Assembly (NCBI RefSeq): GCF_000311845.1
Contig: NZ_HE978574.1
Span: forward strand, 455,532-501,764
Length of the DNA: 46,233 nt
Source: Enorma massiliensis phI
GTDB taxonomy: Bacteria; Actinomycetota; Coriobacteriia; Coriobacteriales; Coriobacteriaceae
Direction of reading: 5' to 3'
Part shown: one piece after another, positions 1-46,233 of the stretch
Numbering within the stretch: position 1 is the first letter of the stretch
Layout of the letters: every line of letters starts with the position of its first letter
Position numbers and translations under genes: made by a program
The notes under the pieces: model-generated
What the model was told of the DNA's origin: nothing
The model's database searches: none
What the model saw: the letters and a program-made list of their open reading frames with translations, nothing else

Positions 1-166
1 CACGCCGGACATGCCCGACGATATTCGCCAGCATGTCTGCGTAACAGCCGCGCAGGCCGCTCCTTCGGCGGGCACCACGCGCGCCGAGCGGCTGGCGCTC
101 AAGGAGCTCGCCATAAGCGGCAAGCCCTTCGGGCCAGGCAGCCATACCGAGCACGAGGGCAAGACC

Positions 167-2047
167 ATGACCGGCGCCCAGGCCATCATCGCGAGCCTCG
201 AGGCCGAGGGCGTGGACACGCTCTTCGGGTACCCCGGCGGCCAGGCCATCAAGATCTACGACGCGCTCTACGACTCCACGAAGATTCGGCACATCCTTGC
301 CCGCCACGAGCAAGGTGCGGTGCATGAGGCCGATGGCTACGCCCGCGCCACCGGCAAGGTAGGCGTCGTGCTCGTGACATCCGGCCCCGGCGCCACCAAC
401 ACGGTGACGGGCATCGCCACGGCGTACATGGACTCCGTGCCGCTCGTGGTCATCACGGGCCAAGTCACGCGCGGGGTCATCGGCACCGACGCCTTCCAGG
501 AAGCCGACATCGTGGGCATCACCATGCCCGTGGTGAAGCACAGCTTCCTCTTGCAGAGCACCGACGACCTTACGAAGACGTTCCGCGAGGCGTTCTACAT
601 CGCCTCGACCGGCCGCCCCGGCCCGGTGCTCATCGACATCCCGAGCGACCTCGCCGGCGCGCAGATGGTGTTCCGCTATCCGGACCATATCGACATCCCC
701 AGCTACCGACCCAACTATCGCGGCAATGCCAAACAGGTCAAGCAGGCGGTCGAGTATATCCGCGCGGCAACGCGACCGCTGCTCATGGTGGGTGGCGGCG
801 TGGTGTCGAGCCATGCATGCGACGAGGTGGTTGAGCTCGCGGAGAAGATGCAGATTCCCGTGGTCACGACCTTGTTGGGCAAGGCGGCCATGCCCTGCTC
901 CAACCCGCTCAACTTAGGGCCCGTGGGCATGCATGGCTCCAAGTATGCAAACATGGCAGTGACCGAGTGCAACCTCCTCATTGCGGTGGGCGCGCGCTTC
1001 TCGGATCGCGTGACGGGCAAGCTCAGCGAGTTCGCGCCGCATGCGAAGGTCATTCACATCGACATCGACCCGGCCGAGATCGGCAAGGTGCGCGACCCGC
1101 AGGTGCCCATCGTGGGCGATGCCCAGGGCGTCGTCGCGGCCATCAACGCGCGACTCGACAAGGTTGAGGCCCAGCCAAGAAGCGCAGAATGGGTCGAGAC
1201 CGTGTTCGAGTGGCGCGAGCGCTGGCCGTTCTATACCGAGGATTTCGTCGACTATCCCGACCGCATCGCGCCGGAGCAAGTGCTCGAGGCGCTTTCCAAC
1301 AAGCTCGATCCCCATGAAAGCGTGGTCACGACCGAGGTTGGCCAGCATCAGATGTGGGCGCACCAGCACGTGCACCGCGAGGAGAGCCGCACGTTCATCA
1401 GCTCGGGTGGCCTGGGTACGATGGGCTTCGGATTCCCGGCGGCTATCGGCGCCAAGATCGGGCGGCCGGACGCGCAGGTGGTGTGCGTCGCGGGCGACGG
1501 TTCCATCCAGATGAACATCCAGGAGATGGCCACGGCGCTCGGTAACGGTGTAGCGGTGAAGGTGCTCGTCATCGACAACAATGCACTCGGCATGGTGCAC
1601 CAGTGGCAGCGGCTGTTCTACCACGAGCGCTATTCGTGCACGGAGTTCACGGCGAACCCCGACTTCGTGAAGCTGGCCGAGGCGTACGGCTGGCAGGCGG
1701 AGCGCATCGCGCACCCCGACCAAATCGATGACGCCCTGGACCGGATGCTCGCCGCCGACGGTCCCTATCTGCTGGATGTCATCATTCCCACGGCGCAGAC
1801 CGTGTATCCCATGGTGGCGCCCGGCGCGGCCATCGACGATATCATCGGCGCGATTGATGTGACGCTCGGCGGCGTGCGCGTGACCGAGAAGGGCATGAGC
1901 CCGGCGGGCGAGCATGCGGGCACCGTGGCAGAGCCGCTGCCGCTCGATGAGTCCGATGCGTCGGCGCGCGTTGCCGCCGGTCCGCAACCCGGCTCCGAGG
2001 GCAGCGGGCTTGCGCGCGGTGTTGCCGCGCAGAAGGGAGGCGAGTGA
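167..2047 (+). CDS. ilvB: Acetolactate synthase large subunit (AHAS, thiamine-diphosphate enzyme)
   Basis: Condenses pyruvate with pyruvate or 2-oxobutyrate, the first common step of valine, leucine and isoleucine synthesis, in the cytoplasm with the small subunit IlvN. Counted from this start, the conserved thiamine-activating Glu is E48 in RHEQG, the pyrimidine/central FAD domain follows, and the ThDP-Mg motif runs from GDG at 443-445 to NN at 471-472. I chose ATG 167 because the homologous region begins at MTGAQA and GAGG lies 8 nt upstream. The frame stays open to the left window edge with an ATG at 11, so a 52-residue N-terminal extension cannot be excluded. The C-terminus runs about 60 residues past the usual end as a Gly/Ala/Glu-rich tail without a recognised ACT domain. 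It is followed by ilvN one base after its stop, so the two are surely co-transcribed. Confidence 0.95.
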   Translation: MTGAQAIIASLEAEGVDTLFGYPGGQAIKIYDALYDSTKIRHILARHEQGAVHEADGYARATGKVGVVLVTSGPGATNTVTGIATAYMDSVPLVVITGQVTRGVIGTDAFQEADIVGITMPVVKHSFLLQSTDDLTKTFREAFYIASTGRPGPVLIDIPSDLAGAQMVFRYPDHIDIPSYRPNYRGNAKQVKQAVEYIRAATRPLLMVGGGVVSSHACDEVVELAEKMQIPVVTTLLGKAAMPCSNPLNLGPVGMHGSKYANMAVTECNLLIAVGARFSDRVTGKLSEFAPHAKVIHIDIDPAEIGKVRDPQVPIVGDAQGVVAAINARLDKVEAQPRSAEWVETVFEWRERWPFYTEDFVDYPDRIAPEQVLEALSNKLDPHESVVTTEVGQHQMWAHQHVHREESRTFISSGGLGTMGFGFPAAIGAKIGRPDAQVVCVAGDGSIQMNIQEMATALGNGVAVKVLVIDNNALGMVHQWQRLFYHERYSCTEFTANPDFVKLAEAYGWQAERIAHPDQIDDALDRMLAADGPYLLDVIIPTAQTVYPMVAPGAAIDDIIGAIDVTLGGVRVTEKGMSPAGEHAGTVAEPLPLDESDASARVAAGPQPGSEGSGLARGVAAQKGGE

Positions 2048-2048
2048 G

Positions 2049-2522
2049 ATGAAATACATCCTTTCGGTGCTCGTCGAGAACAAGCCCGGCGTGCTCAGTC
2101 GCGTGACGGGGCTCATCAGCCGACGCGGGTTCAACATCGACTCGCTGACCGTGGCCCCAACCGAAGACACCACCATGAGCCGTATGACCATCATCGTCGA
2201 CGCCGATGCGGTGGCATACGAGCAGCTCACCAAGCAGCTCCATAAGCTCGTGAGCGTCTATAAGATCAGCGACATGACGCATGAGGACGCCATCGAACGC
2301 GAACTCGTGCTGTTCAAGGTGCTCGCGCCCGCCGACAAGCGCCACGAGATCATCGAGATTGCGAACATCTTCCGCGCGAAGGTGGTCGACGTGGGCAAGA
2401 ACTCGTTGACCGTCGAGGCGACGGGCACGGCGAGCAAGCTCGATGCCATGGAGGACCTCTTCCGCGGCTACGGGCTGCGCCAAATCACGCGCACGGGCAA
2501 GATCGCCATGTCGCGCTCGTAG
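2049..2522 (+). CDS. ilvN: Acetolactate synthase small (regulatory) subunit
   Basis: Regulatory subunit that activates IlvB and confers feedback inhibition by valine. The 157-residue product is the normal size. Its N-terminal ACT domain opens with [19 protein letters not shown] and has the GFNIDSL turn, typical of the valine-binding ACT fold. The C-terminal domain ends in [15 protein letters not shown], typical of the IlvN/IlvH family. ATG 2049 is one base after the ilvB stop, with GGGAGG 8 nt upstream, which indicates translational coupling. The reading frame extends further upstream inside ilvB, but that part is a shadow. Confidence 0.96.
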
Positions 2523-2526
2523 CGAT

Positions 2527-2558
2527 CCATTTTGGGACGGGTCCATTTTGACTCATTC
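2527..2558. repeat. Dispersed GGGACGGG element, copy T1
   Basis: Between ilvN and ilvC. It holds the core TTTTGGGACGGGTCCATTTTG followed by ACTCATTC, which recurs at 34097, 34195 and 36779. In this copy TCCATTTTG occurs twice around the GGGACGGG core, whereas the other copies have TCAAAA on the left and TTTTGA on the right as inverted arms. Confidence 0.7.
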
Positions 2559-2625
2559 CGCGGCGGTGTCCCAACACGGAGATGTAAGCAAGGTACTGTC
2601 AGCCACGATTCAAAGGAGACAAGAA

Positions 2626-3624
2626 ATGGCTGTAACGATTTACTATGAGGCGGACTGCAAGCCCGAGGTGATCCAAAACATGAAGATCGCCATCATCGGC
2701 TACGGAAGCCAGGGCCACGCCCATGCGCTCAACCTGCTCGATTCGGGCTGCGACGTGCGCGTGGGCCTGCGCGAGGGCTCGAGCAGCTGGACCAAGGCCG
2801 AGGAGGCGGGCCTCAAGGTGTGCGACATGGACACCGCAGCTGAGGAAGCCGACCTCATCATGATCCTCACGCCCGATGAGACCCAGCCCAAGGTCTACGA
2901 GGAGCACATCAAGGCGCACCTCAAGCCCGGCAACACGCTCGCCTTCGCCCATGGTTTCAACATCCACTACGGCTACATCGTGCCGCCTGAGGACGTGAAC
3001 GTCATCATGTGCGCGCCTAAGGGCCCGGGTCACATCGTTCGTCGCCAGTACACCGAGGGTTCCGGCGTGCCCGACCTCGCCTGCGTGCAGCAGGACGCTA
3101 CCGGCAATGCGTGGGACATCGCGCTCGCGTACTGCTGGGGCGTGGGCGGTGCCCGCTCTGGCATCATCAAGGCCACGTTCAAGGAGGAGACCGAGGAAGA
3201 CCTGTTCGGCGAGCAGGCCGTGCTGTGCGGCGGTCTTGTTGAGCTCGTGAAGGCGGGCTTTGAGACCCTGACCGAGGCCGGCTACCCGCCCGAGCTTGCG
3301 TACTTCGAGTGCTACCACGAGATGAAGATGATCGTCGACCTTATGTACGAGAGCGGCATCCACTTCATGAACTACTCCATCTCGAACACGGCCGAGTACG
3401 GCGAGTACTATGCCGGCCCCAAGGTCATCAACGACGAGAGCCGCGCTGCCATGAAGCAGCTGCTTGCACGCATTCAGGACGGCAGCTTCGCGCAGGAGTT
3501 CGTCGACGACTGCAACAACGGCCACAAGTGGCTGCTCGAGCAACGCGAGAAGATCAACGAGCACGAGATCGAGAAGACCGGCGAGAAGATTCGCTCGATG
3601 TTCAGCTGGATCAAGAAGGACTAG
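2626..3624 (+). CDS. ilvC: Ketol-acid reductoisomerase, class I
   Basis: Isomerises and reduces acetolactate or acetohydroxybutyrate to the dihydroxy acid, the second common branched-chain step. The 332-residue length fits class I. The Rossmann motif GYGSQG is at 25-30, the cofactor-specificity loop GLREGSSSW around 48-55 carries the Arg and Ser residues usual in NADPH-preferring enzymes, the active-site His is H109, and the metal ligands are D192, E196, E228 and E232. ATG 2626 follows AAAGGAG by 8 nt. Upstream in-frame codons overlap the ilvN end and have no homology. A 103-bp gap containing a repeat separates it from ilvN, so ilvC could be read through or have its own promoter. Downstream lies a strong palindrome. 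Confidence 0.97.
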
Positions 3625-3628
3625 CTAT

Positions 3629-3659
3629 ATGTGAAATAACCCCAGGGGTTATTTCACAT
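3629..3659. terminator. 31-bp near-perfect palindrome after ilvC, probable transcription stop
   Basis: Arms of 15 nt (ATGTGAAATAACCCC and its complement) around one central base, 5 bp after the ilvC stop. It is a very strong hairpin but lacks a T-run, so a classical intrinsic terminator is not proven. A related palindrome lies at 5345-5374 after the next gene. Confidence 0.55.
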
Positions 3660-3708
3660 TGCGGCCCCGCTGCCCATGCCGGTGGCGGGGTCGCCGGTGT
3701 TTGAGCGC

Positions 3709-3852
3709 CAAAACTTTCGGATATCAACGGTTATTATTGGATGTGTCGAGTACGCACCCGAAAACCATGCTTGTTTCCGCTGGTAAACGCGATCTGGAAA
3801 TCGTCTATACTCGGCGGCTCGGAAAACAACCGTTGATATCCGGAAGTTTTTG
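3709..3852. repeat. Nested inverted-repeat element H1 (144 bp)
   Basis: Outer arms 3709-3733 and 3828-3852 (left core GGATATCAACGGTT) are inverted repeats with few mismatches. Inside, after 13 bp on each side, sit TCGAGTA (3746-3752) and TACTCGG (3808-3814), separated by exactly 55 bp. The architecture is shared with elements at 7304, 23970, 32011 and 42279, but the outer arm sequence here is its own type. It lies between ilvC and the exporter gene. Short open frames on both strands are by-products of the palindrome. Confidence 0.8.
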
Positions 3853-4028
3853 TCTGATGGGTGCACGGCAGGCGTCTCGCGGAGCGCGTTTGCGCCATTG
3901 CTCGCGGCGGGATGTTTCGGAAATGTTGCCGTGCCTCCAAGGCCAACGCCAGAGCCTCACTTTGCTACAATCGCGAACCGTTTGTTGGGTATGGCGAGCG
4001 CCCGAATAGCAGGGAGAGGGGGCGGACG

Positions 4029-5306
4029 ATGGAAAAGTGCGAAGAAGCGGTTGCCGCTGAGATCACATCCGCTGCTGCCGCAACCGAGTCGTCTGCAGTA
4101 CGCGGTGCGGCAGCGTGCGCAGCTTCCCCGCAGAGCGGCTCCATGACGGCGCGGCAGTGGCTTGCGCTTGCGGGTCTCACCTGCTCGGCCTTCGTATTCA
4201 ACACCTCGGAGTTCATGCCCATCGGTCTTTTGAGCAGCATCGCCGGCGGTTTCGGCCTTACCGAGGCGCAGGCTGGCATGATGACCTCGATCTATGCATG
4301 GGCGGTCATGGCGCTCTCGTTGCCTCTTATGGTGTTCGCTTCGCGCTTCGAGTTCAAGCGGCTGCTGCTCACGGTAATCGCGCTGTTTACGGCGGGCCAG
4401 TTCGCCTGCGCTGTGGCTCCCACGTTCGAGCTGCTCGTTACAGCGCGCCTGCTCGTTGCCTGCGCGCACGCGATCTTCTGGTCGATTGCCTCGGTCATGG
4501 CGACGCGGGCAGTCGCGCCGGAGTATGGGTCGCTTGCGCTCAGCATGGTCGCGACGGGAACGTCGGTCGCCATGGTGTTCGGCCTGCCCCTTGGTCGTGC
4601 GATCGGCTTGGCAGTGGGCTGGCGCATGACGTTTGCCTGCGTGGGCGTGGTGGGTGCAGCTCTCGCAGTCTACATGGCGCTCATCTTTCCGCGCATTCCC
4701 GCTGGCGAGCGTTTCGGACTGCGTCAGCTGCCTGGTCTCTTCCGCAACCGTGCGCTCCTGACGGTCTATGTGAGCACGTTGCTCGTGGCGACCGGCTATT
4801 ACACGGCGTACAGCTACATCGACCCGTATCTTGCGCAGGTCGCACGCCTCGACGCCGGTACCGCCACCATGGCGCTCACGGTTTTCGGCGCTGCCGGGCT
4901 CGCAGGGAGCCTTCTGTTCTCGCGTGCCTACGACGCGCACCGGCTTCCGTTCTTGGGTACGGCGCTCGCGGGGCTTTCGGCAGCGCTGCTCCTGTTGAAT
5001 GTTGCGGCACCGTTTGTAGCAGGCATATTCGGTATGCTCGCGCTGTGGGGAGCGTGCAACACGGCGTTCGGTATCGCGTTCCAGGCCGAGATCATTCGCT
5101 ACACGCGACCGGACGAGGCTTCCGTGGCGGTCGCGCTATACTCGGGGATCTTCAATTTGGGGATTGGTTCTGGGTCGTTTTTTGGCGGCATGGTGAGTAC
5201 GGCGTTTTCGCTGTCGAGCATTGGGCTTGCAGGCGGTGTGCTTGCAGCTGTGGGTTCCGTCGTCTGCCTGGTGGGACTGGCGCGCGCGGGACGTACTGCG
5301 GAATAG
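4029..5306 (+). CDS. MFS transporter, SotB/sugar-efflux-like (DHA1 family)
   Basis: Predicted 12-helix inner-membrane exporter driven by proton exchange. The stretches FNTSEFMPIGLLSSIA, SIYAWAVMALSLPLM, ACAHAIFWSIASV and TGTSVAMVFGLPLGR align with the SotB/AraJ group of sugar and drug exporters. The true substrate is unknown. ATG 4029 gives 425 residues, with a GGGAGAGGGGG stretch upstream and an Ala-rich N-terminal tail of about 38 residues before the first helix. An earlier in-frame ATG at 3861 starts next to element H1 and adds a non-homologous leader, and MTARQW about 38 codons further on is also possible. It is transcribed in the ilv direction but separated by two palindromes, so it is probably its own unit. 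Confidence 0.88.
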   Translation: MEKCEEAVAAEITSAAAATESSAVRGAAACAASPQSGSMTARQWLALAGLTCSAFVFNTSEFMPIGLLSSIAGGFGLTEAQAGMMTSIYAWAVMALSLPLMVFASRFEFKRLLLTVIALFTAGQFACAVAPTFELLVTARLLVACAHAIFWSIASVMATRAVAPEYGSLALSMVATGTSVAMVFGLPLGRAIGLAVGWRMTFACVGVVGAALAVYMALIFPRIPAGERFGLRQLPGLFRNRALLTVYVSTLLVATGYYTAYSYIDPYLAQVARLDAGTATMALTVFGAAGLAGSLLFSRAYDAHRLPFLGTALAGLSAALLLLNVAAPFVAGIFGMLALWGACNTAFGIAFQAEIIRYTRPDEASVAVALYSGIFNLGIGSGSFFGGMVSTAFSLSSIGLAGGVLAAVGSVVCLVGLARAGRTAE

Positions 5307-5344
5307 CCAGGACAGGACTGCCGTCTCGCTCGCACGGGACGGTA

Positions 5345-5374
5345 ATGTTAAAAACCCCTGGGGTGATTTTACAT
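5345..5374. terminator. Palindrome between convergent MFS and ybaK genes
   Basis: Imperfect palindrome with arms ATGTTAAAAACCCC and GGGGTGATTTTACAT around a single T. It resembles the palindrome at 3629-3659 in size, ends (ATGT/ACAT) and CCCC-N-GGGG centre. Its position between convergent stops suggests a bidirectional transcription stop. Confidence 0.5.
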
Positions 5375-5395
5375 GGGGTCGTTTTGCACGTCGCG

Positions 5396-5866
5396 CTAGG
5401 CCGGTAGCTTGCACACGTCGACCCAGGTACAGGGTGCGCAGAGCTCTTCGAGTTCGTTCGGCGTGAGCTCGATGGCGCTGTTCGCGCTGCCGCAGGCGGG
5501 GAAGACGGTTTCGAAGCGGCGGAGCGTCGCGTCGAGGTAGATGTCGCAGCCGTCGTTCACGGCGAAGGGGCATACGCCGCCGACGGCGTGGCCGATGAGC
5601 TGCTCGGCTTCCTCTGCCTTGAGCATCTTCGCCTTGGTGTGAAACTGCGCTTTGTACTTCTGATTGTCAATGCGCGCATCTCCCGCGGCAACGATGAGCG
5701 CCACGCGGTCGCTCACGTGAAACGAGAGCGTTTTCGCGATGCGCTCCGGTTCCACGCCCGCCGCCTGGGCGGCAAGTTCGACGGTGGCACTCGAAACTTC
5801 GAATTCCAAGATGCGATCTGCCATGTCATGTTCGGCTAAATACGCCCTGACCTTTTCGATTGCCAT
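5396..5866 (-). CDS. YbaK/EbsC family aminoacyl-tRNA deacylase
   Basis: Small (156-residue) editing-domain protein that in characterised relatives hydrolyses mischarged tRNA such as Cys-tRNA(Pro). Family hallmarks visible are LEFEVSSATVELAAQAAGVEPERIAKTL near the N-terminus, the conserved Lys in the DNQKYK region, and VGGVCPFAV in the second half. I chose MAIEKVRAYL (ATG 5866) because homology begins there. A 23-residue upstream extension in the same frame (to 5935) has no family similarity, although the site before 5866 is only GGGG-like. Monocistronic and convergent with the MFS gene. Confidence 0.92.
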   Translation of the reverse strand: MAIEKVRAYLAEHDMADRILEFEVSSATVELAAQAAGVEPERIAKTLSFHVSDRVALIVAAGDARIDNQKYKAQFHTKAKMLKAEEAEQLIGHAVGGVCPFAVNDGCDIYLDATLRRFETVFPACGSANSAIELTPNELEELCAPCTWVDVCKLPA

Positions 5867-6182
5867 GGGTAACCCCGTTTTCCAGAATGAGTTCGCTATC
5901 TTCTTAGCATATCGCTTGCAAGGGCTTCCGTGCACCTTTTCGCTATGGTCTTGCGCAGCCCTTTTGAGAGCGCTTCACGCGCTAAAGCCCGAAGCGCCTC
6001 GCGCTCCCTTTCGCGACGGCAGCGCACATCTGGACACTCCCTGTTTCTCTTCTTACCAAACCGTAAGCCACACGTAAGCAAAATCGATGGTGCGTCCGGC
6101 GTCTACCTGTAAAAATGGCTGGCAACGTAGGCAATAGGGCATAGCGCTGCGGTGCAAGTGCGATTTTGAACACGGAGTAGCC
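5867..6182. other. 316-bp intergenic region without a convincing gene
   Basis: Separates the divergent ybaK and VanZ-RDD genes and presumably holds both promoters. A TTGCAA at about 5918 on the minus strand is a possible -35 for ybaK, but no good -10 partner was seen. The short open frames here have no recognisable features. Confidence 0.5.
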
Positions 6183-7181
6183 ATGGGCATGATCGAGCGA
6201 TTCATAAACGGATACAGCGAGAACTTCATGCTCGCGGTGGGCTTATGGCCGCTCGCGGCTACGGCGCTCACCTTGCCTATTTTGGCGTATCTCTACCATC
6301 GCGATGGGCGCCTCAAATTCGTTTCGGTGGTATCGACCTATCTCGCAGTGCTCTACCTGCTTGGCCTCGGTTGTTTTACCCTCTACCCGCTGCCGTCGGG
6401 AGATTCCGGCCTGGGCATCACGTACGGTGTGCCATGGCAACTAAACCCCTTGGCGTGTATAGGCGATTTCGCGCGCGAGGGCGTATCGACGATTCCGCAG
6501 ATTGCGTTTAACGTGGTGTTTTTCGTGCCCCTCGGGTTCATCGCTGGGCGCCTTCTGCGCTGGGGGTTTGGGGCTTCGGTGGCGGCGGGGCTCGTGGCTT
6601 CGCTTTGCATCGAGCTTGCGCAGGGCACGGGGTTGTTCGGAATTTATCCGTACGCGTACCGCACCGCCGATGTCAACGACCTCATGTACAACACGCTTGG
6701 CGCGGCGATTGGCTGGTGGTGCGCAGCGCAGCTTGGGCGCGTGCTGCCACCGGGCGCGCTGGCAAATGCCAGCGATATCACCCATGGACCGGGGTTCGTG
6801 CGCCGCTGTGTGGCGTTCTGGCTCGATAGCCTCCTTATGGGGCTGATCGTCATCGTGGCGACCACGATGCTCACGATGCTATTCGAGAACGTGCCGGGCG
6901 GGGATCGCTTGGCGCGAGCGCCCTGGATTCTCGTCGTGTCGGTTGCGACGTTCCTGCTGGTTGAAGGCGTGCTTCCATGGTTGCATGGTGGGTCCACGCC
7001 GGGAGGCAGCTTCGTGCGCATGACGTGCGAAACCAGAGAGCGCGAGGGGCTCGGGCGCGGGGTGTTCTACGCGGCGCGTCTTGCGGTGCTGGGCATGAGC
7101 TATTGTTTCTTCCCGTTCGCATGGCCGCTGCTGGCGCTTTACTATTTCGTCCGCCGCCGCATGCCGTACGACGAGCTCTGA
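6183..7181 (+). CDS. VanZ-like domain fused to an RDD domain, membrane protein
   Basis: 332-residue integral membrane protein. Residues about 15-190 form a VanZ-like domain with several helices and the family-type segments NVVFFVPLGF and YRTADVNDLMYNTLGAAIGW. VanZ of the vancomycin cluster gives low-level teicoplanin resistance. Residues about 205-325 match the RDD family, with the Arg-containing RRCVAFWLDSLL at its start and the GGSTPGGSFVRM loop. The function of the fusion is unknown, and an envelope or small-molecule role is only inference. ATG 6183 has GGAG 5 nt upstream, and ATG 6189 is an alternative. Monocistronic and followed by element H2. Confidence 0.85.
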   Translation: MGMIERFINGYSENFMLAVGLWPLAATALTLPILAYLYHRDGRLKFVSVVSTYLAVLYLLGLGCFTLYPLPSGDSGLGITYGVPWQLNPLACIGDFAREGVSTIPQIAFNVVFFVPLGFIAGRLLRWGFGASVAAGLVASLCIELAQGTGLFGIYPYAYRTADVNDLMYNTLGAAIGWWCAAQLGRVLPPGALANASDITHGPGFVRRCVAFWLDSLLMGLIVIVATTMLTMLFENVPGGDRLARAPWILVVSVATFLLVEGVLPWLHGGSTPGGSFVRMTCETREREGLGRGVFYAARLAVLGMSYCFFPFAWPLLALYYFVRRRMPYDEL

Positions 7182-7303
7182 CCTGACCTAGGAAGGATCA
7201 ATGGGGGGCTGCCCTTCATAAGAGCTGGGAGGCGCAGGCCTTTCTGGCGCGCCGCACGGCCCGCGTTTGTCGGTAGGGACGGATTTCTGGCGGGCCTTCG
7301 AAT

Positions 7304-7444
7304 GTTCGAGGCTCGAGTCGGAAGGTTTTTCGTGACCCGCCGAGTAGAGCGCCCCGCCGGGAAGACGCGACCTGCGATTTTGTTGGCGTAAAAACGGGGT
7401 CTACTCGGGGTATCCAGAAAAACCTTCCGATTCGAGCCTCGAAC
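7304..7444. repeat. Nested inverted-repeat element H2 (141 bp)
   Basis: Outer arms 7304-7330 and 7418-7444 pair over 27 bp with one mismatch (start GTTCGAGGCTCGAG, end GGAAGGTTTTT). Nine bp inside each arm lie CCGAGTAG (7340-7347) and CTACTCGG (7401-7408), with 55 bp between the CCGAGTA and TACTCGG cores. The outer arms are the same as in H3 at 23970, and the 55-bp interior is mostly different. Located between convergent genes. Confidence 0.85.
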
Positions 7445-7492
7445 TTGTTCGTTTTGAGCGGGACGTCACCCGAAGGTGCGGTACGCATGCGT

Positions 7493-7514
7493 GCCAACAG
7501 GGGTTTTGTTGACC
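7493..7514. repeat. CCAACAGGGGTTTTGTTGA segment shared with the interior of H3
   Basis: The 19-mer CCAACAGGGGTTTTGTTGA lies about 50 bp outside H2 here, but inside the loop of H3 at about 24033-24052. It can form a small CAACA/TGTTG hairpin. This may be a remnant of a further element copy or a separate insertion. Confidence 0.45.
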
Positions 7515-7651
7515 CCCGGGGTGGCCAGCCGTACCGGCTTCCAAAAGGTCCCTATTCGCGGCACGAACACCCCGTGTGGGCATCAAGACATCGGTGGGGC
7601 GCGGGGATGCGCGACAAGCGTCGCGAGCGGGCGGTTTCTGGAGTGGTAAAG

Positions 7652-8227
7652 CTAGAGGTTGCCCTGGATGCGGTTTTTGATGAGGGCGAAGCACTCGCGG
7701 GCGAGGTTCACGGGAAGATTTTCGGGCGTGGAGGCGGCGGGAACGCCCCAGACTCGTTGAAACCCCTGTTTGCGAGCGATGAGCAGGGAGCGATAAAGAT
7801 GGAAGTCGTTTGTCACGATACCTACGCTCCGCTTTCGGAGTCCAGGCATGAGTTGAGCGGATAGCGAGAGGTTTTCGGCTGTGGTGGTCGAGGCGCTCTC
7901 CTGAATGATGCGCTCGCTGTCGACGCCGCGGTCCGCGAGCCAGCATGCCATCGCAGCCGCTTCGCTAACGGGTTCGTCGGAGCCCTGGCCGCCGGATACG
8001 ATGGCGATGGCGGTTGGGTGCTCGGCAAGATAGGAGCGCGCCGCTTCGAGCCGATAGCGCAGCGCGCGCGTGGGCAGCCCGTCGGGCCGGACCATGGCGC
8101 CGAGTACGATGAGGTACTCAAGATCTTCGGGCGGGGTGCTGCGGCCCGCGCGCATGATGATTATGCTTGCAGCGCAATAGGCGAGCACAACGGCCAGGAG
8201 CGCAGCCAGCAGAAAGAGCGTTGTCAC
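7652..8227 (-). CDS. YdcF/SanA-type DUF218 membrane-anchored protein
   Basis: 191-residue protein with one N-terminal membrane helix (residues about 2-25), then a DUF218 domain. Visible features are LEYLIVLGAMV, the LRYRLEAA helix, IVSGGQGSDEPVSEA with the conserved acidic residues, ESASTTTAENL, and VTNDFHLYRS with its His. The family is linked to envelope or polysaccharide functions but its biochemistry is unsettled. I prefer GTG 8227 because CGGAGG sits 5 nt upstream and the helix starts at once. An ATG at 8257 and longer versions run into a low-complexity 9-bp tandem repeat. Divergent from the ATPase gene at 8445. Confidence 0.85.
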   Translation of the reverse strand: MTTLFLLAALLAVVLAYCAASIIIMRAGRSTPPEDLEYLIVLGAMVRPDGLPTRALRYRLEAARSYLAEHPTAIAIVSGGQGSDEPVSEAAAMACWLADRGVDSERIIQESASTTTAENLSLSAQLMPGLRKRSVGIVTNDFHLYRSLLIARKQGFQRVWGVPAASTPENLPVNLARECFALIKNRIQGNL

Positions 8228-8314
8228 GGTCACCTCCGTTTCTCGGGATGACTCCATGGTACCCATGCGCGGTTGCTTGCCAACCGAGGCCGGGGGCAGG
8301 TGTGGTGGGGGCGG

Positions 8315-8368
8315 GCGGTGCACGCGGTGTGCGCGGTGTGCGCGGTGTGCGCGGTGCGTGCGGTGTGT
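8315..8368. repeat. Six 9-bp tandem repeats (GCGGTGTGC)
   Basis: Six contiguous units of 9 bp, three of them identical GCGGTGTGC and the rest one to three changes away. They lie in the divergent intergenic region between the ydcF-like gene and the ATPase gene. Copy number could vary by slippage and alter promoter spacing for either gene. Confidence 0.85.
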
Positions 8369-8444
8369 CTGCGGGCGCTCCTTCGCCCACAAGCAGCGTC
8401 TCGGACACCTTGCTACAATCGGATGAGCTAGCAAAGGGGGCGGC

Positions 8445-10268
8445 ATGAAGACAGACCGGGACTTGGAGCGCCAGCTCGCATCAATCGATCGGCGCGGATA
8501 TCCGGCATACAAAGGCCTGCGCGGAACATACGATTTCGGTGATTTCGAGCTGGATATCGCCCACGTACAGGGGGATCCGTTCGCCGCGCCCTCTCAACTT
8601 GCTGTATATGTTCCAGGCGATGTTTCCGGGCTTCCGGCATGTTGCCGCGATGCCGCGCATAGGCGCACGGCGACGGAGGACCTACTCGTGCGGCGGTTCT
8701 CAAAGGAGGCGGCTCAGGCGAGCTTCAAGGTGGGGGGCTCGGGCAAGAGCGGGTTTATCGGAACAAGCAATCCGGGTCCCGAGATACTTGCGCGGTCGGC
8801 CTGCGAGATCGCGCCGGATGGCGCGGTGATGCTGCGCTTCGAGGCGGGTCTCCCGGCGCATGGTCGCACCATCGATGCACGCGCTGCAGCGCGTATGCTG
8901 CTGGACCTCATCCCGGTTTGTGTGGAGCGCGCGCTCATGTTAGACGACGCTGGGCGGCGTGCGGCTCAGAAGGCAGCGGAATTGGCCGACGACCAGCGGG
9001 CAGTCCGCTCTGCGATGCGGGAGCGGGACCTCGTGGCCTTTGTTGCGGACGGCTCGGTCCTGCCACGGTCGAGCGGTGTCTCGGCGAAGCCGCTTGCGGG
9101 CGCTCGGCCCTTCACCTCTCCCGAAAGTATGCGCGTGACGCTCGAGCTGCCCCACCGCGGCCGTGTGCGCGGCATGGGCATTCGCCGGGGCATCACCCTC
9201 ATCGTGGGCGGTGGCTACCATGGCAAGTCGACTCTGCTCAAAGCGCTGCAAGAGGGCGTATACGACCATATTGCGGGCGATGGGCGCGAACTTGTGGCAA
9301 CCGATGAGACGGCGATGAAGCTGCGCGCGGAAGACAGTCGCGTCGTGCATGCGGTCGATATCTCCCCGTTCATAAACAACCTTCCAGATGGTCGCGATAC
9401 GCGCTCGTTCAGCACGGAAGACGCAAGTGGAAGCACCTCGCAGGCGGCGTCGACCGTGGAGGCCCTCGAGGCCGGCGCTCGGACGCTGCTGATCGATGAA
9501 GACACATCGGCAACGAATTTCATGGTGCGCGACGCGCTCATGGAGGCGGTGGTCGCGGGGGAGCACGAGCCCATCACGCCGTTCGTCGAGCGCGTGCGCG
9601 CCCTTTGGGAGCGGCACGGCGTGAGCTGCGTGCTCGTGATGGGAAGCTCGGGAGCGTTTTTCCCGGTGGCAGATAGCGTTATTCAGATGGACGCCTACGA
9701 GGCAAACGATATTACGGAGCGCGTACGGGCTGTGCTTGCCGATGCGCGGTTGGCGGGCACGCACCCGGAGGCACCCGGCCTGGGCGTTTCGGCGGGTGAG
9801 GCGAGCGAGGCGGGCGAGACCTCCGCTTCATCGTCATCGGATCAAGATGCCCCGGCATCGCGTCCGCTCGAGCTGGGTGGAAGGCTCGAGCGCCGCTCGA
9901 CGGGGCGGCCCGGGCGTCGTGGTCGAGCAAGGGGAGGCGACGGTGCTGGAACCGCTCGGCACGAGCATCTCAAGGTCCGCGGGCGCGGTCGTGACGGGTT
10001 TACTGTTGGCTCGTACGACGCAGATCTGCGCTTGGTCGAGCAGCTCGTGGATGCCGAGCAGTCCGCGGCTCTTGCCCAGATGGTGCGCGTGGTGCTCGAG
10101 CATGGGCTGCTCGATGGCATGCGCGCGCTACGGGATGTGGTAGACGAGGCCTTCCGTGTTCTTGACGAGCAGGGTTGGGAGGCGCTTTCGCCTTACGGAG
10201 ATGCTGCCTGCGGTCTGGCGCGCCCTCGCCCGTGCGAGCTCTTCGCCGCCCTTAACCGCCTGCGCTGA
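8445..10268 (+). CDS. Predicted ATPase of the ABC class (COG3044)
   Basis: 607-residue cytoplasmic P-loop protein of the COG3044 family, which is not a transporter ATPase. The Walker A motif GGGYHGKST is at 255-263, a long family-specific block contains AEDSRVVHAVDISPFINNLP and FSTEDASGSTSQAA, the Walker B motif LLIDED has D351-E352, and TSATNFMVRD and EPITPFVERVR follow. The Trypanosoma homologue MRB1590 is an RNA-editing-associated, RNA-binding ATPase. The bacterial role is undefined. Residues about 440-525 form a Glu/Ser- then Arg/Gly-rich linker (GRRGRARGG), compatible with nucleic-acid contact. ATG 8445 follows AAAGGGGG by about 5 nt. Monocistronic. Confidence 0.93.
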   Translation: MKTDRDLERQLASIDRRGYPAYKGLRGTYDFGDFELDIAHVQGDPFAAPSQLAVYVPGDVSGLPACCRDAAHRRTATEDLLVRRFSKEAAQASFKVGGSGKSGFIGTSNPGPEILARSACEIAPDGAVMLRFEAGLPAHGRTIDARAAARMLLDLIPVCVERALMLDDAGRRAAQKAAELADDQRAVRSAMRERDLVAFVADGSVLPRSSGVSAKPLAGARPFTSPESMRVTLELPHRGRVRGMGIRRGITLIVGGGYHGKSTLLKALQEGVYDHIAGDGRELVATDETAMKLRAEDSRVVHAVDISPFINNLPDGRDTRSFSTEDASGSTSQAASTVEALEAGARTLLIDEDTSATNFMVRDALMEAVVAGEHEPITPFVERVRALWERHGVSCVLVMGSSGAFFPVADSVIQMDAYEANDITERVRAVLADARLAGTHPEAPGLGVSAGEASEAGETSASSSSDQDAPASRPLELGGRLERRSTGRPGRRGRARGGDGAGTARHEHLKVRGRGRDGFTVGSYDADLRLVEQLVDAEQSAALAQMVRVVLEHGLLDGMRALRDVVDEAFRVLDEQGWEALSPYGDAACGLARPRPCELFAALNRLR

Positions 10269-10285
10269 ATGGGCAATGGCCGTTT

Positions 10286-10316
10286 TGACAATTCAATACC
10301 GGGTGTTGGCGTTTCA
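10286..10316. repeat. 31-bp palindrome family, copy R1 (degenerate left half)
   Basis: Right half CCGGGTGTTGGCGTTTCA matches the copies at 23801, 42036, 42108 and 45019, and the left half is degenerate (TGACAATTCAATA). It lies between convergent genes. Confidence 0.6.
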
Positions 10317-10383
10317 TAACGGGATTTTGGAGAGCCGATTGGCCGCTCGACACCAGGTAATGCGTTGTCATTTGACCGTGCCA

Positions 10384-10429
10384 TGCCCGGCGCCGAGCTG
10401 CCATTCTGCCCGGCGCCGAGCCGCCATCT
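10384..10429. repeat. Two tandem 23-bp units in an intergenic gap
   Basis: Units 10384-10406 and 10407-10429 both begin TGCCCGGCGCCGAGC and end with a CGCCAT or TGCCAT segment. They lie just before the stop of the XRE-membrane gene and could contribute a GGCGCC-rich hairpin between convergent genes. Confidence 0.6.
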
Positions 10430-10461
10430 TAATTCCGGTGCCGGCGCCATTGCCCTAGAAC

Positions 10462-11091
10462 TTATCCAAACAGCAGGTCAACGAGTGCGGAGCCGCCGTA
10501 GCCCACGAAGGCGCCGATCGCTGCCGCGAGAAGCGTCATGCCGATCGTGCGGATGACCTTCATCCAGGTAGGGATCAAACGCAAACGGCGCCCGCGAGGC
10601 GTATCGCGGTCGATGGGCTCGCCTTTCCAGAAGGAGACGATCTCGTGATAGGTTACGAGGTCATGCTCCTTTTTGATGCGCTCCGCCCAAACGGCTGCGA
10701 ACATCGCGATGCCCCATAGCATGAGTGCGAGCACGAAGGTAGGCAACGTCTGGGCAAACGGCCAATCCCAAACTACGAGCTGAACCGTTTGCCAAACCAA
10801 AGCAAGCAGCATCAGGGCCAGGAAGCCGAGCATGGTGTAGCCAAGCCGCTTCATGGTGGTTGCATCTGAATCGAGCGTACTGGTCATGGTCTCCACGTCT
10901 CCTTTGATGAGGTCGTCGATGGACGTGTCGAAGATCTCGGAGAGCAGAAGCAGGCTTTGCACATCGGGATACGTCTTATCGTTTTCCCACGAGCTGATGG
11001 TCTGGCGACTCACGTATACGCGCATGGCGAGGTCGTCTTGCGACATGCCCGCCTGAGTACGATGGTCGCGTATGCGCGCTCCGATCTGCAT
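10462..11091 (-). CDS. XRE-family helix-turn-helix protein with C-terminal membrane domain
   Basis: 209 residues. The N-terminal XRE domain (about 5-60) has the HTH core MSQDDLAMRVYVSRQTISSW and the typical NDKTYPDVQSLLLLSEIFDTSIDDL. About three membrane segments follow (roughly 85-107, 117-137, 185-207) with a cytoplasmic stretch between. This one-component arrangement suggests a DNA-binding domain tethered to the membrane, but the ligand is unknown. ATG 11089-11091 has GGGAGGG upstream. A clear paralogue with the same layout lies at 30896. Confidence 0.88.
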   Translation of the reverse strand: MQIGARIRDHRTQAGMSQDDLAMRVYVSRQTISSWENDKTYPDVQSLLLLSEIFDTSIDDLIKGDVETMTSTLDSDATTMKRLGYTMLGFLALMLLALVWQTVQLVVWDWPFAQTLPTFVLALMLWGIAMFAAVWAERIKKEHDLVTYHEIVSFWKGEPIDRDTPRGRRLRLIPTWMKVIRTIGMTLLAAAIGAFVGYGGSALVDLLFG

Positions 11092-11262
11092 GCTTGCCCT
11101 CCCTCGATCTTCGGCACGGCCCTGTCGAGAAGGAGCGTGCCATGGCGCGAGCTAGCGTACCATCAAAAGGGCCCGACATGGCCCCAATCACAGCGCATTG
11201 GTGTCGTCAAAAGGTCTTGACATGCCATCTGACCCGCGAAAACCATATACGTTGCACTCGGC

Positions 11263-11769
11263 CTACTCCGCGCGATAGACGTGCTCAACCTCGGCAATAT
11301 ACATGGTGTGATAGTCATGCTCGGGGTAATGGGCGCTGTCGCAGCTTTGGTCGAGGAAGCATTCCGGCTTGATGTCGTCGGCGTAGAGCGTCCGGCACGA
11401 GAGAACCAGGCACGCCTCTTCGAATGCGGTTGTGTCATCGAGGAAGAGCGGCGTGAACCCCACCTCGGCAACTTTGTCGCCATCGCGGCCGCTTTTCGTT
11501 CCAAGCACCCCGAGCGCGCGCTTGTGCTCCGGGGCATAAAACGAGAGCGTGAATCGGCCCGCGGCATCGATGAAGCGCTTGGTGTAGCGCTGCGGGCGAA
11601 CGTAGATCGTTACGACGTTTTTGCCCCAGATCACGCCCATGCCGCCCCAGCTCACCGTCATGGTGTTGAAGCCCGTTGCGTCGCCGGCGGTTACGAGCCC
11701 CCATTCCGTGCCGATAAGCTCGAACGGATTGATGCTGAGATCGCTGATGGGTATCTCCTGAAGTGCCAT
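11263..11769 (-). CDS. Flavin reductase-like / FMN-binding split-barrel protein
   Basis: 168-residue cytoplasmic protein of the flavin-reductase-like fold. Typical stretches are GLVTAGDATGFNTMTVSWGGMGVIW (residues about 24-48), VVTIYVRPQRYTKRFID and FTLSFY, and GTKSGRDGDKV. Relatives bind FMN and are often annotated as NAD(P)H:flavin oxidoreductases, but many in gut anaerobes have no assigned substrate. AAAGGAG sits 7 nt before ATG 11769. Monocistronic. Confidence 0.9.
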   Translation of the reverse strand: MALQEIPISDLSINPFELIGTEWGLVTAGDATGFNTMTVSWGGMGVIWGKNVVTIYVRPQRYTKRFIDAAGRFTLSFYAPEHKRALGVLGTKSGRDGDKVAEVGFTPLFLDDTTAFEEACLVLSCRTLYADDIKPECFLDQSCDSAHYPEHDYHTMYIAEVEHVYRAE

Positions 11770-11864
11770 GCGTGCTCCTTTTGCGAGATGCGGTTGCGGC
11801 TAACGGGCGGTGGCCTCGCTGGCGTCGTGCGGGGGCTTGCCCGCCCATAATTCAAATCATAGTG

Positions 11865-12025
11865 GATTTGCAGGGCATGGCGCTGCGCATAGATTCCCGG
11901 GCATTGCTGGGAGTGGCACCGCACGCGGACTTGCGGGGCATGGCAGGGCTTCGCTTTGCGCTCGAATCCGTGGGGCATGGCAAGGCCCTGGCACCGCACG
12001 CTGATTTGCGGGACGTAGCGCTCCG
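11865..12025. repeat. Degenerate tandem repeat, three units of about 63-75 bp
   Basis: Units begin at 11865, 11928 and 12003 with GAYTTGCRGGRC. The first two continue into GGCATGGC-rich sequence and end with GGCACCGCACGC. A 24-bp block around GCACCGCACG is nearly identical at 11915 and 11990. No coding signal was recognised, and it fills most of the gap before the pentapeptide gene. Confidence 0.6.
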
Positions 12026-12136
12026 TACCCTCCTTTCACGTGCGTTGACCTTGTGGGACAATGGGCGGGGCCGCGCAGCGGGCCTTCGCAAGGCGGCCAA
12101 CTTCGATGGCAGTTTCGGGCGTGCGGTGAGGTCGAT

Positions 12137-12799
12137 ATGGCGCGGCGTGTAGGATTTGCGCGGGCAAGCGAGCATATCAATGCGCATGTGGGCAGCAAGG
12201 AGCTGCTCGCGCTCTTTGCCGAGGGCGATGCGCTCGTGACGATGACGGCCTTCGATGGTCTTGAGCTTGCCGCGGTGTCGGCAGGGGGCGCAACATTCGA
12301 TCAGGTGGTCTTCAAATCCTGCGTGTTCGAGGACGTCAACTTCTCTCGTTGCACGTTTACCGATGTAAAGTTCATGGGGTGCCGGTTCATCTCGTGCTCG
12401 ATGGAGCGCTGCTGGCTCAACCGGTGTGACTTCATCTCGTGCTCCGCTCCGGGCCTGAGCTTTCAGAAAGGCCGCTTTACCAGCGTCTTGCTGGCAGAGA
12501 GCCAGATGCGCTACGCAGAGTTCTCGGAGGCTTCCATTCGCGATCTGCGCGCACGGAAGACGAATCTGGCCGAGAGCCTGTGGCACGACGTCTCGCTCAA
12601 GCGCAGCGCGTTCGAGTCGTGCGACCTAACGCGCGCGGATGTGTTCCGCACGTCGCTTTTGGGAATAGACCTTTCAACATGCGATATTTCCGGCATCATC
12701 GTATCGAATACGTTCCGCGAGCTGCGCGGTTGCATCGTTGGTCCCGAGCAGGCCGTGCAGCTCGCTGGTCTTCTGGGCATCCAGGTGAAAGAGGATTAG
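12137..12799 (+). CDS. Pentapeptide-repeat protein
   Basis: 220 residues dominated by pentapeptide-type repeats (consensus A/C-D/N-L/F-x-x), for example FEDVNFSRCTFTDVKFMGC, MERCWLNRCDFISCS and FESCDLTRADVF, which should fold into a right-handed quadrilateral beta-helix. Some relatives (Qnr, MfpA) protect DNA gyrase by mimicking DNA, but most have unknown roles. The high Cys content at repeat positions is notable. ATG 12137 has GTGAGG 5 nt upstream. The frame extends 28 codons upstream without homology. It converges on the ABC permease locus with a 16-bp gap. Confidence 0.88.
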   Translation: MARRVGFARASEHINAHVGSKELLALFAEGDALVTMTAFDGLELAAVSAGGATFDQVVFKSCVFEDVNFSRCTFTDVKFMGCRFISCSMERCWLNRCDFISCSAPGLSFQKGRFTSVLLAESQMRYAEFSEASIRDLRARKTNLAESLWHDVSLKRSAFESCDLTRADVFRTSLLGIDLSTCDISGIIVSNTFRELRGCIVGPEQAVQLAGLLGIQVKED

Positions 12800-12815
12800 G
12801 GCGCTGCGGCAGAGC

Positions 12816-13579
12816 CTAGTTATCGCGCGCGAGCCGGCGGAAGAGCGCGGCGAACATGAGCGCCCCGGCTGCGATCCACGCCATGGTCACGATGAGGGGA
12901 GCCACGGCGGCTTCGGTGAAGAGCGCGCCCTCGATCGCGAGTCCCATGAGCTCGTAGATGCCCCCCCCAGCGGCGAGATGGACGCAATGCGCGCGGCGCC
13001 TTCACCCAGCATGCCGAATATCGGCACGAGCGCCACAAGTAGCACGGGCACGCTGTAGAACCCAGCGGTCATCTGGTCGCGGCAAGCGAGTCCGAGCACC
13101 AACGAGACGAACACCACGGGCAGCGCCCCCACGATCCCAAGCGCCAGGTACGGCGCGAGCCAGCTCAGCTGACCCTCGGCCACGAAGAAGCAGGCGGCGT
13201 TGACGACGGTTACGGCGAGCAGGGCTACAGAGCTCTTTGAGATTACGACCTCGCTGGCTCGAACGTTTGCAAGCATGAGCGTTCGGAGCGTGTGCTTCTC
13301 TTTTTCTTCGGCGATGCCGTAGAGCACGATCATCGTCGCGACCATTCCGATGGTCATGCAGAGGGACGACCCAAGCATGAACGTGGCGATTTCTTCACTC
13401 GCGGCCGCAAGCTCGCCCATGGTGACCCCTGCGCTCGTCGCGGCGTCGCCGATGACGAAGCGGTAGAGGACCATGAATCCGATAGGCATGAGGCAGACGA
13501 CGAACATCGTGGGGTTCTTGATGAGGTCGGCGAAGTCTTTACCGGCGAGCGCACGGACCTTCCGTATGGTGGCGTTCAT
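12816..13579 (-). pseudogene. ABC-2 type permease, frameshifted at a G8 tract
   Basis: Membrane component of the exporter whose ATPase gene ends 1 nt upstream. As written, translation from ATG 13579 gives 230 residues ending at 12887 in a non-membrane tail just after ISPLGG. The break is exactly at eight consecutive G on the coding strand (12961-12968). Adding one G, or removing two, restores a frame encoding GIYELMGLAIEG, one more helix (IVTMAWIAAGALMFAALF) and RRLARDN before a TAG at 12816. So the gene is broken here, phase-variable, or mis-sequenced at the homopolymer. The rest has about five helices and the usual EEKEKHTLRTLM cytoplasmic loop of ABC-2 permeases. Confidence 0.82.
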
Positions 13580-13580
13580 C

Positions 13581-14552
13581 TTACAGGCTCCTTCCGGTCA
13601 GCTCGAGGAAGACCTCCTCGAGGTTTGGTTCGTCGGAGTGGATGGCAAGTACCTCGTTTGCGGCCAAAAGGTCGTGAACGGTGTCGGCCGCAGCTGCATC
13701 GCGCGTGAGCTCCAACACGCCGCGGGTGCGCGTCGTGATGACGATGCGGTTGCGGGCGAACTTCATACTAAGCGATTGCGGCGCGTCGAGGGCGATGATG
13801 CGACCGCGGTCGAGGATTGCCAGGCGGTCGCAGAGCGCCTCGGCCTCTGCCATGTCGTGCGTGGTGATGAAGATCGTTGCCCCGGCGCGCTTGAGTTCGG
13901 AGAGCATCCGATGAACCTCGGCCCGCGCGGCAGGGTCCAGGCCCGAGGTCGGCTCGTCTAAAAAGAGCAGTTCGGGGGCGTGGACGAGCGCGCAGAGGAG
14001 GGCGGCTCGCTGGCGCATGCCCTTTGAGCAGTTTTTGATGAGGGTGCGGCGGTCGTCGCTGAGCTTCATGCGCTCGAGCAGCCGGTCGATATCGTGCTGC
14101 CCTCGACCGCGGATGCTGGCATACAGACGCAGGTTCTCTTCGATGGAAAGGCGCTCGTAGAGGGCGCTCGTGTCGGAGAGGATGCCGATGCGGTCGTAGT
14201 CGGCATTGCTTGCGTGCTCAATGGGGCGCCCAAAAAGCTGGATGCGTCCGGTATCTTGGGTGAGCTGGCGGGTAAGGAGCTTGATCGTGGTGGTTTTGCC
14301 TGCGCCGGATGGACCAAGGAAGCCGAAGCATTCACCCCGGCGCACGTTGAAGGTGAGGCCGTCGAGCACGCGCTTGGGCCCGAAGGAGAGGCAGACCCCC
14401 TCCATGGCGAGGATGGGTGCGGTGGGGATGGGTGCGCCGTGGCTGTGCGCGACGTATCCTTGCGGCGCCGGTTGGCGTTGCGGCGCGCCGTGGCCCTGCT
14501 GCTCAGAGTAGTTCTGCTGCTCGGCGGGGAGCGAGGGTCTAGCGCTGGTCAT
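13581..14552 (-). CDS. ABC transporter ATP-binding protein
   Basis: 323 residues. The first 40 or so are a Gln/Pro-rich extension, then a standard nucleotide-binding domain: Walker A GPSGAGKT, Q-loop region ILSDTSALYERLSIEENLRLY, signature NCSKGMRQRAALLCALV, Walker B LLFLDEPTSGLD and H-loop TTHD. The C-terminal 90 residues match exporters of the drug/natamycin type. ATG 14552 follows AAAGGAGG by 8 nt and overlaps the end of a 49-residue gene by 14 nt, while its stop is 1 nt before the permease gene. The four minus-strand genes 14960 to 12816 therefore form one tightly coupled operon. Substrate unknown. Confidence 0.95.
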   Translation of the reverse strand: MTSARPSLPAEQQNYSEQQGHGAPQRQPAPQGYVAHSHGAPIPTAPILAMEGVCLSFGPKRVLDGLTFNVRRGECFGFLGPSGAGKTTTIKLLTRQLTQDTGRIQLFGRPIEHASNADYDRIGILSDTSALYERLSIEENLRLYASIRGRGQHDIDRLLERMKLSDDRRTLIKNCSKGMRQRAALLCALVHAPELLFLDEPTSGLDPAARAEVHRMLSELKRAGATIFITTHDMAEAEALCDRLAILDRGRIIALDAPQSLSMKFARNRIVITTRTRGVLELTRDAAAADTVHDLLAANEVLAIHSDEPNLEEVFLELTGRSL

Positions 14553-14688
14553 CACGGGCCTCCTTTGCGTCGACGTGAAGGTTGCGGTGCGATCTCTTGG
14601 ACGACGTGTTCTTCTTTCGGCCGGTCTCAAACACGCCGGCGGCAAAACAGCAGGCGATGATGATGGCGCCCATGAGTGCGGGATCCAT
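14539..14688 (-). CDS. 49-residue single-helix membrane protein in ABC operon
   Basis: Small gene nested between the 89-residue protein and the ATPase. The product starts MDPALMGAIIIACCFAAGVFE (one membrane helix) and continues with a basic stretch GRKKNTSSKRSHR. AAGGAGG lies about 10 nt before ATG 14688. It begins 2 nt after the previous stop and overlaps the ATPase start by 14 nt, the spacing expected of a translated, coupled gene. No family recognised. It may be a small accessory subunit of the exporter. Confidence 0.7.
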   Translation of the reverse strand: MDPALMGAIIIACCFAAGVFETGRKKNTSSKRSHRNLHVDAKEARDDQR

Positions 14689-14690
14689 GG

Positions 14691-14960
14691 CTAGCGCACC
14701 TCCTTCGCGCTGTCGGCGCGGGCGATGCGGCAGGCGGCCGGCGCGGCGAGGCCCTGTGCCGCCTCAAGTGCCTTCACGCGGCGGTCGAGCTTGGCGGCTT
14801 GGTAGCCGAGTCCCATCGCGAGCAGCATGGTGGCAATAGCGAGAACGAAGAGGAGCGTGGCGAGCTGTTCGAGCGTGAAGGGCGCGTTGGGGCCGAGCGC
14901 TTCGGTCATGAAATCGACGATTTGCTGCTCGGTCATGGCGATGGTGGGTAAGGCGTTCAT
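14691..14960 (-). CDS. 89-residue membrane protein with coiled-coil segment, first gene of ABC operon
   Basis: Small protein with one membrane helix (LATLLFVLAIATMLLAMGLG, residues about 33-52) followed by a short heptad-like helix (AAKLDRRVKALEAAQGL). ATG 14960 has GAAAGGA upstream, and ATG 14936 (MTEQQIV) is an alternative start. It leads the operon whose next members start 2 nt after its stop. No family recognised. Its size and placement suggest an accessory or regulatory subunit of the exporter. Confidence 0.75.
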   Translation of the reverse strand: MNALPTIAMTEQQIVDFMTEALGPNAPFTLEQLATLLFVLAIATMLLAMGLGYQAAKLDRRVKALEAAQGLAAPAACRIARADSAKEVR

Positions 14961-15248
14961 GATGGTCCTTTCGTCGGCCCGCGGTGTGGCGGGCGGTTGG
15001 CGTGTGAGACCATCCTCGCCGGGCGGCGACGCACGCTCAAGGCATTCCGCCTATTGGGAGCAGCGCAAACGACGAAAGGAGCATGGGAGGCCACGAGAGG
15101 AACATGCGCCGCAAGCGGAATGAAAGGCGCACGCCGTTGAAGCGCGGGCCATGCCCCATGTCAAAAGGTAAAAAAGGACTGTCCCTAACGTGACGCTCGC
15201 TGGCGACGTTGGGGGTCTTAGCCCTCGCCGCTCTATTGCGCGTGAGGG

Positions 15249-16214
15249 CTATCGCCAGCCGTAACGGTCGCGCATGGCCTCGGCACGACCCTTGGCGAGC
15301 GGGATCTGCGTTTCGCGTGCGTCGGCGAGGGTCAAGTTGAAACTGTTCCGGGTAAAGCGCTCGACCTTCGCCACCTTCTGCACGTTCACGATGTAGGACC
15401 GGTGGCAGCGGAAGAACCCGAATCGCTCGAGCTCCGCTTCGAGTTCGTCGAGCGTCATGCTCACGGGATAGAGTTCTCCGCGTACGCTCGCGAAGTTCTG
15501 GCGGTTCACGCTCTCCACGAAATCGACCTCGCGCGGGTCGAAGAGGAGCGTCGCGCCGTCCATGCGGGCCGGCACCTTGAACACATGCACCTCGTCCCCG
15601 GCATAGAACGCCTCGTCGGGCTCTTCGGGATCGGACCCGATGGCAGTCTTGGCAGGTAGAAGGCGCCCGCCCTCTTCGTAATACGCGGTGCCGGGCATGA
15701 GGAGCGCCTCGCGGAGCGGTTCGCCCGCGGTGATGAGGATGCCGCCCGCGTCGGCTACGGCGCCCATCCATGCGGTGACGACGCCGCGCGTAGCGGGGGT
15801 GATGTTCGCGAGGGGGCGCTCGCAGAACACGACCTCCGGCTCGAAGAGGCTCATGCGAGCGAAGTTGATGAGCGCGCGCTGCTCGGGGGAGAGCTTCCTT
15901 ATCTGGGTCTTCGCAATATGTGCAAGGCCGAAGTGCGCGATGGCGTCGCTTGCCGTGACGCTGCCGCCCGCGATGCGCGAGAAGAAGGTGAGGTAGGAAC
16001 GGACGGTTTCGCGATCGAAGCCCTGGTCGGTGGCGAGGTAGAACGCGCAGCGCCGCCGCTGGTAGCGTTCGTGCACGAAGCGAGCTGCGCGGTCTACGGT
16101 CTCGCGTCCGCATTCGATATGAACGCTCGCTCCCATCTCGCCGGCAAGCAGCTCTTCCACCGAGGCATATGCGGCTCGTTGCCCGTTGTCGCGTTGCGCG
16201 GTGCTGCTCGCCAT
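15249..16214 (-). CDS. LytTR DNA-binding regulator fused to a degenerate ABC-ATPase-like domain
   Basis: 321 residues. The C-terminal part (about 221-321) is a LytTR domain: LFDPREVDFVESVNRQN, FFRCHRSYIVNVQKV and FTRNSFNLTL are typical. The N-terminal 190 residues look like an ABC nucleotide-binding domain without Walker A. There is a Q-loop-like FYLATDQGFDRETVRSYLTF (58-76), a signature-like LSPEQRALINFARMSLFEP (108-126), a Walker-B-like PEVVFCE with Cys for the Asp, and ILITAGEP where the H-loop His is missing. It is thus probably catalytically dead and senses or docks with the exporter. ATG 16214 is preferred because AGGAAGG lies about 6 nt upstream, and ATG 16220 is too close to it. Divergent from the permease at 16269 by 54 bp. 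Confidence 0.88.
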   Translation of the reverse strand: MASSTAQRDNGQRAAYASVEELLAGEMGASVHIECGRETVDRAARFVHERYQRRRCAFYLATDQGFDRETVRSYLTFFSRIAGGSVTASDAIAHFGLAHIAKTQIRKLSPEQRALINFARMSLFEPEVVFCERPLANITPATRGVVTAWMGAVADAGGILITAGEPLREALLMPGTAYYEEGGRLLPAKTAIGSDPEEPDEAFYAGDEVHVFKVPARMDGATLLFDPREVDFVESVNRQNFASVRGELYPVSMTLDELEAELERFGFFRCHRSYIVNVQKVAKVERFTRNSFNLTLADARETQIPLAKGRAEAMRDRYGWR

Positions 16215-16268
16215 GTCCATCCTTCCTGTCGAATGCCGAGCATACAGTATATCGGGTATCATGGGCGC

Positions 16269-17024
16269 ATGGACCAACGTGGACGCTCTCATATCGCCGC
16301 GCTCATGCGGCGCGATTTGATGGACGCCGTGCGCAACCGCACGGTGCTTGTGATGGTTGCTGCCTCAGCTGCACTCGGGTGGGTGTTTCGCACCATCACG
16401 GTGCAAGGCGTTCGCTTTGAACCCGGTGAGGCGCCGGCGTTCCTCATGACCTTCGTGATTGGGTGCGCGCCTGCATTCGTCGGATGCGTGATGACGCTGT
16501 ACGTGATGGCCGAGGAGCGCGAACGCGGCATGTACCTCACGCTTGCCGAGGCGGGTGTGTCGCTCGCTGAGGTTGCGGCCGCCAAGCTGCTTGCGGCCTT
16601 GGTAGCGACGCTTGTGGTCGAGGGATTATTGTGTGTGCTGTTGGGGCTTCCTATGGAGCTCGCTGTACAGGCTCTTTTGCTGTCTGTCCCTGCTATGCTG
16701 CCCGTTTTGCTTGCGGGCCTTGCTTTCGGGTTGCTCGCGACCGAGCAGATGGCGTCGAGCGTGTTCGCGGTGCCCATCACGCTCATGGCGACGATGCCGC
16801 TCATCGCATTTCTTTCCGCGGGGCTACGGCAGGTGTGGTGGTTCATGCCGGGTGGCCAGGCGGCGGAGCTCGCCCGGGCGCTCTGCGGCATGGAATCGGC
16901 TGCATCGCCTGCACTGCTTGCAGGTCTTATGGTCGCATGGGTTGCAGCGTGCGGGACGTTCTCGTTTCTGGCCCATCGCAGCGCCGCCGCCCGCCTCAAG
17001 GCGGAGCTTGATCGCGCGCGTTAA
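16269..17024 (+). CDS. ABC-2 type permease
   Basis: 251-residue integral membrane protein with about six helices and the ABC-2 arrangement: a short N-terminal RRDLMDAVRNRT segment, helix, helix, cytoplasmic AEERERGMYLTLAEAGVSLAEVAAAK, then four helices. It resembles the permease at 12816-13579 (compare EEKEKHTLRTLM there). It has no ATPase gene on its own strand, so it probably pairs with the ATPase at 13581 to make a heteromeric exporter under the divergent LytTR regulator. ATG 16269 is the first in frame before the homologous part. Its ribosome site is weak. Confidence 0.87.
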   Translation: MDQRGRSHIAALMRRDLMDAVRNRTVLVMVAASAALGWVFRTITVQGVRFEPGEAPAFLMTFVIGCAPAFVGCVMTLYVMAEERERGMYLTLAEAGVSLAEVAAAKLLAALVATLVVEGLLCVLLGLPMELAVQALLLSVPAMLPVLLAGLAFGLLATEQMASSVFAVPITLMATMPLIAFLSAGLRQVWWFMPGGQAAELARALCGMESAASPALLAGLMVAWVAACGTFSFLAHRSAAARLKAELDRAR

Positions 17025-17040
17025 ATTCATAGTCCACCGG

Positions 17041-19050
17041 TTACGGCCTTTTCGTAAAAAACGCAGCGTCGGCTGGGCGCCATGGGCGCAGATGCACGGG
17101 GTCGACCGTCGTGTGGGCGTGTTCCGGTACGTCGTACCACTTGACGGTATGGCCGGCGCCATGGCTGCAGAACACGGAGTCAGGCGTATTGGGGAGGTCT
17201 GCCTCCGGATCGTATGCGGCGGCTTCGATGACCGCTTCTGCGTCATGGCAGCTCGCATAGCCTTCGAGCTCAAGTGAGATGCGACCGCGTCCTCCAGTAT
17301 ACCGAGCGACTTCGAGCCCATATTCGCCGGTTTCGGAAGCCGGGACGACTCCCTCGATCGTCGCCATCTCGCCTGCCGCTGCGGGTGCTTCGAATACCGC
17401 TGCCATGCGCGTGAGATCGGTGAGCACGCGACCAACCTTATCGGCGGGAACGACAAGCCGAAACCGATACCATGGCTCCAGCAGCACACACGCTCCCCGC
17501 TCGCGAGCCGTCATGAGCGCTTGGCGAACCGCGCGGTACGTGGCCTGTCGAAAGTCTCCGCCCTCGGTATGTTTGGCGTGCGCCCGGCCAGCGATGAGCG
17601 TGATGCGCACATCGGTGAGGGGCGCCCCGGTGAGCACGCCCGCATGGTCGCGCTCCATGGCGTTGCTCAGGGCGAGACGCTGCCAGTTGCGATCGAGGTC
17701 ATCTTCAGAGCAGCGCGTGCCAAACTGCATCCCCGTTCCGCGCGGCAGCGGTTCCAGCTGTACGCGCACCTCGGCATAGTGGCGCAGCGGCTCGAAGTGC
17801 CCCACCCCTTCAACCGGCTCGACAATCGTCTCCTTGTAGAGGATGCCGCCGGGGCCGAATTCCACCTCGATGCCATATCGATCACGCAGGAGCTCGCGAA
17901 CCACGTCCTGCTGAACCTCGCCCATAAGCTGAACATGGGCCTCTTGGAGCTGTTCATGCCAGGTAACTCCGAGGAGCGGGTCCTCGCTTGCAAGCTCGCG
18001 AAGTGCGCGCACGAGGGCGGAGGCGTCGGTTCCCGGCGCGGGGATGACTTGGTAGGAGAGGACGGGGGCGAGCAGAGGGCGCGGTGCGGCGGCCTCGGCA
18101 CCGAGCGCGCTGCCGGGCATAGTGTGCGTGAGACCTGTGACCGCGCAGATGCTGCCGGCGGGCAACTCGGCCACCGTTTCGTGGCGCTTCCCCTGGTAGA
18201 GGCGAATCTCGTTGATCTTTTCGGCCCATGGCGCGCCATGATCGGCGCCCTCGACCATCATCTTGGCGCGGAGCGTGCCGCCCGTGACCTTTAGCCATGA
18301 GAGGCGTTCGCCGCGATCCGAGCGGCTGATGCGAAATACGCGCGCCGCGAAGGCGGTGGGCCAGGAGTGTTCGGGGGCGAGGGCTGCCAATGCGTCGAGC
18401 AGCTCACGCACGCCATCGTTGCGGAGGGCGGCTCCGAAGAAGACGGGGAAGACGGAACGCTCTGCGACGAGCTTTGCATAGGAGGCGGGGGCGATCGAGC
18501 CCGTCTCGAGGTATTCATCGAGCGCCGCCTCGTCTGCGGAAGCGGCGTCTTCAAGAGCCGTGGGATCCCCCGACGCGAAGGCGGCGCCGTCGAGGCAGGC
18601 AGGGGAAAGGCGTGCGCGAAGATCGGCCATAAGCGCGCTGCGCCCGGGGTGTTCAAGATCGCATTTGTTCACGAAGATGAGCGTGGGGACTTGGTGGCGC
18701 CGGAGCAGGTCCCAGAGCGTCTCGGTGTGGCCCTGGATGCCGTCGTTGGCGCCCACGACGAGGAGCGCACAGTCGAGAGCGGCGATGGTGCGCTCTGCTT
18801 CTGCGGAAAAATCCACGTGCCCGGGCGCGTCGAGAAGCATGATATGGGCGCCGTCCCAGTCAAGCGAGGCCTGTGAGGCGAATATGGTGATGCCCCGCTC
18901 GCGCTCCATGGGGTCGGTGTCGAGGTGCGAGTCGCCGCGGTCTACGCGCCCGGCGGTGCGGATGGCGCCCGCGGCGAGGAGCATGGCCTCGGCGAGCGTT
19001 GTCTTGCCTGCGTCGACATGCGCCAGAAGACCTACGACCGCCTGCTTCAC
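17041..19050 (-). CDS. TetM/TetO-family ribosomal-protection-like translational GTPase
   Basis: 669-residue EF-G-like GTPase. G1 is AHVDAGKT (10-17), G2 has RERGITI, G3 is DAPGH and G4 is NKCD. Domains II-V follow, with a C-terminal domain (CLLEPWYRF-like ACVLLEPWYRFRL, GRGRISLELEGY) as in ribosomal protection proteins. True Tet(M)/Tet(O) dislodge tetracycline from the ribosome. This protein is a distant, chromosome-type relative, with no tet-type leader peptide seen, so resistance is not established. GTG 19050 has AAGGAG 6-7 nt upstream and matches the family N-terminus. A longer in-frame reading to 19452 has no homology. Convergent with the permease gene by 16 bp. Confidence 0.9.
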   Translation of the reverse strand: MKQAVVGLLAHVDAGKTTLAEAMLLAAGAIRTAGRVDRGDSHLDTDPMERERGITIFASQASLDWDGAHIMLLDAPGHVDFSAEAERTIAALDCALLVVGANDGIQGHTETLWDLLRRHQVPTLIFVNKCDLEHPGRSALMADLRARLSPACLDGAAFASGDPTALEDAASADEAALDEYLETGSIAPASYAKLVAERSVFPVFFGAALRNDGVRELLDALAALAPEHSWPTAFAARVFRISRSDRGERLSWLKVTGGTLRAKMMVEGADHGAPWAEKINEIRLYQGKRHETVAELPAGSICAVTGLTHTMPGSALGAEAAAPRPLLAPVLSYQVIPAPGTDASALVRALRELASEDPLLGVTWHEQLQEAHVQLMGEVQQDVVRELLRDRYGIEVEFGPGGILYKETIVEPVEGVGHFEPLRHYAEVRVQLEPLPRGTGMQFGTRCSEDDLDRNWQRLALSNAMERDHAGVLTGAPLTDVRITLIAGRAHAKHTEGGDFRQATYRAVRQALMTARERGACVLLEPWYRFRLVVPADKVGRVLTDLTRMAAVFEAPAAAGEMATIEGVVPASETGEYGLEVARYTGGRGRISLELEGYASCHDAEAVIEAAAYDPEADLPNTPDSVFCSHGAGHTVKWYDVPEHAHTTVDPVHLRPWRPADAAFFTKRP

Positions 19051-19372
19051 CCGTGCTCCTTCCTTCGTTGCCAGCGCACATGATTGTAGCAAGTGCGGTG
19101 GCCAAGCATCGCGTGCGCGGGCCGTGCCGTGGAGTAGCCGTTCCTTATGGGCTTGCATGGCGATTCGCTTGGCAGGCCATCGCTGGGGGATGTGGTGGCT
19201 CGTCGTTCGGCGAGGGCTTTCGTCTTCGCCCCGTAGAGCTCCTTCATCTAGAGGGTCCGCGCAACAGCCTGTTGCTCGACAGGAACAGGCGGGCAAGGAG
19301 AGAATGGAGATGCCGCGCCCCGCTTTCGGGGAGGGCGATTCCACGAGTGTTATCAGCGAGAAAGGTGCCGGT

Positions 19373-19825
19373 ATGGCTATCAAAGACGTGCTACCCCGTC
19401 TGCGCCGCGAGCGCGGGCTCACACAGGAAGATCTAGCGAAGAAGCTCTTCATTACCCGTCAAGCGGTCAGTCGGTGGGAGACGGGCGAGACGGCGCCAGG
19501 GATCGACATGACGAAGCTCATCGCCGTTACGCTCGATGTACCCGTAACTGAGCTCCTTGAGATGCCGGAGCACTATTGCCAGAGCTGCGGAATGATGTTT
19601 ACGGCGCCCGACCAGCATGGCCACGAGGCGGATGGTACCGAGGTCGAGGATTTCTGCCGATGGTGCTACGACGACGGCGCCTATACCTACGAAACCACCA
19701 TGGAGGACATGATTGAGGATTGCGCCCCGCGCATGGCGGAGGCGATGGGTTGGACGGTGGACGAGAGCGCCTCGCTTCTGGGCGCTGTACTTCCCACGCT
19801 CAAGCGCTGGAAGGAGAGTTGCTAG
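19373..19825 (+). CDS. XRE-family regulator with C-terminal zinc ribbon
   Basis: 150 residues. The XRE domain (about 5-60) has the HTH LTQEDLAKKLFITRQAVSRW and ETGETAPGIDMTKLIAVTLDV. A zinc-ribbon of the putative-zinc-ribbon family follows (YCQSCGMMF about 68-76, then FCRWCYDDGAYTYE), with two CxxC pairs as metal ligands. The tail MEDMIEDCAPRMAEAMGW is also family-typical. Such proteins occur widely in gut anaerobes with no assigned target. ATG 19373 has AAAGG upstream. A longer in-frame reading to 18560 is the shadow of the GTPase gene. Confidence 0.92.
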   Translation: MAIKDVLPRLRRERGLTQEDLAKKLFITRQAVSRWETGETAPGIDMTKLIAVTLDVPVTELLEMPEHYCQSCGMMFTAPDQHGHEADGTEVEDFCRWCYDDGAYTYETTMEDMIEDCAPRMAEAMGWTVDESASLLGAVLPTLKRWKESC

Positions 19826-19849
19826 TTTGCGGAGGGCGCGAATAGAACC

Positions 19850-19878
19850 TTGAAAGAGAACACATGTTCGTGTAGTAT
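19850..19878 (+). promoter_or_regulatory. Sigma-70 promoter with LexA-like box for the GyrI-like gene
   Basis: TTGAAA (19850-19855) and TAGTAT (19873-19878) are separated by exactly 17 bp. Between them is GAACACATGTTC (19858-19869), which fits the Gram-positive and actinobacterial LexA/SOS consensus GAAC-N4-GTTC. The gene start is 36 bp downstream. A repressor here would block polymerase binding. Confidence 0.75.
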
Positions 19879-19913
19879 GTACGCAAGGGATCCCGGCGGC
19901 AGAGGAGGTCGGC

Positions 19914-20664
19914 ATGGCGTTCGATTTCAAGAAAGAGTACCGCGACCTCTATCAGGCCAAGACGAAGCCGGTGCGCGTCGAGGTGCCGGCGATGACGTTT
20001 GCCGCGGTCGCCGGTACGGGCGACCCCAACGAGGAGGGCGGCGCATACGCGCGGGCGCTTGCATTGCTCTATGGGTTCTCCTACACCGTGAAGATGGCGA
20101 AGATGGGTTCCTGGCAGCCTGACGGCTACTTCGATTATGTGGTGCCGCCGCTCGAGGGCCTGTGGTGGGGTGGTGCCGGGGCCTTTGATGGTACCGTTAT
20201 CGCCGACAAGAGTGCCCCTGTCGTGGGTCTCGCTCATCAGACAGCCCGATTTCGTGACTCCCGATGTGTTCATTAAGGTTTGCGAGCTGCTCGTCCAGAA
20301 AAAGCCCGAGCTTGCTGTTCCGGTCGACCGGGGCGACCTACGCCTGGTCCGCTTCGCTGAAGGATCATGCGCTCAGGTTATGCATCGGGGGCCGTACGAT
20401 GACGAGCCTGCGACCATCGCTAAGCTGTCGTCATTTATCGAGAGCGAAGGGCTGGTGACTGATATCGCCGAGGGCGGCGAGTCTCCGGCGGGGCATGAGG
20501 CGACGAGGGACTTCGATGCCACTGAGATGCTCGATGCGCTCGATGTGCATGGTGCTGTTCCCGCGGTTCGATTGCATCACGAGGTATATCTGGGGGACCC
20601 ACGGCGTACGAAGCCCGAGAATCTCAAGACGGTGATTAGGCATCCGGTGAGCGCCCTCGTGTAG
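19914..20664 (+). pseudogene. GyrI-like small-molecule-binding domain protein, frameshifted
   Basis: Two overlapping frames together encode a complete GyrI-like protein of about 250 residues. Frame one (ATG 19914, AGGAGG upstream) gives MAFDFKKEYRDLYQAKTKP, AVAGTGDPNEEGGAYARA and FDYVVPPLEGLWW. It then runs into a non-homologous tail and stops at 20276. The next frame resumes the family with WVSLIRQPDFVTPDVF, MHRGPYDDEPATI, HHEVYLGDPRR and LKTVIRHPVSALV, ending at 20664. One extra base or two missing bases between about 20200 and 20235 explains it. Relatives bind drugs or gyrase, and E. coli SbmC/GyrI is SOS-induced. Sequencing error cannot be excluded. Confidence 0.85.
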
Positions 20665-20763
20665 CGTGCGTTTGCCGGGTTTACGCTTGCCGGGCTTAGG
20701 CGGGGGTGTAGCGGAGCGTCTCGATGAATGCTGTCAGTGCAGTTCTAATCTTCGGGGGTATAG

Positions 20764-21162
20764 ATGGACTACGCGCACATAGACGAACGCTTGCTCTCGC
20801 ATGCCGGAGCATCGAGGGCGCTCCATGAGGCGTGGGGATGGATGGTGTATTGGGTGGGCGGCAAGCAGTTTGCCTGCGAGCTCGTTTCTGCACCAGAAGC
20901 CAAGAAGCCCTATGCCGGCAGGCATCTTCTTTCGCTCAAGTGCGACCCTGATCGCATTCGCGAACTGCGCGCGGAGTATCCGAACGCCGTGTTGCCTGGA
21001 TATTATTCTGACGGACGCACCTGGATATCGGTGGATATCGATTGCGTTGGGCGGCCCGGTGGCCCGTCGGAGGACCTCGTGCTCGATCTGTGCGACATGA
21101 GCTACCGGCTTGTGTTTTCCAAGCTCACGAAGAGGGCACAGCGCGAGATTCTCGCCAATTGA
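20764..21162 (+). CDS. MmcQ/YjbR family (CyaY-like fold) protein
   Basis: 132 residues. The family markers are WMVYWVGGKQFAC, LLSLKCDPDRIRELRAEYPNAVLPGYY and the C-terminal DMSYRLVFSKLTKR. Some members are described as DNA-binding, but the role is not settled. ATG 20764 follows GGGGGT by 6 nt. It lies 99 bp after the frameshifted GyrI-like gene in the same direction and could be read from the LexA-box promoter. No separate promoter was recognised. Confidence 0.88.
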   Translation: MDYAHIDERLLSHAGASRALHEAWGWMVYWVGGKQFACELVSAPEAKKPYAGRHLLSLKCDPDRIRELRAEYPNAVLPGYYSDGRTWISVDIDCVGRPGGPSEDLVLDLCDMSYRLVFSKLTKRAQREILAN

Positions 21163-21246
21163 AGCGATAGGCTGAACTGTCGAGGGCGCTTGGTTGCTTG
21201 CGGTGGGGGTGGCATGCCGTCGGGGTGTAGCGTACCCCGACGGAGG

Positions 21247-21305
21247 CGCGCGCCGCGAGGGCGTGACGGGTTGCGACGGGAGTGCGCGCCGCGAGGGCGT
21301 GACGG
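21247..21305. repeat. Direct repeat of a 21-bp GC-rich unit
   Basis: The unit GCGCGCCGCGAGGGCGTGAC occurs twice about 36 bp apart in the gap after the yjbR-like gene. No gene was recognised in the 21163-21506 gap apart from this and the hairpin at 21365. Confidence 0.55.
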
Positions 21306-21364
21306 ACCACAATGGGATGGCGTGTTGCGGGGGCGGCGTGCCGCGATGAAGGTAGCATGCCGAA

Positions 21365-21404
21365 TTACGCAATAAGCACCTTAAATCGAGCCCTTATTGC
21401 GTAA
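21365..21404. terminator. Hairpin between convergent yjbR-like and histidine kinase genes
   Basis: Perfect 12-bp stem TTACGCAATAAG / CTTATTGCGTAA around a 16-nt loop. It is AT-rich compared with its surroundings, with only AAAAC after it on the plus strand. Its placement fits a bidirectional stop, although a T-run is absent. Confidence 0.5.
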
Positions 21405-21506
21405 AACAGCATGGGAGAGCACATTGGCCAGGAGAGAGATCGGGCTGGACAGGATGAAAGGTGCGTCAAGCATGAGGGGGGCCAGCCGGACAAAGGGGGC
21501 GGCAGG

Positions 21507-23129
21507 CTAAGCAAGCGGGAGCTGAAGCGTAACCCGGGCACCGCGGATGGAGCCATCAGGGTTCGTGAGGTTGGCGAGCTCAATGGTACCGTTATGGTTG
21601 CGAGCGGTTTCTGCGGCAGCAAAGAGCCCGATGCCATAATGTGTCCCCGATGCAGCGCCTGTGCGAGACGCGTCGTCGCGGAAGAAGCGCTCGCAACCAT
21701 GTTCGAGGGCTGCAGGCGAGAAGCCTGGTCCGTCGTCTTCCACGTCGATGGCGAGCGCGCGAGCAGAACCCTTGTCATGCTCCGCAAGGCTAAATGCTAT
21801 GCGCACTCGGCTTCGCGCATGGTCGACAGCGTTCGAGACAACATTGGCAACTGCGCGCTCAACCGCTTGGGCTTCAACGAAAACGCTCGCGCCTCCGAGG
21901 GCGTCGTCGCGTATGACGCGCAGTTCCACCCCCGTGGTCCGTGCGAGCGGGACGATCTCTCGTTCAAGATGCTCTGCCAAGCTGGCAGCATCGATGCGCC
22001 GCCTGGGTCCCTCGGCTGCCTTTCCACGCGATGCCTCTATGAGGAGCTGCACGTATCGATCGACCTGCTTGCAACCCTGCGCTGCATCCTGCGCAGCGGC
22101 GGCGACATCGGAAAAAGCGCTATTCGCCAGTTGATTGCAGGCACCAGGCTTCGTAAGGTCCTGCGTTTCCTCTGCAACAAATTCAGCGTTGGCTCGTACC
22201 ACGGTGAGCGGTGTTTTGAGGTCGTGCGCGAGCGCTGCGATCTGGTCGCGTTGTGCTTGCTCGGCGCGCCAGCGCGCTTCAAGAGAATCTGCGAGCGAAT
22301 AGCGCATGCGTTCCATCGCTGCAAGCACGTCGTCAATTTGGCGCACATTGCTTGTGCCCACAGCGAAATCGAGCTCCTCCTTTCCGATGCGCTCGGCCGC
22401 GTCTGTTAGCGGCAACATTTTGCCTGTTAGCACAGACGAGGCGCGTCGAGCGATGAGGGCAACCGCCAAAGCGCTTCCAGCACAGCCGGCCGCAATCATG
22501 AGGTTCTGCGGGTTAGGAAGTGTGTCGCGTAGCTCTCGTGTGGTGTATTCGGGCATGTAGGTGCTGGTGAGAATGCAGAACGTTCCGTCTGCGAGCTTGC
22601 CCACCGAATACGTGGTTCCTTCCATACCGAACGTTTGCGGGCTGCTTGTGCCCCCAGATCGAAAGTTGGCGGTGGCATCGAGCGTACGGCGTAGCCGTTC
22701 CGCCGAAAGGTCGGTGGCAAGCACCGTGCCATCATGGGCTACATGGGCATACCGATATGCAGAGGGAATGCTCGCCTCGTTTACCGATCCCGCCTCTTGT
22801 ACCGCAGCAATGGCCTCGTTAGCATGGGCCGCGCCGTAATTCGCTGAATAGACGAGCCCGGCGTTGAGCGTCATGCTGAACGCCGTGAACGCAACGAGCC
22901 ATACCCCCGCGAGGGCAGCGAGCACGTAGAAGAAGTAGCGTGCGATGAGGAAGGAGAGCGGTATACGCCATGCGCGGCGGGCACGCGCGTCGGCAACATC
23001 GGTCTTGCCGGTTCTTGCCCCATCGGCTCCCTCTTCACGGGTGCCTGCTACCCCGCGTTCCTCAAACACAGGCTGCTCTCCCCGGTCCTCGTTGCTGTTT
23101 ACAGCTGCCACTTGTACCCCATTCCCCAT
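21507..23129 (-). CDS. Two-component sensor histidine kinase
   Basis: About 540 residues. A cytoplasmic N-terminal stretch precedes helix 1 (about 58-87). An extracellular sensor of about 120 residues follows, then helix 2 (about 209-228), a linker/HAMP-like region, and HisKA with the phospho-His H302 in ALAHDLKTPLTVV. The ATPase domain has the N-box VANVVSNAVDHA, G1 DVEDDGPGF, F-box ERFFRDD and G2 GIGLFAAA. It is co-transcribed with the response regulator upstream and overlaps its end by about 31 nt if ATG 23129 is used, and GTG 23111 is the alternative start. Both starts have weak ribosome sites, so coupling is likely. The neighbouring ABC genes suggest it senses an antimicrobial peptide. 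Confidence 0.92.
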   Translation of the reverse strand: MGNGVQVAAVNSNEDRGEQPVFEERGVAGTREEGADGARTGKTDVADARARRAWRIPLSFLIARYFFYVLAALAGVWLVAFTAFSMTLNAGLVYSANYGAAHANEAIAAVQEAGSVNEASIPSAYRYAHVAHDGTVLATDLSAERLRRTLDATANFRSGGTSSPQTFGMEGTTYSVGKLADGTFCILTSTYMPEYTTRELRDTLPNPQNLMIAAGCAGSALAVALIARRASSVLTGKMLPLTDAAERIGKEELDFAVGTSNVRQIDDVLAAMERMRYSLADSLEARWRAEQAQRDQIAALAHDLKTPLTVVRANAEFVAEETQDLTKPGACNQLANSAFSDVAAAAQDAAQGCKQVDRYVQLLIEASRGKAAEGPRRRIDAASLAEHLEREIVPLARTTGVELRVIRDDALGGASVFVEAQAVERAVANVVSNAVDHARSRVRIAFSLAEHDKGSARALAIDVEDDGPGFSPAALEHGCERFFRDDASRTGAASGTHYGIGLFAAAETARNHNGTIELANLTNPDGSIRGARVTLQLPLA

Positions 23130-23761
23130 ACGGTCGCAATCGGGTCGGCTCCGGCGGCGGCGAGCTTCTTGCGCGCACGACTTACGTGCATGGAAATGGC
23201 TGCATCGTCCACTTCGCGCTCCCAACCGAAAAGCGCCTCGCAGATTTGCGCGCGGCTGAGCGCCTGACCGGGATGGCGGGCAAGGTGCTCGCAGATTTCA
23301 TATTCCGTGGGAGTAAGGGCGACGGGTGTGCCATCGACCGTGATCTGCCGAGCACCAAGGTCCAGGCGAACCGGGCCAAAGGCGATGGCATGCGTGTGCT
23401 CGCGCCGTTCCCGGCGCACGTGAGCGGCAACCTTCGCACGCAGCTCGGCCGCACCGAACGGCTTGCGTACGTAGTCGTCGGCGCCGAGGCCATAGCCGGT
23501 CACGGCATCTTCTTCGGCAACTTTGGCAGTGAGGAAGACGATGGGCCCGTCGAAGCGCGGCCGCAATTCGCGCACGAGCTCGAAGCCGTCGATGCCGGGC
23601 ATCATCACATCGCATAAGATGAGGTCCGCTCGGGCAAGGTTCAGCTTTAGAGCGCTGGTGGGATCGGCGAGGCAGAGCACGTCGTGCCCGTCGCGCTTAA
23701 GGATGCGCTCGATTACATCGAGTATCGCTTGCTCGTCGTCGATCGCGATGATGCGCGCCAC
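23099..23761 (-). CDS. OmpR/PhoB-type response regulator
   Basis: 220 residues. The receiver domain has the acidic pocket IDDE (7-10), the phospho-Asp D51 in LILCDVMMPGIDGF, and Lys in VRKPFGAAEL. The C-terminal winged helix includes LTPTEYEICEHLARHPGQALSR and DDAAISMHVSRARKKL and ends in VWGMGYKWQL. I chose GTG 23761 because AAAGGAG lies 6-7 nt upstream. The in-frame extension to 23878 crosses the R2 palindrome and has no homology. It most likely binds the direct repeats at 23902 and 27072 to control its own operon and the ABC genes. Confidence 0.95.
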   Translation of the reverse strand: MARIIAIDDEQAILDVIERILKRDGHDVLCLADPTSALKLNLARADLILCDVMMPGIDGFELVRELRPRFDGPIVFLTAKVAEEDAVTGYGLGADDYVRKPFGAAELRAKVAAHVRRERREHTHAIAFGPVRLDLGARQITVDGTPVALTPTEYEICEHLARHPGQALSRAQICEALFGWEREVDDAAISMHVSRARKKLAAAGADPIATVWGMGYKWQL

Positions 23762-23800
23762 GTTCGCTCCTTTCTGCTGCGGTCGGTTCGCCGTGGTTCG

Positions 23801-23831
23801 TGAATCGTGGATACCCGGTGTCTGCGTTTCA
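23801..23831. repeat. 31-bp palindrome family, copy R2
   Basis: TGAATCGTGGATA on the left and TCTGCGTTTCA on the right around CCCGGTG. It lies in the leader of the response regulator gene, 40 bp before its start, where a hairpin in the transcript could affect translation. Confidence 0.7.
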
Positions 23832-23901
23832 CGTGGTGCCCGCGTTTGACTCGTAGGCACCTGGCGTCTGTGGTTCATCGTGTTTCATGGTGCGCCAACA
23901 T

Positions 23902-23919
23902 TCTAACGAAGCGATAACG
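23902..23919. promoter_or_regulatory. Candidate response-regulator box upstream of the RR-HK genes
   Basis: TCTAACGAAGCGATAACG contains two TAACG half-sites 11 bp apart, the spacing usual for OmpR-type regulators. It closely matches CTATAACGAAGCCATAACG at 27072-27090 upstream of the ABC operon. Nothing else in the window was seen with this pattern. Confidence 0.65.
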
Positions 23920-23969
23920 ATGGGAGAGGGCTCGCCCCATTTGCTCGATGCCGCCGCACGGTTGAAACA

Positions 23970-24110
23970 GTTCGAGGCTCGAGTCGGAAGGTTTTTGCCG
24001 ATGGGCCGAGTAGCCGGCTGTAATGCGCAGCTGCCAACAGGGGTTTTGTTGATTGTGCGGTCGTGCCTACTCGGAGGTTCGCAAAAAACCTTCCGACTCG
24101 AGCTTCGAAC
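23970..24110. repeat. Nested inverted-repeat element H3 (141 bp)
   Basis: Outer arms 23970-23996 and 24084-24110 pair over 27 bp with one mismatch and have the H2 sequence. CCGAGTA (24006-24012) and TACTCGG (24068-24074) sit 9 bp inside the arms and enclose 55 bp, the same geometry as H2. The interior differs from H2 and contains CCAACAGGGGTTTTGTTGA. It lies between the yxeA-like stop and the response-regulator promoter. Confidence 0.85.
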
Positions 24111-24125
24111 TTGTTTTGCGATGGA

Positions 24126-24605
24126 TTATCGCCGCTGCGATGCAGAAGAGGGTGCCGCAAGCGCCTCATGCGCTGCGAGCGGCACATCGTGTTCATCTAT
24201 GGTCCGGTAACGCACGCCGGACCCACCATGGGCTTCGATTTGGAGCCATCCCTCGCCCGACGTCTTGCCCCCGTACGAAATAAGGGTAACTTCAACGGGC
24301 GAGCCATCGGCGTTGGCGCCCTGGACGCGGTAGACGTAGTTGGTACCGGCGCCGGTGGCATCGGCGTAGCTCTCGGTGAACGAATCGGGTTCTGGGGAGG
24401 CTGCCCAGACGGTCTCCTTGGGCATGAAGACGCGGTCGAACAACGAGCTCACCGCCACGCCCCAGCCGCCTCCACAGCCCGAGAGCAGGATACAGGCGAA
24501 CAGCGCGGGAAGCAGGAGCGCGACAGCGCGGAAGCGGGCGGGGTTGGGCACGGCATGGGTGCAGGTGGGGTTGGCCATAGCACGGGCAGGATCTGGGTTA
24601 GGCAT
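24126..24605 (-). CDS. YxeA-family lipoprotein (DUF1093)
   Basis: 159 residues. The signal peptide ends in a lipobox, LLSGC, so the mature protein should be lipid-anchored outside the membrane. The rest matches YxeA: NYVYRVQGANADGSPVEVTL, a Gly-rich WLQIEAHGG, then RTIDEHDVP. YxeA is often found next to bacitracin/lantibiotic ABC exporters and its role is unknown. ATG 24605 has AAGGAGG 7 nt upstream and overlaps the end of the permease gene by 8 nt, so it is the last gene of the ABC operon. Confidence 0.85.
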   Translation of the reverse strand: MPNPDPARAMANPTCTHAVPNPARFRAVALLLPALFACILLSGCGGGWGVAVSSLFDRVFMPKETVWAASPEPDSFTESYADATGAGTNYVYRVQGANADGSPVEVTLISYGGKTSGEGWLQIEAHGGSGVRYRTIDEHDVPLAAHEALAAPSSASQRR

Positions 24606-25431
24606 CGTTTCGTCCTCCTTCGAATCGGTTGAACCATGCTATGAGCGCAGCGAGCCCCGCTACGGTGAGCACGACCACTGCGATGGCGAGCGCCCCCGCA
24701 AGCGAACTGATTGTGGCGGCCTGGGCGGCATCCGTTGCCCGCGCAATGCCCGCTTCGATGGAGAGCGACCCGAGCCGTGCAGGCCAGGAGAAAGGAATCG
24801 GGCCGAGCACGCCTCCGCTTGCCGCCGTGAGCTCGCCGGTCATGAGGCCATGCGCCAGACCACCTACCGAGAAGAGCCCGATGCCGAGCCCTGCCGCACC
24901 TGCGCCGATAGCGGCATTCCGACCGCTCTGTAGGGAAATGGCGATGAAGAGCAGATAGAGTGGGGCGCTCCCCAAGCAGATTCCAGCGGTGGCCAAGCCG
25001 AGCGTTTCGGTGCCCAGCGAGAGCCTTCCGGCTAGGGCGAGCGCGCTGGCGAAGATGCTCATTGCGAGTAGCAGCGCGAGCGCGCCCGCCGCCCAGAGCA
25101 CGGCTGCTTTGGCTGCGATGGCGACTGCACGCGAAGGAGCACCTGTGAGATTGGCGAGCCGTCCCGCCCGGCGCTCCTCGTCCATATTGAGCCCGCATAC
25201 GATGCTCGCCATCAGCGGCATAAGCGCGCCAAGCAGCTGCACGTACGCGTCTGCGCCAAAGGCCGGATCCCACGGTGCGTAGGCGAAGTACGCCCCGCAG
25301 GCGATGCCGCCCGTGAGCGCGCAGACGAGGTGGACGGGTGCGAGCGGTGAGCGCGCGAGGCGAAGTGCCTCGGAACGCAAGGCGCGAGGGAGTGTCATGC
25401 GCTCTGTCCGAGCTTCGGCGAGAATGCTCAT
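24598..25431 (-). CDS. Lantibiotic-immunity-type ABC permease (MutG/EpiG-like)
   Basis: 277-residue membrane protein with about six helices and the immunity-permease hallmarks LVCALTGGIACGAYFAY, MASIVCGLNMDEERRAGRLANL and APLYLLFIAISLQSGRNAAIG. It should form, with the upstream permease and the ATPase, a complex that removes antimicrobial peptides from the membrane. It overlaps the upstream permease by the TGATG junction (stop 25433-25431, start 25431-25429) and is followed by yxeA overlapping by 8 nt. Confidence 0.88.
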   Translation of the reverse strand: MSILAEARTERMTLPRALRSEALRLARSPLAPVHLVCALTGGIACGAYFAYAPWDPAFGADAYVQLLGALMPLMASIVCGLNMDEERRAGRLANLTGAPSRAVAIAAKAAVLWAAGALALLLAMSIFASALALAGRLSLGTETLGLATAGICLGSAPLYLLFIAISLQSGRNAAIGAGAAGLGIGLFSVGGLAHGLMTGELTAASGGVLGPIPFSWPARLGSLSIEAGIARATDAAQAATISSLAGALAIAVVVLTVAGLAALIAWFNRFEGGRNDA

Positions 25432-26288
25432 CAGCGAACCTCCTCAGATTGCGCGAACCATGCTGCGGATACGGCGGTGAGCAGGATAAACGTCAGTGCG
25501 GCAACGGCGATGCCCGCCCAGGTGAGCGTACCGTTCGCTGCCAGCGCACCGCCCAGCACGGTATCTGCGGCAAGGGGCTCGCCGCTCGGTAGCACGGGTA
25601 TGAAGGCCGTGGGGATGACGGTGGTCGCCGAGGGCGGGAAGAGCTGCGGCACGGGGATGGCGCTCCAGGCGAACCCGCCCACAAGCTGAACGGCGAGCGG
25701 CAGGAAGATGCCCGCCAAGAGCCCGGCGCGGGCGGTGAGGAAAAGCCCAGCAGGTATCATCCACGCGCTCGTGATGGTGGTGGCAAGGGCCGCCAATGCC
25801 ATGGTAAGCACCGCTGCAGTAGAAAGGCTTCCGCCGATGGCGAGCGCTGCGATGTACAGAGCGAGCACGACGAGGTTGGAGAGCCCCGAGAGCATGAGGC
25901 ACCAGAGCGCCTTCGACCACCAGGCCTGCCCGAGCGGGGCTCCTGAACCGAGGAGCGGGCGATTGCGCATGCGTGCGTCGGCGTTGGCCACGCACCCGGT
26001 GAACAGGGCGATCGCTACCGGCATGAGGAGCACGTACCAGTAGTTCCAGGGCGAGAAACTCACGTTGCCGCTCGGTGCGGTAAGGAGTGCTATGAGTGGA
26101 AACGGTAGCGCCATGATGAGGGCGAGGCGCATGGGCGCGGCGTGCCGGGACTTGCGAACCTCCGCGGCAAGCGCCGAGCTAAGGGTGGCGCGGAGCGCCT
26201 GGGTGTCGGTCGAGGTGGCGCGGGGCGCCTGCGCGCTGGCACCCAAGCGGCCCGCGTCTGTTGCGTGGCATCGATCTGTGAAAGCCAT
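25431..26288 (-). CDS. Lantibiotic-immunity-type ABC permease (MutE/EpiE-like)
   Basis: 285 residues with about six helices. Recognisable segments are LRATLSSALAAEVRKSRH before the first helix, NYWYVLLMPVAIALFTGCVANADARMRNR, and FAWSAIPVPQLFPPSATTVIP. The start ATG 26288 shares its A with the ATPase stop TGA and has GGAGG 7 nt upstream. GTG 26291 is also in frame. It pairs with the MutG-like permease and the ATPase. Confidence 0.88.
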   Translation of the reverse strand: MAFTDRCHATDAGRLGASAQAPRATSTDTQALRATLSSALAAEVRKSRHAAPMRLALIMALPFPLIALLTAPSGNVSFSPWNYWYVLLMPVAIALFTGCVANADARMRNRPLLGSGAPLGQAWWSKALWCLMLSGLSNLVVLALYIAALAIGGSLSTAAVLTMALAALATTITSAWMIPAGLFLTARAGLLAGIFLPLAVQLVGGFAWSAIPVPQLFPPSATTVIPTAFIPVLPSGEPLAADTVLGGALAANGTLTWAGIAVAALTFILLTAVSAAWFAQSEEVR

Positions 26289-27016
26289 CACGCCACCTCC
26301 CTCTGCCGAGAAGCCCTTCCGTACCTGCAGACATCCATGAAGAGCTGCTCGAGGTCCTGGCCTTTGTGCAACCGGTCCTCATAGGCAAGCCTGCCCTCGT
26401 GGATGATGCCCACCGAATCTGCCATCTGCTGCACCTCCGAAAGGATGTGGCTCGAGACGAGGACCGTGATGCCGCGCGCCGCAAAGCCGCGGATGGTGTC
26501 GCGGAGTTCCTCGATGCCAATGGGGTCGAGGCCGTTCGTAGGCTCGTCCAAGATGAGCAGATGCGGGTGCGCGAGCAGGGCGAGCGCGATTCCCAGTCGT
26601 TGCTTCATGCCCATGGAGAAACGGCCCGCGCGCTTGCTGCCCACGTTGCCGAGACCCACTTCGGCAAGCACCTCGTCGATACGCTCCTCAGGCAGGCCGA
26701 GGAGCGTCGTGCGGACGCGCAGGTTCTCCCTTGCAGAGAGATTGGGGTAGAGCGGCGCCTCTTCGATGAGGGAGCCGATGCGGTAGAGGTCGTCGCGCTG
26801 CCACGGGTGGCCGTCGATGAGGATTTGCCCTGCCGAGGGGCGAAGCATTCCGCAGATCATCTTGAGTGTCGTGGACTTGCCCGCGCCGTTTGGCCCGAGG
26901 AGGCCGTACACTTCGCCCTCTTTGATGTGGAGGTTCACACTGGCCACGGCTGTTTGGGCGTGGTCGCCGCGGCCGAACTGTTTGGTGAGCCCGCGTGTTT
27001 CGAGCATGAACGCCAT
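26288..27016 (-). CDS. Lantibiotic-immunity-type ABC ATPase (MutF/EpiF-like)
   Basis: 242-residue nucleotide-binding subunit. Walker A is GPNGAGKST, Q-loop region IGSLIEEAPLYPNLSARENL, signature RFSMGMKQRLGIALALL, Walker B LLILDEPTNGLDP, H-loop SSH. The EAPLYPNLSA stretch and the absence of a C-terminal extension fit the peptide-immunity group. First gene of the operon ATPase-permease-permease-yxeA. ATG 27016 follows GAAAGGA by about 7 nt. A regulator box lies 56 bp upstream. Confidence 0.93.
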   Translation of the reverse strand: MAFMLETRGLTKQFGRGDHAQTAVASVNLHIKEGEVYGLLGPNGAGKSTTLKMICGMLRPSAGQILIDGHPWQRDDLYRIGSLIEEAPLYPNLSARENLRVRTTLLGLPEERIDEVLAEVGLGNVGSKRAGRFSMGMKQRLGIALALLAHPHLLILDEPTNGLDPIGIEELRDTIRGFAARGITVLVSSHILSEVQQMADSVGIIHEGRLAYEDRLHKGQDLEQLFMDVCRYGRASRQREVA

Positions 27017-27071
27017 GGAGGTCCTTTCTATTCGCGTGCCGCTTCCTGACGTTTCCTATGCTCGCGGGCAA

Positions 27072-27090
27072 CTATAACGAAGCCATAACG
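27072..27090. promoter_or_regulatory. Candidate response-regulator box upstream of the peptide-resistance ABC operon
   Basis: CTATAACGAAGCCATAACG has two ATAACG half-sites 11 bp apart and matches the site at 23902-23919. The stretch toward the gene on the minus strand is also similar at both sites (GTTG, then CAT and A-rich). It fits activation of the exporter by the linked two-component system. Confidence 0.68.
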
Positions 27091-27362
27091 GTCTTTTATC
27101 TGTTTGTGTGGCGCGGGCCATGGGCGCGCCGTGCGCTCTTTCGAGCCCTGCTCGTGGGCTGCCTTGCAAGTTTCGGAAGAGCGCCGGGGCCGCTCCCACA
27201 GGCAGCTGATGGGTGCCAAAACCGCCGGAATGTCTCCGAAGAGCGCCAGGGTGTCTATCCCGCATACAGCCAATGCCACTACCTCCCCGCAAGGCCGCGG
27301 TCCTAAAGCCCCCCGATGGGTACCATGAGGCGTAGAGATTGATGCCATATGGAGGTGCGGCG
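27091..27362. other. Intergenic region between divergent ABC operon and corA-like gene
   Basis: About 270 bp without a supported gene. It holds the start region for the plus-strand corA-like gene, whose SD is ATGGAGG. No clear -10/-35 pair was seen for that direction. Confidence 0.45.
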
Positions 27363-28346
27363 ATGGCGAAGGTCTGGACAGTTTTGGGTGATCGGCTGAC
27401 ACCTGCGGAAAAGTTGGCGCCGCATGGCGCTCGAACGGCAGAGCCGGAGGGCATGGCACGGCCATCTCGCGTGCCGACGGTTATGATTGTCGGCCCCGAG
27501 CATGCCGCCGACTATGAGTTCGGTCGGGTGGGCATGGAGGTCGTCGCCCAGCTTCCACATGCAGCGATGCCGTTCGCTGAGGTGGGCGATACGTGTGCTG
27601 TGGGTGTGGTGGTGCTTCCCCCTGCAGGTAGGAGGGCTGCAGAGGCTCCGCGTTTCGCCTTTTCTCTCACATCGAGCGAGCTCGTCATCGTTGATGGCGA
27701 CGGCGTCTGCGCGCCGGTGCTCAACGCGCTGTCCTCAGACGATGTCGCGGTGGAAAGCTGCGCCGACGTTCTTTGTTGCCTGCTTGCCGAGCCGTTGCGC
27801 GAGCAGCCCGAGCTCCTCTCTCGCGTGCGCGCGGATTTCGAGGAGTTCGAGCAGTTGCTTTTGGAGGGGCGAGAGCGTATCGACCGAGCGAAAATGATGG
27901 CCGATTCTCGCCGAATGCTCGGGCTAGATACGTTTTACCAGGGACTTTCCGATATAACGGGCCTTTTGGGCGGGGAAGATGCAGCCTTCATGAGCCCGGT
28001 TTCCCGCGCGCGCTTTGCGGCGCTCTCACGTCAGCTCGACCGCCTGTCCGCGCGGCTTGAATCGCTGCAGAACTATGCGCTGCAGGTCAACGGCCTCTAT
28101 CAAGAGGGAATTGATATCCGGCAGAACAACGTGATGCAGTGGCTCACCGTGGTCACGACGATTGCCATGCCGCTCACGGTGATAACCGGATGGTACGGCA
28201 TGAACTTCCCGCATATGGGCCTCATCGATGCTGCGGGCGGCTACCTGCTAGTGGCGTGTGTCTGCATCGTCATAGTCGTTGCAGAGGTGGTGTTCTTCTA
28301 CCGACGCGGATGGCTGAGATTCGGAAGTCGCCGCCGCAGGCGCTAG
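27363..28346 (+). CDS. CorA-family divalent metal (magnesium) channel
   Basis: 327 residues. A large cytoplasmic N-terminal domain precedes a long helix containing LQNYALQVNGLYQEGIDIRQNN, then TM1 (VVTTIAMPLTVITGW), the signature YGMN at 278-281 followed by FPHM, TM2 (LLVACVCIVIVVAEVVFFY) and a basic tail. The GMN loop is the selectivity filter of pentameric CorA channels. ATG 27363 has GGAGG 7 nt upstream, and an in-frame reading from 27339 has no additional support. Monocistronic. Confidence 0.93.
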   Translation: MAKVWTVLGDRLTPAEKLAPHGARTAEPEGMARPSRVPTVMIVGPEHAADYEFGRVGMEVVAQLPHAAMPFAEVGDTCAVGVVVLPPAGRRAAEAPRFAFSLTSSELVIVDGDGVCAPVLNALSSDDVAVESCADVLCCLLAEPLREQPELLSRVRADFEEFEQLLLEGRERIDRAKMMADSRRMLGLDTFYQGLSDITGLLGGEDAAFMSPVSRARFAALSRQLDRLSARLESLQNYALQVNGLYQEGIDIRQNNVMQWLTVVTTIAMPLTVITGWYGMNFPHMGLIDAAGGYLLVACVCIVIVVAEVVFFYRRGWLRFGSRRRRR

Positions 28347-28500
28347 GAATTCGCCTCGCTGCTGGCAGGCAGTCGGTCCAGTCGCGGGCGCCAACGGCCC
28401 GTGTGGACGCAGTCCCAGGCGCGGGTGGCCGGCGCTAGCTGCCGACGTCCCTCAGGCGCGGGCGGCCGGCGCTTCATCGTAGACGCCAGCAATTCGCATT

Positions 28501-28582
28501 CTGCCCTTCCGAGCGTCGCATATCTCGAGACTGGAGCTCAGATTGGGCCTTCTCCCGCGAGTTATGCGACGCTTTTCGGCAG
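28501..28582. terminator. Long hairpin between convergent corA-like and dehydrogenase genes
   Basis: Arms 28501-28526 and 28558-28582 share CTGCC ends, an 11-bp AGCGTCGCATA core and CTCG, with a mismatched bulge between. No T-run follows, so a bidirectional stop is only suggested by position. It lacks the CCGAGTA inner pair of the H elements. Confidence 0.45.
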
Positions 28583-28639
28583 CTCCGGTATCCGCGTAAA
28601 CCATTTTATACGGCGTGGAATCTTCTCACAGGCTACTGG

Positions 28640-29623
28640 TTACCGCACCTCGTACGGCGTGCCCTCTCCGCTGGTGAACGCTAGCAGCGCCTCGACGTTG
28701 GTGCGCACCATCTGCTCCACGTCCTCGGCAGTGTAGAACGCCATGTGGGGCGAGACGACAACGTTGGGCAGAGCCATGAGGATGGCGCGCTCTCGGTTGG
28801 CGAGCACGTCAAGGCTTCGATCGAGGTAGTAGAGGCCGGCCTCATGCTCGATGGTGTCGAGCGCGGCGCCTCCCAAACTCCCCTGTTCGAGCGCGGTGAT
28901 AAGGGCATCGGTATCCACCAACATACCGCGAGCGGCGTTTATCAGCACCGCGTCGGGCTTCATGAGCGCGAGCTCGGCGGCGCCGATCATGTGGCGGTTT
29001 TCCGCGAGTCCAGGTGCATGGAGCGTCACCACATCGGATTCTGAGAGCAGCTCCTCCAACTCCACGTACTCGGCCATCGCGCGCACGTCGTCACGCGGGA
29101 ACGGGTCGCATGCCAGCACCCGGCAGCCGAATCCGGTGAGTTCTCGAATCACGCACGATCCGATGGCGCCTGTGCCCACTACGCCCACGGTGCAGGATCC
29201 CAAGCTGCGCCCAAGTTTGCCCTCGAGCCCGAAGTTCTGCACTCCGGCATGGCGAAACACCTGCTTGGCGCGGCGGAGGGCCATCAGCATGAGCATGATG
29301 GTGTAATCTGCAACGCCTTCGGGCGGATAGGCGGCATGAGCCACGCGCATGCCGAGCGAGCGGGCATGGTCCACATCAATGTGATCGTAGCCGATGGAGC
29401 GCGTGGCGATGGCGCGGATGCCGAGCTCGTGATAGCGGTCGAGGAGCTCGGCCGTCATGGGGTTGGTGATGATGGTGAGCGCGTCCGCGCCGGCGGAGAG
29501 CGAGGCGTTCTCCAGCGTGGGATATTCGCTCGTCCAGTCGAACTCGATGTTCAGCTCGTGGCAGGCGCGCTCAAGGTAAGCGAGCTCGTCGAACGGGCGC
29601 AGGGCAAACGCGAAGATCTTCAT
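28640..29623 (-). CDS. D-isomer-specific 2-hydroxyacid dehydrogenase (D-lactate dehydrogenase/VanH-like)
   Basis: 327-residue cytoplasmic NAD(P)-dependent reductase that most likely interconverts a 2-oxo acid such as pyruvate and the D-hydroxy acid. The nucleotide motif is GVVGTGAIGS, followed by the RVLACDPF strand end. Catalytic residues are visible as Arg in INAARGMLVDT, Glu in DTIEHEAG and His in VVSPHMAFYT. RSIGYDHIDVDHA and the length match the LdhA/VanH group. ATG 29623 has AAGGAG 5 nt upstream, and the longer in-frame reading lacks homology. No vanA-like ligase gene is nearby, so a fermentative role is more likely than resistance. Confidence 0.92.
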   Translation of the reverse strand: MKIFAFALRPFDELAYLERACHELNIEFDWTSEYPTLENASLSAGADALTIITNPMTAELLDRYHELGIRAIATRSIGYDHIDVDHARSLGMRVAHAAYPPEGVADYTIMLMLMALRRAKQVFRHAGVQNFGLEGKLGRSLGSCTVGVVGTGAIGSCVIRELTGFGCRVLACDPFPRDDVRAMAEYVELEELLSESDVVTLHAPGLAENRHMIGAAELALMKPDAVLINAARGMLVDTDALITALEQGSLGGAALDTIEHEAGLYYLDRSLDVLANRERAILMALPNVVVSPHMAFYTAEDVEQMVRTNVEALLAFTSGEGTPYEVR

Positions 29624-29918
29624 AGCGCTCCTTAGGGCGATTGGATGGATGGTAGAGGCTGGCTGTGCTGCCAGCGCGCGGGCCGGCATGCGGCAGGCTG
29701 GCGAGCAACATGGCAACCGCGCCGTCCCATCATAGCGCGCTTGCGCATTATGAATCCCTTAGCAAATACTGTTCAAATTCAAAGAAAGAGCACAAAAAGG
29801 AAGAGCGCCAAGCGTGGCGTTCCGATTGTGACGATTTGCACAGTGGGCGCGGTAATACGGGCTTTATAGTAGAGCATAGCGAAGCGGCTCATATGCGCGG
29901 AGTGAGGAGATAAGGCCG
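29624..29918. other. Intergenic region between divergent dehydrogenase and DUF5714 genes
   Basis: About 295 bp without a supported gene. An A-rich stretch (about 29760-29800) stands out from the GC-rich surroundings and probably carries promoter elements. A TTTATAGTAG near 29868 is a possible -10 for the plus-strand gene. Confidence 0.45.
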
Positions 29919-30482
29919 ATGGACAGCGCATGGATTAAGGACGTGTGCCTTGCGTGGGAGGGCAATGACCCTTCCGAGCTGCTGGAAAACTTGATGGCGC
30001 ACGAGCAATGCCCGGCGTTTGGGCCGGTGCACCACGCGCTTGTTGGAGCAGCGTTGTTGGCCTGCGCTCGGGCGGGAGAACGCGATGCCGCCAAGCGTGA
30101 CGAGCTGACGGCTGAGCTTGACGAACTTGGGCAGCGCGCCGTCTGCGTCCCTGGCGCGGCATGCGCGAAGTGGGGCGTGTGCGGTGCCGTCGCCTCGTGC
30201 GGCATGGCGTTTGCCATCGTGGCGGGTAACGCCCCGCTACGGCGTGAAGGCTGGAGCGAGGGACAGCTCATGGTTGCCGATATTCTGCAGCATATCGCTC
30301 GGGCGGGCGCACCTCGGTGCTGCAAGCGCGACGCGCGGATCGCGGTTCGCGCGGCGGTCCCGTGGTTCAACCGGGAGTTGGGAACGCGGCTTGAGTTGAG
30401 TGGCGCTGACCCTTCATGCGCGGTGTCTGAGGCGAACAGTGCATGCTTGCGCGGTGCATGCCCATACTATTCGGCGAAATAG
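29919..30482 (+). CDS. DUF5714 Cys-rich protein
   Basis: 187 residues with about 13 cysteines. Family-type stretches are AFGPVHHALVGAALL, CVPGAACAKWGVCGAVASCGMAF, AGAPRCCKRDARIAV and ACPYYSAK at the C-terminus. The clustered Cys residues suggest a metal or iron-sulphur site, which is inference. Relatives are often fused to or near methyltransferases or radical-SAM-type proteins, but none is adjacent here. ATG 29919 lies 5 nt after AAGG within GAGGAGATAAGG. Monocistronic. Confidence 0.78.
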   Translation: MDSAWIKDVCLAWEGNDPSELLENLMAHEQCPAFGPVHHALVGAALLACARAGERDAAKRDELTAELDELGQRAVCVPGAACAKWGVCGAVASCGMAFAIVAGNAPLRREGWSEGQLMVADILQHIARAGAPRCCKRDARIAVRAAVPWFNRELGTRLELSGADPSCAVSEANSACLRGACPYYSAK

Positions 30483-30542
30483 GCTGTGCTCCGAACGGCG
30501 TAGCGAGATGGATTGCCGTGCTGGGTGCGCAGGCCGAGTGGA

Positions 30543-30640
30543 GGCAGACCAGGGAATACAAGATCGTCGAGTTGCCGGCGTTTCGCTTCGCTGAACGTAG
30601 TGCATATAGTGAGATTTGGGTTCCCGTGCGGCGTGAGTAA
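30543..30640 (+). pseudogene. Remnant of a GyrI-like/effector-binding protein C-terminus
   Basis: The frame gives REYKIVELPAFRFAE directly joined to SAYSEIWVPVRRE and a stop at 30640. The first piece resembles the start of the last subdomain of effector-binding proteins and the second their usual end (SEIWIPV). About 40-50 residues that normally lie between are missing. No start or full domain is present, so this looks like a decayed fragment. The rest of the 30483-30895 gap holds nothing recognised. Confidence 0.4.
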
Positions 30641-30895
30641 GCGTGGATTGCATAGGTTCGGTCCGCATGAATGCGGCCTTCAGGGCGGCTTGCTTCGAGG
30701 GCTTCTTCGCGCAGCTCCAGTACGACAAGCTCTCTAGTGCAAGCAGCCGCTCCTACTGTCTGCTCGAAAACATGCCAGCTCAGCATAGTTGCACAAATCT
30801 TTTGGCATGCCATTTTCGCATGGCTGCGCGCTCGCCAAACCGGTTCGATGGTACAGTTGCCGCGGTCCGACACCTCAAGATTCGAAGGGATCCGC

Positions 30896-31492
30896 GTGGA
30901 ACTCGCAAAGCGCATCAAGGAGCATCGCGAGCGGCTGGGGATGTCCCAGGGAGAGCTGGCGAAGGCAGTGTTCGTGACACGGAACACCATCTCGAACTGG
31001 GAGACGGATCGAACGTACCCCGACGTGCAGAGCCTGCTCCTCCTGAGCAATATCTTTGGTGTGAGCATCGATGCGCTGGTGAGGGAGGATTCGCCTGAGA
31101 TGCGCGAGGCCCTTGCCGCGGGCTCGAAGAGGATGCGTCGTCTTGGAATCATCATGACGGCATTCGGTCTTGCCTGCTTGGCGTGGGTGATAGCCGGAAT
31201 CATCATGGATCTGGACGTCCCGTGCATCGTGATCCCCGCCGTGGTTCTGTTCGCTCCCGCATCGGTTGCTGCGTTTCGAGTCGACAAGATGCGTCATGAC
31301 AACCAGCTGTACGCGTACCAGTCGGTGGAGGCGTACCTAGCGGGCGAAGACCCCGATGTGAACAGCCGCTTCAACCAGCGTGCCGGCGAGCACTGGGTCG
31401 CGCGGCGGATCGCGCTCACCGTTCTGTTGATTATCGTAGGTCTTTGCTGCGGGTGGGGAGCCGCCGGCATAGTTCTCAGATTCGTAGGGTGA
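30896..31492 (+). CDS. XRE-family helix-turn-helix protein with C-terminal membrane domain (paralogue)
   Basis: 198 residues, the same layout as the gene at 10462. The XRE domain has HTH MSQGELAKAVFVTRNTISNW and the stretch TYPDVQSLLLLSNIFGVSIDAL. It is followed by about three membrane helices (roughly 78-98, 103-122, 174-195) and a cytoplasmic loop ending in EDPDVNSRFNQRAGEHW. GTG 30896 is preferred because GAAGGGA lies about 6 nt upstream and the homologous region begins there. The open frame to 30671 is not supported. Ligand and target unknown. Confidence 0.87.
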   Translation: MELAKRIKEHRERLGMSQGELAKAVFVTRNTISNWETDRTYPDVQSLLLLSNIFGVSIDALVREDSPEMREALAAGSKRMRRLGIIMTAFGLACLAWVIAGIIMDLDVPCIVIPAVVLFAPASVAAFRVDKMRHDNQLYAYQSVEAYLAGEDPDVNSRFNQRAGEHWVARRIALTVLLIIVGLCCGWGAAGIVLRFVG

Positions 31493-31675
31493 TGGCCCGC
31501 CGGCGAGAAAGGCTCCGTCCCCGGTTTGCCGCGCGCTTGCGTCGCCCCGCTTCGGATTGCTTTGCCTCCAGATCCGAGCCACCTCGTCTCGAGCCAGCCT
31601 TCGCTTCGTGGAATCTCCTGGGTGTGGGAAATGCCCAGTGCGATTGCTGCTGTCCACCTACAGAAAGGAACAACC

Positions 31676-31897
31676 ATGGCACACGATCGTTTCGTCGAGG
31701 TCTACTCCCAGGGAGTAACCAACGTTCGCAAGATTATTGTCGACACGCAAACCGGGGTGAACTACCTGCTGATGTCTTCCAACATGACGGGCGGTAGCGG
31801 CATCACCCTTCTGGTAGACGCCGACGGTAAGCCAGTGGTCACGCCGATCGACGCAGACGACCCGGTAGCGATGGGCCAGCTGCTCAACAGGGAATAG
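31676..31897 (+). CDS. DUF6440 small protein
   Basis: 73 residues: MAHDRFVEVYSQGVTNVRKI, VDTQTGVNYLLMSSN and GGSGITLLVDADGKPVV match the DUF6440 family, which has no known function. ATG 31676 follows AGAAAGGA by 7 nt. The longer in-frame reading from 31526 is not supported. It lies 183 bp after the XRE-membrane gene in the same direction and may have its own promoter. Confidence 0.85.
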   Translation: MAHDRFVEVYSQGVTNVRKIIVDTQTGVNYLLMSSNMTGGSGITLLVDADGKPVVTPIDADDPVAMGQLLNRE

Positions 31898-32010
31898 CTG
31901 ATGCCGGCGCCCATCGCAACGCGGTGGGCGCTGTATCGCGAGCACCATGCTTGTCGGCTGGCGGCCTGGAAAACGCCTGCGAGTCGTTCTCCGGATGCAA
32001 GCGCATACGA

Positions 32011-32158
32011 GATTGCAACTTTTGGGCACTTTATCGAGAGTGTCCCGAGTATAAGCCGGGTTTGCCAATGGCCATCAACCGTTCTACCAGCGCTTTTCTT
32101 TCGGGCCATTTTGCTTGTACTTGGCGGCGCGCACGTTAAGTGCCCAAAAGTTGAAACC
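32011..32158. repeat. Nested inverted-repeat element H4 (148 bp)
   Basis: Outer arms 32011-32031 and 32138-32158 pair over 21 bp with two mismatches (core AACTTTTGGGCACTT). After 13 bp on each side come CCGAGTA (32045-32051) and TACTTGG (32118-32124), enclosing exactly 66 bp. Same arm family and geometry as H5 at 42279. Lies between the DUF6440 gene and the MerR gene. Confidence 0.83.
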
Positions 32159-32321
32159 TTGTAAGAGGAGGGGGCATTGAGGGCGCGTGGTTGGTAAATC
32201 GCGCGGCCGGTATGTCTATGTACGCTCGATGTATTGAAGAGAGGGAGGCTGGGGCTTCAGCCGTCCCATGCTTGACCTTTCCGCTGCGGCAAGGTGCACT
32301 ATGGTTGTAGGGAGGTGTGGC

Positions 32322-33113
32322 ATGGGAAAACGAGGTATGGGGCGCAGCGGCGCGAGCTATACGGTGGGCCAGTTGGCCAAGCTCGCCGGCGTGAGCGCGC
32401 GCACGCTCAGGTACTACGAGGAGGAGGGGCTACTCCGTCCTTCGCGCGCGGAGAGCGGGTATCGTGTGTACGCCGCCAGCGATGCCAAGCGCTTGGCGTA
32501 CATCCTGTCCATGCGGGCCTGCGGCTTGCCGGTGGCTACGATTCACAGCTTGCTGGAGAACGATGAGGGAGATCTCCGCCATGTGCTCCATGCGCACCTT
32601 CTTACTCTGAGCGCGCAGAGAGATTCGCTGGACGAGGCGATTGAACGCACTGAAGCGGCAATTGCCGCAATCGAAAGGATCGAGCAGATGAACGAGAACG
32701 ATGCCTTCGAGGCGCTGAAGGGCGAAAGGATTGCGGAGAACGAGCGTGCGTATGGTCACGAGGCACGGGCGCGCTGGGGCGATAAAGCGGTAGATGCGGC
32801 GAATGAGCGCTTGCGGGCCGCTTCGCGCGAGGAATGGGATTCGCTCGAGCGGCTGGGCGATGAAATTAACAGGCAGCTCGCGATTGCCATGGCAACGGGC
32901 GACCCGGCGGGCGAGGAGGCGCGGCGGCTCGCGCACATGCACGCACAGTGGATCGAGGGGCATTGGGGTGCCGGGCGCTACACGCCCGAGGCGCATCGAG
33001 GCTTGGCGCAGATGTATCTAGCCGACGACCGATTCCGCTCGTATTACGACGATGCTGTCGGCGCGGGAGCAACGGAGTTCCTCGTCAAAGCATTAGAGGC
33101 ATGCTTGCCGTAG
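32322..33113 (+). CDS. MerR-family activator with TipAS ligand-binding domain
   Basis: 263 residues. The MerR domain begins YTVGQLAKLAGVSARTLRYYEEEGLL and continues with RAESGYRVYAASD. A dimerisation helix spans about residues 85-135. The C-terminal 110 residues match TipAS/antibiotic-recognition (WDSLERLGDEINRQLA, HAQWIEGHW, AHRGLAQMYLADDRFRSYYD), a fold that binds thiopeptide antibiotics in TipA and other ligands in Mta and AlbA. ATG 32322 has GGGAGGTG 6 nt upstream. No efflux gene is adjacent, so the regulated gene is unknown. Confidence 0.9.
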   Translation: MGKRGMGRSGASYTVGQLAKLAGVSARTLRYYEEEGLLRPSRAESGYRVYAASDAKRLAYILSMRACGLPVATIHSLLENDEGDLRHVLHAHLLTLSAQRDSLDEAIERTEAAIAAIERIEQMNENDAFEALKGERIAENERAYGHEARARWGDKAVDAANERLRAASREEWDSLERLGDEINRQLAIAMATGDPAGEEARRLAHMHAQWIEGHWGAGRYTPEAHRGLAQMYLADDRFRSYYDDAVGAGATEFLVKALEACLP

Positions 33114-33125
33114 CTCGGTAAAATC

Positions 33126-33160
33126 GTGCCCGTCCGTACCGAGATTGTGCGGGCGGGCAC
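33126..33160. terminator. Strong GC-rich hairpin after the MerR gene
   Basis: GTGCCCGTCCG (33126-33136) pairs with CGGGCGGGCAC (33150-33160), with one G-T wobble, around a 13-nt loop. It starts 12 bp after the stop codon and lies between convergent genes. No T-run, so termination is inferred from position. Confidence 0.55.
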
Positions 33161-33199
33161 CAATGCGTTCACGAGTTCCGGGCAGAGCAATCGCGCTTG

Positions 33200-33703
33200 C
33201 TACTCCGCTTCATCGCCGATTTCGCCCTGCAAGCGTATCTTGTAGGATAGCTTGACCACGAGCAGGGCCACCGAGAGGAACACGAGCGTTGCGGCAGCCG
33301 CTGCCATGGCCTCAAGGCTCACGAGCGCCCCAACGAACATGGCGATCACGGCAAGCGCGGGCATGATCTGGACGAACGACCGCGCTATCTCCCGTTCCAT
33401 GTGGGCCTGAAGCTCATCGTTCTCCTTTGCATGGAGGTGGCGAAGCGCCCGGTCGTCCGAAAGCGCGCGGCGCAGGTCAACGATGTTTTTGATGGTGACC
33501 ACGGCGGCGACCGTGCAAAGCCCCATCACAGCCCCCAAGAGGAAGGCCGACGTGCTCGTCGTGCCGTTTAGGGCAGGGAGGTTTTCGGTCGCCGTGAGCG
33601 CGCCGCCCATGACGAGCACGATGCAGATGGCTGCTGCAGACAGAGTTTCGCGGCGGAGACGCCTGGCGGCATCTTCACGCAGGGATTCGATGGTGGTCTT
33701 CAT
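33200..33703 (-). CDS. Four-helix membrane protein co-transcribed with small XRE regulator
   Basis: 167 residues with about four membrane helices (roughly 20-38, 48-70, 110-128, 130-150) and an acidic/basic cytoplasmic linker (LRRALSDDRALRHLHAKENDEL). No named family recognised with confidence. Such proteins regularly follow a 65-70-residue XRE gene in Firmicutes and Actinobacteria. ATG 33703 follows AAAGGGG. It starts 66 bp after the XRE stop, so the two are surely one operon. Confidence 0.75.
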   Translation of the reverse strand: MKTTIESLREDAARRLRRETLSAAAICIVLVMGGALTATENLPALNGTTSTSAFLLGAVMGLCTVAAVVTIKNIVDLRRALSDDRALRHLHAKENDELQAHMEREIARSFVQIMPALAVIAMFVGALVSLEAMAAAAATLVFLSVALLVVKLSYKIRLQGEIGDEAE

Positions 33704-33768
33704 GGACGGGCCCCTTTCTTTTGTTCTTCGAAGTGCTGGGCTAGCCGGCGGGTTGCCGGATCGAATGG

Positions 33769-33978
33769 CTACAGTTCCTCATCTATTTCGGAAAAATCAA
33801 ATACTTCCTCGATGGTGAGTCCAAAATAGCGGGCGATTTTGTATGCGAGCGGAAGCGACGCGGTGTATTTGCCCACCTCGATAGAGGTGATGGTTTGGCG
33901 CGTCGTGCCCACGGCGTCGGCAAGCTCGGCCTGGCTGAGCTTTTGCGCCCGCCGGAGTTCGCGGATACGGCTCCTCAT
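33769..33978 (-). CDS. Small XRE-family regulator (69 residues)
   Basis: Compact Cro/C1-like protein: RIRELRRAQKLSQAELADAVGTTRQTITSIEVGKY with the tail LPLAYKIARYFGLTIEEVFDF, typical of the short YgzD-like group. ATG 33978 has AGGGAG upstream. The frame extends to 34053 without support. The promoter region contains repeated TGCAAAG motifs, so autoregulation is likely. First gene of the pair with the membrane protein at 33200. Confidence 0.9.
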   Translation of the reverse strand: MRSRIRELRRAQKLSQAELADAVGTTRQTITSIEVGKYTASLPLAYKIARYFGLTIEEVFDFSEIDEEL

Positions 33979-34011
33979 GGTCTCCCTTCCTCGGCTGATT
34001 GCAATTGATAG

Positions 34012-34076
34012 TGCAAAGCTCGCTTTGCAAGATAAGCATAGTATACTTTGCAAAAGATGACAAGTAAACTTTGCAT
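34012..34076 (-). promoter_or_regulatory. Promoter and operator of the small XRE operon
   Basis: On the minus strand, TTTACT (34068-34063) and TATACT (34045-34040) are 17 bp apart. Two direct repeats AGTAWACTTTGCA begin at 34040 and 34063 (plus coordinates), 23 bp apart, covering both promoter hexamers. An inverted repeat TGCAAAGC-TC-GCTTTGCA (34012-34029) lies just downstream. The region is AT-rich compared with the rest. This is a convincing autoregulatory site for the XRE protein. Confidence 0.72.
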
Positions 34077-34096
34077 TTTTTTTCTCGCACTAGGGG

Positions 34097-34162
34097 TCAA
34101 AACGGGACGGGGTTGTTTTGACTCATTCGAATGAGAGGCGGGGCCGATCGTTCGCCCGACGA
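34097..34162. repeat. GGGACGGG element, copy T2 (66 bp)
   Basis: Begins TCAAAACGGGACGGGG, continues TTTTGACTCATTCG and ends in a GGGCCGA-GTTCGCCC-GCGA region. It is matched over its full 66 bp by copy T3, 98 bp further on. TCAAAA and TTTTGA are inverted arms around the GGGACGGG core. Confidence 0.75.
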
Positions 34163-34194
34163 TTCAAAATGGTCACGACTCAAAATGGCACGAC

Positions 34195-34260
34195 TCAAAA
34201 TGGGACGGGTCTGTTTTGACTCATTCGGGCGAGAATCAGGGCCGACGGTTCGCCCAGCGA
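34195..34260. repeat. GGGACGGG element, copy T3 (66 bp)
   Basis: Same 66-bp organisation as T2 with TCAAAATGGGACGGGT at the start. Just before it is a short tandem of three CAAAATGG-ACGACT units (34176-34205). It lies in the gap between two minus-strand genes. Confidence 0.75.
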
Positions 34261-34282
34261 GCCAGCTTCCAGGAATGACGCC

Positions 34283-34334
34283 GCCGGAGGAGCGCCGGCA
34301 TGACGGTCGCCGGAGGAGCTCCGGCGTGACGGTC
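34283..34334. repeat. Two tandem 26-bp units (GCCGGAGGAG...)
   Basis: Units 34283-34308 and 34309-34334 share GCCGGAGGAGC, CCGGC and TGACGGTC. Each unit can fold into a small GCCGG/CCGGC hairpin. They lie 3-prime of the DUF2200 gene and might act as its terminator. Confidence 0.6.
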
Positions 34335-34356
34335 GTCGCGGGTGGCTTTACGACGG

Positions 34357-34707
34357 CTATGACCGCAGGATCTTTTCCATGGCGCGCCCGCGGGCGAGCT
34401 CGTCTACCAATTTGTCCAGATAGCGCGCATTCTGCTCGACCGGATCTTCAATCGCAGAGACGTCTACGCCGCAGATTTTACCGGTGATAAGGGAACGATT
34501 GGGGTTGAGCCGCGGCGCCGACGCGAAGAACTGCTCGTAGGTGGCGTCCGCTTCAAGCTGCGCCTGAAGCCCCGCTGCATCGTATCCGGTAAGCCAGAAG
34601 AGAACTTGGTCGACCTCCTCCTTAGTGCGGCCCTTGCGCTCTGCCTTCTGCACGAGCAGCGGGTAGACCTTGGCAAACGACATCTGCGCAATCTGCATGC
34701 GAGCCAT
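34357..34707 (-). CDS. DUF2200 protein
   Basis: 116 residues: MSFAKVYPLLVQKAERKGRT, EEVDQVLFWLTGYD, LNPNRSLITGKICGV, and NARYLDKLVDELARGRAMEK are diagnostic of DUF2200, a widespread cytoplasmic family of unknown function. ATG 34707 has GAAAGGA upstream. Monocistronic. Divergent from the PH-domain genes across a repeat-rich gap. Confidence 0.93.
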   Translation of the reverse strand: MARMQIAQMSFAKVYPLLVQKAERKGRTKEEVDQVLFWLTGYDAAGLQAQLEADATYEQFFASAPRLNPNRSLITGKICGVDVSAIEDPVEQNARYLDKLVDELARGRAMEKILRS

Positions 34708-34727
34708 GGCAGTTCCTTTCAGTCAAG

Positions 34728-34826
34728 GCGGGTCGAGCCGGCGGGGCAAGCCGGGTCGAGCCGGGGCTAAGGGGGTCAATCCGGGCCGAGCCGGGGCCGA
34801 GCCGGCGGGCCGAGCCGGGACGGGCC
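34728..34826. repeat. Degenerate tandem repeat of a CGAGCCGG unit
   Basis: About six irregularly spaced copies of (G)CCGAGCCGGG or TCGAGCCGG in 99 bp between the divergent DUF2200 and PH-domain genes. No gene seen. The rest of the gap ends in a G8 tract (34906-34913). Confidence 0.65.
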
Positions 34827-34956
34827 ATCGCCCCTCATTCCGGAGAGAATCAAGGCTGTCAGCCAAGCGTACCATGCGCGGGTCCACAGCGGTTGTGTCG
34901 CGCTCGGGGGGGGTGCTATCATGAGCAGACATATTGTTCAGCAAGAGGAGGCATCC

Positions 34957-35433
34957 GTGGAACTCCCCTCACGCCGTCTTGACCCGCGCATGCTGCGGGC
35001 ATGGTATGCCGGATCGCTTGCACTCATGGTGGGAACCGTGGCGGTAGGCCTCGTTGCTATGCTCATTGTCCGTCATTTCGGGGGTCCTATCTTGGTCCCG
35101 CTCATCATCATGGGCGTTGCGCTCGTCGTTGAGCTGGCGGATATGGCAATTAGCCCGCGCGTTGAGTATGCGACGTGGCGATTTGACGTGACGCCCACCG
35201 ATGTTGACCTCTACCACGGCGTTTTCGTTAAGAAGCGCGTAATCGTTCCCCTCGTTCGCGTACAGCATGTCGAGACCAAGCAGGGGCCGATCCTCAAGGC
35301 GAACGGTTTGGCCGCCGTGCGTATCTCAACGGCGGGGGAGAGCTTTGAGATTCCCGGGCTCGCCGAAGACGATGCGCGGATGCTGCGCGACCGCGTTGCG
35401 GAGCTCGCGCGTCTTGCCAAAGAGGACGTATAG
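34957..35433 (+). CDS. PH-domain membrane protein, YdbS-like
   Basis: 158 residues. Two membrane helices (about 12-35, 40-60) are followed by a bacterial PH (bPH2) domain: WRFDVTPTDVDLYHGVFVKKRVIVPLVRVQHVETKQGPIL is typical. GTG 34957 is preferred because AGAGGAGG lies 5 nt upstream. ATG 34921, which adds 12 residues, follows the G8 tract and is the alternative. It ends 3 nt before the larger PH-domain gene, matching the YdbS-YdbT gene pair of Bacillus, whose protein products are linked to resistance to amylolysin-type lantibiotics. Confidence 0.88.
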   Translation: MELPSRRLDPRMLRAWYAGSLALMVGTVAVGLVAMLIVRHFGGPILVPLIIMGVALVVELADMAISPRVEYATWRFDVTPTDVDLYHGVFVKKRVIVPLVRVQHVETKQGPILKANGLAAVRISTAGESFEIPGLAEDDARMLRDRVAELARLAKEDV

Positions 35434-35436
35434 AAC

Positions 35437-37362
35437 ATGGCCGGGCAGGACGATAAGAAGCGCGCGCATGCGAGCGAGGAGGCGCCGGCGCGGCTGGAAT
35501 CAGATTGCAAGACGCTTCCGGTGGGAACTCCTGCGGCAAAAGCGGCTCATGCGGCAGAGAAGGCCCGCAGCGCGGGTTCGAACCGGACCCTGGAGCACCT
35601 TGGACGCGAGGTAGAGCGCCTTGCGAATCCGAGGAACTCCCTTTTTGAAGAGGCGGGTATTCCGCTTTCCGGGGTGCATCGGGGAAGCGCGCTTTCGCTC
35701 ATCACGGGTGCGGTGAGCGGCTTGGGCGTTGCGTTCGGCGTGTCGCTCGTGGCGATCGTTCGGACGGTTGGCGGTAACGTTGCAAAGGACCTGCCCGGCG
35801 TCATTGCCATCGCGATCGCCATCGTTGCATTGAGTGTGGTGAGCTCGGTTATAACATGGCGCACGCGCACTTGGGAGCTAACCGATGCGGGCATCATGTT
35901 GAGGAGCGGGCTTGTCACGTCCAGGCAGTTGCAGGTTCCGTACGAGCACATCCACACGGTAAATATGTCGTCTAACTTGGTTGAGCGCGTGCTCGGCCTT
36001 ATGACGCTCGACCTAGATACAGGTGCGGCGAGTTCGGAGGGCGAGGCAACGCGCATCAGGGGCCTGCAAGCGGGCATGGCCGAGGCGCTGCGAGAAGAGC
36101 TTTTCCGGCGCAAGGCGGCGGTGTTGGCGGATCAGGGGTTGGACGCACGAGCCGCTGCTGCGGATACAAGCGCCGGAGCGGATGATGAGGCCTCGCCGAC
36201 CACCCCGGCGCCCTCGCCCGACGCATGCTATACGCTTACGACCGCCCAGCTCGTGTTCGCGGCCCTTACCGAGGCACGCGTCGTGGCCCAGGCGGTGGCA
36301 TTTCTCATCCTCATCGTCCAGGGTATCAACCTCTTGCAGGAAAGCGAGCTCGTTAACCTTTCAGATGTGGCAGGAGATATTGCGGTGCTTCCCGTTGCGT
36401 TGCTCATTGGTGTCGCAGCGCTCTTGCTCGCTTTGGCGTTGATTGTTGGGTTCGCGATCTCGTTTGTCATGAGCTTGATTGGGTATGCGGGATACCGGGC
36501 GGAACGCGCGGCCGGGCGCATCTCGGTCGAGCGCGGTTTGCTCAGCCGTACGTCTCATACGGTTGCGCTGGAGCGCATCCAGTCGATTAACATTCGACAG
36601 GGGCTCATTCGGCAGCTCATAGGCTATGCGGAGGTGCGCGCGTCTGTAGTGGGGGCTATCGGGTCTTCGGATGAGACATCCACTGCCGACGGCGTGGTGC
36701 TGCACCCGTTCATTCGCGTGACCGAGGTCGAAGCGTTCCTGGCGTCTATCGCTCCAGATTTCTCGGCGGCCGAAACAGTCAAAACGGGACGGGTTTGTTT
36801 TGACTCATCTTCCGAGGAGCTCGAAGAGATCGGCCTGGTGCGGCTTCCTCGAGCGGCGGCGCGGAGGTTGGCGTTCCGTACGGCGATGAAGTTCCTGGCG
36901 CTTGCCGTTGCACTTGCGGGCGTGGGGGTCTTTCTGGCGCGCGTGCTGCTAGCGGGTGAATCTTGGAGTATGGTGCGTTTGGCGGTCGGCGCGCTTCTTG
37001 TCGTCATGGGGGTCGCGGTCGTTGCACGGATGATACTGAGCGCCGTTCTTCGCTACCGCGATAGCCGCATCGGTCACGACCGCACGCGGTTCGTGATGGT
37101 TTTGGGCGGCGTTAAACGCCGGACCGAAGTGGTGCTACGCGCGCGCCTCCAACACGCGACCGCTTCGGCGAGCCCTTTCCAGCAGAGGGTGCAGGTTGCG
37201 ACGTTCATGACGAGGACCGCTGCAACGGGCGATCTCGCGCTGCGCGATGTTTCGGCAGCCGATGCCGATGCGCTGCTTGCTTGGATTCGCCCGCGTAGAG
37301 GTGCCGGTGCGGCGAAACCTGTTGATGCGGCGGCTTCTCGAAAGGATTCTCAAGAGGGATGA
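35437..37362 (+). CDS. Multi-PH-domain membrane protein, YdbT-like
   Basis: 641 residues. After a polar N-terminus (about 75 residues) come two helices and a first bPH2 domain (WELTDAGIMLRSGLVTSRQLQVPYEHIHTVNMSSN). Two further helices and a second PH domain follow (GRISVERGLLSRTSHTVALERIQSINIRQGLI), then two helices and a third PH-like domain (IGHDRTRFVMVLGGVKRRTEVVLRARLQHAT). The order fits YdbT. The stretch VKTGRVCFDS (about residues 448-457) is encoded by a dispersed repeat (T4) and sits in a linker between domains. ATG 35437 follows GAGGACGTATAGAAC. Operon with the gene at 34957. Confidence 0.9.
   Translation: MAGQDDKKRAHASEEAPARLESDCKTLPVGTPAAKAAHAAEKARSAGSNRTLEHLGREVERLANPRNSLFEEAGIPLSGVHRGSALSLITGAVSGLGVAFGVSLVAIVRTVGGNVAKDLPGVIAIAIAIVALSVVSSVITWRTRTWELTDAGIMLRSGLVTSRQLQVPYEHIHTVNMSSNLVERVLGLMTLDLDTGAASSEGEATRIRGLQAGMAEALREELFRRKAAVLADQGLDARAAAADTSAGADDEASPTTPAPSPDACYTLTTAQLVFAALTEARVVAQAVAFLILIVQGINLLQESELVNLSDVAGDIAVLPVALLIGVAALLLALALIVGFAISFVMSLIGYAGYRAERAAGRISVERGLLSRTSHTVALERIQSINIRQGLIRQLIGYAEVRASVVGAIGSSDETSTADGVVLHPFIRVTEVEAFLASIAPDFSAAETVKTGRVCFDSSSEELEEIGLVRLPRAAARRLAFRTAMKFLALAVALAGVGVFLARVLLAGESWSMVRLAVGALLVVMGVAVVARMILSAVLRYRDSRIGHDRTRFVMVLGGVKRRTEVVLRARLQHATASASPFQQRVQVATFMTRTAATGDLALRDVSAADADALLAWIRPRRGAGAAKPVDAAASRKDSQEG
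36779..36810. repeat. GGGACGGG element, copy T4, inside the YdbT-like gene
   Basis: TCAAAACGGGACGGGTTTG followed by TTTTGACTCATC, the core of T2 and T3, lies in frame within the coding sequence and is translated as VKTGRVCFDS. It falls between the second and third PH domains, where an insertion would be tolerated. Confidence 0.75.
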
Positions 37363-37419
37363 GAGGCCCTGCCCCGGCTTCTATCAATTGCTTTTGTATG
37401 CGGATGATAACACGCTGCG

Positions 37420-37728
37420 CTATTTCAGCGGGCCCTGAAACAGCTCTTGGTGCGACCCCATGCGCACGAGCCTGATAACAGGGTTGGAGCGGTGAGGCAT
37501 GAATAGGACAAGGACATCAACCATGCCGTCGGCGAGATGGAACTCCATGTGCCCGTTGTAGTTTCCTCCCGGATTGGCAAGCTGGTGAAGCCGGTACATT
37601 GCGGGAAGCGTTCCCGTGGCGGCAAGTTCTCGAAGAGCGGCTCTGAGTTCCGATTTTAGAGCAGGGTGTTTTCGCATCACTTGCCTATAGTCGGCAATAA
37701 ATTGCGGCTCAGGTTTCAGCTCGAACAT
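37420..37728 (-). CDS. YafQ-like RelE/ParE-superfamily mRNA interferase toxin
   Basis: 102 residues, normal YafQ size. The family features seen are the N-terminal KPEPQFIADYRQVMRKHPAL helix, His-containing YRLHQLANPGGNYNGHMEFH, the beta strands VDVLVLFM, and RMGSHQELF at the C-terminus with its His. Expected to cleave mRNA on the ribosome when free of the antitoxin. It starts 2 nt after the antitoxin stop, so it is co-translated with it. No strong SD of its own is visible. Confidence 0.9.
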   Translation of the reverse strand: MFELKPEPQFIADYRQVMRKHPALKSELRAALRELAATGTLPAMYRLHQLANPGGNYNGHMEFHLADGMVDVLVLFMPHRSNPVIRLVRMGSHQELFQGPLK

Positions 37729-37730
37729 GC

Positions 37731-38015
37731 TTACGCCTCGTCAAGGTAAGCGAGAAGGTCATCGACGTCGGTGAAAGTCGGCGTATCATCGGGAATGATG
37801 CCGAGTTCCCTTGCTTCGGCTGCTATCATTGCGCGACGTGTTGCCTCGTTTGGCGCGGGATCGGGCGCTTCGATATCGAATGGAATGCGGCGCTTGATGA
37901 TGAGCTGGCGGGCAGCAAGATTGAAGTACCCGCTGAGCGAAAGACCAAGGGTGTCGAGGATTTCCGTTGTTTCTTGCTTGACGGCATCATCCAAAGTAAT
38001 AGTTGTCGTTGCCAT
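37731..38015 (-). CDS. RelB/DinJ-type antitoxin
   Basis: 94 residues. The N-terminal ribbon-helix-helix (TTTITLDDAVKQETTEILDTLGLSLSGYFNLAARQLI) binds DNA, and the acidic C-terminal half should wrap the toxin. ATG 38015 has AGAGGTG upstream, and an extension to 38060 lies within the operator region and is unlikely. AT-rich palindromes upstream fit autorepression by the toxin-antitoxin complex. Confidence 0.92.
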   Translation of the reverse strand: MATTTITLDDAVKQETTEILDTLGLSLSGYFNLAARQLIIKRRIPFDIEAPDPAPNEATRRAMIAAEARELGIIPDDTPTFTDVDDLLAYLDEA

Positions 38016-38027
38016 GGCAATCACCTC

Positions 38028-38078
38028 TGGTATATAGAAGATATATTGAATATACCTCAATCATATGTATATATACAT
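38028..38078. promoter_or_regulatory. Toxin-antitoxin promoter/operator palindromes
   Basis: ATGTATATATACAT (38065-38078) is a perfect 14-bp palindrome. GGTATAT and ATATACC (38029-38055) form a second, wider inverted repeat containing ATATTGAATAT. This AT-rich island contrasts sharply with the GC-rich chromosome and precedes the antitoxin start by 13-60 bp. Confidence 0.65.
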
Positions 38079-38117
38079 CACTTCTGAATTTCAGTGAGAG
38101 ATTAATGGATCCCATTA

Positions 38118-38132
38118 TTGACCAATGCTCAA
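38118..38132. promoter_or_regulatory. TetR operator upstream of its own gene
   Basis: TTGACCAATGCTCAA is a 15-bp inverted repeat with TTGA/TCAA ends. It recurs with two changes at 38812-38826 upstream of the methyltransferase gene, so one regulator probably binds both. Confidence 0.65.
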
Positions 38133-38170
38133 TCAAGGACTACCATGAGGCCTGACAAGGAGGCGATGGT

Positions 38171-38764
38171 ATGGCCCGAACGGTTAAAGATCCCGAGGAG
38201 CGCAGACGCGAGCTTTTGGCGTGTGCCATGCGGCTGTTTGCCGAGAAAGGCTATGATAACGTGTCGGTTCGTGCGGTCGCGCGGGAGGCAGGCGTGGCAT
38301 CGGGGCTTGCGTACCACTACTTCGATTCCAAGCAGGCGCTCTTCGATGCGGCGATTGAGGAATACGCACGTCAGTGCGCGGAACGGTTCTGCTCGATTTT
38401 TTCCGACCGCTCGCTTTCGCTGGATGAGCAGCTTGACCTAGCCTTCGACCTGGGAACTAAGAGGGAGGCGTTTCCGTATGCCGATTTCTTCCATGCGAGC
38501 GAGCACGGTGCGCTTCACGAGCGGCTCTCTCTCGGCATCTGCGAAGCGGTGCGGCCCAGCCTGACCGCCGCGCTCGAGCGCGATGCGGCAACACGCGGCA
38601 TGTCGGCGCCCGATGCCGAGATGCTTGCCGGGATGCTCGTATACGGAAGCATCGGGCTTGCGTCGGATGGGCACGAGTTGGGTGAGCAGACGAGACGGGC
38701 AGCGCGCCGCTACGTAGCGGCCCTTATAAAGGAGTTCCGGCACATCGGCGAGCGCAAAGGATAG
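38171..38764 (+). CDS. TetR-family repressor next to methyltransferase gene
   Basis: 197 residues. The N-terminal HTH is RRRELLACAMRLFAEKGYDN followed by VSVRAVAREAGVASGLAYHYF and SKQALFDAAI. The rest is the ligand-binding helical domain, with no family-level ligand recognised. ATG 38171 lies 8-10 nt after GGAGG. It is flanked by two copies of the same palindrome and followed by an intrinsic terminator, so it is an independent unit controlling itself and the next gene. Confidence 0.93.
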   Translation: MARTVKDPEERRRELLACAMRLFAEKGYDNVSVRAVAREAGVASGLAYHYFDSKQALFDAAIEEYARQCAERFCSIFSDRSLSLDEQLDLAFDLGTKREAFPYADFFHASEHGALHERLSLGICEAVRPSLTAALERDAATRGMSAPDAEMLAGMLVYGSIGLASDGHELGEQTRRAARRYVAALIKEFRHIGERKG

Positions 38765-38771
38765 GAGATTT

Positions 38772-38800
38772 GCCCGAGTCCTTAGGCTTGGGCTTTTCTT
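38772..38800 (+). terminator. Intrinsic terminator of the TetR gene
   Basis: GCCCGAG-CC pairs with GG-CTTGGGC around a TTA loop and is followed by TTTTCTT. Eight bp after the TetR stop. Confidence 0.75.
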
Positions 38801-38811
38801 GCACGTAACAA

Positions 38812-38826
38812 TTGAGCAATGTTCAA
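38812..38826. promoter_or_regulatory. TetR operator upstream of the methyltransferase gene
   Basis: TTGAGCAATGTTCAA matches the site at 38118 in 13 of 15 positions. It lies 16 bp before the methyltransferase start and just upstream of its ribosome site. Confidence 0.65.
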
Positions 38827-38841
38827 CAGAAAGGATGAGAG

Positions 38842-39648
38842 ATGGACGAGGGTATCGACAAGCAAGCGGGCGAGAGCGGGGCAGAGGTCTCGGGACAGCT
38901 CGACGCGCGCGCGGAGAAGGGCGAAATGCCTGCCCCGCGGCGGTCCAGCATGCACGGGTGCAGGGGAGAAGCGCCGGCCCCGCGGCGGCTCAACGTGCAC
39001 GGGCGCAGGGGCAGCAAGCCCGATTCGGAGCAGCTCAAAGCTCGTTCAAAAGCGGCTTTTGACGAGCAGGCGCCGATATACGACGAGGGCATGCAAGGGG
39101 ACCATGCCCGTGCGCTCTATCCCTGTATTCTCGATGAGGCGCACCGAGCTCTGGAAGGCATCCCCGCCCCCAGCGTGCTGGACGTGGGCTGTGGGACCGG
39201 GATGCTGTCCGAGCAGCTGCTAAGCGTATTCCCTTCCTGCCACCTTACCGGCATCGATCTTTCGCCTGCCATGGTAGAGCGTGCGCGAGCGCGCCTTGCG
39301 GGCAGGGCAGAGGTCCGCGAGGCCGATGCGGAGCGTCTGCCCTTTCATGATGGAGTCTTCGACCTTGTGGTATGCAACGATTCGTTCCATCACTATCCCG
39401 ATCCAGATCGCGCGGCGTTTCAGATGTGGCGCGTTCTCAGAAAAGGCGGGGCGCTGGTACTGGGCGACGTGTGGCAGCCAGCGCCCGCACGCGCGGTGAT
39501 GAATGCCTGGATGCCCCTCTCTCACGAGGGGGATGTGCGCATATACTCGGAGACGGAGCTTCGCGCGATTCTGGGAACATGGTTCCAGCGAGTGCGCTGG
39601 AGCCGGATTGGGCTCACGGGGTGCCTTGTGGTCGCAAGCAAGGGCTGA
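38842..39648 (+). CDS. Class I SAM-dependent methyltransferase
   Basis: 268 residues. The fold is shown by motif I VLDVGCGTGMLSEQL, motif II with acidic LTGIDLS, EADAERLPF, and the motif IV stretch DLVVCNDSFHHY, as in UbiE/MenG-like enzymes. The substrate is unknown. The N-terminal 65 residues hold two copies of a 15-residue unit (PAPRRSSMHGCRGEA, then PAPRRLNVHGRRGSK) from a 45-bp DNA duplication, and are not part of the fold. ATG 38842 has AGAAAGGA upstream. Probably repressed by the adjacent TetR. Confidence 0.9.
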   Translation: MDEGIDKQAGESGAEVSGQLDARAEKGEMPAPRRSSMHGCRGEAPAPRRLNVHGRRGSKPDSEQLKARSKAAFDEQAPIYDEGMQGDHARALYPCILDEAHRALEGIPAPSVLDVGCGTGMLSEQLLSVFPSCHLTGIDLSPAMVERARARLAGRAEVREADAERLPFHDGVFDLVVCNDSFHHYPDPDRAAFQMWRVLRKGGALVLGDVWQPAPARAVMNAWMPLSHEGDVRIYSETELRAILGTWFQRVRWSRIGLTGCLVVASKG

Positions 39649-39695
39649 ATGCCTGAACTGCGGAACAATCGACCATGTGCGAGCATGTTTCGCCT

Positions 39696-40232
39696 TCACG
39701 CTCCAAGATAGTCGAGGACCGGTTGCAGGTAAGCGCGGTTCGTGCCGTCGAATCCTTGCTTCATGGACTCGAGGGCAAAGGCGATGCGCGGATCGGTTTC
39801 AGCTGCTTTGGCCTGCATGCGGAAGAATGCCCGCATGGCCAGCTTGTCGAGCGTGCAAAGCCGGTCAAAATCAAAGCCGCCCTGGCAATAGAAGTGCTTG
39901 AGCGCGGAATACCGCTCGTGGGGAAAGGCGCGCTCAAACGCCTCGTCGGTATCGCTTTGCGGCCAGTCTTCGCTCGGCATGGGGTACGCGCCCACGCCGA
40001 CGACGACATAGCGTTTGCCCGGCTGCGCATCCATGAGGCCGCGCAGCCATTTTGCGCCCTTGAGCCCGCCGGCATGGAACCAGCTAAGGAAGACGAGCGT
40101 ATCGGCACCGGACGCTGCTGCCTCGTCACGCCTCTCGAATGGAAGGGCTTCCGTGCCGAGCGACTCAGCGAGCCATCGAGCATAGGTCCTGGTGTACCCC
40201 GTTTGGGAGCAGTAGACGACGGCGGTGATCAT
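39696..40232 (-). CDS. Flavodoxin-domain protein
   Basis: 178 residues. The FMN-phosphate loop is SQTGYTRTYA near the N-terminus, followed by LVFLSWFHAGGLKGAKWL and VVVGVGAYPM, typical of flavodoxins/HemG-like proteins. It should carry electrons in the cytoplasm. AAAGGAG lies 6 nt before ATG 40232. The TetR gene immediately upstream (11-bp gap) is on the same strand, so the two form an operon. Confidence 0.92.
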   Translation of the reverse strand: MITAVVYCSQTGYTRTYARWLAESLGTEALPFERRDEAAASGADTLVFLSWFHAGGLKGAKWLRGLMDAQPGKRYVVVGVGAYPMPSEDWPQSDTDEAFERAFPHERYSALKHFYCQGGFDFDRLCTLDKLAMRAFFRMQAKAAETDPRIAFALESMKQGFDGTNRAYLQPVLDYLGA

Positions 40233-40243
40233 GCGTGCTCCTT

Positions 40244-40864
40244 TCAGATGCGGTGCTCACTTTGGAATGCGTCGAGGTGCTTGGCGATAAACCGACGGGC
40301 GTCGTCCCACGGCATCTCCTCTGAGAGCGCTAGGAACACCGCTCCGTGGAATTGCCTAGCGGCAAGCTCCGTATCGCAGGGGCCGAGGTATCCGCGTGCG
40401 ATGAGCTGGGCGAAGATCGCCTCCTGCAGCTGGATTGGCCTCGTGATGAATATCGTGCGGTAGAGCTGAAAGATGCTTGGGTCGGCGTGTCGCTCCGCTT
40501 CGAGGATGTGTCGCAGCTTGATGATGGCCGGGTCTGAAAAGAACGGTTCGTAGCTGGCGAGGACGGTTGAGAGCAGTCGGTTGGAGTCGTCGGTTGCATA
40601 TGCTGCCGCGTTGTCCTCGGGATGAGCGAGGGCCTGGTGGCTGCGCAGCAGGTTGGTGAGCCGCTCGAGCTGCAACGAGACCGTCGCGTCGAACAGGTCG
40701 CGTTTGCTGGAAAAATGGTTGTAGAGAGAAGCATCCTTCATCCCCGCCCCATGGGCGATGTCGCGCATGGTCGAGGCGGTGTAGCCTTTTTCTGCGAATA
40801 CGTCGAGCGCCCGCTCGCAGATAAGGGCCTTGGTGTCGCGCGTTGGTCCCGCTGGTCGCCCCAT
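40244..40864 (-). CDS. TetR-family repressor in operon with flavodoxin gene
   Basis: 206 residues. HTH: ALDVFAEKGYTASTMRDIAHGAGMKDASLYNHF followed by SSKRDLFDATV. The C-terminal domain shows the TetR_C-like IIKLRHILEAERHADPSIFQLY stretch seen in regulators next to flavodoxin genes. ATG 40864 follows AAAGGAG by 6 nt. An inverted repeat just upstream fits autoregulation. Confidence 0.93.
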   Translation of the reverse strand: MGRPAGPTRDTKALICERALDVFAEKGYTASTMRDIAHGAGMKDASLYNHFSSKRDLFDATVSLQLERLTNLLRSHQALAHPEDNAAAYATDDSNRLLSTVLASYEPFFSDPAIIKLRHILEAERHADPSIFQLYRTIFITRPIQLQEAIFAQLIARGYLGPCDTELAARQFHGAVFLALSEEMPWDDARRFIAKHLDAFQSEHRI

Positions 40865-40878
40865 GGCGCTCCTTTCTT

Positions 40879-40900
40879 AAAACTATCAATTACTAGTTTA
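40879..40900. promoter_or_regulatory. Candidate TetR operator of the tetR-flavodoxin operon
   Basis: AAAACTA and TAGTTTA are inverted arms around an 8-bp AT-rich centre (TCAATTAC), 15 bp before the TetR start. The AT-rich stretch also probably holds the promoter. Confidence 0.55.
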
Positions 40901-41027
40901 TTAGGAAAGGCGCGTGAGTCAAGGGAATGTCGGGGTAGGTGCGCAAAGTCTTGCTAGGCGGTGCGCATGGCCGAGCGGCGCCCCTAGCAGAGAGGGGCCT
41001 ATGGCCGAGCGGGTCCCATCGTCGGAC

Positions 41028-41112
41028 GGCGCGTATGGCAGAGTGGCCTATGTGGCCGGGTGGCGCGCGTGCCCGAGTGGCCTAAGTAGCCGAGCGGCTC
41101 GCATGGCCGATC
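41028..41112. repeat. Five 17-bp tandem repeats (GGC-CG-ATGGCCGAGT)
   Basis: Five contiguous 17-bp units with starts at 41028, 41045, 41062, 41079 and 41096. Each begins GG and ends in CCGAGT, CCGAGC or a close variant. Looser copies extend upstream to about 40965. No coding signal seen. Confidence 0.7.
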
Positions 41113-41117
41113 GGGTT

Positions 41118-41209
41118 CACAAACTTGACGAGTGGTGCGCACAAACTTGCTGAAGTTACGCATTTCCAGGCACTCAGCAAGTTTGTGCGCAGCACTCGAC
41201 AAGTTTTTG
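41118..41209. repeat. Long hairpin with 36-bp arms
   Basis: Arms 41118-41153 and 41174-41209 match at 33 of 36 positions. Each arm carries CAAACTTG twice, so the hairpin has internal direct repeats too. The loop is 20 nt. It follows directly on the 17-bp repeats. The following 41210-41417 stretch holds nothing recognised. Confidence 0.8.
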
Positions 41210-41417
41210 CGCGCTCCTGCTTGGGATGGGGCTGCGACATGAGCCGGCTCGCTGCCGGGACGGCACTGGTAGCCGGCCCGCTACCGGAGGCGGCATCGCA
41301 GGCTGCGCATAACCGGCAGAGAGCACGGTACCGGTTAGGTTTCCCTCGGCATCGCCACCAACCGGCGCTCCATCGGCAATGCGAACGTTTATGGGGCTGA
41401 GTGCAAAACGATCGAGT

Positions 41418-42221
41418 CTATGAACCGAGCGCGATACCGCCGAGCCAGCCCCAGCGTGGTTCGGCCATGACGCCGTATACCGACGCCCACAGCTCGAACG
41501 GGGCGTCTACGAGGCGCCCGTCTGTGCAATGCCGTACACGGCTGTCGCCAAGATAAAGACCAACATGGCCCCATGAGCGTCCACCCGCGCCATAGGGGTG
41601 TGCGGGTACGGCGACGATCATACCCACGCGTAGACATCGCGTGTCGGAGCTTTGGCACCAGGCGTGATAGAGGGCGGACGCATCGCCGGTAACCACACCG
41701 AGCCCCATGCGAAGGAAGACGCGCTCAACCCAGGCGGCGCATTGGTCCGCCTCTGCTGCGGGCGTGGCGTGGGCAAGGGCAACGAGGTCGCGCTGACGTG
41801 CAGAGGCATCCATGAGCGCTTGCGGCTTGCGTTCGGGATCGACGGCGCGCCACGCCGGTTGGTGGTAGATGGTGAGCGGTTCTGCCTCTATTACGTTTGG
41901 CTGCTGTGCGTCACGCGTGTGTTCGAAGTGCTGGTGGCTACGGTTGCGGTTGCGATGGGTGCCATCAGGTGCTTGCATGAGCAGCCCGCGCTCTGCGAGC
42001 ATGGCGAGCGTCCTTCGGCGTAAAGCCTCCTCACGTGAATCGCGCACACCCGGTGTTGGCGTTTCATCGTTCTCCCCGCGGCGTACATCATGCGTTAGCG
42101 CGTTGCCTGAATCGTTCACACCCGGTGTTGGCGTTTCATCAGCCGGCAGGGGCTTGCACATGGGGGTCTCGGGCCGGTGTGTGGCGGGATGTTGCGGCAT
42201 GGCCCTCGCTTCGCTCGACAT
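41418..42221 (-). CDS. Hypothetical protein with NlpC/P60-CHAP-like C-terminal domain
   Basis: Up to 267 residues. The last 115 look like a papain-like amidase/peptidase core: Cys in EADQCAAWVERVF, a MIVAVPAHPYGAGGRSWGHVGLYLGD segment with the catalytic His, then CTDGRLVDAPF. No signal peptide or membrane helix is visible, so it is probably cytoplasmic or exported by an unknown route. The N-terminal 75 residues contain two copies of a peptide close to DETPTPGVNDS, encoded by palindromes R4 and R3. The true start may therefore lie after them, such as ATG 42003 (MLAERGLL) with AAGGA upstream. Confidence 0.6.
   Translation of the reverse strand: MSSEARAMPQHPATHRPETPMCKPLPADETPTPGVNDSGNALTHDVRRGENDETPTPGVRDSREEALRRRTLAMLAERGLLMQAPDGTHRNRNRSHQHFEHTRDAQQPNVIEAEPLTIYHQPAWRAVDPERKPQALMDASARQRDLVALAHATPAAEADQCAAWVERVFLRMGLGVVTGDASALYHAWCQSSDTRCLRVGMIVAVPAHPYGAGGRSWGHVGLYLGDSRVRHCTDGRLVDAPFELWASVYGVMAEPRWGWLGGIALGS
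42036..42066. repeat. 31-bp palindrome family, copy R3, within a coding frame
   Basis: TGAATCGCGCACACC on the left and GGTGTTGGCGTTTCA on the right. On the minus strand it is translated as ETPTPGVRDS within the NlpC/P60-like gene. Confidence 0.7.
42108..42138. repeat. 31-bp palindrome family, copy R4, within a coding frame
   Basis: Same core as R3 (TGAATCGTTCACACC and GGTGTTGGCGTTTCA), 72 bp away, an interval divisible by three, so both are read in the same frame as TPTPGV peptides. Confidence 0.7.
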
Positions 42222-42278
42222 TCGGGGCGTGAGCCCGGGTTAACGGAACGGTTCTCACTTTATCTTCTGGCCGATCGG

Positions 42279-42426
42279 GATTGCAACTTTTGGGCACTTT
42301 GGGGCGGGGGGTCCGGGTAGCCATGCCTCGGCAGGGAGGGCGCCGGCCGCCTGAGCTGCGCCTTTCTCTTCCCCTCGTTCGCCTGTACTTGCCCGCAGTG
42401 CGAGCGAGTGGCCAAAAGTTGAAATC
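42279..42426. repeat. Nested inverted-repeat element H5 (148 bp)
   Basis: Outer arms 42279-42299 and about 42407-42426 have the H4 sequence (CAACTTTTGGGCACTT) with few mismatches. The inner pair is CCGGGTA (42313-42319) and TACTTGC (42386-42392), enclosing exactly 66 bp as in H4. Lies between divergent genes. Confidence 0.8.
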
Positions 42427-42514
42427 TCTCTTGGCGGGATGCTTCCTGCGTCCAATAATCAGTATTTTCCTAGGGTGAATAGCCGAAAGAGATCGCGGCG
42501 TTCGCATATGGCAG

Positions 42515-42543
42515 TTGACACTTACATACCAATGGTATGTAAT
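42515..42543 (+). promoter_or_regulatory. TetR-gene promoter with perfect 9-3-9 operator
   Basis: TTGACA (42515-42520) and TGTAAT (42538-42543) are 17 bp apart. The perfect inverted repeat TTACATACC-AAT-GGTATGTAA (42522-42542) fills the spacer and covers the -10. Its left half recurs at 43649 before the MFS gene. Confidence 0.8.
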
Positions 42544-42663
42544 GTGGTTACAACGTGTGAGTAGATCGCGAGAGGTCCGGTGAGGGCGGGTCGCGAAAGA
42601 GACCCGGTGGGCTTTGAACGGGGCGTGGCATGCAGGTGCCTTGCCGCGTAAGAGGAGGAGTCG

Positions 42664-43545
42664 ATGGCGCGCAACAAGTATCCCGAGGAGACCGTTCGCC
42701 GCATTCTCGATGTGGCTGAAGAGCTCTTCTATACGAAGGGTTATGAGCACACCACCATGGCGGATATCGTTGATGGCCTTGGGGGCCTTACCAAGGGTGC
42801 CGTCTACCATCATTTCAAGAGTAAAGAGGAGATTTTCGAGGCCGTGTTCGAGAGGGCGAACAGACCGGTGTACGAGCGATCGGATGCGATTCTTGCCGAC
42901 CGTTCGCTTACGGGTTTGGAGAAGTTCCGCGCTCTCGACAAGGCGTCTTCCGAGGGTCCTTCAGTCGATATGTGGCACGCGATGAAGCCTTCATCTGATC
43001 CCGTTCAGAACCCGCGCCTCATCGCGCAGGAGTTCGTTGATGCCATGGATACGGCGCACCGCTATGTTGAGCCGGTGATTCGCGAGGGCATGGCGGATGG
43101 GTCCATCGCGGCGGAGCACCCGCGCGAGGTAGCCGAAGTGCTGATACTTTTGGCGAATCTCTGGCTCGTGCCAATGTTCAACCCGTTGCCGGCAGACGAT
43201 CGCGAGGCGTACCAGCGCCGCGTCCAAACGTTCCTGCGCGTTTCGCATGCGGTCGGTGTTGATCTGGTCGACTGGAAATCCCTTGACCAAAAACGTGTTG
43301 GGAAGGTAGCGGAGGAAGAGGGCTGGGCGAGCTGGCGCTGGGCGCAGAGGGAGCCTTGGGCCGGCGGCGGGGAGGAACCCGCTGCTGGCATGGTAGTCGG
43401 GAAGGAGCCCGTTGCTGGAGCGACGGCCGGGGAGGGGTCCGCTGCCGCTGCAGCTTCCGAGGAAGGGGCCGCTACTGGTACGGCGGCCAGCCCCGCTGCC
43501 GTCGGGGAGGAACCTGCTGGTTGCCCCAGGGAGACGGATTCGTAG
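42664..43545 (+). CDS. TetR-family repressor with long Ala/Gly/Glu-rich tail
   Basis: 293 residues, about 90 longer than usual. The HTH region is RRILDVAEELFYTKGYEHTTMADIVDGLGGLTKGAVYHHF followed by KSKEEIFEAVF, and the ligand domain ends about residue 200. The rest is low complexity, with repeated EEPAAG, KEPVAG and EEPAG peptides, and no known function. AGAGGAGG lies 5 nt before ATG 42664. Operators before it and before the MFS gene indicate it controls both. Confidence 0.92.
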   Translation: MARNKYPEETVRRILDVAEELFYTKGYEHTTMADIVDGLGGLTKGAVYHHFKSKEEIFEAVFERANRPVYERSDAILADRSLTGLEKFRALDKASSEGPSVDMWHAMKPSSDPVQNPRLIAQEFVDAMDTAHRYVEPVIREGMADGSIAAEHPREVAEVLILLANLWLVPMFNPLPADDREAYQRRVQTFLRVSHAVGVDLVDWKSLDQKRVGKVAEEEGWASWRWAQREPWAGGGEEPAAGMVVGKEPVAGATAGEGSAAAAASEEGAATGTAASPAAVGEEPAGCPRETDS

Positions 43546-43648
43546 CATCTCATCTTGCAACCAGTGGTTGGTGGATGCAACCGCGTCCGCCCCATATGGT
43601 TGTAATCGCGGGAGGAGGCCGCTACAAGCGGCTTTCTTTCGACCGTAT

Positions 43649-43671
43649 TTACATACCAACCGAATGTATGA
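43649..43671. promoter_or_regulatory. TetR operator upstream of the MFS exporter gene
   Basis: TTACATACCAA is identical to the left half of the 42522 operator, and GAATGTATGA is a degenerate right half. It lies 18-40 bp before the MFS start. Confidence 0.68.
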
Positions 43672-43689
43672 AAGAGAAAGGAATGTATC

Positions 43690-44988
43690 ATGGAAAGAAG
43701 GCGCAGGGAAGCGCGGGCTCCGCACGAGGTTCCGCAGGCGCTTCATGACGAGCCAAAAACCGGTTCCCAAAGCCGTTTGCTTACGCCGGGGTTTCGCGCC
43801 ATCGTGGTGGCGCAGGTGTTCTCGCTCCTTGGTATTGAGATCCTGCAGTTCGTGCTTCCGCTCCATCTGCTCAACCTGACTGGATCGGGCACGCTGTACG
43901 GGGGAGTGGTCGCAGCCGGCTTCGTTCCCTATATCGCCCTGTCGCCGGTGGGCGGCGTCATTGCCGACCGTACCCGCAAGCGCGGGGTCATGGCCGCGCT
44001 CGACGCCGTTCTCGCGTTTATCATGCTCGGCTACCTTGCCTGTTCGGGGTCCCAACACCTCGTGGGAATCACCGTGTTCGTGCTCATGGTCGCCTTCGCA
44101 GCTCAGGCCATCTACCATCCCTGCGTGCAGTCTGCTCTCCCGCTCGTGGTCCCCACCGAGCGCATCCCGCAGGCCACGGCCGTCGCAAACCAGGTGAGCA
44201 TGATTACGGGTATTGGCGGGCCGGTAATCGGCGGCATGGTGTTCGGATTCTTTGGCTTGGCACCCATCGTAGTGGTCGCAGCGGTGTCGTTTGCCGTCTC
44301 GAGCGCGCTGGTGCTTGCATTCGTGCGCATTCCGTACGAGCCGCCGGTCCGGACCGAGGGTGTGCTGCGCACAGCCGCCGGCGACATCCGCGATGCGCTG
44401 CATTTCCTGCGCATGCGGCCTGTGCTCTGGCAGATTATCGCCGCCGCCACGCTGATAAACCTCTTCGGATCGTCGTTCATCAACATCGGCACGCCCTATA
44501 TCGTGACCGAGTCGCTTGGACTCTCGAACCAGCTCATGGGCATCGCACAGGGGGCTCTTGCCGTGGGCGGGCTTCTGGGCGGCGCGCTCGTGGTGTTCAT
44601 GTCGGAGCGCTTCACGGTGAAGGCCACGCCGCGTCTCGTTGGGCTTGCGGCGGCAGGTATCGGGGCCGTGGCGGTTGTGCTGCTCGTTGCGGGGGAGCCC
44701 TACGTTGCGTTCGCGGGCATGCTCGCGAGCTATCTCTGGGTGATGGTGTGCTGCATGGCCGCGTCGATCCTTATGACGTCGTATCTGCAGATGGAGACGC
44801 CGGACGAGCTCACCGGCAAAGTGATGGGGCTCGCGATGATGTTCGGTAATCTGGCTACTCCCGCGGGGCAGATAGCGTACGGTGCGGCGTTCGACCTTGC
44901 GAGCCCATGGTTCGTCGCTGCGCTGGCGGCGGTGGCAACGGCGCTTGTGGCGGTGCCCATGTCGCGCTCCTTCCGCCGCGGGGAATGA
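43690..44988 (+). CDS. MFS exporter (drug/macrolide efflux-like)
   Basis: 432-residue, 12-helix major-facilitator protein. Family features are the N-terminal LGIEILQFVLPLHLL, the loop motif GGVIADRTRKRGVM between helices 2 and 3, HPCVQSALPLVVPTERIPQATAVANQVSMITGIGGPVIGG (motif C region), and METPDELTGKVMGLAMMFGNLATPAGQ, a stretch common to MefA-like exporters. ATG 43690 has AAAGGA 8 nt upstream. It follows the TetR gene by 144 bp with its own operator, so induction by the exported drug is likely. Substrate unknown. Confidence 0.92.
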   Translation: MERRRREARAPHEVPQALHDEPKTGSQSRLLTPGFRAIVVAQVFSLLGIEILQFVLPLHLLNLTGSGTLYGGVVAAGFVPYIALSPVGGVIADRTRKRGVMAALDAVLAFIMLGYLACSGSQHLVGITVFVLMVAFAAQAIYHPCVQSALPLVVPTERIPQATAVANQVSMITGIGGPVIGGMVFGFFGLAPIVVVAAVSFAVSSALVLAFVRIPYEPPVRTEGVLRTAAGDIRDALHFLRMRPVLWQIIAAATLINLFGSSFINIGTPYIVTESLGLSNQLMGIAQGALAVGGLLGGALVVFMSERFTVKATPRLVGLAAAGIGAVAVVLLVAGEPYVAFAGMLASYLWVMVCCMAASILMTSYLQMETPDELTGKVMGLAMMFGNLATPAGQIAYGAAFDLASPWFVAALAAVATALVAVPMSRSFRRGE

Positions 44989-45018
44989 GCCTCGCGGCAG
45001 CGGTGCGTTCGCAGCGAA

Positions 45019-45049
45019 TGAATCGCCAACACCGGGTGTCTGCGATTCA
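45019..45049. repeat. 31-bp palindrome family, copy R5 (best-conserved)
   Basis: TGAATCGC-CA-ACACC and GGTGT-CT-GCGATTCA are near-perfect inverted halves around a central G. It lies between convergent genes and could stop transcription. Confidence 0.75.
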
Positions 45050-45102
45050 CGTATTGGGTGCTTGCGAATCGCGCGGGGGGCAGATTGCGGGCGGGCTTGG
45101 AT

Positions 45103-45999
45103 TCACGCCTCGTAGTGGGCGCGCCAGAACGACACGGCGAGCTGGGTGCGGTTGCTAAGCTGCATTTTGGAGAGAATCGAAGAGATGTGGTTGCGCACCG
45201 TGCCCTCGCCCATATAGGCCGCAGCGGCGATTTCGCGATTGTCGAGCCCGTCGGCCACGAGGCGCGCGACCTCGTACTCCCGATCGGTGAGACAGCGGAA
45301 CGCGGCGGGTCGCTCAAAGGCCGCGGAATGAAGATCCGCCTCGGCCGGTGCGTCCATGCTAGAGAGGCCTGCTGAACACGCAGGCGTGCCGGCAGTTGCA
45401 GGCGTGCCATCCGCTGTGGAGAAGCCAGTGGTTTCCGGAGCGCCGCCGGCGTGCCGGGCATGGTGGAGCTCGGCCTCGAGCGTGCGGTTGCGGTCTTGGA
45501 GCGAGCGCGTCCTGAGGGCAAGGTCATCGCGTATGCGGTTGAAGGTGCCGAGCCGCGCGAGCAGGCGGTTGGTGCGCAGGGCGAGCAGCGCGGCGAGCCC
45601 GCATGAAGCGAGGACGAGGAGAACGGACGAAAGCTGCGGGTGCCAGGCCACCACGGATACGGCAAGCAAGCCTGCGACGATGCCCGGCGCGCCGCGAACA
45701 ACGCCCGGCTCGTGGATTTCGCGCATGGCGTCATAGAGTGCGAGGGGCATGAAGTAAAGGCCCGGTTGGGCGGCAAGCGCGACGACGCCATAGGCGATCG
45801 GTGCGACAGCCCGCAGCCGTGCGGGGAGCGCGTGCTCGAGCGCTGCGGCGGAGATGGCGAGCAGCACCATGGCAACGCCCGGCGCAGAAAGCAGCGCGGC
45901 CCCTCCCGCCTCGCCCGCGAGTGCGTCCCCGGTGAGCAGGCACACGAGGCAGGCGATGAATACGGCGCATTTGTCGGTCATTCGTTCCATGCGCTCCAT
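45103..45999 (-). CDS. Membrane-integral LuxR-family transcriptional regulator
   Basis: About 298 residues. The N-terminal half has five or six membrane helices (VFIACLVCLLTG, VAMVLLAISAAAL, VAPIAYGVVAL, IVAGLLAVSVVAW, LSSVLLVLASCGLAALLAL). A coiled-coil stretch follows (NRIRDDLALRTRSLQDRNRTLEAELHHARH). After a flexible linker, the C-terminal LuxR/NarL HTH reads LTDREYEVARLVADGLDNREIAAAAYMGEGTVRNH. It looks like a sensor kinase input domain joined directly to a DNA-binding domain. The start is uncertain between ATG 45999, 45990 and 45981, since no strong SD is seen. Confidence 0.82.
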   Translation of the reverse strand: MERMERMTDKCAVFIACLVCLLTGDALAGEAGGAALLSAPGVAMVLLAISAAALEHALPARLRAVAPIAYGVVALAAQPGLYFMPLALYDAMREIHEPGVVRGAPGIVAGLLAVSVVAWHPQLSSVLLVLASCGLAALLALRTNRLLARLGTFNRIRDDLALRTRSLQDRNRTLEAELHHARHAGGAPETTGFSTADGTPATAGTPACSAGLSSMDAPAEADLHSAAFERPAAFRCLTDREYEVARLVADGLDNREIAAAAYMGEGTVRNHISSILSKMQLSNRTQLAVSFWRAHYEA

Positions 46000-46093
46000 A
46001 GTAGCAAATGCGCGAAGTCGCGCAGCAAAGGTGGTGGGACCGCGCCGGCCTAGCATCTCAGAACAATCAATGTACCTGCGAAAACAGTACTTC

Positions 46094-46107
46094 GTGACAT
46101 TTGTCAC
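46094..46107. promoter_or_regulatory. 14-bp palindrome upstream of the LuxR gene
   Basis: GTGACA-TT-TGTCAC is a perfect inverted repeat, about 95 bp before the LuxR start in an AT-rich patch. It is a possible autoregulatory site, but nothing links it to a specific protein. Confidence 0.45.
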
Positions 46108-46233
46108 TAGTTGCGGGAAGCGATCTTATGCATTATGGGTGGCAACGCGGGGCCGCTGTCCGCGGCGCCGCAACCCGCCGGCGCGATTTCGTGTGCCGCC
46201 GCGGCGCCGCAACGGCCGGCTGCGAAGCCGCGC

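Follow-up and report, generated by a model that had tools for sequence, protein, structure and literature searches.

Palindromic intergenic DNA repeats of Coriobacteriales with family-specific arms around a regularly spaced inner pair and an asymmetric core

Five intergenic stretches of the window (the whole stretch of 46,233 nucleotides that was analysed) consist of nested inverted repeats, which raises the question whether such elements act as RNA or as double-stranded DNA, and whether they are mobile or fixed. The coordinates and outer arms assigned to H1–H5 in the initial annotation were correct in all five cases. H1 (3709..3852) is a type II element with the arms CAAAACTTTCGG-ATATCAACGGTT and carries its core on the minus strand; a second type II copy of this genome is found at C1:66465. 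H2 (7304..7444, arms GTTCGAGGCTCGAGTCGGAAGGTTTTT) and H3 (23970..24110) are type I elements, H4 (32011..32158) and H5 (42279..42426) are type III elements of the 66 class, and all four are read on the plus strand. The inner pair CCGAGTA/TACTCGG, proposed as common to all five, is exact in H2 (7340..7346 and 7402..7408) and H3 (24006..24012 and 24068..24074). H1 has TCGAGTA (3746..3752) and TACTCGG (3808..3814), H4 has CCGAGTA (32045..32051) and TACTTGG (32118..32124), and H5 has CCGGGTA (42313..42319) and TACTTGC (42386..42392), so that the pair is looser than first stated. These sites are given on the plus strand; the right site of H4 and both sites of H5 were counted from the sequence. The enclosed lengths of 55, 55, 55, 66 and 66 bp for H1 to H5 were confirmed.

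The sequence enclosed by the inner pair had been described as largely unrelated between H1, H2 and H3. This description does not hold, as an asymmetric core, CCTGCGGTTTT or a variant of it, is present throughout. The core ACCTGCGGTTTT, overlooked at first, lies off-centre at a fixed distance from the inner pair. It reads CCTGCGATTTT in H2 (7371..7381, plus strand), and variants are present in H1 (CCAGCGGAAAC, 3773..3783, read on the minus strand), H3 (ACAGGGGTTTT, 24037..24047), H4 (CCAGCGCTTTT, 32087..32097, with CTA just before it) and H5 (GCTGCGCCTTT, 42355..42365), the latter three on the plus strand and all four variants with positions counted from the sequence. In other genomes (64 rows; L066 and L070 are the same genome, and the inverted repeat L087 1310 with gap 57 is doubtful) the best core match lies 24 bp past the left GTA in 33 of 36 gap-55 rows and 16 of 17 gap-54 rows, and 34 bp past it in all five gap-75 rows. 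In this genome the offset is 24 in 18 of 21 gap-55 elements and 35 in 12 of 14 gap-66 elements, with 15 of the 58 copies left out because the finder did not recover them. The extra 11 bp of the 66 class is confined to one side of the core, and in the 75 class both sides are longer by about 10 bp. The core offset is therefore nearly fixed within each spacing class, which supports phasing.

We determined how far the inner pair and its spacing extend beyond the window. The exact pattern CCGAGTA-N50..70-TACTCGG occurs at 6 places in the whole genome and its reversal at 1. Across 875,659 non-redundant bases, picked for containing elements, outer arms accompany 97 of 194 [GA]AGTA..TACT[CT] pairs with a gap of 20–130 bp, whereas of 381 pairs of the reversed motif 1 has arms; the inner pair with arms exceeds chance. 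By gap these armed pairs number 1 (53 bp), 14 (54), 64 (55), 2 (56), 1 (58), 1 (64), 1 (65), 4 (66), 1 (74), 4 (75), 2 (76) and 2 (97). Apart from the two outliers at 97, they fall into three narrow classes separated by roughly one helical turn. Taken literally, the restriction to 55 or 66 bp claimed initially fails, since there is a third class near 75 bp and there are further gaps, though in spirit it is not refuted. Pairs lacking arms are rare overall, with a mean of 0.87 per gap value, but they number 7 at gap 55 and peak at gap 76 with 15. Facing type III arms in the whole genome are either 109–111 bp (15 pairs) or 119–121 bp (16 pairs) apart, and no pair closer than 2 kb was found at any other distance. 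In the 23 type III rows of set A2, which were found by their arms, the left GTA is present in 23 of 23, and T, A and C of the right site in 23, 22 and 20. In the rows of set A3, invariance at GTA/TAC and core is given by construction because the finder demanded GTA/TAC together with the core at ≤3 mismatches. Inverted short sites around GTA/TAC lie inside the arms of every arm family recovered.

The outer arms measure about 20–27 bp; their sequence defines the family and varies between families and genomes. All 27 of 27 arm positions covary, with changes on both sides and almost free of G.U; the score is 0.650 and falls to 0.210 or less when the arms are slid. Between the 23 type III copies the arms are about 95% identical and the adjoining spacers 34–42%. 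This genome carries at least 58 copies, H1–H5 among them, nearly all intergenic and skewed to the 3’ ends of genes. Neighbouring genes are convergent in 42, co-directional in 83 and divergent in 15 cases (convergent versus divergent p 0.0005; counted for the 140 of 148 elements flanked by two called genes, and the copies are not all independent). With other arms, the core was found in 25 of 119 genomes of the class, belonging to two families. Two high-identity segments common to this genome and to G001 and G014 each contain an element. In viral contigs a single strict-pattern match, inside a called gene or at its edge and without an element by the finder, was taken as chance.

At matching sites the arms can differ. 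Among eight orthologous pairs selected from a larger set of G013 and G017 loci, arm type differs on both sides in three, one of them with the core reversed. In the arm-switched pair L244/L211 only one flank aligns; the arm-switched L245 has lost its left GTA. Across genera, elements with different arms share a site at 8 loci, after two cases of recent transfer were dropped, against about 4 expected by a rough estimate; we do not claim this excess as significant.

Taken together, we consider the family to be non-coding palindromic DNA repeats of Coriobacteriales, about 120–175 bp long including the arms, acting as double-stranded DNA and likeliest MITE-like, a reading to which we assign a probability of about 0.5. 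The elements are small, non-coding, present in many copies and bear terminal inverted repeats, as do MITEs. A protein, probably a dimer of dimers, would bind the family-specific arms, and the inner sites and the core may be bound on one face of the DNA, either by a second domain or by a shared host factor, so that about 140 bp would be folded into a compact complex. The likeliest use would be mobilisation in trans of a non-autonomous MITE-like element, whose insertions may be tolerated at the 3’ ends of genes. Template switching between arms could keep them identical and carry a change from arm to arm, and exchange between copies could alter the arm type at a fixed site. Bridging of the inner sites by a protein on one DNA face, as proposed initially, gains support from length classes about one turn apart, the one-sided 11 bp of the 66 class, the roughly 10 bp on either side in the 75 class and missing or weak RNA signatures; no protein was identified, and such bridging is inferred. 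More tentatively, the elements might be modular protein-assembly sites with exchangeable specificity arms around a shared, helically phased scaffold; a resident element would swap both arms where it stands, which would let its site and its arm identity evolve independently, and this would make them a new class of bacterial DNA element.

No transposase was found for the elements. An autonomous relative with the same ends was not seen for type III, types I and II being less fully covered; with all but 2 of the 77 type III arm matches in the whole genome falling inside the 58 elements, no autonomous copy with type III arms is seen in this genome. One of these two stray matches adjoins a masked stretch. 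Solo arms at C1:862655 and C2:153290 were considered as parts of an autonomous transposon, but only half copies or remnants were seen there. Target duplications for the 141-bp unit were not seen by eye in the flanks of this genome or in the G013/G017 pairs examined, and no empty site was found, the G013/G017 intergenic regions being mosaics of repeat families with alignments too broken. Neither among genes between three close element pairs nor among recurrent neighbour genes (first 25 clusters; five records left out of the BLAST) does a clear transposase family recur. One neighbour cluster (L170, L191, L099) resembles a helix-turn-helix protein. Because transposase, empty site and target duplication were not found, mobility and the binding protein are inferred.

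A fixed, non-mobile chromosomal binding site for a host protein, such as a nucleoid organiser, an insulator or a centromere-like site whose phased sites build a complex, is rather doubtful. It would fit the core conserved across two families (the 24 rows examined for this include several duplicates), the few copies between divergent genes and the 18 of 26 G013 loci that match a G017 element locus, for which reason movement must be slow, if any; 8 of 26 G013 and 6 of 24 G017 loci are without a match, some loci overlapping and many contigs being small. Arms, however, turn over between and within genomes and differ at matching sites, unlike a host site with a single binder. In addition, a larger repeat bounded by inverted ends of its own (counted at ≤5 mismatches) encloses 13 of the 24 copies in the 66 class, and by eye the copies of this genome look unevenly spread. 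The right end of a larger repeat adjoins H5.

We also assessed whether the elements act as a long RNA hairpin, that is as bidirectional terminator, RNase III substrate or small RNA. The predicted folds of H1–H5 are strong (z -3.0 to -11.5), several type I copies have A-run/T-run flanks, copies are biased to gene 3’ ends, and a 2021 study reports terminators predicted in 230 of 250 palindromic RNA candidates (PMC8040213). On the transcript strand, arm mismatches lean to G.T over A.C (18:9, p 0.12). Relative to the core strand, however, there is no clear G.U bias (G.T:A.C 28:21 in the arms, 35:36 in the inner part). The core is oriented towards the gene in 50:33 cases (p 0.08; 19:15 in this genome, hand-counted). 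Interior pairing amounts to 37.1% compared to 36.5% after shuffling, without an interior stem, and on both strands the interior folds slightly better than its mononucleotide shuffles, with z of -0.31 (s.e. 0.11) and -0.30 (mismatch and folding tests used 97 of 107 elements). Across genomes, inner columns 39 and 103 vary independently of each other (Fisher p 0.49); columns 37/114 and 38/113 partly covary, with G.U pairs, in the type III copies of this genome, which are related. Covarying stems tolerating G.U, expected of a structured RNA, were thus not found, the arms being almost without G.U and the interior without a stem. Rfam gave nothing in the window at gathering score, four weak matches at E ≤10 and, in 20 relative loci, five matches at E ≤0.5, none of them on elements; a comparison with Collinsella-1 (RF01700) likewise gave no covariance-model match at the elements. 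One-sided 11-bp steps are hard to explain for a loop. Since interior pairing, covariation at testable inner columns and a clear G.U bias are missing and the length steps are one-sided, function as double-stranded DNA is favoured. The folded-RNA alternative is weakened to an unlikely one, and the data point to a DNA-borne protein complex rather than RNA.

REPINs mobilised by a RAYT (Y1 HUH) transposase were appealing, given species-specific inverted arms in many intergenic copies and three Y1_Tnp matches (frames of 258–329 aa) beside three arm types in this genome, and are very improbable on linkage and co-occurrence: 20 Y1-gene regions of 6–8.5 kb (R2 up to E 0.1; finder) and 12 shorter Y1 loci (finder) contain no element, and G013, G017, G023 and G048 carry elements without a Y1_Tnp (PF01797) match at E 0.001, other genomes having both. 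One Y1 locus bears short repeats of its own.

REPIN/RAYT systems and BIMEs share inverted repeat pairs, lineage-specific arms and many intergenic copies; the elements described here have longer arms, are unlinked to RAYT genes and occur without them, and have a core common to all recovered arm families, while we know of no core shared across species among REPINs. Unlike in classical MITEs, the interior is conserved across different arm families, and neither autonomous partner nor target duplication was seen. In P1-type parS and lambda attP two kinds of protein site stand in fixed helical phase around a bend, and in plasmid P1 parS the phased sites build a complex. The present elements would resemble them in this arrangement and differ in being many dispersed copies with arms exchangeable between families. 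Correia/NEMIS elements of Neisseria are not known to have more than one arm type. They measure about 105–155 bp with terminal inverted repeats of about 24 bp and two length forms, the long one almost only intergenic and with a host-factor (IHF) site inside (PMC2229807), and are thus similar in size, arm length, intergenic long form, length forms and internal site. Their length forms differ by 50 bp, whereas the steps here are about one helical turn. For the Neisseria elements TA ends, target duplications and also an empty site have been reported (PMC2229807), none of which was found here. They are not known to contain a phase-locked inner pair.

In agreement with the initial annotation, no described family with this layout was found in Rfam or the open-access literature searched. 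The repeats, abundant in common gut bacteria of the Collinsella type, are apparently unnamed as far as searched. As a natural series in which a single machine comes in three helical settings and with numerous arm specificities, they make protein–DNA phasing, arm recognition and arm switching directly testable. Elements may also break assemblies: contig C118 of G013, the one case seen, starts within the right arm of an element.

All five positions assigned to the intergenic elements H1 to H5 in the initial annotation agree with the window sequence. The inner CCGAGTA/TACTCGG pair, claimed there for all five, is exact in H2 and H3 and occurs as variants in H1, H4 and H5. In the E. massiliensis genome type II arms (H1) represent a small type with one further copy (C1:66465), type I arms (H2/H3) account for 11 and type III arms (H4/H5) for 45 copies in a table of 58 elements. 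Copy number is at least 58, with a diverged type I copy (locus L202) found later and lying outside the table. One of the 58 elements overlaps a called gene and three have an unresolved neighbor. Immediately 3' of H2 (7445-7568) lies an apparent decayed second copy, whose center (7492-7512) is identical to that of H3 across 21 bases.

We conclude that the repeat family is real and widespread, with an unusual architecture at the DNA level; a bound protein, mobility and benefit are putative. No description of it was found among the titles and abstract openings listed by searches of one open-access library. The Collinsella-1 motif carries the number RF01700 (PMC2864571), and a term search of the paper on GTAG-tagged REPs (PMC3733652) found none of the coriobacterial genus names sought.

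Spacing was assessed using the type III arm 15-mer with at most one mismatch, which matched 77 times in the 2.28 Mb of the genome, 75 of them within the 58 elements, while the reversed pattern, serving as control in the same search, did not match at all. Facing arms lie 109 (2), 110 (12), 111 (1), 119 (1) or 121 bp (15) apart and at no other distance below 2 kb. Since this search used arms only, it is independent of the inner pair. An arms-first search of all fetched DNA (875,659 non-redundant bases, picked for containing elements) gave 174 inverted repeats. A GTA/TAC pair is present in 99, enclosing gaps of 53–58 (81), 64–66 (8), 74–76 (8), 85 (1) and 101 bp (1); the 75 lacking the pair include, among 25 listed, both degenerate copies and repeats of other kinds. 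Other genomes supplied 64 rows, with one genome represented twice and one doubtful row among them; here the gap is 55 (36), 54 (17) or 75 bp (5), with 53, 56, 57, 58, 74 and 76 bp occurring once each. Additional loci showed 55 bp in 22 of 24 rows (duplicates among them) and 56 and 57 bp in the others, a distribution partly by construction as gap-55 elements were the basis of search model R2. Elements of the 66 class were observed in the E. massiliensis genome and those of the 75 class in G006 and G018.

Counted from GTA, the start of the core CCTGCGGTTTT lies mostly at 24 bp in the 55 class, at 35 bp in the 66 class and at 34 bp in the 75 class. The 66 class is therefore extended by 11 bp on the left only, the 75 class by about 10 bp on both sides. 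In an alignment of 38 elements (A3) strong positions are A40-A43, C68-G71, T76-T78 and T99-T102; because the finder demanded GTA/TAC and a core with at most three mismatches, only positions beyond those are independent evidence. Bases immediately 5' of the core are similar to CTAC, the right inner site; since only about every second row has CTA there (at least 18 of 38), we do not claim a third copy of the inner site.

We weighed double-stranded DNA against a folded RNA. All 27 arm pairs examined carry changes on both sides with 84.6% of cells paired, and the covariation score of the whole structure is 0.650 versus 0.103–0.210 for slid versions. G.U is rare in mid-arm, and on the core strand G.T and A.C mismatches stand at 28:21 in the arms and 35:36 at the inner sites. 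Interior pairing does not exceed that of shuffled sequences. Mean folding z of the interior is −0.31 (s.e. 0.11) for the core strand and −0.30 for its complement; inner columns 39/103 show no covariation and behave independently. Counting against the DNA reading are inner columns 37/114 and 38/113, where type III taken by itself has compensating as well as G.U-type changes, and an excess of G.T over A.C on the transcript strand (18:9, p 0.12).

Model R1, which is biased towards type III arms, matched in 20 of 40 relatives. R2, at E 1e-6, found matches in 25 of the 119 genomes of the class and none in the other 94; of the 25, the window's family contributes 19 and a second family (f5) 6. G039, from a third family, matched R1, but the finder recovered none of its copies, so that its membership is weak. 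A strict core pattern returned Collinsella provencensis, Collinsella massiliensis and a Coriobacteriaceae MAG as named GTDB matches, E. massiliensis phI itself being possibly outside that search. The C. massiliensis record and G002, a genome of the window's genus, are identical across 2,243 bp. Two element-bearing segments of the E. massiliensis genome are 97.8% identical to G001 (1,826 bp) and 94.4% to G014 (875 bp), sequence similarity that suggests recent transfer. Elements with different arms also stand side by side in twos or threes (L078 1491-2221 in G006, L084/L100 in G013/G017, L259 in G126). Long hairpins in G002 (L087 1320-1400 and 2998-3077), with microRNA-model matches under the cut-off, are probably another repeat of that genome.

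G013 and G017, 96% identical across one 3.1-kb locus, were compared at matching element loci, which exist in G017 for 18 of 26 G013 element loci. Among eight pairs examined the arm family is kept in five and differs on both arms in three (L245/L205, L244/L211 and L220/L207). L245 has lost the left GTA; in L244/L211 core direction is also reversed and only one flank aligns well. Polymerase template switching is described as homogenizing arms and inverting spacers (PMC8604942), and such switching would account for equal arms and flipped cores here. Intergenic regions at loci L208-L246 of both genomes are mosaics of more palindromic repeats, for example with CGCCACG-TTCCGACAA and GACGAAAGTTCATGAACTTTCG.

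Thirteen of 24 66-class copies in the E. massiliensis genome sit within a unit of about 231–253 bp with inverted ends like CTAGGGAAACGCTGATT, counted with at most five mismatches at each end (about 231 bp at C1:508539, L102, and C2:269103, L052). We regard this unit as a separate, mobile-looking repeat, of which CTAG may be the target duplication. Its right end also adjoins H5.

A Y1_Tnp (RAYT-like) transposase as required trans factor was rejected, because elements occur in four genomes without a match at E 0.001 (G013, G017, G023 and G048). A Y1_Tnp match is present in 22 of 40 genomes, and no element lay near Y1 genes in 20 regions examined. One RAYT-like Y1 gene has the same neighbors in many relatives (L142-L148, L151, L155, L158) and is apparently inherited vertically. 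Genes between three close element pairs and the first 25 clusters of recurrent neighbor genes offered no other candidate. One Y1 locus of E. massiliensis (L139) contains short repeats with TGAGACAGTT, and 15 armless [GA]AGTA..TACT[CT] pairs with a 76-bp gap in the fetched DNA are perhaps one conserved gene in many orthologous Y1 loci.

Gene context was determined for the 140 of 148 elements with both neighbors called by a simple codon-score method: neighboring genes are convergent for 42, co-directional for 83 and divergent for 15. Between co-directional genes the element is closer to the end of the upstream gene in 57 of 83 cases. At 15705-15796 of the window a predicted tRNA-Leu(gag) lies inside an opposite-strand reading frame scored as coding; either the tRNA or the frame is probably miscalled.

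Follow-up and report, generated by a model that had tools for sequence, protein, structure and literature searches.

A LytTR regulator with a degenerate ABC ATPase domain, its ABC-2 exporter neighbour and a predicted operator between them

How cells adjust the supply of exporters to demand is commonly put down to drug-binding repressors or to two-component systems beside BceAB-type transporters. One gene in a 46,233-nucleotide stretch of the Enorma massiliensis genome (hereafter the window) raises the question of whether a transcription factor might instead read the state of a transporter by imitating its ATPase, and an operator predicted to the base would make that question testable at a single locus. 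The first-pass annotation described this gene as a LytTR regulator fused to an ABC-ATPase-like domain without Walker A, lying beside an exporter operon and divergent from a permease. Its strand needs correcting, since the open reading frame runs on the minus strand from 16214 down to 15249. The features of the locus are collected in Table 1.

Table 1. Features of the regulator and exporter locus, in positions of the window
Feature	Positions	Strand	Remarks
LytTR regulator with N-terminal pseudo-NBD	15249..16214	-	321 aa; coordinates include the stop codon
Pseudo-NBD, degenerate ABC ATPase fold, residues 15-195	15630..16172	-	AlphaFold2 and Foldseek/VIA
LytTR DNA-binding domain, residues 211-321	15252..15584	-	Pfam PF04397 (E=1e-19) and 3d6w fold match
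Degenerate P-loop position ECGRETVD, residues 34-41	16092..16115	-	Alignments with relatives and cognate ATPase
FDRETVRSYL, residues 66-75	15990..16019	-	Matches post-Q-loop YERLSIEENL of the cognate ATPase; best-kept segment
Degenerate signature segment LSPEQRALINFA, residues 108-119	15858..15893	-	Sequence and cognate alignment
Degenerate Walker B VVFCERP, residues 128-134	15813..15833	-	Sequence and cognate alignment
Operator repeat R1 TGTTCCTCTCGTG (predicted)	15092..15104	-	Repeat/motif analysis
Operator repeat R2 TGCTCCTTTCGTC (predicted)	15071..15083	-	21 bp from R1
Operator repeat R3 TGCTCCCAATAGG (predicted)	15050..15062	-	Half-degenerate
Predicted -35 TTGAGC of the transporter operon	15035..15040	-	TTG 63-64 from R1 in 18 of 21 aligned loci
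Predicted -10 GAGGAT, weak	15012..15017	-	17 nt from -35; fixed offset from R1
Small protein with one TM segment, encoded first in the transporter operon	14691..14960	-	Conserved in seven Collinsella/Enorma-neighbourhood loci
Cognate ABC-2 ATPase	13581..14552	-	Intact Walker A/B, LSKG-type signature and H-loop; frame open to 14645
Cognate ABC-2 permease	12816..13579	-	Frame break in 8-G run
Second, divergent ABC-2 permease	16269..17024	+	Often present in Coriobacteriia and Bifidobacterium loci

The fusion is borne out by Pfam, NCBIfam, phmmer and the predicted fold. The LytTR domain is recognised by Pfam at residues 222-317 with 71 bits, above the cut-off of 22.6. The ABC resemblance of the N-terminal part is weak in Pfam (E=0.021); the NCBIfam CcmA model, an NBD, matches residues 49-163 with E=1.4e-8, and phmmer relates the protein to NosF with E=4.6e-4. 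AlphaFold2, given 54 sequences (alignments for structure prediction were built without plasmid-derived rows), produced two well-defined domains with a loose linker at about residues 199-206 and a mean pLDDT of 91.8. The best solved-structure matches of this model are NosF for residues 15-207 (VIA Z 17.9, rmsd 2.8 over 176 residues) and the Bacillus cereus LytTR domain 3d6w for residues 211-321 (Z 17.8, rmsd 1.7 over 109). Besides NosF, the N-terminal domain matches TM_1403, PmtC and LptB in Foldseek/VIA comparisons, and a longer Bacillus relative, modelled from its own alignment, also retrieves ABC ATPases (Foldseek E 7e-18). As modelled, residues 15-195 are unambiguous in fold and form an ABC NBD; a fold unrelated to ABC ATPases, which would have spoken against the first-pass annotation, did not emerge. 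No receiver domain family was matched by Pfam in residues 1-210, where the model has the NBD fold.

The domain lacks the features by which an active ABC ATPase is recognised, namely Walker A, the Walker B Asp, an LSGGQ-like signature and the H-loop His. Much of this had been described correctly from the sequence: Walker B reads VVFCERP, with Cys in place of Asp and E132 retained, a signature-like segment is present, reading LSPEQRAL, and the H-loop His is missing. The loss of the Walker A motif likewise stands, but the P-loop is not absent as had been claimed, its position being kept as ECGRETVD; the segment made up of strand β31-34, ECGRETVD and helix 37-50 can be aligned to the P-loop both in longer relatives (e.g. 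AIKCHSEVGKQLI) and in the cognate ATPase. What has been deleted in the window's branch is most of the antiparallel β-subdomain surrounding this position, which the Bacilli and Clostridium forms retain. Walker A is found in none of the 84 pseudo-ATPase regulators, versus 70 of 76 cognate ATPases under one strict pattern; a sole pattern match among the regulators, in L079, was rejected on alignment, which places it elsewhere in the protein. By any known motif, therefore, the pseudo-NBD appears incapable of binding ATP, and a nucleotide-binding regulator was rejected for a family without any Walker A.

Decay has not been even along the domain. In a joint alignment of 44 pseudo-NBDs and the ATPases encoded beside them, identity to the regulator's own cognate is 19% over the whole domain, falling to 5% in Walker A, 15% in the H-loop and 18% in the Q-loop; it is higher in the signature (24%) and Walker B (31%), and highest, at 35%, in the post-Q-loop YERLSxxENL segment. 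The lead of this last segment is modest, given the 31% of both the Walker B and the post-signature segments. In ABC transporters it is this post-Q-loop segment that faces the permease's coupling helix.

A rival explanation makes the pseudo-NBD a direct ligand sensor of the ordinary one-component kind, with a pocket that takes up the exported compound or some other small molecule, the transporter being only the regulated target. The nucleotide site of the domain has indeed been remodelled under a constraint of its own, Cys35 at the P-loop position being invariant in an 8-row alignment; the domain evolves much faster than the cognate ATPase (mean identity 28% versus 52%), as a substrate-tuned domain might; and the single operator target described below would suit a local drug-responsive switch. 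However, Cys35 gives way to Met, Ala, Ser or Thr in several Bacilli, and a ligand pocket leaves unexplained why an NBD, and not some other domain, has been kept beside its own transporter in two phyla. We regard this explanation as unlikely. A redox switch based on a Cys conserved throughout the family was rejected on the same replacements.

The exporter operon beside the regulator and the divergent permease are both real, comprising an ABC-2 ATPase and ABC-2 permeases. The open frame of the cognate permease ends at 12887, while its homology continues in another frame to 12816; the break falls near 12960-12985, at a run of 8 G where relatives are intact with an SPLGGIYDL-type sequence, and represents either an assembly error or a phase-variable homopolymer. 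The small membrane protein encoded ahead of the ATPase (MTEQQI..ALGPNAPLTLEQLSALL.., with its start codon at 14960) has no confident Pfam match and is possibly a transporter accessory or a partner of the regulator.

A survey of relatives shows the linkage to ABC-2 transporters to be recurrent, as had been predicted. Across 84 loci (80 genome contigs, three plasmid loci and the window), an ABC-2 exporter ATPase and permease adjoin the regulator in 77, versus none of 20 control loci, ordinary LytTR genes of the same class, with such an ATPase within about 3.2 kb. The positive score of one locus (L021) reflects an ATPase frame that overlaps the regulator frame. Among the seven loci lacking the ATPase, four (L020, L025, L026 and L027) lie near contig ends and two (L051 and L069) keep a permease. 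Only in Raoultibacter timonensis (L040) does a full pseudo-NBD-LytTR gene have neither transporter ATPase nor permease of this type within 6 kb on each side. Annotated Priestia plasmids carry the same order of LytTR protein, ATP-binding protein and permease. On one Priestia megaterium plasmid (L017, 1-4505) a mersacidin-type lanthipeptide cluster with LanM and two precursors is found at a distance of a few kb from the system, a hint that some exporters of this family may serve bacteriocin export or immunity.

The clade of such regulators spans Coriobacteriia, Bifidobacterium, Clostridia and Bacilli, and hence two phyla, with members in Collinsella, Enorma, Olsenella-type organisms, Slackia, Adlercreutzia, Eggerthella, Gordonibacter, Bifidobacterium, Lachnospiraceae, Clostridium and many Bacillaceae. 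Within the window's family 12 of 67 genomes have such a gene, and in a sample of its phylum 5 of 246, a patchy distribution; no relative of the regulator was found in the viral contigs scanned. A tree of 106 NBDs unites the 44 pseudo-NBDs in a single clade with SH-aLRT support of 100, inside which the reduced forms make up a clade of their own (99); the pseudo-NBD regulators thus have a single origin. A chance resemblance to ABC ATPases was rejected by fold and tree. The branching order of the pseudo-NBDs follows that of the cognate ATPases, with which the regulator is co-inherited; pairwise distances in the two correlate with r=0.94 against a permutation maximum of 0.18, showing that the two genes travel together, although shared vertical history alone could give such a value. 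The common ancestor of the family would have lost nucleotide binding and catalysis in its ABC ATPase domain, and the Coriobacteriia/Lachnospiraceae branch would later have lost most of the β-subdomain. The family thereby illustrates how an ATPase has decayed in steps to become a domain with a regulatory role.

The decayed domain is nevertheless under purifying selection. Between the window and relatives 72-76% identical in the NBD part, dN/dS of the pseudo-NBD is about 0.12-0.28; the LytTR domain is more strongly conserved in the same relatives (88-95%). A decaying pseudogene was rejected on these low values and on the 84 open frames. Selection across the whole domain, together with its retention in two phyla and its strict linkage to the cognate exporter, also speaks against the pseudo-NBD being a relic of an old gene fusion that serves as a dimerisation or spacing scaffold, with regulation exerted through expression level. 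LytTR proteins are commonly dimeric on repeats, and the smaller size of the domain in the window's branch implies that much of the NBD is dispensable, as a scaffold would allow; we nonetheless find this explanation quite unlikely.

A second and independent line of evidence concerns the DNA between regulator and transporter. At 15050-15104 the window contains TGCTCCTYTCGT-type direct repeats with a 21-bp period, a predicted operator, not mentioned in the first-pass annotation, whose repeat unit has the consensus TGCTCC[AT][TC]TC[AG][TC]. In 39 Bacillota loci a near-perfect 9-mer pair at a spacing of 21 occurs in the regulator-transporter gap in 14, versus 0.7 expected; upstream of the regulator gene in the same loci there is no enrichment of 21-bp repeats, and repeats at the regulator's own promoter were accordingly rejected. 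The motif transfers between groups when both strands of whole loci are scanned. With training on Bacillota alone, the gap between regulator and ATPase holds the best pair in 22 of 31 loci of Coriobacteriia and relatives, all at 21 bp, with 0.7 expected; with the reverse training it does so in 23 of 44 loci versus 0.8. With seeds drawn from both groups and any gene order allowed, the best pair of the entire locus lies 100-900 nt upstream of the Walker A codons and on the same strand in 58 of 77 loci, versus 2.6 expected. Loci in which the transporter genes have changed place or orientation with respect to the regulator keep the repeats with the transporter. In the remaining 19 loci, all from Bacillota, the operator is weak or absent by the motif used. 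A pattern search finds the exact repeat pair once in the genome, and the window too has a single hit, this one; other genomic matches to the pair carry three mismatches and are no commoner than control matches. At the level of sequence, this conserved operator independently ties the regulator to transcription of the transporter.

LytTR sites consist of two direct repeats of 9-11 nt separated by spacers of 11-13 nt (PMC4847170), a geometry that the predicted 21-bp-period repeats fit. The LytTR protein YpdB binds repeats of GGCATTTCAT (PMC4847170), resembling GCTCCATTCAT of the predicted operator, and we infer that the LytTR domain of the regulator binds here. Scanning the operator region for consensus promoters and terminators gave no hit, and the -35 and -10 are therefore called from conserved spacing: 18 of 21 aligned loci of the Coriobacteriia type have TTG where the -35 is expected, and the distance from the first repeat to the -10 box is 86-87 nt in Coriobacteriia and Bifidobacterium and 66 nt, or one repeat less, in Bacillota. 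Assuming that transcription starts 7 nt after the -10, the centre of the R2/R3 pair falls near -61. AgrA activates from a repeat pair with its centre near -60 (PMC4227749), and LytTR Regulatory Systems (LRS) activate through repeats just upstream of -35 (PMC6193735). Since repeat geometry and position match these precedents (PMC4847170, PMC4227749 and PMC6193735), the regulator most likely activates the exporter operon rather than represses it. That it should be a repressor relieved by substrate or transporter is very unlikely, for although several Bacilli have their last repeat near the core promoter, and a TATAAT-like box at offset 39 from the pair, the Coriobacteriia repeats lie upstream of -35 in the register of an activator, both core hexamers in the window are weak, and repeats so placed activate in LRS (PMC6193735) and AgrA (PMC4227749). 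At some promoters, though, repression might be made possible by the third repeat.

Three smaller features of the promoter regions deserve mention. The TATAAT-like box at offset 39 from the repeat pair, near the -35 position, recurs in 7 of 23 loci from Bacillota, in addition to the -10 at 66. On the minus strand at 15215-15260, directly after the regulator stop codon and before the operator, there is a strong hairpin (AGCCCTC...GAGGGCT) with no T tract, possibly a terminator separating transcription of the regulator from that of the transporter. At 16214-16292, between the regulator and the divergent permease, is a conserved CATGATACCCGATATACT block, which among Collinsella/Enorma relatives serves the two genes alike; in the direction of the permease it places TATCAT a few bases before the ATG, in the manner of a leaderless transcript.

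Taken together, these results lead us to favour, with somewhat more confidence than doubt, a dedicated single-target activator of the ABC-2 exporter operon in which the pseudo-NBD is a sensor in contact with the transporter. The LytTR domain would bind the direct repeats, spaced 21 bp, that immediately precede the -35 of the transporter promoter. The pseudo-NBD would touch the cognate transporter either at the coupling-helix site of a permease or at the real ATPase, in line with the docking or mimicry first suggested for it, and the occupancy, assembly state or abundance of the exporter would hold or free the activator, the signal presumably running in that direction. A more specific version, which we put forward tentatively and think rather less likely to be right than wrong, is that the pseudo-NBD and the real ATPase compete for the permease, or that the pseudo-NBD pairs up with a single subunit of the ATPase, so that transport failure or substrate saturation frees the regulator to bind the 21-bp repeats and raises exporter synthesis; the transporter would in this way signal its conformational or assembly state to its own promoter. 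If true, this would be a one-protein flux sensor made from a dead copy of a transporter motor. The wider interest lies in a family, spread over two phyla, whose putative activator bears a dead copy of the exporter's motor domain next to the exporter that is its predicted target, and in a clear annotation for genes so far listed merely as LytTR family proteins.

The architecture itself has probably been catalogued already, in PIRSF036612/IPR012046, LytTR regulators with an ABC-type ATP-binding domain, which we take to be built in the same way as the window protein. The open-access literature searched contains no mention of either entry and no functional study of the architecture, and the PIRSF paper refers to LytTR only in connection with response regulators. 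What is defined here is the operator, the reduced form, the linkage to the transporter and the stepwise decay. NosF/DrrA-type ABC-2 ATPases share the fold of residues 15-195 (Z 17.9 for NosF), whereas the regulator is without their Walker A, Walker B Asp, LSGGQ-type signature, H-loop His and most of the β-subdomain.

AgrA and YpdB are alike in DNA-binding domain, repeat geometry and promoter position (PMC4227749, PMC4847170), but they carry a phosphorylatable receiver and the window regulator has none. In LRS such as HdrRM and BrsRM the regulators are also without a receiver, autoregulate, and have a membrane inhibitor encoded next door, which is DUF3021 or DUF2154 in four of five systems (PMC6193735). 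The likeness extends to the linkage of some LRS to ABC transporters, to the repeats upstream of -35 and to a proposed membrane switch partner. The small TM gene that follows the regulator in Collinsella/Enorma-type loci has no DUF3021 or DUF2154 match in Pfam and sits behind the operator. LRS further differ in autoregulating, whereas the window regulator, judged from sequence, has no repeats before its own gene, and in that the window regulator possesses a putative NBD-like sensor. In the MalK-MalT pair of Escherichia coli, a working ABC ATPase binds and inhibits a separate transcription activator. There too an ABC ATPase conveys transporter state to an activator, but in the window the ATPase is a dead copy, fused to the DNA-binding domain itself.
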